From: a virus
DNA: 28,700 nucleotides
Strand: one strand, 5' to 3'
Virus record (IMG/VR): IMGVR_UViG_3300025122_002815
Span: 1-28,700 of that record
Shown here: in pieces, positions 1 to 28,700 of the stretch
How positions within the stretch are numbered: the stretch's first letter is position 1
Layout: each line of letters begins with the position of its first letter
The notes under the pieces: model-generated
What the model saw: only the letters and a program-made list of their open reading frames with translations
Database searches by the model: none
Told to the model about the DNA's origin: nothing
Translations under genes and position numbers: made by a program

Positions 1-159
1 TGTATACACTGGAATTTGTGGAGCAACGTTGCCATCTTCTGGATCAACCCACTCAGGATCAGCAATTGTTTCTCTATTTGGATGAATCCGAAGATAGTCA
101 GCCGCATACTCAGCAACTTTTCCTTCTGGAATACTAATTGAAATATTTAAGTCTGGCAT
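1..159 (-). CDS. N-terminal part of an unknown protein (runs off the window)
   Basis: An open frame starts with ATG at 159 and continues out of the window at position 1, giving 53 residues that begin MPDLNISISIPEGKVAEY. The Shine-Dalgarno AAAGGAG lies directly upstream and abuts the TAA stop of the fibre-like gene, so the two genes are probably co-transcribed and translated in sequence. The visible part is soluble and acidic, with no signal peptide or membrane segment. I do not recognise the family. Position after a fibre-like gene suggests a virion or tail-assembly role, but this is weak. Confidence 0.7.
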   Translation of the reverse strand, partial: MPDLNISISIPEGKVAEYAADYLRIHPNRETIADPEWVDPEDGNVAPQIPVYT

Positions 160-171
160 TACGCTTCTCCT

Positions 172-3100
172 TTATGTTAGCCCTGATCCAGTTACCCACG
201 CTCCATTTTCGTAGTAATTGAAGGCGGGCGTATCATTATTGTAAATTATCATACCATTAATCGCTGTGAGAGCGTTTCGCTGTGCGGTTGTCATTCGTGG
301 AACAACGAACCCGCCTACGGTTGTTTCGATCTCCATTTGCATACCGACCTTGAACCCAAGGAGATTTGTGTTCTCACGCTCTAGCCAGAAATAATCATCC
401 GTGTCCTTGACAGTCCACATTATCTCGACTTCATTAGCACCGTTTGTTATGTATCCTGCTTGACGGAACGAGGGGTTCTCGCCTGACGCAGCAGATTGAA
501 ACATCGTTACATCGCCATTAGCTCCACTTTGTAAAGCCACATCACCATTGTTACAATAAATGTAAAAATAACCTGACGATTCATTCCAAATTAGCATATC
601 CCCACCAGAACCATACATACTGGGTCTTTTGTACTGATCGGCATACATTGCCCAATGAGAATCACCTTCAGTCGCTCTTCTCCAGACATAAAATCTTTTG
701 CCATCAGAACCGTTTGCTACATCAGTATCGTTGAAAACTCGAACATTGCTTTGAGCATTTGGTTGAAGGTTTAAAGTATCTTCACAGTCAAGATTAAATC
801 GAGAACTAGCATCATATTCAATAAATGCTTCCTGTCCTTCTCCAAACCATATCTTTTGATCGTCAGCATCTAAAACCCAATCTGCTCCTGAATTATCATA
901 AATACCATAATTATTGGTCGCTCCTGAAACAGTAGCAATATTTATTCCATAATTATTATCTGCTGTTCCAGAAACACTTATATATTGTCCATAATGAGCA
1001 GTAATTCCAGTTGTTCCTATGTCCCCAGCAACAAGAAGCGAACTTCCATACAGATAAATAACATCACTATTTGTATTCGTTCCCCCAAAAGCAACATGAG
1101 CAGAAAATCCTGTAGCAGTAAGCAATGCACCACCACTATTTAGAACTTCATTACTATCTACATCAACAACTACCCCACTAACAGTTCTAACTGCTGAACC
1201 ACCTAACAAAGTCCCACTTGAAACTACATCATATTCATGTCCAACAACTCCAGTAACATTACTCCATTGGTCGCCTGTTGCTTTGGTTACATCAGTTTGG
1301 TATCCATAAATTATAGTAGCTGCCGCTGTATCATAAAATTCCAATATCATTCCTACTGTCGCAACAGGAGCAATATTTATTCCGTGATAGTCTGTATTAA
1401 CATCTCCTAATTGAGTATTGCCTAAAACATTTAAATTATGATTCATTATTACATCATCATCTAAAACTATATTTCCAGGAATACTTGGATTTGTAGAATC
1501 AATTCTGAAATCTGTTCCATCATAATGAAGTCTTATTTCTCTGTTGTCCCCAAAATATAAACTTTCTTTTAAGTCCACATTTCCATATCTATCAAGATTG
1601 AAATTATCAGCTTCAATTACAATAGTGTCTGTTTCTGTAATTTCGTTTGCTTTTATATTTAAAGAATTGCCATCAAACTCTATATAAGCATCTTGTGCCT
1701 CTCCAAAATAAAGTTTCTTACTATCATTTGTAATAAATATATCACCTACAGTTTGTAAAAGTAAATCATCACCTTTTTCTTGAAATCTAGAACTTCCTAA
1801 ATATATAGATTCTCCTGAAAGATATAAATCTCTAAATCTTTTTTCATCACTTCCTAAATCTATAGTATTATTATCTATAGGAATAATATCATCATTAAAA
1901 ACTATATCTCCTGTTCTACTAGGGTTATTTGAACCTATCTGTAAATCTGTTCCATCAAAATAAATGTAAGCATCATTATGTGTCCCAAAATATAAATATG
2001 AAGAATTAGAACCTAAAAATATGTTTCCTGTAGTTGTTAAATTAAAAGCACTGAAATTTATATCTGTAACCCCTGTTGATGAACTCCAAGTCCATGTATT
2101 ATCTGAAGAAGTTAAAACTAAATCTTCAACACCTATAAAAGTTATTGGAGAAGATCCATTGGTAGTCATGATGATACCAGCGTTTCCTGTAAGTTTCATT
2201 ACATCAACAGCACTTTCTTCAATTACTACATTTGCTCCATCACCAAACAATATCCTCGAAGTAGTTGGGTCTGTGTTATCTCCTATTCTTAAATCATTTC
2301 CTTCTCCTATATATGTATCCCCACCTGTAAACAGAAAACTACCGGATGAAAGAGTATGAGTAGCAACACTACCAGCTGTATACTCTATGTCGTACTCCTG
2401 TCCTTCTCCCAGAGTTATCTTTTGGTCGTCTGCATCTAATACCCAATCTGCTCCTGAACCATCCCAAATGCCATAAGCATTGCTTACTGCTGTACAAGTA
2501 GTAATACGTAACCCGTAAGAAGTAGTCGCTCCTGAAACATTAAGCTCAATTCCATAATTAGTAGTTGCTGTACCCGTCACATTAGCAAGTAGACCAGTGT
2601 GTTCCCTAATCCCGTCAGTTCCCAAATTTCCACCAACCGTGCTACCAAGGCCATACATTCTGACAATCAAAGCATCAGTCACCGTTCCACCGAAATTAGC
2701 ATTGAAGTCTCCCCCATACAAAAGGAGTATAGCATCGGAGTTATTCAAAACTGTAGTATCATCTAAATCTATGCTAACCCCATGAACAACCTTCCCATCA
2801 GCAACATCATGTGTTCCCGAACTGTCCAAATCCAGATAATAGCCTTTTGCGGTATAAGCATCATCTCCAGAAACATTGTATATCCCCCGTATGAAGTACG
2901 AATCGATGGTATCACTTTCTGTGATACTTGCTGTAATTAGTTGAGAAGCTACAGGAGCAGTATTAATTCCTATTGTATCTCCTTCTGCCTCATTTCCTAA
3001 TTGAGTATTACCTTCAACTAAGAAATGTGGAAAAGTATTTGTAGATACTTTAATAAAATCTTCTAAATCAAAATGATAGAACTCATCATTACTTGCATTT

Positions 3101-4080
3101 CCACCCTGTAAATTTCTAAGTTCATTGTGATCAATTAGCCCCCCCATAGAGTGAACATGAAGAAGATCTGCATTGCTTCCATTCGTTAAAGTATTTAAAT
3201 TAGTAAAAGTTACAGCAGAACCTATTCCATCAAGAGCTTGATTTATTTCTGTGAAGGTAGCTGTAATTCCTATCAAATTAGTATAATTAGATAAAGCTAA
3301 ATGATAATATTGACTTGCTGCTCCTCCCTGAAGACCATATAAACTATTGTGAGTAATAGTAGAAGAAGCATGAGTATGTAAAGCGTCAGCATCAGAAGTA
3401 GAACCAGCAGTTAATATATTTAAATTAGTAAAAGTTACATCATCAGATATCCCATCAAGAGATTGATTTATTTCTGTAAAAGTAGCAGTTATATCTTTTA
3501 AATTATTATAATTAGCTAAATTAAAATGATAAAATTCTCCATTTTCATAATTTCCTCCTTGAAGACTTGATAAATCATTATGAGTAATAGTAGAAGAAGA
3601 GTGGATATGTAAACTATCCGCAATAGAAGTAGAACCACTAGTTAAAATACTATGATCATTCTGCTTTAAATGATAATATTGATTTTCTTCTCCACCCTGA
3701 ATCCCTCTTAAATCATTATGATCAATTATAGATTCTAGATCATGAGTATGTAAAGAATCTGCATTAGAGGTAGAACCACCAACTAAAGTATTTAATTGAG
3801 ATCCAGTTGCATCTGTGTCAACATGGTCTTCTATGGTATGAGTTGTATCTGATTTATCATCATGAGTATGTAAATAATCTTCAGAAATTAACCATTGTTT
3901 ATTTGCATAATTATTAAAAGAAACAGAAAATTTTAAAGACTGAACATCAGCATACTTTAATACATCTGTCCTTTCTCCAGGTTTGAAAGAAGGAATTTTA
4001 GGAAGATCAGTAATCGTTAAAATATGTTTTGTAACATTTTTTAGAAACCAAGTATCTCTTGGTTTTTGTATATCAGCCAT
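172..4080 (-). CDS. Tail-fibre or appendage-like structural protein, 1302 aa
   Basis: A long repetitive beta-rich protein of the kind found in trimeric phage fibres. Residues about 70-340 carry four copies of a motif of the form HNxLxxLQGGxxxxxxYHL (near 121, 167, 244 and 319) and five HxH triplets (H71, H111, H158, H235, H308); HxH triplets bind iron in T4 gp37-type fibres. The middle and C-terminal parts repeat blocks resembling LYFGDNxEIxLxYDGTDFRI, and a GADWVLDADDQKI block occurs twice. The last 50 residues (VVPRMTTAQRNAL through MIIYNNDTPAFNYYENGAW) match a common ending of phage fibre proteins. The start has Shine-Dalgarno AGGA about seven bases upstream. A terminator lies between it and the preceding methyltransferase gene, so it probably has its own promoter. 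The structural role is confident; receptor binding is inferred. Confidence 0.8.
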   Translation of the reverse strand: MADIQKPRDTWFLKNVTKHILTITDLPKIPSFKPGERTDVLKYADVQSLKFSVSFNNYANKQWLISEDYLHTHDDKSDTTHTIEDHVDTDATGSQLNTLVGGSTSNADSLHTHDLESIIDHNDLRGIQGGEENQYYHLKQNDHSILTSGSTSIADSLHIHSSSTITHNDLSSLQGGNYENGEFYHFNLANYNNLKDITATFTEINQSLDGISDDVTFTNLNILTAGSTSDADALHTHASSTITHNSLYGLQGGAASQYYHLALSNYTNLIGITATFTEINQALDGIGSAVTFTNLNTLTNGSNADLLHVHSMGGLIDHNELRNLQGGNASNDEFYHFDLEDFIKVSTNTFPHFLVEGNTQLGNEAEGDTIGINTAPVASQLITASITESDTIDSYFIRGIYNVSGDDAYTAKGYYLDLDSSGTHDVADGKVVHGVSIDLDDTTVLNNSDAILLLYGGDFNANFGGTVTDALIVRMYGLGSTVGGNLGTDGIREHTGLLANVTGTATTNYGIELNVSGATTSYGLRITTCTAVSNAYGIWDGSGADWVLDADDQKITLGEGQEYDIEYTAGSVATHTLSSGSFLFTGGDTYIGEGNDLRIGDNTDPTTSRILFGDGANVVIEESAVDVMKLTGNAGIIMTTNGSSPITFIGVEDLVLTSSDNTWTWSSSTGVTDINFSAFNLTTTGNIFLGSNSSYLYFGTHNDAYIYFDGTDLQIGSNNPSRTGDIVFNDDIIPIDNNTIDLGSDEKRFRDLYLSGESIYLGSSRFQEKGDDLLLQTVGDIFITNDSKKLYFGEAQDAYIEFDGNSLNIKANEITETDTIVIEADNFNLDRYGNVDLKESLYFGDNREIRLHYDGTDFRIDSTNPSIPGNIVLDDDVIMNHNLNVLGNTQLGDVNTDYHGINIAPVATVGMILEFYDTAAATIIYGYQTDVTKATGDQWSNVTGVVGHEYDVVSSGTLLGGSAVRTVSGVVVDVDSNEVLNSGGALLTATGFSAHVAFGGTNTNSDVIYLYGSSLLVAGDIGTTGITAHYGQYISVSGTADNNYGINIATVSGATNNYGIYDNSGADWVLDADDQKIWFGEGQEAFIEYDASSRFNLDCEDTLNLQPNAQSNVRVFNDTDVANGSDGKRFYVWRRATEGDSHWAMYADQYKRPSMYGSGGDMLIWNESSGYFYIYCNNGDVALQSGANGDVTMFQSAASGENPSFRQAGYITNGANEVEIMWTVKDTDDYFWLERENTNLLGFKVGMQMEIETTVGGFVVPRMTTAQRNALTAINGMIIYNNDTPAFNYYENGAWVTGSGLT

Positions 4081-4163
4081 AAAATATCCTAAATAAAAGA
4101 ATTATATACTTTATATACTTTCATTTTATAAGCCTTTTATCCTTGTTTATTTGCTGTTTAAAT

Positions 4164-4189
4164 AAAAAAATCGCCCTAAAAGAGCGATT
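4164..4189 (-). terminator. Intrinsic terminator after the methyltransferase gene
   Basis: Read on the minus strand, AATCGCTC pairs with GGGCGATT around a five-base TTTTA loop (eight pairs including one G-U) and is followed by seven T. It lies about 37 bases past the stop of the methyltransferase gene and before the fibre gene, so it separates the two transcription units. Confidence 0.85.
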
Positions 4190-4225
4190 CTTAATTCCCC
4201 ACCTTAATTTCAAATTTTTATTTAT

Positions 4226-5410
4226 TTATTTTCTAAATACAAAAATAGGCTCAAAATGTCCCTCATTCTTCCCAACTCTTAAAAATTCATTGTTAGGCAA
4301 AACAATCTTCCATATTTTTTCTATCTTCCATTCCTTCTTACAATAATTTAAAATATCATCTGCTATCTTAAATTGTTTAACATTTTTAATATTTATAGCT
4401 AATTTTCCCTCTTTTTTTAATATTCTCTTGCTCTGATTAATAATAACATAAACAAATTTTTCCAACCATTCTTGATATTCTGGATATTTATGATTACTTT
4501 GAGAAGGGTCAAAAGAATAATCTTCTAAAGAAAAATATGGGAAAGAAGAAAATATTAAATCATAATTATCTTCTTTTAAATCTAACATCACATTTTCAGC
4601 ATATCCTAAATCAAATTTATATTTAAATTTATATATTCTTTCTCCAAACATATCATATTTTTCTTTAAAAAAAGAAGCACATTTCATATTCCCAATTGCT
4701 GTATCTCCATCAGGATCTATTCCATGATAAAAAATATTTTTATTTGTAGAAATACAACCCAAAAATCTACTTGAAAAACCAGCACAAGGATCCAAAACTA
4801 TTCCATTTTCAGGAACATACTGATTACAAATAAATTTCGCAAAAATAGGACTAAAATTGGTTATTCCTCTTGTCTTATTTCTAGTCCTTAATATCCTTCT
4901 CATATTAGAATGATTAGGAGTCCACTTTAATTCTAAAATTCTATTAATACAATCTTTTAAATAATCATCATTTTCAAATGTTTCTTGAGGAGTTCTTAAT
5001 TTCTTACCTATCCCATAAGAGGCTTTTATCATATGAGGATGAAAATAATTAGCTAAATTAATTCCAACACTATTTTGTTTTATCTTGTCTTCATCTGTCT
5101 TAATCTTAGTCTTCATAAGACTATTCATTATTCTAATTTTTTTTTCATCATTAAAATTATAATGAGGATATCCACTTCTTCTATAATATTCAAATAATAT
5201 ATCAACAACCTGTTTTCTCCCTTCATCGGATTCTTGATATAATTTTAAAAGTTTTTTAAAATTATTGTTATCTATTTTATCTCCCATAAAACCTAAACCA
5301 CAGTGTCTTAAATATTCAGATTTTTTAAATCCGAAGAGGTTAGATTTTATTTTTATTATATTGTGAGTTCTTTCATCTACTCTTAAAATTATATTGTCAT
5401 CTTTTGTCAT
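4226..5410 (-). CDS. Ribbon-helix-helix domain fused to an adenine/cytosine DNA methyltransferase-like domain, 394 aa
   Basis: Residues about 5-40 (NIILRVDERTHNIIKIK, then GFKKSEYLRHCG) look like a ribbon-helix-helix DNA-binding domain: a short strand, then two helices. Residues 200-345 form a SAM-dependent methyltransferase core with motif I at 206-214 (LDPCAGFSS) and an acidic IDPDG strand at 231-235. The catalytic-loop position at 287-293 reads FSSFPYF, where amino-methyltransferases usually have (D/N/S)PPY. The end of the Rossmann core is at RILKKEGKLAINIKN. It starts at ATG with AGGAG upstream. A perfect 18-base palindrome lies just before the ribosome site and may be the operator bound by the N-terminal domain. 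It sits between the capsid and fibre genes beside a homing-endonuclease-like gene and is very AT-rich, consistent with acquired cargo. Likely role: modifying phage or host DNA; target unknown. Confidence 0.75.
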   Translation of the reverse strand: MTKDDNIILRVDERTHNIIKIKSNLFGFKKSEYLRHCGLGFMGDKIDNNNFKKLLKLYQESDEGRKQVVDILFEYYRRSGYPHYNFNDEKKIRIMNSLMKTKIKTDEDKIKQNSVGINLANYFHPHMIKASYGIGKKLRTPQETFENDDYLKDCINRILELKWTPNHSNMRRILRTRNKTRGITNFSPIFAKFICNQYVPENGIVLDPCAGFSSRFLGCISTNKNIFYHGIDPDGDTAIGNMKCASFFKEKYDMFGERIYKFKYKFDLGYAENVMLDLKEDNYDLIFSSFPYFSLEDYSFDPSQSNHKYPEYQEWLEKFVYVIINQSKRILKKEGKLAINIKNVKQFKIADDILNYCKKEWKIEKIWKIVLPNNEFLRVGKNEGHFEPIFVFRK

Positions 5411-5423
5411 CTAATTCTCCTAA

Positions 5424-5441
5424 AATCTGTATATACAGATT
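5424..5441. promoter_or_regulatory. Perfect 18-bp palindrome, candidate operator of the methyltransferase gene
   Basis: AATCTGTATATACAGATT reads identically on both strands. It lies a few bases upstream of the AGGAG ribosome site of a gene whose product begins with a ribbon-helix-helix domain, a fold that often binds palindromes to repress its own gene. The TATA-like centre may overlap a promoter. Binding is inferred. Confidence 0.5.
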
Positions 5442-5468
5442 GTACTGATATTTTTTCACTTTGGAACT

Positions 5469-6374
5469 TTATTTTTCCCATTCTGGAATAAAACGTTTAA
5501 ATATTCTTTTCATTCTTTTATATTCACTTCCCCCAATAATTATTAATTTTATTTTATATTTTTTCACTACTTGAGGAATAATTTTCTTATTTTTTATACA
5601 AACTTCACAATTACAATTCCATTCAAAAGAAGATTTAGCGTGCCCTTTTATTTCATAATACATATTTTTATGTGGCAAATATAAATCAGGGCAATAAGTA
5701 TAATCATTTTCTTTTATACTAATAGAAAATCTTTTATATTCATAATAGTATTTTATATTTTTCATTTTATAAATACGACATATATTAGCCTCCCATGTGC
5801 TGCGAACATAATGTCCTAAATCCTTTCTTTTCCCTCCCTTCCCTCTTCCTGCTTTCACAGGGCAAGAAACTCCATACATAGGATTATTTCTCCCCTTAAA
5901 ACTTCTTCTCTTTTCTATTCCCTTATCATATAAATCTCTATATTCCTCAGTAGAAAATTTTCCTTCATTCCAAGCTTTTTTGACTCCTATAGAAACATTT
6001 TTATTATGTATCTCTGTCTTTACCACTTTTTTCATAGATAAAGAAATGCGATTTTTTCTATTTTCTTCTAAATCCTCTTTAGATATATATTTTGAAATTG
6101 TAAGCATAATTTTTTCATAAGAAATTCCACAAAAAATGTTGTTAGATTTATAAAGCATTTCATGTATATTTTTTCTACTATCATTATTATTAACATATAA
6201 ATCTATAAGCTGTTTTTCTTCTTCTTGCAAAAATAAAGAATGATCATTATCTTTTGATTTTTTTAAATGATTAATTATTTTCCAATAAACATCATATCGT
6301 TTTTTACAAACAGGACAACTAGATAAAAACTGAAATTTTATATGATTTTTTAACAATGAATATCTTTTAACCAA
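5469..6374 (-). CDS. Free-standing homing endonuclease-like protein, NUMOD3-like plus PD-(D/E)XK-type domain, 301 aa
   Basis: A zinc-finger-like segment (C20, C23, H36, H45) opens the protein. It is followed by a basic region with the NNPMYG signature (163-168) typical of NUMOD3 DNA-binding motifs in phage homing endonucleases. The C-terminal part has E195 (RSTWEAN), the pair CPDLYL at 228-233 and YEIKG at 240-244, which fits a PD-(D/E)XK catalytic core. It ends with a CNCEVC cluster. The gene lies directly after the capsid gene terminator, as free-standing phage endonucleases often do. The start is uncertain: TTG at 6374 has no clear ribosome site, the frame stays open upstream for about 16 more codons without ATG, and the 5' end may be damaged. 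Flanking genes are uninterrupted, so it is not inside an intron. Confidence 0.7.
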   Translation of the reverse strand: MVKRYSLLKNHIKFQFLSSCPVCKKRYDVYWKIINHLKKSKDNDHSLFLQEEEKQLIDLYVNNNDSRKNIHEMLYKSNNIFCGISYEKIMLTISKYISKEDLEENRKNRISLSMKKVVKTEIHNKNVSIGVKKAWNEGKFSTEEYRDLYDKGIEKRRSFKGRNNPMYGVSCPVKAGRGKGGKRKDLGHYVRSTWEANICRIYKMKNIKYYYEYKRFSISIKENDYTYCPDLYLPHKNMYYEIKGHAKSSFEWNCNCEVCIKNKKIIPQVVKKYKIKLIIIGGSEYKRMKRIFKRFIPEWEK

Positions 6375-6570
6375 ACAAAAAGGTAAATCTAATTCCCGAC
6401 ACGACTCAAGAAAAAGAAATACCTTTTATTATCTATTAAACATTTTGAAATATCTAAAGTCGTGTACGATATCTCTATTATTAACATTCTAATATTTTTT
6501 CTATAATCCTTTCTTTTTATTTTATTGAAATTAAATCACTTTGCAAGTAATATTCGTATATACATTCATC

Positions 6571-6607
6571 TAAAAGAAAGAGAGCCACGATAAATCGTGA
6601 CTCTCTT
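6571..6607 (-). terminator. Strong intrinsic terminator after the major capsid gene
   Basis: On the minus strand a 13-pair stem (AAGAGAGTCACGA with TCGTGGCTCTCTT, one G-U pair) closes a TTTA loop and runs into a T-rich tail (TCTTTTA). It lies 33 bases after the capsid stop. It fits the end of a late head-gene transcript and insulates the downstream endonuclease and methyltransferase genes. Confidence 0.9.
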
Positions 6608-6640
6608 AAATCTTACATTAATAACTAAAATTAGCTATTG

Positions 6641-7507
6641 TTATGATACTTCAACTTCCTCAACGTTGATTCTTGAAAGAGCGTAATCGTTGATAACAAC
6701 AATTCCGATTTCCTCGTAAATCACCCAGCCAAGACGAAGTTTCTTTGGATCGTCAGCAGGAAGAACCGTAATATCCTGACGAATTGGGAAAGCCCCAACT
6801 GTTTCAGGAGAAGCAGCAACAAGAACCACATTAGTCAACATTCTTGACGAAACATGAATGTCGGCTGTCCACAAGTGACCATAAAGACCAGTTGTGATGA
6901 TTTCACGTTGCGTTGCTTCATCATAGAAGTCCTTACCAAAAGTTCTAATAGAAGCATACTGCCAGGCGTGTACAACTATTTTAGCAGCAACCAAATCATG
7001 CTGTTCAATTTGCTTAAAAGCTTCATTGATAGCTTGAACGGTTAAAGTTCCATAGTTAGTAATTATCTGTCCAGCAGGAACAGCAGCCAACAAAGCATTG
7101 AAGATATTAGTATCTTCTTCCTTTTGAATAGCTTCTTTGGCTTTGATCTGTGCTCTGTCTACGATGTAGAACCTACGAGCTTTGATTTCTGCCAAACGAA
7201 CTGTTGGGTTCGCAGCAATTTCAAAAGTAGGAACAAGAACCTCTTCGCCTTCTTGAATCTGATCAGGTACAGCACCTCTACGAGAAATAACCCATGCTAT
7301 AGCAGCAACGTCTCTCTCGTATCGAGCTAATGCTCCCTGTGGTAGTTCGTCTACCATCAAAAGTTTACGACCAACTGCTTGGTACTCCAAACTTCTACGA
7401 ATAGGCTCAACCATAGCCTGAGCCAAAGCCACTCTACCTTCATCAGTCTCAAGAGCTTGAGAAATTACTTGCTCTTTCTCTTGATCTGTCAATTTTTCCA
7501 TAGTCAT
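6641..7507 (-). CDS. Major capsid protein, HK97-type fold, 288 aa
   Basis: The shell-forming protein of the head. The second half reads like HK97-fold capsid proteins of large phages: a helix with VHAWQYASIRTFGKDFYD, then a GLYGHLWTADIHVSSRM strand region, then VLVAASPETVGAFPIRQDITVLP and a C-terminal strand WVIYEEIGIVVINDYALSRI. The N-terminal 50 residues are helical and charged and could be a delta-domain-like segment, though no cleavage site is obvious. It starts at ATG 7507 with AAAGGAG optimally spaced; a second ATG two codons later is less well placed. Its order after protease-scaffold and decoration protein, with a strong terminator behind it, is classical. GC content and codon use look higher than in the neighbouring cargo genes, as expected for a highly expressed gene. 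Confidence 0.9.
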   Translation of the reverse strand: MTMEKLTDQEKEQVISQALETDEGRVALAQAMVEPIRRSLEYQAVGRKLLMVDELPQGALARYERDVAAIAWVISRRGAVPDQIQEGEEVLVPTFEIAANPTVRLAEIKARRFYIVDRAQIKAKEAIQKEEDTNIFNALLAAVPAGQIITNYGTLTVQAINEAFKQIEQHDLVAAKIVVHAWQYASIRTFGKDFYDEATQREIITTGLYGHLWTADIHVSSRMLTNVVLVAASPETVGAFPIRQDITVLPADDPKKLRLGWVIYEEIGIVVINDYALSRINVEEVEVS

Positions 7508-7530
7508 TTTAATCTCCTTTTATTTTCTAT

Positions 7531-7558
7531 TTTTAGGTCTTATGGAATAATCCTAAAA
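7531..7558 (-). promoter_or_regulatory. Hairpin in the leader of the capsid gene
   Basis: TTTTAGG and CCTAAAA can pair across a 14-base loop just upstream of the capsid Shine-Dalgarno. There is no T tract after the stem, so it does not look like a terminator; an RNA-processing or stability element is possible. The stem is short and AT-rich, hence low confidence. Confidence 0.3.
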
Positions 7559-7573
7559 TATAGCCTTAATTAT

Positions 7574-8134
7574 TTAACGCCTTAGGACAATAGGTACAAA
7601 GTTACCCAAGCTATTAGACTGTTGGATGGTAGTTCCAGGAACACCACTTGGATATGCCTGTGCAGCACCAACAGCAATACCAGATTCTTGACCAGCCGTA
7701 GCTGCTCTTGCCCACTCGCCAGCGACAGCAGCAGACCTACCAACTAGATCGTTAATAGCAAAAGCTGCTCCATCGCCATCAAGAAGATCTGAACTAATCC
7801 AGAATTTTCCTCCACCGTTGTAAACGGTAATTTTTCCAGAAGCTTCTGTTTCATTCCAGAAATCAGAAACTCTGTTTTGAGTCCAAGTCTGATTAGCAGC
7901 AGCATTATAGGCGTGAGCACCTATAACAACCTGATCTGAGTAAGCAGTAGTTTGACCAGCGGTAGCTCTAAAACTATCACCAGCAATACCAAGAACAGTG
8001 TTTATCCCAGCTCCAATTGGAGTAGGAACAACTTGTCCAGCAGCGTTCAAATTCACTTGCATCCCAGCAAGAATAGCAGTAGTACCAACCGTATACATAT
8101 CTGCAACAACATGATATTCAACTATTAAAGCCAT
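7574..8134 (-). CDS. Probable head decoration or capsid-stabilising protein, 186 aa
   Basis: A small Ala/Gly-rich beta protein starting MALIVEYHVVADMYTVG and ending NFVPIVLRR. Residues 10-60 (TTAILAGMQVNLNAAGQVVPTPIGAGINTVLGIAGDSF) resemble capsid decoration or stabilising proteins, in which a beta domain follows an initial strand and a statement of version or state changes along the polypeptide. No catalytic motif, signal peptide or membrane segment is visible. It has a good AAGGAG site. Its position between the protease-scaffold gene and the capsid gene is the usual place for a decoration protein in tailed phages. Assignment rests mainly on gene order and composition; another minor head protein is possible. 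Confidence 0.6.
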   Translation of the reverse strand: MALIVEYHVVADMYTVGTTAILAGMQVNLNAAGQVVPTPIGAGINTVLGIAGDSFRATAGQTTAYSDQVVIGAHAYNAAANQTWTQNRVSDFWNETEASGKITVYNGGGKFWISSDLLDGDGAAFAINDLVGRSAAVAGEWARAATAGQESGIAVGAAQAYPSGVPGTTIQQSNSLGNFVPIVLRR

Positions 8135-8161
8135 AATATCTCTCCTTTTTTATCAAAATCT

Positions 8162-11100
8162 TTATTTTCTATAAGTTTTTCTTAACTGAATGTCCGAATC
8201 TCCATCAGCTTCTCTATTTCTCTGTTCAAGAGAGAATAAACCAGCTAATTTTTCAGATAAGTCAGCTTGACTACCTCTAACGTTACTTGTCTCATTTATA
8301 ACCACGGCCTGAGACATACCGTCTTCTGATCCAGTGTCGAGTCCTTTCTCGCCTGCAAAGATCGCTTTTTCAAGATCTCTAATTTGGGCAGGCTGATAAG
8401 ATTTTAATTCACCGATTTTCTGTTGAAGTTCACCAGTATTTATTTTACCAGTTTCCAACATTCTACCGGCTACTCTTATAGCCTCGGACTCCGTATCGCT
8501 ATCTGCGATAACTGTACCTTTATCTCTAGTCGTTTTCTCTGAATCAAGATCCTCCTTACCCATCTGAGCATCGCCAGTAGCGACATCTGGATGGTCTTTA
8601 GGAGAATCGGGTCTGTCACCTAATGTTTCGGTTTCATGACCCATCTCTGATGCATTTCCTTGACCTTTTATATTTGTTGGAGTGTCAGCAGTAAACTTAG
8701 GTTCATCACCTATAGTGCTGTCTCCTTTAATTGGTTTTATATCTTCATCATCTGCAACGGGTTTTGGAGCTTCTAATTTCTTTGTGCTTTGTGCTTCTTT
8801 TTTATTGCCTGCATTAAGAATTCTATCAGCAAGAGAATTTAACCCATCTTTACTAGAACCAAACCCTCTCATATGATAAAGATCCTCATCGGCAGAAGCT
8901 GTTTGTGTTTTACCAGCACCCTGATCTCCACCTGTATATCTGTTATCTCCACCTTCTAAACCAACCTCTTCTTCATGTCCCATAGTTGCCTTATCTGAAG
9001 GAATTACAGGTTGAGGTTTATCTTGAGGATTCAAATCAGTATCTTCTTCTCCTATAGTTGCGTTATCTCTTGGAACACTAGGCTTTGCAGCAGAAGGAAC
9101 AGTCTCGCTTTCATGACCCATTTGGCTACCATTCTCACCAGCAGAATAAGAACCTATGTCAGGAGAATCCTGAGCATTCTGTTGAGTAATTTCTTTTTCT
9201 CCCGCTTCTTTCACGATACTAGCAACTTTCGAAAGATCCATTTGAGGTTTACCCACTTTTCCTACACCACCTTTCATAGCAGCAGCTTCTCTTAGACTCA
9301 TGCCTTCATCTTCAGCTAATGCTGGTTCTTGATTGACTGGTTCGCCATTAACTCTTATTTCTACTCCTCCTCCAGTTTCTCCTCCATTTTCTTCTTCAAA
9401 AACACATCCTTCGTCCCCTGGAACATCTGTCATGTCTTTAGTTTCTCCTATGTCTCCTCCATTTTCTTCTTCAAAAACACATCCTTCGTCCCCTGGAACA
9501 TCTGTCATGTCTTTAGTTTCTCCTATGTCTTCTACAGATTCTTCTCCAATAGGACCTTCCTCAACAACATCTTCCCCAATAGGACCTTCTTCAACAACAT
9601 CTTCAATAGGACCTTCTATAACTTCTTCACCCTCATCTCCACCAATAGCTGCATCTAATTTATCTTCTAATTGTTGAGCAACATCTTTAGGTATCTCAAT
9701 CGTTATAGTACCTCCATCTACTCCATCAAAAGGATCAACATCTTCTGTTACTTCCTCTATAGCTCCTTCTTCCTCAACAGGAATTTCTTCCTCTCCAAAA
9801 TCATCAGAAATCTCATCTGTAAATAAATCTTCGGGTTGAGCAACAACAACTTTTAATGTTCCACAAATAGCAGCAGCTTGTCTTAATGTGTAACCATTAC
9901 GAACTTGATCTGTAACACATTCTTCATCTCCATCAACATCAGACCAAGCAGAAGCGACTTTCATTGACAAGCCAGTAGTATATACTCCTGCTGATTTCAA
10001 ACGATTACAGACACAATCAGCAAGAGGTTTCCCTTCACAAGGTCCACTTAAAGCTAATGCGTTCTCGCCATATCTACGAGATATCTTTTCAATACATGTT
10101 TCAAGTGGGAAACTATCTCCATAATCCCCAAAAGCAGTTTTATAATCAGCGATAATAGAACCTTCTTTGCTTGCTGTCTTAATTTCTTTTAAAGCTCCTT
10201 TTTCTCTCAAAGAAGCAATAATTTTAATTTTTTCATCAATATTCATTGCATCAAATTTTTCTTCAGTAATATCTACCGTAGAAAGAGCTTCAACAAATTT
10301 CTTTTTAGCTCTAGAGCAAGAAGGACAATCAACTCCAGCTACCTTAGGAACCCATGTCCATTGCCCCCATACAGAACTAGCTTCTTTATTTGTCACATAA
10401 GAAACTTTATATTTTATACCAGTGTCTAAGCAAATATGATTTCCTTCACCGATATCAATAGTATTAGAAGAACCAGTAGCAGGACTAATAGTTCCTATCA
10501 TAATCTTTTGTTCAGCTATCTTTTTAATTGTATCAGGACTTAATTTTGTATAAGCCGCAATAGCTGGGGCTTCTTCTGGCATTTCAAATCCTTCTCCACC
10601 GAATTCCTCTTCAACAGGTTCTTCTCCTTTAACAACATCTTCCTCAGAAGGTGTAGTTCCTTTCCAGTCAGTAACATTAACCTCTACTTTATAGCTCATT
10701 TTAGAACCACAATTATTACATTTACCTTGACCAGAAATTACATCAACATCTTTTGAACCACAAACAGGACATACAGAACCAGGTGGTAAAGGTTCAAGAT
10801 CTTCATCACCAACACCCTCCATATCTCCAATATCCCCTTCGTCAGTAAATGTTTCTAATGGAGCAGGCTCAGTACCAGGAGCACCAGGAACTGTTGCACC
10901 AGCACCAGGTCCTTGTCCCATGCCTCCTTGACCACCCATTTCTCCACCCATTAACTGAGCTTCTTTAACAATCTTATCTCTTGTATCTTTAGCCATAGTC
11001 CCACAAGATTCTGTTTCTTCAAGACCCTCTTCTCCAAGACCTTCTTCTTCAAGACCTTCAACTTCAGGAACTTCATCAGAAACTTCTTCTATAACCAAAC

Positions 11101-14100
11101 CTTCTATATCATCAGGACCAAAAGCATCCTCTTCTGAAGCTCCATCTTCTATATCAATAACTAATCCACCATTACTATCTGGAGTTATTTTTATAACCAC
11201 AGTATTAACAGACTCGTCATCAATAATCTCTTGAGCAAATTTCGTGACCGCAGCACAAAAAGCTACTTTGTCAGTAGTAGGAACACCTATTTCTTTAACA
11301 GTAGCTTTAATACGGTATTTGCCATCTTCAGGCTTTTCAACAGCCTTCAATACGCTTTCAAAAGCATCAGCTTTAGTAACAATCTTATTAGAGACTTTAG
11401 ATTCTTTTATTTTGATAAGCTCTTGAACTTTTGCCATTGTTTTCTTATTTTGTAAAGATTGAACAACAAAATCAAAAGCATCTTCTGCTTTAACACCAAA
11501 GTCTGCATTAGCAGCAATAGATAATATCAAAGCATCAATAGTAGAAACTTTATCTTGAGAAGCTGTCTTAAAATAAGAAAGATTTTCTTCAAGTTGTTTT
11601 CTACTTTCTTCTTTATAAGGCAAAGAATTCATTACAGACAAGAAAGAAACCTTTCTTTTCAGGCTGTCATCATCTGAAACAAGACTAGCAACTCTAATCA
11701 ATTCTTTTGGAGATTTACCAAAAATGGCAACTGCATCTGCAATTGCCTTTGTTGCTATTTTAATAAGTGATAAATTATAATCATTATTAGCCCATCTACT
11801 AATACCAAGAGTCATACCTTCTATTTGTTTTTCAGTAATTATATTGATATTTCCTGTGAACTTATGCGAACTTAAAAGATCCGCTAATTGACTTTCTGTA
11901 ATAGCACTTGTATAATCTTCGCTTAATTTAGCTGAGACCAAACGGCTCATTTCGTCCCATTGTTTTTCTGTAATAACATCTGGAGCATCACCAAAACGAA
12001 GAATAGATTTCCCTCCAGCGTCCAGATTATCTTCTATAATAGTATCATTAATATTATCAGTTCTAATTCCAGGAGTATCACTAGTTGTTACATTCTTAAC
12101 CTCTCCTCCTCCAAGTTGATCCGGACCTTCAGTAATCTGTTCTGGGGTTTTAGCTCTAGGATGAAGTTTAGATTCTTCTATCGTTTCTAATTGTTTTTCT
12201 TGAATAACATCTGTTTTTCCGGCATCAGCCGCAGTTTTAACGGTATTTTCATTATTAGTAATAGTCATATCGGCTCCTATTTCCTTTGATAAAATAGAAT
12301 TCAAAATTGTTTCCCCGGCTTTAACCGGATCAGTAGAAACCAATTCTCTAATTTCTTTAGAATAATGGTTTACATTAGACAAGTTCTTTACATCATTTCC
12401 TTTTGCTTCTGTTATATAATAATCATCATTGTCTTTAACAATAATGATTCTATCCAAAGAAGATTCTTTGTTATCAGAAATAACTTCTGCTATAACTTCT
12501 GTCACTTTATCAGCACCTTCTGATGCGTATCTATACAGAATATCCCTAAGTGAAGAGACCTTTTTTAATAAATTACTATTTTCTGCTGGAAAATCCTTTA
12601 TTTTTTTATTAGAAGTCTTTGGTTTGGTCATTGACCCCAGTCCACCCAAGTCTTCTCTAGTCGAATTTCCAGACTCCATAACAGGTTGAGCAGGAGGAGG
12701 AACAGGGGCTGGAAATGGTTCTGTCACACCTTCTGTTATACCATCCGTCCCCATATCGCTAGTGATAGCAGGAGAAGGCAAAGCCCCATAACCCATCTCA
12801 TTCAGCTCATCAAAGATACCTTGAACATCTGCCATAGCTTTAACTAAATCAGAAACATATTGCATTGATACATTTTCTTTTTGTTTTAACATACTTTGAA
12901 CAACAGTTTCCATTTCGTTCATACTATCTTTTAGGGATTCTAATTCTTTTACTCCCCCAATTTTTTCTAATTTATCTATATTTTTTTCTACAAATTCAGG
13001 ATCACTTGAATATTTAATTAAATTATCTACAGCCTTAGATAATGAAGCTACTTTCTTTTGAACTTCAGGAACATGAAGAACACATCTAACTCCGCAATCA
13101 TGACAAGCAGGATTAACAACAAAGCTATTCTCTATAAATCTTATTCCATAATTATGTTCATAAACTTTTTGATTATCATGATTAAGCGTTTTAGCTTCTT
13201 TTTTAGTTGAACCACAAAGAGGACAAGTTTCATCTTTTTCTGTTTTACTTTTATGATATTTACATTCCATTTTTCCAGAATATTTTCTATTTTTATTTTC
13301 TTTAACATGTGTACAATATTGATCTGCTGTAGCTGCTCTATTATGACAGACAGAGCAGATAGAATATTCCACGGAGCAATTTCTGACTGCCACACCTTCA
13401 ACTATATAAGAGTGGTCATCTTCTACCTCAATATTATAAACTGGTTCTGTATTATATTCTTCTTCAATTGATTTAATTGGCATTACAAGATAATCATCGG
13501 CAATTCTAAACCAAGAATCACTATATTTTCCATTAACGATTTTACTTTTCTCTATAACTTCATTTAGCTTTTGAGATTCTTTTGAACCAAAAACCAAAGT
13601 CCAGTAAGGCTTTTTACCTCTCTTTGTAGCCCTATCTCCAACATAATCAGTAGTAGAATATATAGAAAGTCTTGAAGCAATAAACTTCATCTGATAATGC
13701 AAAGTTTCTGAACAAGTTGTAGAAGTAATATTTTGATATAATTTTCCGTTTCTATGATATATATTTCTACAAGTTCCATCCCCATTTATCCATGTTGCTA
13801 AAATATGTTTTTGTATATTAGGATGCCAATATAAACAATCTTTATATAGTTCCTTTTCATGTGAATATTCTCCACAATATTTATAAAACCACTGAGCGAC
13901 ATCTCGACCATACAACCTTATCATCAAAATATCTCTATTAGGTCTTTCTTGAATTCTTGGTTCATTTCTCCCGTCAAAAACTTTTCTTAATAACCCAATT
14001 ACTTCTCTTCCAAGAGTATCTTTTTCTTTTGACAAAGAAAAATTAAATTCAACAGCAGTTTTCTCCCCTTTGTATTTTAAATAACTACCTTCTGCTAAAA

Positions 14101-15052
14101 AGTATCCTATCAATCTAGCTTTATCTATTGTTGCTTCTTCATCTTCAATAATTTTCTTTGAAATTGGGAAACAGAGCATATCTCCTTTATTAAGATTTTT
14201 TGTTTCTTTCCATTCAAAATCAAAACCATCTAATTTTCCTTCTTTTACCGCTACTTCATAAGATTCCATCTGATACGCCCCCGATTTCATCCTTTTTCTA
14301 AATCTATTATAACTTTTAGGAGAGCCTATATAATCACCTGTAATAGAACAATATTCTTGTTCTTTTAAAACATAAAATGGGTGTTCTTTCGTAGCAGAGA
14401 TTTTATTAGGTAGTCCCTCTACCTTTATATTATAAATTGTGTCATTAGTTTTGTCTTCATGGATTTGAAGATTTTTAATTTTCTTAACATTACCCTTATG
14501 AGTGATTACTTCATCTCCCTCGTTTACTTCATCTATTCTCTCATAAGAACCATCTGCCATTAAGACTCTATTATGCCCCTGGAAGCAGCCCATGGAGCAG
14601 CCTTTTATATATTTTTCTTCAATTCCTCTTGCTAGTTTTGGATAAGCTACTTTATCTACTTTACCAATAATATATATTCCACCATCTTTTTCGCTATACC
14701 AAGAGTGGATACATTCTCCTCTTGCTTTTTCTACATCATCGTTTTGATGATTAGTAAAGAGAGGAACTCCTATAAAGGTTTCAGCAGCCTTCTTTAATTC
14801 ACTTTCTGAGAAAGCATCTGCATTATCATTAGGTTCATCTTTTTTAATAGCAAATATTTTAACATAAAGATGGTCAGGATGATCTGTGGTAGCTTGTTTT
14901 AAATCAAAATCACCTAGATCTTCTTCGTCTAAAATAATTTTTGTAGCAGCAGTCTTAATTTTTGGGGGAAGATTAAAAATCTCCCAATTTTTTGGACTAT
15001 TTAATGGTTGTATTTTATCAAATACTAACGTTGCTCTTTTTTTAAATGACAT
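8162..15052 (-). CDS. Prohead protease fused to a giant acidic scaffold-like region, interrupted by an intein, 2296 aa
   Basis: Residues 1-155 and 559 to about 660 form a prohead-protease-like domain: PLFTNHQNDD (H102), the IIGKVDKV strand, and KGCSMG (S153), the expected His and Ser of a serine maturation protease. An intein (156-558) interrupts it immediately after SMG. Cys clusters follow (CSVCHN, CPLCG, ACHDCGVRC). The remaining roughly 1600 residues are charged, mostly helical or disordered, with ITEKQ-type repeats (about 950-1080), an acidic Glu/Gly tract, a zinc ribbon (CPVCG...CNNCG near 1420-1440), acidic repeats including a perfect 25-aa duplication, and a tail of MGHE/IGEE-type repeats. 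Spliced length would be 1893 residues. Protease next to scaffold is normal in head operons; a single fused product this long is not. The start MSFKKRA has AGGA upstream and is the same sequence that recurs as leader ORFs before neighbouring genes. Protease role fairly sure, scaffold role inferred. Confidence 0.75.
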   Translation of the reverse strand: MSFKKRATLVFDKIQPLNSPKNWEIFNLPPKIKTAATKIILDEEDLGDFDLKQATTDHPDHLYVKIFAIKKDEPNDNADAFSESELKKAAETFIGVPLFTNHQNDDVEKARGECIHSWYSEKDGGIYIIGKVDKVAYPKLARGIEEKYIKGCSMGCFQGHNRVLMADGSYERIDEVNEGDEVITHKGNVKKIKNLQIHEDKTNDTIYNIKVEGLPNKISATKEHPFYVLKEQEYCSITGDYIGSPKSYNRFRKRMKSGAYQMESYEVAVKEGKLDGFDFEWKETKNLNKGDMLCFPISKKIIEDEEATIDKARLIGYFLAEGSYLKYKGEKTAVEFNFSLSKEKDTLGREVIGLLRKVFDGRNEPRIQERPNRDILMIRLYGRDVAQWFYKYCGEYSHEKELYKDCLYWHPNIQKHILATWINGDGTCRNIYHRNGKLYQNITSTTCSETLHYQMKFIASRLSIYSTTDYVGDRATKRGKKPYWTLVFGSKESQKLNEVIEKSKIVNGKYSDSWFRIADDYLVMPIKSIEEEYNTEPVYNIEVEDDHSYIVEGVAVRNCSVEYSICSVCHNRAATADQYCTHVKENKNRKYSGKMECKYHKSKTEKDETCPLCGSTKKEAKTLNHDNQKVYEHNYGIRFIENSFVVNPACHDCGVRCVLHVPEVQKKVASLSKAVDNLIKYSSDPEFVEKNIDKLEKIGGVKELESLKDSMNEMETVVQSMLKQKENVSMQYVSDLVKAMADVQGIFDELNEMGYGALPSPAITSDMGTDGITEGVTEPFPAPVPPPAQPVMESGNSTREDLGGLGSMTKPKTSNKKIKDFPAENSNLLKKVSSLRDILYRYASEGADKVTEVIAEVISDNKESSLDRIIIVKDNDDYYITEAKGNDVKNLSNVNHYSKEIRELVSTDPVKAGETILNSILSKEIGADMTITNNENTVKTAADAGKTDVIQEKQLETIEESKLHPRAKTPEQITEGPDQLGGGEVKNVTTSDTPGIRTDNINDTIIEDNLDAGGKSILRFGDAPDVITEKQWDEMSRLVSAKLSEDYTSAITESQLADLLSSHKFTGNINIITEKQIEGMTLGISRWANNDYNLSLIKIATKAIADAVAIFGKSPKELIRVASLVSDDDSLKRKVSFLSVMNSLPYKEESRKQLEENLSYFKTASQDKVSTIDALILSIAANADFGVKAEDAFDFVVQSLQNKKTMAKVQELIKIKESKVSNKIVTKADAFESVLKAVEKPEDGKYRIKATVKEIGVPTTDKVAFCAAVTKFAQEIIDDESVNTVVIKITPDSNGGLVIDIEDGASEEDAFGPDDIEGLVIEEVSDEVPEVEGLEEEGLGEEGLEETESCGTMAKDTRDKIVKEAQLMGGEMGGQGGMGQGPGAGATVPGAPGTEPAPLETFTDEGDIGDMEGVGDEDLEPLPPGSVCPVCGSKDVDVISGQGKCNNCGSKMSYKVEVNVTDWKGTTPSEEDVVKGEEPVEEEFGGEGFEMPEEAPAIAAYTKLSPDTIKKIAEQKIMIGTISPATGSSNTIDIGEGNHICLDTGIKYKVSYVTNKEASSVWGQWTWVPKVAGVDCPSCSRAKKKFVEALSTVDITEEKFDAMNIDEKIKIIASLREKGALKEIKTASKEGSIIADYKTAFGDYGDSFPLETCIEKISRRYGENALALSGPCEGKPLADCVCNRLKSAGVYTTGLSMKVASAWSDVDGDEECVTDQVRNGYTLRQAAAICGTLKVVVAQPEDLFTDEISDDFGEEEIPVEEEGAIEEVTEDVDPFDGVDGGTITIEIPKDVAQQLEDKLDAAIGGDEGEEVIEGPIEDVVEEGPIGEDVVEEGPIGEESVEDIGETKDMTDVPGDEGCVFEEENGGDIGETKDMTDVPGDEGCVFEEENGGETGGGVEIRVNGEPVNQEPALAEDEGMSLREAAAMKGGVGKVGKPQMDLSKVASIVKEAGEKEITQQNAQDSPDIGSYSAGENGSQMGHESETVPSAAKPSVPRDNATIGEEDTDLNPQDKPQPVIPSDKATMGHEEEVGLEGGDNRYTGGDQGAGKTQTASADEDLYHMRGFGSSKDGLNSLADRILNAGNKKEAQSTKKLEAPKPVADDEDIKPIKGDSTIGDEPKFTADTPTNIKGQGNASEMGHETETLGDRPDSPKDHPDVATGDAQMGKEDLDSEKTTRDKGTVIADSDTESEAIRVAGRMLETGKINTGELQQKIGELKSYQPAQIRDLEKAIFAGEKGLDTGSEDGMSQAVVINETSNVRGSQADLSEKLAGLFSLEQRNREADGDSDIQLRKTYRK
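9378..9530. repeat. Perfect 75-bp tandem duplication inside the scaffold region
   Basis: The sequence repeats with a 75-base period from 9378 to 9530 with no mismatch, slightly more than two copies. It encodes two identical 25-residue units (DIGETKDMTDVPGDEGCVFE and five more). The lack of any substitution suggests a very recent duplication. Just upstream in translation order lie shorter imperfect repeats of EEGPIGEDVV type. Confidence 0.95.
13379..14587 (-). mobile_element. Intein with LAGLIDADG-type endonuclease in the prohead protease, 403 aa
   Basis: The splicing block A begins at Cys156 (CFQGHNRVLMADGSYERIDE), block B has ISATKEHPFYVL, and the C-terminal blocks read VYNIEVEDDHSYIVEGVAVRN followed by Cys+1. 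Two LAGLIDADG-like helices are visible, LIGYFLAEGSY and LATWINGDGT, so a homing endonuclease domain is present. The boundaries are set by Cys1 and the terminal Asn558; joining SMG to CSVEYS restores a sensible protease sequence. The penultimate residue is Arg instead of the usual His, which occurs in some active inteins. Insertion beside the catalytic serine is typical of inteins choosing conserved sites. Confidence 0.92.
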
Positions 15053-15066
15053 TATTTAATTTCCTA
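15033..15066 (-). repeat. Leader cassette copy 1 (true start of the protease gene)
   Basis: On the minus strand, TAGGAAATTAAATA then ATGTCATTTAAAAAAAGAGC. Here it is the real ribosome site and the first codons (MSFKKRA) of the protease-scaffold gene. Near-identical copies occur at 15405-15438, 15835-15868, 16337-16370 and 17086-17119. Confidence 0.9.
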
Positions 15067-15068
15067 TT

Positions 15069-15398
15069 TTAATATACATTTCCAGTTTTCTTAAAATTCT
15101 CAAACATTACATCTACAATTGCAGCAGCTTCTTCCCACGGCCATTTTTTTGTACTATTCAAATTATTAACAACCTGTTGAGGTATAGCAGAAGTTGGAGG
15201 AACTACTATACTCCATAGTTCTTCTCCTTCATATCCTTCAAGATCTTTCATATCTTCAGGAATTCCGAATCCTTCTTCTACTATTTTAATATCTGTGTTC
15301 AACTTTGTATTTATTAATAATAATTTATAATTTGAGTCCCCTAAAACATTTTTTACATAAATATCTTTTTTATAATCTGCTGTTCTAATAATTTTCAT
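15069..15398 (-). CDS. Unknown 109-aa protein with MKIIRTADY N-terminal tag
   Basis: The product starts MKIIRTADYKKDIYVKN, a variant of the tag shared by many proteins of this cluster, and continues as a small soluble alpha/beta protein (EELWSIVVPPTSAIPQQVVNN, then a WPWEEAAAIVDVMFENF helix). I do not recognise the family. Its ATG overlaps the TGA of a nine-residue leader ORF as ATGA, so translation is probably coupled to the leader. It stops 16 bases before the protease gene. It is probably a minor or internal head protein by context only. Confidence 0.75.
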   Translation of the reverse strand: MKIIRTADYKKDIYVKNVLGDSNYKLLLINTKLNTDIKIVEEGFGIPEDMKDLEGYEGEELWSIVVPPTSAIPQQVVNNLNSTKKWPWEEAAAIVDVMFENFKKTGNVY

Positions 15399-15424
15399 AT
15401 TATTGCTCTTTTTTTAAATGACAT
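15395..15424 (-). CDS. Leader ORF MSFKKRAII overlapping the 109-aa gene
   Basis: Ten codons including the TGA stop. Shine-Dalgarno TAGGA lies eight bases upstream and the stop overlaps the following start as ATGA. The first seven codons and the ribosome site copy those of the protease gene (cassette 15405-15438). It could be a translated coupling peptide or just the relic of a duplicated gene start. Confidence 0.5.
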   Translation of the reverse strand: MSFKKRAII

Positions 15425-15435
15425 AATTTAATTTC

Positions 15436-15819
15436 CTATAAATTTTTATAAATTTCTGTCCAATAGGTATCCCAGTTGGTTTCTCGCCTAAGTAAAGTAA
15501 TAGTAGATTCGTCCAAAGCCAGATAAGAAGCATAAACAGTACTTCTCCCATAAATTTCTCCTCCAAAGAAATTAGACATTTTTTGTACAGAGGTTTCTCC
15601 TTCTCCGTCATACAATTGCCCATCAATCTCTACCGCAACATGATAGATATCTGGTTCTTCCGAAAGTTCAGATTCATCTTCTACATTACTAATTACTACT
15701 ATCATCACACTTTTTCCTTGTTCTTGAGCTTTTTTTCCAAAAGCTATAGCATACATCCCACAATTTCCAGAACACATATCTTGTGCTGTTTTATATTTTG
15801 CTGTTTTAATAATTTTTAT
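15436..15819 (-). CDS. Tagged papain/NlpC-like cysteine peptidase candidate, apparent ATA start
   Basis: Starting at ATA 15819 the frame reads xKIIKTAKYKTAQD and then MCSGNCGMYAIAF, so the cluster tag precedes the first ATG (15777) by 14 codons. A Shine-Dalgarno GAAAGG sits six bases before the ATA, while nothing suitable precedes the ATG; I therefore prefer the ATA, although ATG 15777 (113 aa) is the conventional choice. The core has a Cys-containing helix (CSGNCGMYAIAFGKKA), then IYHVAVEIDGQLYDGEGE with a His on a strand and a later Asp, the arrangement seen in small phage proteins of papain-like or transglutaminase-like fold. Activity is inferred from Cys, His and Asp order only. It could process a virion protein or be structural. 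Confidence 0.6.
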   Translation of the reverse strand: MKIIKTAKYKTAQDMCSGNCGMYAIAFGKKAQEQGKSVMIVVISNVEDESELSEEPDIYHVAVEIDGQLYDGEGETSVQKMSNFFGGEIYGRSTVYASYLALDESTITLLRRETNWDTYWTEIYKNL

Positions 15820-15854
15820 ATCAAGCCTTTCTTTGCTCTTTTTTTAAATGACAT
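15816..15854 (-). CDS. Leader ORF MSFKKRAKKGLI before the cysteine-peptidase-like gene
   Basis: Twelve codons plus TAA, with AAGGA upstream (cassette 15835-15868). The first half equals the protease start; the second half (AAGAAAGGCTT) equals part of the 236-aa gene's tag KKWAKKGF, so this leader is a recombinant of two modules. Its stop overlaps the ATA at which the next gene appears to begin. Confidence 0.45.
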   Translation of the reverse strand: MSFKKRAKKGLI

Positions 15855-15876
15855 AATTTAATTTCCTTATTCTAAA

Positions 15877-16281
15877 TTAGAATTCTATCCCTCTTCTCCG
15901 CATATCGTCTTCCGCTGCTAATTCGGCTTGTCCTTCCGAATATTCATCATAATACTCACGTTGTTCTGGAGACAATTTTTCATAATATACCTCTAATACT
16001 TTCCCAGTACCATCACACGATTCACACTTCTTATCATAAGCTCCTCCCATATATTCCTCAAATTCATTACCACCAGGAGTATTCTCCATCATCATTTCAT
16101 GTCGAGCCTCATCACTTATTTCTCCCATATAGTCACTACTTGCTCCCGAACCTCGACAGTTGTCACATATTTCCCATGTAGCAGGAACTCTTATTTTTTC
16201 ACCTTCATACCCAATTTCCATAGTAGTAAATTCTGCCTGCTTTTTAACTTTACTATAATTTTTTGTCTTAATAATTTTCAT
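15877..16281 (-). CDS. Tagged zinc-binding protein with DnaJ-like CxxCxGxG pairs, 134 aa
   Basis: The N-terminus MKIIKTKNYSKVKKQAEF is the cluster tag. Two zinc-knuckle halves follow, CDNCRGSG (39-46) and CESCDGTGKV (86-95), spaced as in a half DnaJ cysteine-rich domain, with a Met/Glu-rich helix between them and an acidic C-terminus. Such CxxCxGxG pairs bind zinc and mediate protein contacts; no J-domain is present. It is preceded by two overlapping leader ORFs, and the second differs from an in-frame extension of this gene by one G. Function is unknown; a minor head component or assembly chaperone is possible. Confidence 0.75.
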   Translation of the reverse strand: MKIIKTKNYSKVKKQAEFTTMEIGYEGEKIRVPATWEICDNCRGSGASSDYMGEISDEARHEMMMENTPGGNEFEEYMGGAYDKKCESCDGTGKVLEVYYEKLSPEQREYYDEYSEGQAELAAEDDMRRRGIEF

Positions 16282-16282
16282 A

Positions 16283-16330
16283 TTAAAGCCTTTCTTTGCC
16301 CCATTTTTTTATTTGTTTTTTCATTTTCAT
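16283..16330 (-). CDS. Leader ORF MKMKKQIKKWGKERL, frameshifted copy of a tag
   Basis: Fifteen codons plus TAA, ending one base before the 134-aa gene. Its DNA matches the start of the 236-aa gene apart from GGGG in place of GGG. Removing one G would give MKMKKQIKKWAKKGFN joined in frame to MKIIKTKNY. It is either a recent frameshift, a sequencing error, or a deliberately separate leader. Confidence 0.45.
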   Translation of the reverse strand: MKMKKQIKKWGKERL

Positions 16331-16356
16331 ATTATTGCTCTTTTATTAAATGACAT
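16327..16356 (-). CDS. Leader ORF MSFNKRAII
   Basis: Ten codons including TGA, with TAAGGA upstream that also contains the TAA stop of the 236-aa gene. One base differs from the standard cassette (AAT for AAA, Lys to Asn). The stop overlaps the next leader's ATG as ATGA, so two leaders lie in series before the 134-aa gene. Confidence 0.45.
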   Translation of the reverse strand: MSFNKRAII

Positions 16357-16368
16357 TTTTTAATTTCC

Positions 16369-17079
16369 TTATCTATTAAATCCTTGAATAAATTTATATA
16401 ATTCTTCAGGATTATTTTTGAGAGATAATAAAATCATTCCCCAAGGTCCGTTCTTAAAATTAGGATTCATTTTTGATGAATCAGCTATAAATTCATTTAC
16501 AACATCACCAGGATCAACCCCATTTTTCAAGTTTCTTAAAGCATTATCCTTAGGATTAAAATTATTTTGAGGTTGAACTTTTTGACCCCCTTGTTGTTGG
16601 TTTTTAAGGAAATTTCTAAGTTCTGCTCTAAACTCAGGATCAACATATCCCCAATGAGAAAAATTATTACCTTCTATAGATAAAATTCTTTTCCATCCTT
16701 CAATAGTAGCGTTTCTAGTTTCTTCTGTTTTAAATTCTTCATCAGCAAGTCCCCAAAGATTAGGCTCTTTTAATAATGTTTTTTTGTGCGATTCAATACC
16801 ATATTTTCTAACAATATCTTCAAGTCCTTGTATTAAAAGTTCTTCAGGAACCCTGCTCCACTCATAAGGACTTCTTGATAAATATTGTTTCCACGCTTCA
16901 ATAGTAAAATTTCTGAGTTCTTCTGTTTTTAAATCTTCATCAAGATAATCCCACTCTTTAGGATATTCTAATATTTTTTTCTTCAATTCTTCGATAGAAT
17001 TATTCCCTTCAGGTTGCGATTGTGCTTTTATTTTAAAGCCTTTCTTTGCCCATTTTTTTATTTGTTTTTTCATTTTCAT
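16369..17079 (-). CDS. Tagged helical repeat protein, 236 aa
   Basis: The basic tag MKMKKQIKKWAKKGFKIKAQ combines both tag types seen in the cluster. Residues 35-155 hold four degenerate helical repeats centred on W43, W74, W109 and W143, of the form W-x-x-(L/V)-(D/P/A)-x-E-(F/L); two of them continue KTEExRNxTIExWKxxL almost identically. The C-terminal 80 residues form a further helical unit rich in Asn. The repeats suggest a protein-binding superhelix. A start-codon-less cassette copy lies upstream, so initiation probably uses the AAAGAG stretch before the ATG. The family is not recognised. Confidence 0.75.
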   Translation of the reverse strand: MKMKKQIKKWAKKGFKIKAQSQPEGNNSIEELKKKILEYPKEWDYLDEDLKTEELRNFTIEAWKQYLSRSPYEWSRVPEELLIQGLEDIVRKYGIESHKKTLLKEPNLWGLADEEFKTEETRNATIEGWKRILSIEGNNFSHWGYVDPEFRAELRNFLKNQQQGGQKVQPQNNFNPKDNALRNLKNGVDPGDVVNEFIADSSKMNPNFKNGPWGMILLSLKNNPEELYKFIQGFNR

Positions 17080-17085
17080 ATTATT

Positions 17086-17119
17086 GCTCTTTTTTTAAAT
17101 AAAATTATTTAATTTCCTT
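17086..17119 (-). repeat. Degenerate leader cassette copy 5
   Basis: It matches the other cassettes except that ATGTCA has become ATTTTA, so the leader peptide has lost its start codon. The AAAGGAAATTAAAT ribosome-site part is intact and overlaps the stop of the upstream 141-aa gene. Confidence 0.85.
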
Positions 17120-17544
17120 TAATAATCTATTGGATCTACATCGTAATCTTGAAAATCACCTAATTCTTGAGGTCTTCTGTTTTTATTTTTATTTCTATTT
17201 CGGTTTTTCCTCATATCTCTTGCAATCGCATCATTCCGTTCTCCATCTTCATAATCACCCAATTCTGGATGATCTTGATATCTTCCTGAATGAAAAAGAT
17301 CCGCACCTTCAGCCTGTGCTTCTTGTTCCCCTTCTATTTCAGCATTAAAACATTCTTCACATAAGTCATATCCTTCACTACCAATACCTCCATATTCTTC
17401 ATTTATCTTAAGACATTCATAACACACAAATTCATTAGGAAAAAGTTCTTGTTTAGCATTATATTTTGCATCCATTTCTTCTTTGAGATTTTTATAAAGA
17501 TGTTCTTGTGCTTTTATATATTTTGCTGTTTTATACCAGTTCAT
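17119..17544 (-). CDS. Tagged zinc-ribbon protein MNWYKTAKY..., 141 aa
   Basis: It begins MNWYKTAKYIKAQEHL, a tag variant ending in KAQ. A four-cysteine zinc ribbon follows (C41-x2-C44 and C62-x2-C65: FVCYECLKINEEYGGIG, then YDLCEECFNAE). The remainder is acidic with a basic Arg/Asn/Lys run near 110-125 and is probably disordered. The start overlaps the stop of the 615-aa gene by one base (TAATG), implying coupled translation. Function is unknown; nucleic-acid or protein binding through the ribbon is possible. Confidence 0.75.
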   Translation of the reverse strand: MNWYKTAKYIKAQEHLYKNLKEEMDAKYNAKQELFPNEFVCYECLKINEEYGGIGSEGYDLCEECFNAEIEGEQEAQAEGADLFHSGRYQDHPELGDYEDGERNDAIARDMRKNRNRNKNKNRRPQELGDFQDYDVDPIDY

Positions 17545-19391
17545 TATACTAATCTCATATCCGCTCTATCCATTGCTCTCATATCCATTTGTTCGTCCCT
17601 TAAAACATCGGGATCGGGTTCAGAATATGCTCTCGCCATCTCATTTACATGATCCCAAGATTGCTGTTCTAGATCTTCTGTATGTTTTTCAAAAACCTCT
17701 TCAGGTATTTCAGTGTTAGTTCTTAAATCTATAACTTTTTCTACTTCTATACTCGCTGAAGACCCAGGATAATCCCATGTCCGTTCCTCACCAGAATATA
17801 CAGTCCCTTGAATTCGCACATCAGATTCTATCTCCTCACCAGTCGCCTCGTTATACCCACGTATAACTCCTTCAAAATCAAAACTACTATCATCGACAGC
17901 TTTCTTTTTCATTTTTATATATGCTGCTGTTTTAATAACTTTTATAAATCCTCCTGCTATTGATGGTTCTAATGCACTAGATGGTTGTTCCGCAGGTGGA
18001 CCTTCCACAGGAACTCTTTCAGGAGTAGTAGAAAGGTCTCCCTTATTCTTCTCTCCCCTACTCTTCACAGCCAAACGAATAGCGTTATATACTCTACCCA
18101 TTTCTATAACTAATTCTACATTCCCCATACCTCCTGTTGGTCCAAACAATTTAGGATTAACTTTTCCCTCTTCAGAAAAAATAGGCTGACTATATTTTTT
18201 AATAAATCCTAAAGCAGAATCTAATAAAGATGTCATATTTTTAAGAACTTCTGCTCCTTCTCTTGATCTTAAATATTCTTCGGTAAACTCACCTTTTTGC
18301 ATACCAGCTATTTGGGCATTAATTTTTTGTAAAGAATCCCGTACTTTTTCTAAAACTTCTATATTGAAACTTATTTCTTTTAGCTCCGGTGACTTTTGAA
18401 ATTCACGAGCTTCAAAAGACCTATAGCCCATAGGTTTGTTAGGAGAACCTCTAGGTTGTGTTCCAGGTTCAATTTCGGGGATAGGCTGAAGAGATGGATC
18501 TTCAATTTCGGGAAATTCTCCTTCCATCCTATTCTGTCTTTCGTCCCATTTTTGTTTTTTTCTCTCAATCTCTTTTGCTTTGTTAGCAATTTCCGCATCA
18601 GAGATCCTTACCAAAGATTGTTTAGCCAACTCAGATATGTTAAAAGTTGGTAAATCATTTAAAAGTTTTTCTGGATTTTCACTATACCAGAGAAGGGCAG
18701 TATCAATTGCGTCTCTGTCATTATTAAGAAGTTCACCAGATCTTAATGCCTCTATAGATTTTGTTCTAAATTGTTCTACACCTTCTGTTCCATATTCAGG
18801 TTGAGATTCTATCGCCTGCACTTGACCGTTTAGCTCTGCTAATCTTTTATCTACTAATGGAAGTATTCTCTGAACTCTTAATGGGATAGTAACAAGCCCA
18901 ATCTCACGATCCCCATCTAATTTATCGACTTTAGAGTTATATCCCCTAATTGCTTCATTAGCAGCCTCCCTGACCTGTTCTTTTCTTTCTTCATCTAACA
19001 AACCAAGTTTTTCTATTGTTCCTTTGTAAGGTAATTCAATAGGTATTGCTGTTTTTAGATCAAGTAACCACAGCTTACCAGGATCTTCTTTCTTTTTTTT
19101 CTTTGGTAATTCATGATGTAGGTAATAGTATTTTTTTCCATCATAGGAAACAATATTCTTATCTTCTAAATAAAATATTTTAGGAAGAGAGATACCTTCT
19201 ATCCCCCCCAAACCTGATAAAAGACGTTTAAGCTCTTTTATTTTTGTGTTAGGTAGAATACGAATCATATCCTGTAATAAATAAGTATGTTCTTGATACA
19301 TTTTACTTTTAGTTTCAGAAGAAGGCTGATAAATAGGCAGAGCAACCTTCCTTAAACTTTTTCTGTATTTTTTTGTTTTAATAATTTTCAT
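17544..19391 (-). CDS. Tagged unknown protein with a second internal tag, 615 aa
   Basis: The N-terminus MKIIKTKKYRKSLRKVALP is the cluster tag. The first 480 residues are soluble and largely helical, with long charged helices (GYNSKVDKLDG, KEIERKKQKWDERQ). At residue 483 a second tag begins (IKVIKTAAYIKMKKKAV), directly preceded by GGAGGA in the DNA, and a separate acidic domain of about 115 residues follows (FEGVIRGYNEATGEEIESDV). This looks like two tagged genes fused, or a second protein initiated internally at ATA 17945. Its ribosome site TAGGA overlaps the stop of the preceding gene. The family is not recognised. Confidence 0.75.
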   Translation of the reverse strand: MKIIKTKKYRKSLRKVALPIYQPSSETKSKMYQEHTYLLQDMIRILPNTKIKELKRLLSGLGGIEGISLPKIFYLEDKNIVSYDGKKYYYLHHELPKKKKKEDPGKLWLLDLKTAIPIELPYKGTIEKLGLLDEERKEQVREAANEAIRGYNSKVDKLDGDREIGLVTIPLRVQRILPLVDKRLAELNGQVQAIESQPEYGTEGVEQFRTKSIEALRSGELLNNDRDAIDTALLWYSENPEKLLNDLPTFNISELAKQSLVRISDAEIANKAKEIERKKQKWDERQNRMEGEFPEIEDPSLQPIPEIEPGTQPRGSPNKPMGYRSFEAREFQKSPELKEISFNIEVLEKVRDSLQKINAQIAGMQKGEFTEEYLRSREGAEVLKNMTSLLDSALGFIKKYSQPIFSEEGKVNPKLFGPTGGMGNVELVIEMGRVYNAIRLAVKSRGEKNKGDLSTTPERVPVEGPPAEQPSSALEPSIAGGFIKVIKTAAYIKMKKKAVDDSSFDFEGVIRGYNEATGEEIESDVRIQGTVYSGEERTWDYPGSSASIEVEKVIDLRTNTEIPEEVFEKHTEDLEQQSWDHVNEMARAYSEPDPDVLRDEQMDMRAMDRADMRLV

Positions 19392-19399
19392 AATAAATC

Positions 19400-19831
19400 C
19401 TAATTTATATAAGCAATAATATCATATTTAGAGAAAGGATCTTCTTGCGGCCCTCCTCCAGATGCCACAACCGTTCCATATAAAGTAGTTGGCCTACCTT
19501 TGTTATTTGTAAAATAAATTTCTACTGTCCATTTTTTACGATACGGAACACCTATCTCATTGTTAGTATGTTCGCCAGAACTCCTTGTCCAATTTAATCC
19601 TGCTGCACTAAAAGCATCCCAAATCTTTCTTATTCCTCCCCATCCTTCATCACGAAAAAATCCACTAATATCAGGAATGATCTTTTTAGCTATTCTCCTA
19701 GCCTGTACATTGGTCTTGCCATTAAGAGGATTATTATCAATAGGAGGGGAACCTTCCGCTTCGGGAATTGGTTCAGAAATTGGTTCTAAAGATTGTGCTA
19801 TCTTATAATTTTTTGTTTTTATTATTTTCAT
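19400..19831 (-). CDS. Tagged unknown protein, paralogue B, 143 aa
   Basis: A paralogue of the 140-aa gene at 20177..20599: both share NVQARRIA(K/N)KIIPD, (K)IWDAF(S/D)AAGL, FTNNKGR, and end YDI(I/T)AYIN. The tag MKIIKTKNYKIAQSLEP opens it. The shared domain starts near residue 35 and ends with beta strands (KKWTVEIYFTNNKGR, TLYGTVVASG). No catalytic motif is evident. The pair flanks a two-helix membrane protein, suggesting a local duplication. Function is unknown; a minor virion protein by context. Confidence 0.8.
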   Translation of the reverse strand: MKIIKTKNYKIAQSLEPISEPIPEAEGSPPIDNNPLNGKTNVQARRIAKKIIPDISGFFRDEGWGGIRKIWDAFSAAGLNWTRSSGEHTNNEIGVPYRKKWTVEIYFTNNKGRPTTLYGTVVASGGGPQEDPFSKYDIIAYIN

Positions 19832-19857
19832 AATAGACGAAAACTCCCTTTTACTTA

Positions 19858-19917
19858 TTAAAAGCTTCCTTTAACCCATTTCTTTATTTTTCTTACATAA
19901 ACCCATCTACTACTCAC
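19858..19917 (-). pseudogene. Remnant of an IKKW-type tag between paralogue B and the membrane protein gene
   Basis: The frame from GTG 19917 reads MSSRWVYVRKIKKWVKGSF then TAA. Its second half resembles the tag KKQIKKWAKKGF of the 236-aa and Q-rich genes. No well-spaced ribosome site precedes it, so it is more likely a decayed gene start than an expressed peptide. Confidence 0.4.
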
Positions 19918-19924
19918 CTAAAAA

Positions 19925-20149
19925 TTATTTGTTCTTGAACAAATATAAAATAATCGCTAATGCGATTAGACCAGCTACTCCTGCACCTCCTAAAGTGGCA
20001 ATTAAAGCTGTAAGATTAGCTACGATTCCTCCCACAAAAGGAATTCCTGAACCAAAAATAATCTCTGCTACAACACCCAAAGCGATTAAAGATAAACCAA
20101 CTTCAGTAATATCTTTGATCCACGTTTTAACATTGTCTAAAATAGCCAT
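19925..20149 (-). CDS. Small two-helix membrane protein, 74 aa
   Basis: Residues about 15-45 (VGLSLIALGVVAEIIFGSG) and 48-71 (LIATLGGAGVAGLIALAIILYLF) form two hydrophobic segments with a short Gly/Pro turn. An amphipathic start (MAILDNVKTWIKDITE) precedes them, and the protein ends KNK. It has a good GGAGAG site and lacks the cluster tag. Size and topology fit a holin-like or small virion membrane-active protein, but small membrane proteins are easily misassigned and no lysis gene is nearby. It lies exactly between two paralogous tagged genes. Confidence 0.75.
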   Translation of the reverse strand: MAILDNVKTWIKDITEVGLSLIALGVVAEIIFGSGIPFVGGIVANLTALIATLGGAGVAGLIALAIILYLFKNK

Positions 20150-20176
20150 TTTTCTCTCTCCAAAAAGTAATAAAAT

Positions 20177-20599
20177 TTAATTAATATAAGCCGTAATATC
20201 ATATCTAGATAAAGGATCTTCTACGGACCCCGCTCCAGATGCCGTAACTATCCCATACAAAATAGTTTCTCTACCTTTATTATTTGTAAAATTTATTTCT
20301 ACTTTCCATTCTTTAGCATAAGGAAGAACACTTCCTTCTTCTTTAAGATATTTATTATCCATTATTCCCCAACTTAATCCTGCTGCATCAAAAGCATCCC
20401 AAATCTTTTTTACTCCTTCCCAACTTTGATCAGAATAAAACCCACTAACATCAGGAATTATTTTATTAGCTATTCTTCTAGCTTGTACATTACTTTTCCC
20501 ATCAAGAGGATTAGGTTTCTTTGGTAGTCCTTCGTTTAATTCTCCTTCCATATCATATTCATTTAGTTTTTCATATTGTGCTGTTTTAATAGTTTTCAT
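20177..20599 (-). CDS. Tagged unknown protein, paralogue A, 140 aa
   Basis: It begins MKTIKTAQYEKLNEYDMEG, with the tag variant IKTAQ. The rest aligns with the 143-aa paralogue over its whole length, differing mainly in a variable stretch near residues 80-92 where the other has SSGEHTNNE. Its ATG overlaps the stop of the Q-rich gene by one base (TAATG). The domain is shared only within this pair as far as I can see; no family recognised. Confidence 0.8.
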   Translation of the reverse strand: MKTIKTAQYEKLNEYDMEGELNEGLPKKPNPLDGKSNVQARRIANKIIPDVSGFYSDQSWEGVKKIWDAFDAAGLSWGIMDNKYLKEEGSVLPYAKEWKVEINFTNNKGRETILYGIVTASGAGSVEDPLSRYDITAYIN

Positions 20600-21042
20600 T
20601 ATAGATTCTCTTGCCCTATTGGATTTTTAACTTGTTGAACAGCCTGTTGAGTAGTCATTTGCATTTTCCTTTTACCCTGTTGTACAGAAGCTATTAATAA
20701 TTGTAAAGACTGTTGGGCAGTATTTAAAGCAGCACTTAATTGTTCTTCATTTTCATATCCATTCCAACTACTATAAAGTTCTCTTGCTTCAGTAATAAAT
20801 TTTTTTGCCATAGGAAGAACTTTTCTTTTAGTGTTTTCGAAATCTTTCTGTTGTTGTTGAGGATCAACATTCTCCTGTCCTTGTTCTTGAGGAGCTTGTT
20901 GAAGTGTTGATTGTCCTTGTTGAGGAACTGATTGTCCCTGTTGAGGAACTGGTTGTCCCTGTTGAGATACTGATTGAGGAGTTACTTGTGCTACTTTTAT
21001 ATTAAAATCTTTCTTCGCCCATTTTTTTATTTGATTTTTCAT
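20599..21042 (-). CDS. Tagged Gln-rich protein, 147 aa
   Basis: The start at ATG 21042 (MKNQIKKWAKKDFNIKVAQ) is preferred over an upstream in-frame ATG at 21057 because GGAG is well placed and the product then begins with the cluster tag. A Gln/Pro repeat of eight-residue period (QQGQ(P/S)VPQ) covers residues 25-45, followed by a Gln-rich linker and a helical domain (KVLPMAKKFITEARELYSSW, QLSAALNTAQQSLQLLIASV). The start overlaps the stop of a small zinc-ribbon gene as ATGA. Unknown function. Confidence 0.75.
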   Translation of the reverse strand: MKNQIKKWAKKDFNIKVAQVTPQSVSQQGQPVPQQGQSVPQQGQSTLQQAPQEQGQENVDPQQQQKDFENTKRKVLPMAKKFITEARELYSSWNGYENEEQLSAALNTAQQSLQLLIASVQQGKRKMQMTTQQAVQQVKNPIGQENL

Positions 21043-21188
21043 AAACTTGCTCCACATTTAGAACATTTAATTATTCCAACTCCACAATTTATTTTTCCAC
21101 ATTTAGAACATTTAAGACAAACTTTTCCCTCTTCCTTAGAAGGATTTAAAACTTTTATTTCACTTTTTATTCCACTTTTATACAACAT
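21039..21188 (-). CDS. Small zinc-ribbon protein, 49 aa
   Basis: ATG 21188 has AAAGGA six bases upstream, and the frame runs to a TGA that overlaps the next start as ATGA. The product starts MLYKSGIKSEIKVLNPSKEE and contains KCSKCGKINCG and KCSKCGASL, a compact ribbon with two CSKC knuckles. The good ribosome site, the knuckle pattern and the coupled end make this a real gene despite its size. Role unknown. Confidence 0.75.
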   Translation of the reverse strand: MLYKSGIKSEIKVLNPSKEEGKVCLKCSKCGKINCGVGIIKCSKCGASL

Positions 21189-21263
21189 TTCTATTCCTTT
21201 TCTATTCTTTAAAGAAAGAATAAATCCTTTTTATTTAAAATATCGAAATATATTTCCTATTAA

Positions 21264-21518
21264 TTTAATTTATTTAAAAATATATTAAAAATAGGAAGAT
21301 TTGATGCTTCGAGTAAAACTTGTTCTTGTTGTGGATGGATTAAAAAAGATTTAACTCTCAATAACAGAGAATGGAAATGTAAAGAATGTAAAACAAAGCA
21401 TAATAGAGATATTAATGCTGCCATTAATATTAAAAAATTTGCTTTGTTAAAACAAAATTCAGGGCAGGAACTGTCCGGTGAGCTACAGAGTGCTAACATG
21501 CCTGCATTAGTGGGATGA
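21264..21518 (+). pseudogene. tnpB: C-terminal remnant of an IS200/IS605-family TnpB
   Basis: This is the only plus-strand coding remnant. The frame is open from 21264 without a start codon and from about 21282 reads ILKIGRFDASSKTCSCCGW, then LTLNNREWKCKECKT and HNRDINAAINIKKFA, ending at TGA 21518. That is the zinc ribbon (CxxC...CxxC) and the last RuvC motif (RDINAA) of TnpB, the RNA-guided nuclease of IS200/IS605 elements. The N-terminal roughly 300 residues and the left end are missing, so it is inactive as a protein. No tnpA is present. Confidence 0.9.
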
Positions 21519-21530
21519 ATATCTGTGGAA

Positions 21531-21552
21531 TCCTCTACTAGAGGAAGTTCAA
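21531..21552 (+). mobile_element. Probable right end of the IS200/IS605 element
   Basis: Downstream of the tnpB stop, TCCTCT and AGAGGA pair around an ACT loop, followed within a few bases by TTCAA. IS200/IS605 right ends carry such a subterminal hairpin just before a TCAA-type cleavage site. The boundary to flanking phage DNA is therefore placed near 21552. Confidence 0.65.
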
Positions 21553-22340
21553 CCTTTAACGTGTCGTGGAATTTTTACATTTGCAAGATCGTTAATAGTA
21601 TAACGCTGTACTTCTTTAGGATATTTTACTGCCCACTTTTCACTTGCGTGAGAAAATGCTCCCGAAATAGTAGTAAAATATTCACCACTAGGAGCATAAA
21701 CTTTAGCTTTAGGATCTTCTGGAAGTCTTTTTATACCAGAAAAAAATCTCTTCTTACCTTCTCTTGTTAAAGCTGGACCCACGACAATAAAATAGTCACC
21801 ATTAGTACTATAGTCGTGACCTTCCCATCTTTTATAAACTCCAGGTCCTATGTCTTTTTCAAATCTCTTTTTTAATTTGACAGACCTTTCGTGATAATGT
21901 TCTTTCCAATCAATTCCCCTGTCTTTTATTCTTTTTCTCCCTGCGATTTTTTTCATTTTTTTACTCGAAGATTGTAAGTTAATCCCCTCCATAGTTTGTT
22001 GAGAAGGAGCAATAGTAGAAATTATGCCACGATCATGATCGTCACGACCTACAGTTAAATCATAAAATTTTCCATCTTTACCTTTAGCTGTAACTATCGT
22101 GCCTTCAGGACGACCCCCTCCTAATTCTTGAATTCTACGAGGCTCAAAAGCAGATCCGAATTGTCTAACTACATCTAAGTCGTATCCATAACCATTGTTT
22201 AAAATAGATTGTGCTATCTTTGTTTCTGAGCTAACGTGAAGAGGACTATATGGAGAAAAATAACCATACTTATTAAAATTATCTATAAGTTCCTTACCTG
22301 TACAAGAATTAACATATTTTTTTAAATTAAATTTACTCAT
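21549..22340 (-). CDS. Unknown 263-aa protein whose 3' end abuts an insertion element
   Basis: It starts MSKFNLKKYVNSCTG, weakly like the FNLKK tags, and overlaps the portal gene stop by eight bases, implying coupled translation. The middle is basic (SSKKMKKIAGRKRIKDRG, SVKLKKRFEKD). A C-terminal alpha/beta part reads DYFIVVGPALTREGKKRFFSG and AKVYAPSGEYFTTISGAFSHASEKW. No family is recognised. The TGA stop falls within the TTCAA of the IS right end, so the original protein was probably longer and was cut by the insertion. Confidence 0.7.
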   Translation of the reverse strand: MSKFNLKKYVNSCTGKELIDNFNKYGYFSPYSPLHVSSETKIAQSILNNGYGYDLDVVRQFGSAFEPRRIQELGGGRPEGTIVTAKGKDGKFYDLTVGRDDHDRGIISTIAPSQQTMEGINLQSSSKKMKKIAGRKRIKDRGIDWKEHYHERSVKLKKRFEKDIGPGVYKRWEGHDYSTNGDYFIVVGPALTREGKKRFFSGIKRLPEDPKAKVYAPSGEYFTTISGAFSHASEKWAVKYPKEVQRYTINDLANVKIPRHVKG

Positions 22341-25300
22341 CAGCTACAATTCCTATTAAAAATAAATGTCCATAACCATTAAGTTCGCAAACTTTAATTC
22401 CTATTTTTTCTTTATTGTCTTCAATATATTCATCAGCAGAAGCATATTTCTTCATTCCTTCACTACTACTTCTCTTTTTCATGTCTTTAGCAGCATCTAC
22501 AACATTTTTTTGAATTACATCTTTTACTGCATCAAAATGATCTTCTAGTGCATTTTCTTTAAATCTTAAAATTCTCCATCCTATGTTTGCTAATTTTTGA
22601 TCTCTAAGTTGATCTCTTTCTAAGAAATCTTCTCTCTGATGCCATATCTCTCCGTCTGCTTCTAATCCTACCCCAATTCGAGGATAAGCAAAATCTAACA
22701 TAAATGCGTTTTGTTCTCCTGGAACCTTAACAGAATATTGTCCAAATAATTCATAAGGAACATTTAAAGATTGTAAAAGTTTATACATTTTTTGTTCTAG
22801 TTTAGTTAGTTTTATCATCTTAGAAGGAGGACCTTGTTGTTGTTCTTCTATTGCTTTTTTGTCTCCTCTCTTTCCTATCATAGGTAATTTAGTTTCTGCT
22901 GCTGCTCCCATCGGAGCACCCATTCCACCGCCCATGCCTCCACCCATTCCTCCACCCATTTCTCCACCAGGAGCACCCATTCCACCAGGAGGAGCACCAC
23001 CCATTCCACCACCCATATCTCCACCAAGAGGAGCACCACCCATTCCACCCATATCTCCACCCATTCCACCCATTCCACCCATTCCACCACCCAAAGGACC
23101 CCCACCTTGAGCAGAAGGAATCATCCCTGAAGCACTAGCCATGATTTGTTCATCTCTTATTTTTTGAACCTCTTCGTCATATTCGTCATAATCTAGATCT
23201 AATTCTTCAAGAACAGTTTGAGCAGACACGACTCCTTTATCCCACAACTGTATTAAAGTTTGAATTTTACTTGTTTTATCTCTTAGCTGTAAATCATTCC
23301 AAACAAGTCTTGGATGTAAATATACTCTCTTTTTTAATTCTTTACTTTCTTCTTCATCTACAAAACCTTGCATCATAGCAATAGGTAAAAAGATGTGTTT
23401 TTCAATCCAAGATTTTAATTTATTTCTCCAATTATCTAACCTTCTTATTAAAACTTCTACTCCAACCTGGGCCGCAGAATTACCCTGAATGCTAACCTTG
23501 CCATTCCTCATTGTCACGAAAAGCTCATGAGGAACTGAAAAACAATATATTTTTCCAGAATAAGGAACCCTAGTTATTTCTTTCCCAATATATTTTTTAG
23601 ACTTAGATGCTAAGGTAGGTTTTCTACCTTTAAATCCCTTAGAAATATAAGCAACATATTGCTGAAGTCTTGTTTTATATTCATAACCTTTTTTATTAAA
23701 ATATTTTTTATTACTTTTTTTCTTATTTATTTTACTAATTTTAGTTACATATCCACACTTAAATGCTATCTCAGCAAAATCATTAGATAATTGCTTGCTA
23801 GATGTATAGTAAGAAATTCTTGGCATTTTTCTATCTTCACTCTCTGTTATACATCCATCACCATTTATCATAGCTTCAATAACTATTTCTAAACATTCTG
23901 GAACAAGATTTTTAACAAAAGTAGAAAGCCTTTTAGTAGCAGAATTATCCCCAAAATTTTCTTTTAAATGTTGCGACAATTCTGGCTTATATACAGAAAC
24001 ATCTACATCACTATCATAATAAGTAGAAAACATATTATTAAATAAGTTATCTATATCGTCTCTAGCTTTTCCATCTTTAGTCTGTCCAATCGAAACTGTA
24101 GTATATTTTCTTATCCTATTCTTTCTCTTTTCTTCTTTAACCCATCCTTCAGAGACATAATAACCAACCATTTTACAATAATCATATATGGAATATTTTT
24201 CATCTCCTATCCGAACTGACTCAACATATTTCCCATCATAACCATCTACTGCTCCTATAAAACTAGCTCTTGGGCGAACATCTTCTGCTTTTATAAATCT
24301 AAACTCATCAGAATCTTTCTTAGCACTCCACATTCTATGATTCGGAGTAACTAAAACATCTATTTTATCAGTATTAAAAAGAACCATCTCCCCATTATAA
24401 TCATAGACCATTTTTTCAAAAGGAAGATGGTATTCAATCAACTTTGATTCGGGATTATAACAAGCTATTCTGTCTTCATTTGGATCTATTTCCCAATGAG
24501 GTTTAAATCCAGAATCTGTAAGAGTAAGAGTATCTTCGCTAAAACAATATCCGCTCATTTCACCATTAAGAATAGCTTGGTTCAACATTAAACCATCTAA
24601 TAATTCTTTTCCTACACCTTCAAGATCTTGATTTATATTATGAATCTTGCCAGTATTTCCCTGAATAGAAATATGACCATTTCTCATTGTAACAAAAAAA
24701 CCAGTTGATGTTGTAAAACACCAAACCTTTCCCTTATATCTTTTGGCAAAAATATGTCTTTTTTCAACTCTTGGCATACTACCTTTCCCTATACCATCTA
24801 TATTACAGTTAATTCTATATATAGGTTCACAAATTGTTCTTGACAAGGTTGGCGAATAACCAGCTTTGAACATAATTTCAAGAATATCTTCTGCCAGTTC
24901 TTTACCTTTAATTTTTATTTGTACAGAAACACAATTTTTATAATGATGCCAAGATGCGTCTCCCTTACAAAAAGATTCTATTAATATTCTTAGTTTATTG
25001 GGTGAAAGATTTTTTACAAAATTAGGTATCTTTTTGTCCGAAGAATTAGAACCGAACCATTCTTTTATTTGCCATGCTATATCTTTTCTTAACACATCCC
25101 AAGTCGTAGCACGTCCATCGTATTCATATTTCGAATATTCGATACCAAGATCAGGCATCATATAATCTATTTCATCACAGATATTAGAATTCTTTACAGG
25201 ACATTGAGATATAGAAACTCTATATTGTCTTGCTGGCACATTATATGTTGTGTAACCTTCTGATAAATAATAACCAGCGTATTGTAAAAAAACATCTACA

Positions 25301-26703
25301 GGAACCTTATATCCACAAATATCAACAGATTCTATCTCTTCCCCTTTATAATTCGCAACACATTTTACATAACTGTCTCCCTTCCCAGATATTTTAGCAA
25401 AATCTTTTGCTTCTAATGTATATGCCGTTTTTAAATCTCTTTTATAACCCAACATTTTATGATTGGGTGTAACACAAATATCTACCTTATTCCCTTTAAA
25501 TTCTGTCATAAATCCGTCATAATCATATTCATAAAAATCAAGCGGTTTTTCATACTTCATCTCGTTTGTCTCAGGATCAAATACCATAATTTTTTCTTCT
25601 TCTCCAACCTCCCAATAATTTTTCCATCCAAGATCAGTAAGAACTTTTGTATCATCAGAATAACAAGCCCCATACCACTGATAGTCAAAAGCGTGGTGAG
25701 TAACAACAGTTAAATTAGGATCATTAGCAACAGCACCAAGTTGATTAACAATATCTTGTAGGTCTTCTGCTGTAGCAGGACGATCTTTTTCTCCAACTTT
25801 TACAACTCTAACTGGCAGGATAAGTCTTTCTGCAATAATCCAATTAGCAGTCATTATTTTAGTTTTGTAAGCAAGTATAGTGAACAACCTTTGTAACATA
25901 GAAGTTCCATAGGTTCCATATGCACTTGCATTATGTTTAATATGACTAATACATTTATCTGAGAGAGGAAGAGGTTGTCCAGAAAGAACAAGTTTTATAA
26001 GTTCTTGAGGTAAACTTTCGTAAGCTTCTTTAGGTTCTTTTCTTTGAACCATTATTCTAAGTTCTTCATCAGGAACTAGATAATATTTTGGTTTTTTAGC
26101 AAGAGGATTATCTCTAACTTCTATATAATCGGGATTAAGAACTTTTATATCTTTAAAAGTTCCGTCTTCATGTCTACATTGTTCTCCATCGCTAGTTTTT
26201 CCTTTCCCTCCGCAGACGGGGCAATCAATTTCTAGAAAGGGAAAGACATCTCCTATAAGAAAATATTCATGACTTATATCATCACATTTTTCTGGTAATT
26301 CTATTTCTTTAGCAAAATGTTCATAATATTTTAATATTTTTTTATCTTTACATTCTAATTTAAAACCGTTCATTGAAAAATTAGAATAGAAATCTACACC
26401 AGCAGCTACCTTTGGTTCATTTGTATAATAAAATCTTGCCCATTGGTAAATTTCTCTTCTCTTACTAGCAATTTGCCAGTTTTGAGGAGTGTGGAGAGGA
26501 GAAAAGAACATAGGCTGAGTCATTGCGATATTCGCACTTTGACCAGCAAATTGAGCATTTTTTGTGATAGGGAAATTTACTAACTGGGATTCTGGTAAAT
26601 TATCTTTATTGTTATCGGAGGATTTTATTTCATATCCTCCTGAAGCAATAACCATTCTTCTTTTATTTTTAGGGGAATTATCAGACAATATTAATTTAGC
26701 CAT
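22333..26703 (-). CDS. Portal protein with two inteins and a C-terminal Vsr/DUF559-like nuclease domain, 1456 aa
   Basis: The portal ring sits at the head vertex and passes DNA. Portal signatures are IYQWARFYYTNEPKVAAGVDFYSNF, KVLNPDYIEV, SMLQRLFTILAYKTKIMTANWIIAERLILPVRVV, and after splicing DLEGVGKELLDGLMLNQAILNGE joined to SAAQVGVEVLIRRLDNWRNK. A CPVCGGKGK/C176 cluster lies at 161-176. Inteins occupy residues 347-683 and 720-1075. Residues 1200-1265 are almost only Gly, Met, Ala and Pro. Residues about 1298-1400 form a PD-(D/E)XK-like domain of the Vsr/DUF559 type: LTKLEQKMYKLL, FMLDFAYP (D1337), GVGLEADGEIWHQ (E1348, D1350, H1355), RDQLRDQKL and GWRILRF. Spliced length would be 763 residues. 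The start has a GAGAG site. Confidence 0.88.
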   Translation of the reverse strand: MAKLILSDNSPKNKRRMVIASGGYEIKSSDNNKDNLPESQLVNFPITKNAQFAGQSANIAMTQPMFFSPLHTPQNWQIASKRREIYQWARFYYTNEPKVAAGVDFYSNFSMNGFKLECKDKKILKYYEHFAKEIELPEKCDDISHEYFLIGDVFPFLEIDCPVCGGKGKTSDGEQCRHEDGTFKDIKVLNPDYIEVRDNPLAKKPKYYLVPDEELRIMVQRKEPKEAYESLPQELIKLVLSGQPLPLSDKCISHIKHNASAYGTYGTSMLQRLFTILAYKTKIMTANWIIAERLILPVRVVKVGEKDRPATAEDLQDIVNQLGAVANDPNLTVVTHHAFDYQWYGACYSDDTKVLTDLGWKNYWEVGEEEKIMVFDPETNEMKYEKPLDFYEYDYDGFMTEFKGNKVDICVTPNHKMLGYKRDLKTAYTLEAKDFAKISGKGDSYVKCVANYKGEEIESVDICGYKVPVDVFLQYAGYYLSEGYTTYNVPARQYRVSISQCPVKNSNICDEIDYMMPDLGIEYSKYEYDGRATTWDVLRKDIAWQIKEWFGSNSSDKKIPNFVKNLSPNKLRILIESFCKGDASWHHYKNCVSVQIKIKGKELAEDILEIMFKAGYSPTLSRTICEPIYRINCNIDGIGKGSMPRVEKRHIFAKRYKGKVWCFTTSTGFFVTMRNGHISIQGNTGKIHNINQDLEGVGKELLDGLMLNQAILNGEMSGYCFSEDTLTLTDSGFKPHWEIDPNEDRIACYNPESKLIEYHLPFEKMVYDYNGEMVLFNTDKIDVLVTPNHRMWSAKKDSDEFRFIKAEDVRPRASFIGAVDGYDGKYVESVRIGDEKYSIYDYCKMVGYYVSEGWVKEEKRKNRIRKYTTVSIGQTKDGKARDDIDNLFNNMFSTYYDSDVDVSVYKPELSQHLKENFGDNSATKRLSTFVKNLVPECLEIVIEAMINGDGCITESEDRKMPRISYYTSSKQLSNDFAEIAFKCGYVTKISKINKKKSNKKYFNKKGYEYKTRLQQYVAYISKGFKGRKPTLASKSKKYIGKEITRVPYSGKIYCFSVPHELFVTMRNGKVSIQGNSAAQVGVEVLIRRLDNWRNKLKSWIEKHIFLPIAMMQGFVDEEESKELKKRVYLHPRLVWNDLQLRDKTSKIQTLIQLWDKGVVSAQTVLEELDLDYDEYDEEVQKIRDEQIMASASGMIPSAQGGGPLGGGMGGMGGMGGDMGGMGGAPLGGDMGGGMGGAPPGGMGAPGGEMGGGMGGGMGGGMGAPMGAAAETKLPMIGKRGDKKAIEEQQQGPPSKMIKLTKLEQKMYKLLQSLNVPYELFGQYSVKVPGEQNAFMLDFAYPRIGVGLEADGEIWHQREDFLERDQLRDQKLANIGWRILRFKENALEDHFDAVKDVIQKNVVDAAKDMKKRSSSEGMKKYASADEYIEDNKEKIGIKVCELNGYGHLFLIGIVADE
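22909..23106 (-). repeat. Gly/Met-rich low-complexity linker in the portal gene
   Basis: Short degenerate repeats of GGMGGMGG, GGDMGGGMGG and GGAPPGGMGAP type connect the portal body to the nuclease-like domain. It is likely a flexible linker and prone to replication slippage. The long open frames on other strands and frames here are composition artefacts. Confidence 0.9.
23479..24546 (-). mobile_element. Portal intein 2, LAGLIDADG-type, 356 aa
   Basis: Block A starts at Cys720 (CFSEDTLTLTDSGFKPHWEI), block B has KIDVLVTPNHRMW, the endonuclease helices are MVGYYVSEGW and VIEAMINGDGC, and the end is FVTMRNGKVSIQGN with Ser+1. The penultimate residue is Gly, not His, as in the related class ending NGKxxxxGN. 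Removing it joins GEMSGY to SAAQVG, a natural portal sequence. Confidence 0.93.
24655..25665 (-). mobile_element. Portal intein 1, LAGLIDADG-type, 337 aa
   Basis: Block A starts at Cys347 (CYSDDTKVLTDLGWKNYWEV), block B has KVDICVTPNHKML, the endonuclease helices are YAGYYLSEGY and LIESFCKGDAS, and the end is FVTMRNGHISIQGN with Thr+1. It is clearly homologous to portal intein 2, and only 36 extein residues separate them. Removing it joins YQWYGA to TGKIHN. Confidence 0.93.
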
Positions 26704-26725
26704 ATTTTTACTCTCAACTTTTTAA

Positions 26726-27073
26726 TTAACCATCTATAGCAAGATCTTCACAGGATTTAGTAATATCTAAAGTATTATCGACATTTTTTTTTCTTTTATT
26801 AACACAAGGGCATTGTTTCATTTCTTCAGAGACAAAGACATTTTTTACTCTTTTCTTTTTATCACTTTTAGATGCTTGAAGAGGTCTATTTTTTTGAATA
26901 AATTGTGGTTTATTGGTGCTGAACGGATTATATTGTTTTCCTTTATCATCTGGTCTAAAATTAGTAAGACCTATTTCTACTCCTCTTACTCCACAATTAG
27001 GGCACATAAGTTTTTCTTGCGACAACTCAGCTCCGCATTGTGGGCACGCAATTTCCACCTTTCGAGGGTCCAT
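26726..27073 (-). CDS. Zinc-ribbon protein upstream of the portal, possibly translated by frameshift, 115 aa
   Basis: From ATG 27073 the product has a four-cysteine zinc ribbon (ACPQCGAELSQEKLMCPNCGVRG), then a basic, probably disordered region (KKKRVKNVFVSEEMKQCPC). No good ribosome site precedes this ATG. The same frame is open for about 20 codons further upstream, reading KLADLKPLRELKDPFKRPED with coding-like composition, and it leads into a run of ten A in the end of the preceding gene. A minus-one shift there would fuse the two products. Role unknown. Confidence 0.65.
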   Translation of the reverse strand: MDPRKVEIACPQCGAELSQEKLMCPNCGVRGVEIGLTNFRPDDKGKQYNPFSTNKPQFIQKNRPLQASKSDKKKRVKNVFVSEEMKQCPCVNKRKKNVDNTLDITKSCEDLAIDG

Positions 27074-27126
27074 ATCTTCTGGACGCTTAAAAGGGTCTTT
27101 TAATTCTCTTAGGGGTTTAAGATCTG

Positions 27127-28608
27127 CTAACTTTTTTTTTTAGAGGATGCTTCTATCCAATTAAAAACTTTACCTTCATTTACAGGTCCACCTTCTATAT
27201 CTCCTTTTTCTCTAGCTGCTTCTAGCCTTGAGCCTAGATTTCCATATTCAGGAAGAATTGGTCTGCGTTTTTGACCTGGTTTTAATTGATAATTACTTGT
27301 TTCTGGGATATTTCTATCTATTTCAAATCTTTTATTAAGATATCCACCTACCCAGTTTCCTTCTTTATCTCTATATGGGCGAGAATACTTATCCATAATA
27401 TTTTCACGCCAGATTGATTCCCAGTCTATGTTCCAGATATCTCCTACCGTAAGACCGAATCCTTTATTTCTTTCCATAATATGCCAGTCTGAAACAGGTT
27501 GTCTTAAGAAAGGATCCATTCTTGGTTTATTAGTATTCCATACAACAACATTTTCTAGAGATTTATGTTGTGCTGTTTTCTTTAAATTATAAGATTTTAT
27601 TTCTTTTTTAGAATATTTTTTTGCCAATTTTTTTATTTCTTCATCAACTTTTGCTGAAGTAAAAGGAGCTTCTATAATTTCTTCGCTATTAGGATCGACA
27701 CTTTTCAAAACATCGGGCAACATATCAAAAATTCTAATTGATATTCCAAGTTTTTCATTACTTTCCAGACCTTCTTGATAGAAAGTAGTCAAAGCATCTT
27801 CTACTATTTGTTGTTGATCTGCTTCTTCTATATAGTTAAGAAGTTCTTCTCTAGCTGCTCTATTATCCATAGTATCAAGTCTATCTTTTAGATCTGCCCC
27901 ATCCTTTAAATCATTTATACCTTGAGAAGAAAGATCATCTTGTTGATCAAGCATATCTCCTTCCATTTCAGGAGCTTCATTTAATCCCATATCATCCATA
28001 GGAGGTTGTCCGACAGGGGGATTAAAAGGTTGTGCTTTTTTAAGATTGAAAGCAATTTTTTTATTTTTAGTATTTGCCATATTCGTTTGTCCTGTATTTT
28101 CTAATGCATTCGCATTAGGGGTTCCCGATTCTATTTGTCCCTGCATATCTGCTGCTTGTTCTGCTTGTTGACGATAGGCTTCATAAAGGCTTTTAAAATT
28201 AGCCATATTTATCATTACTTCTTGTTGTATTCTTTCTAATTCATCTGCGGGTGCTTGTGCAACCATTCCGCCAGAGAGTCCCATCATATTATCTCTAATA
28301 ACGTTCATTTGTTCATCAAGAGGCGATTGTGCTTTCTTTTTTATATTAGAATTCTTTTTACTTGCCTGAACTCCTAATTGTGATTGAACAGCTTGTGGTT
28401 GGACAGATGCTCTCTGTATCGCATTTTTCATTATATTAAATAATCTTATACCGTTGTCTGCCATTTGTGATAAGTCTTCCATCGGCATGTCTAAATTCAT
28501 ATCATTTAGAAGAGAAAATAATAATCTCCATGACATCTGAATATTTGCCGAATTAGCATCTACAGAAGGAGCTTGTGCTTTCTTTTTTATATTAAAAGCT
28601 TTTGTCAC
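27127..28608 (-). CDS. Multi-tag head-associated protein or polyprotein, 493 aa
   Basis: The GTG start at 28608 has AAGGA seven bases upstream. Four copies of the KAQ tag occur in one frame: NIKKKAQ (6-12), NIKKKAQ (88-94), NLKKAQ (188-193) and NLKKTAQ (341-347). They divide the protein into segments of about 75, 85, 140 and 145 residues: helical and Met/Gln-rich ones first, then an acidic helical one, then a Trp-rich domain (VVVWNTN, DWHIMERNKG, IWNIDWESIW). It looks like several tagged proteins fused, or a polyprotein cut at the tags. It ends SSKKKS in a run of ten A. Position before the portal suggests a head or connector-associated role. Confidence 0.75.
   Translation of the reverse strand: MTKAFNIKKKAQAPSVDANSANIQMSWRLLFSLLNDMNLDMPMEDLSQMADNGIRLFNIMKNAIQRASVQPQAVQSQLGVQASKKNSNIKKKAQSPLDEQMNVIRDNMMGLSGGMVAQAPADELERIQQEVMINMANFKSLYEAYRQQAEQAADMQGQIESGTPNANALENTGQTNMANTKNKKIAFNLKKAQPFNPPVGQPPMDDMGLNEAPEMEGDMLDQQDDLSSQGINDLKDGADLKDRLDTMDNRAAREELLNYIEEADQQQIVEDALTTFYQEGLESNEKLGISIRIFDMLPDVLKSVDPNSEEIIEAPFTSAKVDEEIKKLAKKYSKKEIKSYNLKKTAQHKSLENVVVWNTNKPRMDPFLRQPVSDWHIMERNKGFGLTVGDIWNIDWESIWRENIMDKYSRPYRDKEGNWVGGYLNKRFEIDRNIPETSNYQLKPGQKRRPILPEYGNLGSRLEAAREKGDIEGGPVNEGKVFNWIEASSKKKS
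27132..27141 (-). other. Run of ten A at the end of the multi-tag gene, candidate slippage site
   Basis: Ten A followed by GTTAG encode KKKS-stop. Slipping one base back opens the frame KKKLADLKPLRELK that continues into the zinc-ribbon gene. Either transcriptional slippage or ribosomal frameshifting would produce a fusion; a homopolymer sequencing error is the alternative. Confidence 0.5.
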
Positions 28609-28617
28609 TATTTTTCC

Positions 28618-28700
28618 TTAAAACAACTTATTTATAAAACTTTTTCTTATATTCTTAGAAGACACAGCTTTTCCGCTATTTTTCCACGAAACATCTTTTT
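28618..28700 (-). CDS. C-terminal end of an upstream gene (runs off the window)
   Basis: The only frame open to the window edge and ending just before the next ribosome site gives 26 residues, KDVSWKNSGKAVSSKNIRKS through KLF, then TAA. The stop overlaps the AAGGA of the multi-tag gene, as elsewhere in this operon. It is basic and probably helical. Terminase is often found upstream of portal, but nothing here identifies it. Confidence 0.5.
   Translation of the reverse strand, partial: KDVSWKNSGKAVSSKNIRKSFINKLF

Follow-up and report, generated by a model that had tools for sequence, protein, structure and literature searches.

Short N-terminal tags shared by different proteins in a phage G-like giant phage genome and their possible role as propeptides of head cargo

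Background

In phage T4, the internal proteins IPI, IPII and IPIII are described, in the portion of the source available, as different proteins that carry a short N-terminal propeptide, the capsid targeting sequence (PMC9026906). According to the accessible parts of the respective reports, the head proteases of T4, phiKZ and SPN3US cut after Glu (PMC9026906, PMC10052503), and the giant phages SPN3US and phiKZ possess head proteins with N-terminal propeptides and a self-cutting prohead protease, with cleavage in SPN3US after A-x-E and propeptides that are mostly long (111–254 residues; two of 20 and 24) (PMC10052503). For ADP-ribosyltransferases and polyvalent proteins, packaging into the head has been predicted from gene context, and at least 10 transferases are stated for Bacillus phage G; in the available portions of these papers the argument is made from fusions and neighbours, and no N-terminal tag is described (PMC9503650, PMC5512222).

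The present locus resembles T4 in that a short N-terminal sequence is found on different proteins, that a gp21-like protease fold occurs in the same lineage as the tags, and that ADP-ribosyltransferase-like bodies are present, as with Alt in the accessible part of the T4 source (PMC9026906). Unlike T4, it involves many more proteins, several tag types and a protease fused to a scaffold-like part; packaging is a prediction here, and the predicted cut, as far as the shared motif can stand for it, is at K-x-A/S and not after Glu. The tags, of about 8–20 residues, are shorter than most propeptides listed for SPN3US, and their motif is K-x-A rather than A-x-E (PMC10052503, as far as the available text goes). 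The tagged bodies include the same kinds of enzyme as those for which head packaging was predicted (PMC9503650, PMC5512222, portions available). The strings MNWYKKAQ, MNWYKK, MNWYKQ, MKIIKTAKY and MKIIKTA were absent from the literature searched, and the titles and abstract openings among the matches listed described neither the tags nor the motif; this literature covered few subscription papers or preprints.

Results and discussion

The window and its head genes

The whole stretch analysed here, referred to as the window, comprises positions 1 to 28,700 (28,700 nucleotides) of IMG/VR record IMGVR_UViG_3300025122_002815 and, judged by its sequence, is a piece of a giant phage genome akin to phage G (Donellivirus). 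Its major capsid protein (6641..7507; all features given below lie on the minus strand, as does this one) is 54.6% identical to that of phage G, and this homology, together with the gene order portal, protease, decoration and major capsid, places the window in the phage G lineage. The portal gene, with intein-like inserts, occupies 22333..26703. Phage G differs from the window in its tag type and in having the protease, gp19, as a separate 300-aa gene. Genes were called by a plain longest-ORF rule, and some starts are therefore wrong.

Tags in the window

Nine related tags had been named in a sequence-only reading of the window, and all nine were found in the sequence. They are MKIIRTADY (15372..15398) on a 109-aa protein (15069-15398); (I)KIIKTAKYKTAQ (15781..15819), in frame with gene 15436-15777; MKIIKTKNY (16255..16281) on a 134-aa protein (15877-16281); MKMKKQIKKWAKKGFKIKAQ (17020..17079) on a 236-aa protein (16369-17079); MNWYKTAKYIKAQ (17506..17544) on a 141-aa protein (17119-17544); MKIIKTKKY (19365..19391) on a 615-aa protein (17544-19391); MKIIKTKNYKIAQ (19793..19831) on a 143-aa protein (19400-19831); MKTIKTAQY (20573..20599) on a 140-aa protein (20177-20599); and MKNQIKKWAKKDFNIKVAQ (20986..21042) on a 147-aa protein (20599-21042, or longer if the gene starts at 21057). 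The tag at 15781..15819 is uncertain because it is preceded by the codon ATA and not by ATG, GTG or TTG, so that its translation is doubtful. Neither MKIIKTKNY nor MKIIKTKKY has a clean K-x-A where it normally stands. With a strict regular expression for two tag types, 4 of the 23 called window genes scored, the rest matching through looser forms. Two further tag-like starts, missing from the earlier list, were seen on the protease (MSFKKRA, 15052) and on a 263-aa protein (MSKFNLKKY).

The bodies behind the tags had been described as unrelated, which holds for most of them; an exception is the pair of paralogues encoded at 19400 and 20177, which share 60% identity. In a model of the 20177-20599 protein (without the first Met), residues 1–21 and 23–32 were of low confidence and the remainder was folded, and a fold search with this protein gave just weak NTF2/VirB8-like matches (best E 0.029). 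The second, internal tag reported for the 615-aa protein is present as KVIKTAAY at residues 484–491 (17919..17942; FIKVIKTAAYIKMKKKA); a fusion test failed for this protein because neither half has homologues among the fetched proteins. The 493-aa protein encoded upstream of the portal (27127..28608) does contain four copies of the KAQ form, with K-x-AQ at residues 9, 91, 190 and 344. Its FNLKKTAQ-HK site is kept in relatives, the segments before the site are not, and its C-terminal 147 residues (27127-27570) gave no phage tblastn match at E 1e-3. As had been noted, tags are absent from the major capsid, decoration, fibre and 74-aa membrane-like proteins of the window, judged by eye.

Just upstream of tagged genes lie two 10-codon relic leader ORFs, MSFKKRAII* (15395..15424), whose stop overlaps the start codon of the tagged gene that follows it, and MSFNKRAII* (16327..16356), as well as a frameshifted relic of an MKMKKQIKKW tag (MKMKKQIKKWGKERL*; 16283..16330) ahead of the gene at 16281. 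The frames were read by hand. From these relics it follows that the tags have been copied as DNA too.

Occurrence of the tags beyond chance

Chance likeness of short basic N-termini was considered and rejected by shuffling and by internal-window and per-position backgrounds. The mean pairwise BLOSUM62 score of seven 12-residue window tags was 30.9, whereas 2000 within-tag shuffles averaged 8.1 and never exceeded 14.5. Among 80 related loci, picked by the capsid protein alone, the two main tag types start 73 of 1153 ORFs and only 3 of 9643 internal windows, by regular expressions that, like all those used for tags, were fixed after inspection of the data. They occur in 26 of the 80 loci and in none of the other 54; further tag types were left out of this count and may explain the loci without the two main ones. 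In nine contigs, eight of which had been picked after tag matches, tags start 76 of 1440 genes versus 5 of 7809 internal windows. Residue 5 is the first residue of a [KR]-x-[AS]-Q motif in 14 of the 1058 proteins encoded by the 80 loci, where the per-position background is 1.0, and in 34 of 2397 among all fetched proteins (background 2.0). At one locus (L165), 16 consecutive genes are tagged. These results indicate that the tags are genuine and far exceed what chance would produce.

An excess of the dipeptide AQ close to N-termini was seen in four of the nine contigs (ratios 1.7 to 3.4) and not in the other five (0.4 to 1.2), so AQ alone is not the signal. Of the 95 NWY tags, 27 lack a [KR]-x-A between residues 4 and 20. 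A search of cellular genome contigs for MNWYK[x]AQ yielded a single match, in a 570-aa ORF of a Mucilaginibacter MAG contig, which was rejected as out of frame, the frame having been worked out by hand.

In the nine contigs, tags mark 55 of the 436 genes that lie no more than 30 kb from the capsid gene, compared with 21 of 1004 elsewhere, and one contig (G031) has them on 0 of 74 genes. In phage G, N-terminal tags of the form KRLIKK-A/S were found by regular expression on 41 of 709 ORFs, spread across the genome, and gp20, gp38, gp53, gp141, gp284, gp334, gp336, gp346 and gp610 are examples of tagged products; the rate was 2/85 for annotated core genes vs 39/624 for the rest, which is not significant (p 0.21). 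The tags are enriched near the capsid gene yet not confined to head operons, and the expectation that they always lie beside a prohead protease fails in both the nine contigs and phage G.

Exchange of tags between bodies

The 146 tagged proteins collected fall into 94 body clusters, identical proteins having been merged. Because overlapping loci share contigs (L075 with L161 and L043 with G031), a few proteins are doubled in this count, in that of relatives of the 493-aa protein and in the residue-5 count for all proteins. Analysis A4 used 87 of 91 body representatives, and false tags remain among them (internal WYDT and SSWYEK matches). Comparison shows tag families in which one tag is shared by proteins with different bodies, as in the capsid targeting sequences of T4, and swapping between bodies, in that homologous bodies bear differing tags. 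In one fused protein a tag lies inside, at the joint where the unfused gene starts (L171:2811-3428 compared with L172:600-1004).

A motif shared with the head protease

The head protease, with an intein, is fused to a long part that may serve as scaffold, giving a 2296-aa protein (8162..15052) with the tag-like N-terminus MSFKKRA. Two sites flank its catalytic domain: the KTA of a conserved IKTAA before it (residues 33–35; 14948..14956) and KVAS directly after it (residues 667–670; 13043..13054). For comparison, 63 of 75 protease matches were kept, namely those aligned from near the start and with non-identical first 60 residues; L144, L083 and L015 were left out of the N-terminal and pre-domain counts. 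Near the N-terminus, K is found in 59 of 60 relatives, followed by A in 43 of 56; in the [KR]-x-A-S ahead of the catalytic domain, A is found in 59 and S in 47 of 60, and 50 of the 60 have sites of the K-x-A type there. Beyond the domain, K-x-A is present in 57 of 58 relatives, where shuffles expect 12; two of the 60 rows had no anchor for this count, and those of L014 and L059 have probably been set in the wrong place.

In the scaffold-like part, the motif was counted 219 times against 21 expected (58 sequences longer than 1600 aa, L015 and L083 included), and in 31 sequences with less than 50% identity 114 times forward against 14 reversed. Major capsid proteins contain no phi-K-x-A-[SQAN] (0 vs 10.9 expected; 66 sequences), and tagged proteins show no motif excess past residue 34 (3 vs 2.8 expected; 74 proteins). 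Untagged genes also show an excess, both in the body (74 vs 40.2) and in the first 34 residues (17 vs 5.8; n = 823). K-x-A-[Q/S] is common to the tags, the protease flanks and the scaffold-like part.

A Foldseek search with the model of one relative (L010) matched the HCMV protease, assemblin (E 1.0e-3, prob 1.00), and T4 gp21 (5jbl; E 6.7e-3, prob 1.00), with no match below E 0.001 and TM-scores of 0.21-0.47 for these two. The predicted fold resembles those of herpes assemblin and T4 gp21, and the flanking K-x-A sites fall within, or border on, stretches modelled with low confidence. H103 and S154, the putative catalytic residues, are invariant in 31 protease relatives.

Tagged bodies

Among the tagged bodies, part of which were scanned one by one with Pfam, are matches to Tad6 (anti-Thoeris), Acb1-like (anti-CBASS) and ADP-ribosyltransferase proteins. 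All four 2H/Acb1-like proteins in 38 records are tagged, as is the Tad6 of G003; both families were picked since tagged members had matched them. Unexpected as cargo were a tRNA nucleotidyltransferase-like enzyme and a HicA-like protein. In phage G, 8 of 10 ADP-ribosyltransferase-like proteins are tagged and 2 are untagged, but 7 of the 10 were search seeds, six of these already listed as tagged, and of those found beyond the seeds 1 of 3 is tagged. The naming of these transferases is weak, since among six scanned, three gave sub-threshold PARP matches and three none.

Possible roles of the tags

The tags are probably propeptides for the loading and protease trimming of head cargo in phage G-like giant phages. 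Each tag would consist of a targeting part, which varies by lineage (KIIKT, NWYK, FNLK, KRLIK and others), and a cut site, K-x-A/S, in many cases with Q or S as the next residue. While the head is being assembled, the tag would direct its protein to the inside of the prohead, with the long scaffold that is joined to the protease as its probable binding partner. The protease would free itself at its own K-x-A sites, chop the scaffold at further copies of this motif and remove the tags, so that mature cargo stays behind within the DNA-filled head; much of this cargo may enter the cell together with the genome and target the defences and machinery of the host. The earlier suggestion of a head-targeting and cleavage signal fares differently in its two halves: comparison strongly supports cleavage, although the actual cut, which might fall after Ala or after Gln, is predicted from the shared motif, and a role in head cargo would fit some bodies, namely the ADP-ribosyltransferase-like, Tad6 and Acb1-like ones.

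Other roles have to be weighed against this. With the same targeting and cutting, the tags might mark prohead core proteins that are needed in assembly and then destroyed by the protease, leaving few mature cargo molecules and no injected effectors. The several sites in the scaffold-like part and in the 493-aa protein are as expected of proteins that are chopped up, but the tagged proteins have no motif excess past residue 34 and several of their bodies are enzyme-like, which makes this role unlikely. It is also rather improbable that the tags route proteins to the membrane, the nucleoid or a phage-made compartment of the infected cell, with the basic K-x-A reflecting a common docking partner and no cut: short, basic tags found far from head genes in large genomes would suit such routing, but the motif stands on both sides of the protease domain, recurs often along the scaffold-like part and is missing from the major capsid protein.

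The relic leaders and the frameshifted tag upstream of tagged window genes would agree with a copying of 5′ gene ends, leader and start region together, that left the tags as remnants which have no protein role and are kept for translation or through recent duplication. This is very improbable, however, as the tags are kept at the protein level while synonymous codons differ, they recur in diverged genomes, homologous bodies exchange tag types, and one tag is internal at a fusion joint.

Conclusions

Giant phages encode functionally uncharacterized proteins by the hundred. Should the tag act as a signal for loading and trimming, the set that travels in the particle and is injected would be readable from sequence throughout the lineage, phage G included, and new anti-defence proteins could be picked by their tag. 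By their predicted cutting rule, the head proteases of this lineage depart from the cleavage after Glu described for T4, phiKZ and SPN3US. On balance, we lean slightly towards a cargo code in which lineage-specific tags ending in K-x-A bring dozens of anti-defence and host-modifying enzymes from each genome into the head, to be injected as infection starts. Such a code, if true, would cover the cultured phage G and its uncultured relatives, and the first 10–20 residues of a protein would predict the injected proteome.

Identity of the window and its head genes

The window covers the whole of the 28.7-kb record. Its minus strand carries the main genes, which encode a portal with intein-like inserts, a head protease with a long scaffold-like fusion, a decoration protein, the major capsid protein and a fibre. 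The capsid protein matched 216 phage records, Bacillus phage G being the best (54.6% identity), and 80 loci were retained from 102 relatives obtained in the capsid protein search. Because these relatives sit on contigs of up to 548 kb and the best match is phage G, the window is identified from its sequence as a piece of a giant phage, kin of phage G.

The portal gene (22333-26703) has intein-like inserts (LAGLIDADG_3, 7.4e-11; Intein_splicing, only 0.019), and its product contains a DUF559/REase_MTES_1575-like endonuclease domain near the C-terminus (residues 1332-1400, E 8e-7). In the protease gene (8162-15052), an intein lies between the catalytic parts (Intein_splicing, 8.1e-9); many protease relatives are shorter, and the alignment runs through the intein point.

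Tags in the window

The sequence-only reading had listed nine short basic N-terminal tags, four K-x-AQ sites in the 493-aa protein (27127-28608, minus strand) and a second, internal tag copy in the 615-aa protein (17544-19391, minus strand), and all of these were present in the window. The tags were far more similar to each other than shuffled versions; one of the nine, with ATA as first codon, is uncertain. The tagged bodies had been described as unrelated, which does not hold for two that are paralogues. The head protease itself has a tag-like N-terminus (MSFKKRA). Short relic leader ORFs at 15395-16356, carrying this 5′ end of the protease gene, precede tagged genes, and the stop codon of one overlaps the start of the next gene. 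These relic leaders, together with one frameshifted tag, show that the tags spread partly through copying of DNA.

A motif shared with the head protease

In 60 aligned protease relatives, K-x-A was observed near the N-terminus (K in 59/60, A in 43/56), and a second site, [IVM]-[KR]-[TFV]-A-S, was located directly before the catalytic domain (A in 59/60, S in 47/60) in an otherwise variable stretch. Regex counts gave 45/60 for the first site and 50/60 for the second, with 9.7 and 2.8, respectively, expected from shuffles. Downstream of the catalytic domain, 57 of the 58 rows that could be anchored have K-x-A as well (12 expected; two anchors doubtful). Since the predicted protease structure has low confidence at residues 1-43 and 261-265, and good confidence in between, the flanking sites are predicted to sit within or at the margin of loose stretches. 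In fold comparison the predicted structure matched herpes assemblin and T4 gp21; E-values were 0.001 or higher and TM-scores low.

The scaffold part contained 219 motif copies versus 21 expected (58 sequences), tagged N-termini 19 versus 0.7, tagged bodies 3 versus 2.8, and the major capsid protein 0 versus 10.9; a mild excess was found in untagged other genes (body, 74 versus 40.2; first 34 residues, 17 versus 5.8). In 31 scaffold parts of <50% identity, 114 copies were counted versus 14 of the reversed motif, 22 with acid for K, 16 with G/V/L for A, and 30 and 10 for two permutations. As judged by these counts, the motif of the tags is that of the head protease itself.

A search with the last segment of the 493-aa protein listed 20 proteins, including the window's own. 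Seventeen align from the start of this segment, and all 17 (two rows, L043 and G031, being the same contig) have K-x-A then Q or S immediately before it; the strict form was found in 13/20. The last segment has 19 relatives and the earlier ones 0, 0 and 6. The 493-aa protein resembles a chain interspersed with candidate cut sites.

Tags as modules

The 146 tagged proteins formed 94 body clusters, including 72 singletons, and 87 tagged representatives had a mean column identity of 5%, with little in common beyond MNWYK. Homologous bodies differ in tag (e.g., MKIIKTAKY, MKLIRTAKS and MSWYKTAS on one body), and KTEKYAQ is internal in a fused protein of L171 and G029, at the point where the unfused gene of L172 starts (MKIIQTEKFAQ). 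In these comparisons the tags behave as modules.

Occurrence across the lineage

In the 80 loci, picked on the capsid protein alone, the two main tag types start 73/1153 distinct ORFs versus 3/9643 internal windows, with at least one in 26/80 loci. The MNWYK pattern occurred in 17 and a KIIKT pattern in 4 of 31 whole records. In nine records fetched whole, eight of which were selected for matches to these patterns, 76/1440 genes were tagged versus 5/7809 internal windows, and NWY ranked top in an N-terminal motif search of 1175 genes (53 N-termini versus 0 body segments). Of the genes lying no more than 30 kb from the capsid gene, 55/436 were tagged, versus 21/1004 elsewhere; so the suggested neighbourhood with head genes stands as enrichment, yet the tags are not limited to it. 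[KR]-x-[AS]-Q begins at residue 5 in 34/2397 fetched proteins versus 2.0 per position further in, and in 14/1058 proteins of the 80 loci versus 1.0. The tags are a trait of the whole lineage.

The exact pattern MNWYK[x]AQ was found on 13 of 2.9 million viral contigs: 8 are capsid-relative contigs, 1 more encodes the family's capsid protein, and 4 yielded neither capsid nor portal when searched for both. MKIIKTAKY occurred on 4 viral contigs, two being capsid relatives, one having a portal match and one yielding neither capsid nor portal. The sole NWYK match in genome_contigs was out of frame.

At L165:387-8310, on an 82-kb contig, 16 consecutive genes have MN(N)WY or MSWY at their start; many of these genes are paralogues within one small family. 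Adjacent genes in L189 begin with a further type (MKIIRIAK, MRIYRLAF, MKIYRIAQ and MKIYKISQ), the last preceding a body that by eye is ADP-ribosyltransferase-like. A distant relative (L146 and the LR745208 record) has another long repeated tag, LRSKLIRLAH..LLPLLKEA, found in the LR745208 record at 11 places by tblastn and 6 by exact pattern.

Bodies of the tagged proteins

Among the 87 representatives, single members matched Tad6 (anti-Thoeris, 4.5e-35), Acb1 (anti-CBASS, 2.2e-6), cREC_REC, ART-PolyVal, AAA_33, PolyA_pol and HicA, and two matched acetyltransferases; 50 of 60 tagged proteins scanned one by one had no Pfam match at 1e-5. In 38 records, the 2H family, which includes Acb1-like proteins, had 4 matches, all with NWY tags; Tad6 had 2 (one MNWYKQAQ, the other starting VWFKEA) and ART-PolyVal 2 (one tagged, one weak with unclear start), a test just partly independent because the three families were chosen through matches of tagged members. 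Tagged tRNA nucleotidyltransferase-like enzymes (L049:10896-12527, PolyA_pol 1.2e-25; L046:12694, by homology) lie near the capsid gene and are unexpected as virion cargo.

Phage G has a different tag, KRLIKK-A/S, N-terminal on 41/709 ORFs versus 24/3148 internal windows. Eight of its ten ADP-ribosyltransferase-like proteins are tagged, a biased count as seven were seeds and six of these were already on the tag list; beyond the seeds, 1/3 is tagged. An untagged paralogue (402412) adjoins a tagged one (401788) with 58% identity. Tags occur on 2/85 annotated core genes, not significantly below the rest (p 0.21). Families matched by further tagged phage G proteins are ParB, nucleoside deoxyribosyltransferase, ferritin and SLOG. 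Tagged gp346 (L153:5160-5879) is ferritin/Dps-like (Pfam Ferritin, 1.6e-13) and possibly a DNA-binding protein packed together with the genome. Phage G virions have been analysed by mass spectrometry (excerpt of PMC8570332).

Proposed mechanism

Packaging of phage transferases was earlier proposed on gene context (PMC9503650, in excerpt). The shared motif and the modularity of the tags are shown by sequence comparison; targeting, cutting, packaging and injection of the tagged proteins we infer. T4 capsid targeting sequences, as described in part of PMC9026906, act in the manner proposed here. Head proteins of SPN3US shed N-terminal propeptides cut after A-x-E (excerpt of PMC10052503), whereas the tags here have K-x-A as candidate site. 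The tags would be propeptides, the front part of which may bring the protein to the scaffold inside the prohead; the protease would release itself and then trim tags and scaffold at K-x-A, and the mature cargo would remain in the head and then be injected.

Follow-up and report, generated by a model that had tools for sequence, protein, structure and literature searches.

Portal Proteins with a Predicted Vsr/DUF559 Nuclease Domain in One Group of Very Large, Uncultured Phages

The Portal Precursor Gene and Its Neighbors

The window, that is the whole 28,700-nucleotide stretch of viral DNA analysed here, carries the gene for a portal precursor within a head gene cassette, in which a protease-like ORF and then the major head protein follow downstream (Table 1). 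The portal identity of the 1456-aa ORF is given by its match to PHROG family phrog_16240 (E 4e-31) and by its similarity to gp14 of Bacillus phage G (32% identity over 93% of the body, E 4e-72). The original prediction, made from the sequence alone, described a portal fused to a Vsr/DUF559-like nuclease; the fusion is borne out, but two inteins that interrupt the portal body had gone unnoticed. Once both are removed, the mature portal comes to ~763 aa and aligns end to end with that of the relative L001. Wholly intein-free portals are found in the relatives L014 and L004, and contig IMGVR_UViG_3300033145_003233 encodes an intein-free portal of 762 aa.

Table 1. Features of the window; residue numbers are those of the portal precursor
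Feature	Position	Strand	Basis or remark
Major head protein	6641-7507		
ORF, 2296 aa	8162-15052		Weak head-maturation-protease match; intein (Intein_splicing E 8e-9); long remainder
Portal precursor ORF, 1456 aa	22333..26703	(-)	Body, two inteins, Gly/Met linker, Vsr/DUF559 domain
Extein 1, portal body N-terminal part, aa 1-346	25666..26703	(-)	Alignment with intein-free L014 and L004, also L001
Intein 1, aa 347-683	24655..25665	(-)	Missing in L014 and L004; boundaries set by extein alignment
Extein 2, aa 684-719	24547..24654	(-)	Extein alignment
Intein 2, LAGLIDADG type, aa 720-1075	23479..24546	(-)	Pfam LAGLIDADG_3 E 7e-11; extein alignment
Extein 3, portal body C-terminal part, aa 1076-1186	23146..23478	(-)	Alignment with L014, L004 and L001
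Gly/Met/Pro-rich linker, aa 1187-1294, predicted disordered	22822..23145	(-)	pLDDT <50 in L014 model
K[RK]G motif inside linker	22864-22872	(-)	Conserved in 56/70 portals
Predicted Vsr/DUF559 PD-(D/E)XK nuclease domain, aa 1295-1410	22474..22821	(-)	Pfam, AlphaFold2, Foldseek
Candidate catalytic E1303 (domain E9)	22795-22797	(-)	
Candidate catalytic D1337 (domain D43)	22693-22695	(-)	
Candidate catalytic E1348 (domain E54)	22660-22662	(-)	
Candidate catalytic D1350	22654-22656	(-)	
Candidate catalytic H1355 (domain H61)	22639-22641	(-)	
Candidate catalytic D1364 (domain D70)	22612-22614	(-)	
Candidate catalytic D1368 (domain D74)	22600-22602	(-)	
C-terminal extension past nuclease domain	22336..22473	(-)	Variable; terminal beta hairpin predicted

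The linker between the portal body and the nuclease domain is ~108 residues long in the window portal and ranges from 87 to 141 residues (median 107) across 70 portals, with median contents of 34% Gly and 12% Met. A model of the full-length L014 portal is poor overall (pLDDT 51), with a well-ordered nuclease domain and a disordered linker. Two further genes, which may be mobile cargo, lie at 4226-6374, between the major head protein and the window end; one encodes an N6/N4 DNA methyltransferase, the other a zinc-finger protein whose C-terminus is Holliday-junction-resolvase-like.

Family and Fold of the C-terminal Domain

The portal ORF matches Pfam family DUF559 (PF04480) with an E value of 8e-7 and a score of 29.3 bits (cut-off 20.6). 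The isolated domain gives E 3.1e-8, and the window scores span 29.3-33.9 bits. DUF559 and MTES_1575 are the only Pfam families that the domain matches, and the DUF559 score lies above the cut-off in all 17 relatives scanned. The motifs on which the domain had been recognized are all in place: the LTxLE start, here LTKLE beginning at 22809; LDFAYP, containing D1337; and GLEADGEIWH, containing E1348 and H1355, with GWRILRF after it. The interval of 22504-22812 first given for the domain is correct in location and slightly too short on both sides. An internal translation start that would yield the free domain was considered and rejected, as the Met preceding LTKLE is not conserved.

An AlphaFold2 model of the domain, built on an alignment of 17 sequences, has a pLDDT of 82 and a predicted element order of helix, three strands, helix, strand, helix. 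In a Foldseek comparison with the PDB, PvuRTs1I and I-Bth0305I matched at E ~1e-4 or better, followed by AbaSI and E. coli Vsr (1VSR and 1CW0, E 2e-3). The match to the homing endonuclease I-Bth0305I covers most of its target (TM 0.82 by target length, E 1e-4). An independent sequence profile search also recovered the sequence of the I-Bth0305I structure (E 5e-4), together with a Neisseria endonuclease-like protein. Among the best 50 viral fold matches none is named as a portal; those with names are DUF559 proteins and homing and restriction endonucleases. The modelled fold is of the Vsr-type PD-(D/E)XK class, with an alpha-beta-beta-beta-alpha-beta core superposable on Vsr or I-Bth0305I, in agreement with the kinship first proposed and contrary to the structural outcome, no PD-(D/E)XK fold, that would have refuted it.

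Distribution and Origin of the Fusion

Relatives were collected by searching with the portal body alone, so that the search was blind to the tail, and gave ~170 loci before duplicate removal. A tree of 96 distinct portals splits into groups of 79 and 17 across a branch of length 1.6 with SH-aLRT support of 100; the exact placement of L181, which sits on a very long branch, is unsure. The Vsr domain is present in every portal of the larger group, hereafter the VSR clade, whose C-terminus lies on the contig (74/74), the other five of the 79 being cut by contig ends. It is present in none of the 17 outgroup portals, which include phage G and its relatives and the Gly-rich-tail group L152-L156; the search patterns were built on phage G and the clade with the domain, and further outgroups may have been missed. 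Because every complete portal of the clade carries the domain, its presence there is not due to chance. Given this complete presence and the domain-free outgroup, the domain was gained once, and no loss is seen. The search for other portals with this C-terminal domain, suggested along with the original prediction, thus recovered a whole clade.

The clade includes contigs of 548, 494, 476, 371 and 334 kb, lengths that identify its members as huge phages. These very large phages are relatives of Bacillus phage G and are uncultured; a set of 50,697 phage records contained no cultured member, and a search of the same records with the domain likewise gave no match. A second DUF559 match lies in a separate 303-aa ORF, away from the portal, on two VSR-clade contigs (G020:C1:222737-222967 and G021:C1:10384-10614, the contigs of L158 and L159).

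Conservation of the Active Site

The candidate catalytic residues E9, D43, E54, H61, D70, R73 and D74 are identical in 70 of 70 distinct uninterrupted domains, so that the presumed catalytic acids are indeed retained as a pattern; G57, L77, G81, W82 and R86 are invariant as well. Pairwise identity of the domain spans 29-95% (median 46%) in a set of 59 domains. The dN/dS ratio (omega) of the domain in pairs of close relatives is 0.016-0.107, similar to that of the portal body, and domain and body identities are correlated among intein-free portals (r 0.88). As to the suggestion that an endonuclease gene had been captured beside the portal, a capture did take place, once and long ago, but its product has since become a permanent component of the portal protein under purifying selection.

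Six contigs (L076, L082, L085, L090, L094 and L131) carry an intein within the domain, between the Glu and the Cys of the ExDG motif; the L085 contig stops inside this intein. As a rule, the motifs in which inteins persist are indispensable to the host protein. Judged by residue invariance, low omega and the inteins in ExDG, the putative active site is needed by the phage. The domain is likely to have nuclease activity, and since its candidate catalytic residues are the same throughout the clade, the portal is probably a DNA gate that also cuts DNA. The E-C-DG site itself is an intein homing site within the nuclease active site, empty in L105, L130 and L133 and filled in L076, L082, L090, L094 and L131, with the Cys as the +1 residue.

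Terminase and Other Packaging Nucleases

In the relative with the 548-kb contig, the terminase gene lies ~12 kb upstream of the portal gene on the same strand. Searches for the large terminase subunit (TerL) with Terminase_6N and with phage G gp1 gave no match, whereas a phrog_2 search did find TerLs, and nine of these, when aligned, keep the Walker A, Walker B and RuvC-like nuclease Asp motifs by our own motif assignment. As the terminases retain nuclease motifs of their own, the portal nuclease would be an additional one. Replacement of the terminase nuclease by the Vsr domain is ruled out by the same Asp motifs. The TerL of L031 (L031:439-3537) has an intein in its C-terminal nuclease motif (KSDD), another conserved motif holding an intein.

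Genes resembling T4 gp4, a TnsA-like nuclease, were not detected in VSR-clade contigs under a search in which the T4 control was positive, and they are also missing from huge phages that lack the Vsr domain. As neither side of the split has such genes, simple replacement of gp4 by the domain is not supported. RuvC was found in both VSR-less huge phages tested (phage G and one other) and is missing from five large VSR-clade contigs; the contrast, which would favor a packaging role for the domain, is weak, as it sets two contigs against five that a single tree branch separates and endonuclease VII is encoded on the 548-kb VSR-clade contig, and it may reflect one historical event. The resolvases RusA and Hjc were searched for and none was found.

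A Possible Role in DNA Packaging

Portals are usually seen as channels and headful sensors, with the terminase or stand-alone proteins credited with the nuclease tasks of packaging. The reading that we favor, with roughly even confidence, is that a ring of portal-tethered nucleases has become fixed in this huge-phage clade and works in cis to process the viral genome while it is packaged, beside the terminase nuclease. The location of the portal gene in a head gene cassette gives a packaging context. Each portal subunit, presumably 12 of them, would bear a nuclease on a disordered tether of ~100 residues past its crown-side C-terminus; fully extended, the tether is estimated to span 30-40 nm. 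While the genome is being packaged, the domain would cut or nick DNA irregularities that halt the motor or stand in its way, such as branches, nicks, mismatches or a protruding end, and clearing them would allow a very long genome to be loaded and the head to be closed. If cutting were confined to particular DNA structures or sites, the sparing of the packaged genome would be accounted for.

Precedents for nucleases acting in packaging, there in trans, exist in phage T4, where the head-completion nuclease gp4, a DNase of restriction endonuclease fold, is required for packaging (PMC7824862) and the gp49 resolvase, bound to the portal, frees stalled branched DNA (PMC9958956, PMC10893049). Of the two roles that the original prediction offered for the nuclease, packaging and ejection, packaging is the better supported. 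As for the position of the domain, the chains of portals terminate, at their C-terminal side, in the crown. The T4 portal has its stem, wing and crown inside the capsid, with the crown and wing touching the DNA (PMC9958956). From these two points, the Vsr domain is probably on the inner side of the capsid. This placement also speaks against a packaging role: as the C-terminus of known portals is inside the capsid, the domain may lie past the point at which a branch stalls, beside the genome already packaged.

The same placement could suit a nuclease of ejection or host takeover, kept inactive in the capsid or freed by the prohead protease, which would enter the host with the DNA, or work on DNA that arrives as infection begins, and cut host or competitor DNA. 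We consider this unlikely, although several observations are compatible with it: the T4 crown and wing are in contact with DNA within the capsid (PMC9958956), a prohead-protease-like gene is present in the cassette, 56 of 70 portals have the K[RK]G motif between linker and domain, and the methyltransferase of the window could mark phage DNA. Against these stand the ~12 copies that a virion would hold and the expectation that a tethered domain stays with the virion, any cleavage signal being putative. The methyltransferase, along with the modification-dependent enzymes AbaSI and PvuRTs1I among the Vsr-fold relatives, would also fit a specificity gate that cuts foreign or unmodified DNA at the motor, or DNA of co-infecting elements, such that only phage DNA is loaded; this is improbable in our judgment, the methyltransferase being a feature of the window whose conservation in the clade would have to be assumed.

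A nuclease fold need not cleave, as shown by FASTKD4, which has a Vsr-like fold without cleavage (PMC11879112), and the domain could simply bind DNA and hold the last-packaged end. FASTKD4, however, has Asn in place of the catalytic His69 of Vsr, while the pattern here, His included, is invariant in all 70 domains, and we give a mere DNA grip little credence. The least likely alternative, to which we assign only a very slight chance, is a selfish homing endonuclease of VSR-like type that became joined to the portal by chance and continues to serve its own spread. Among solved structures the homing endonuclease I-Bth0305I is the closest relative, several phage proteins of the same fold are named homing endonucleases, and the portal gene is full of mobile inteins. 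However, there is no empty site among the 74 complete portals of the clade, the domain and the body are inherited together, and the portal neighborhoods examined contain no separate copy.

Relation to Known Systems

The best compact match in both structure and profile, I-Bth0305I (PDB 3R3P), shares the Vsr-type PD-(D/E)XK core but is a mobile intron protein, whereas the portal domain is the C-terminal part of a structural protein and vertically inherited. Mobility, with a seat in an intron, intein or fractured gene and empty sites among relatives, is a trait of VSR-like (EDxHD) homing endonucleases and is not found for the portal domain. With E. coli Vsr the domain has the predicted fold in common, as well as the apparent Asp and His of the active-site pattern. 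Vsr has a structural zinc site formed with Cys and His residues; this site is absent here, the window domain having no Cys, and there is no repair context. Proteins of the DUF559/MTES_1575 group are relatives at the family level, as seen from the Pfam scores.

Among packaging nucleases, T4 gp4 is a DNase of restriction endonuclease fold, as the portal domain would be, and acts in late head assembly, but it is a separate protein of a TnsA-like family; it matches PF08722 (TnsA-like N-terminal domain), whereas the portal domain does not, and the contigs are without a TnsA-like match. T4 gp49 (endonuclease VII), which sits on the portal gp20, is a nuclease at the portal that acts on packaging DNA, as the Vsr domain would be; it differs in its family, in its non-covalent association and in having a demonstrated resolvase activity. 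The combination of a portal with a Vsr domain was not reported in the open-access literature searched, and reports elsewhere are possible. The parts and the fold are known, and their combination appears new to that literature. With a predicted nuclease of invariant active-site pattern on all complete portals of the clade, DNA processing would be tied to the gate itself. The domain offers a small module for testing nuclease function at the portal, and it serves as a marker for a group of uncultured phages with contigs of up to 548 kb.

The closest named portal is gp14 of Bacillus phage G, with 30-35% identity in the body and a disordered Pro/Gly-rich tail in the same place, but without the nuclease domain. 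One phage-G-like portal ORF of 1016 aa (L143:5710-8757) continues for ~480 extra residues past the portal; its end resembles by eye gp15, the next gene in phage G, and would constitute a different kind of portal fusion. On another phage-G-like contig (L202:5779-11698) the portal is split into four ordered ORFs, as if by introns or other insertions.
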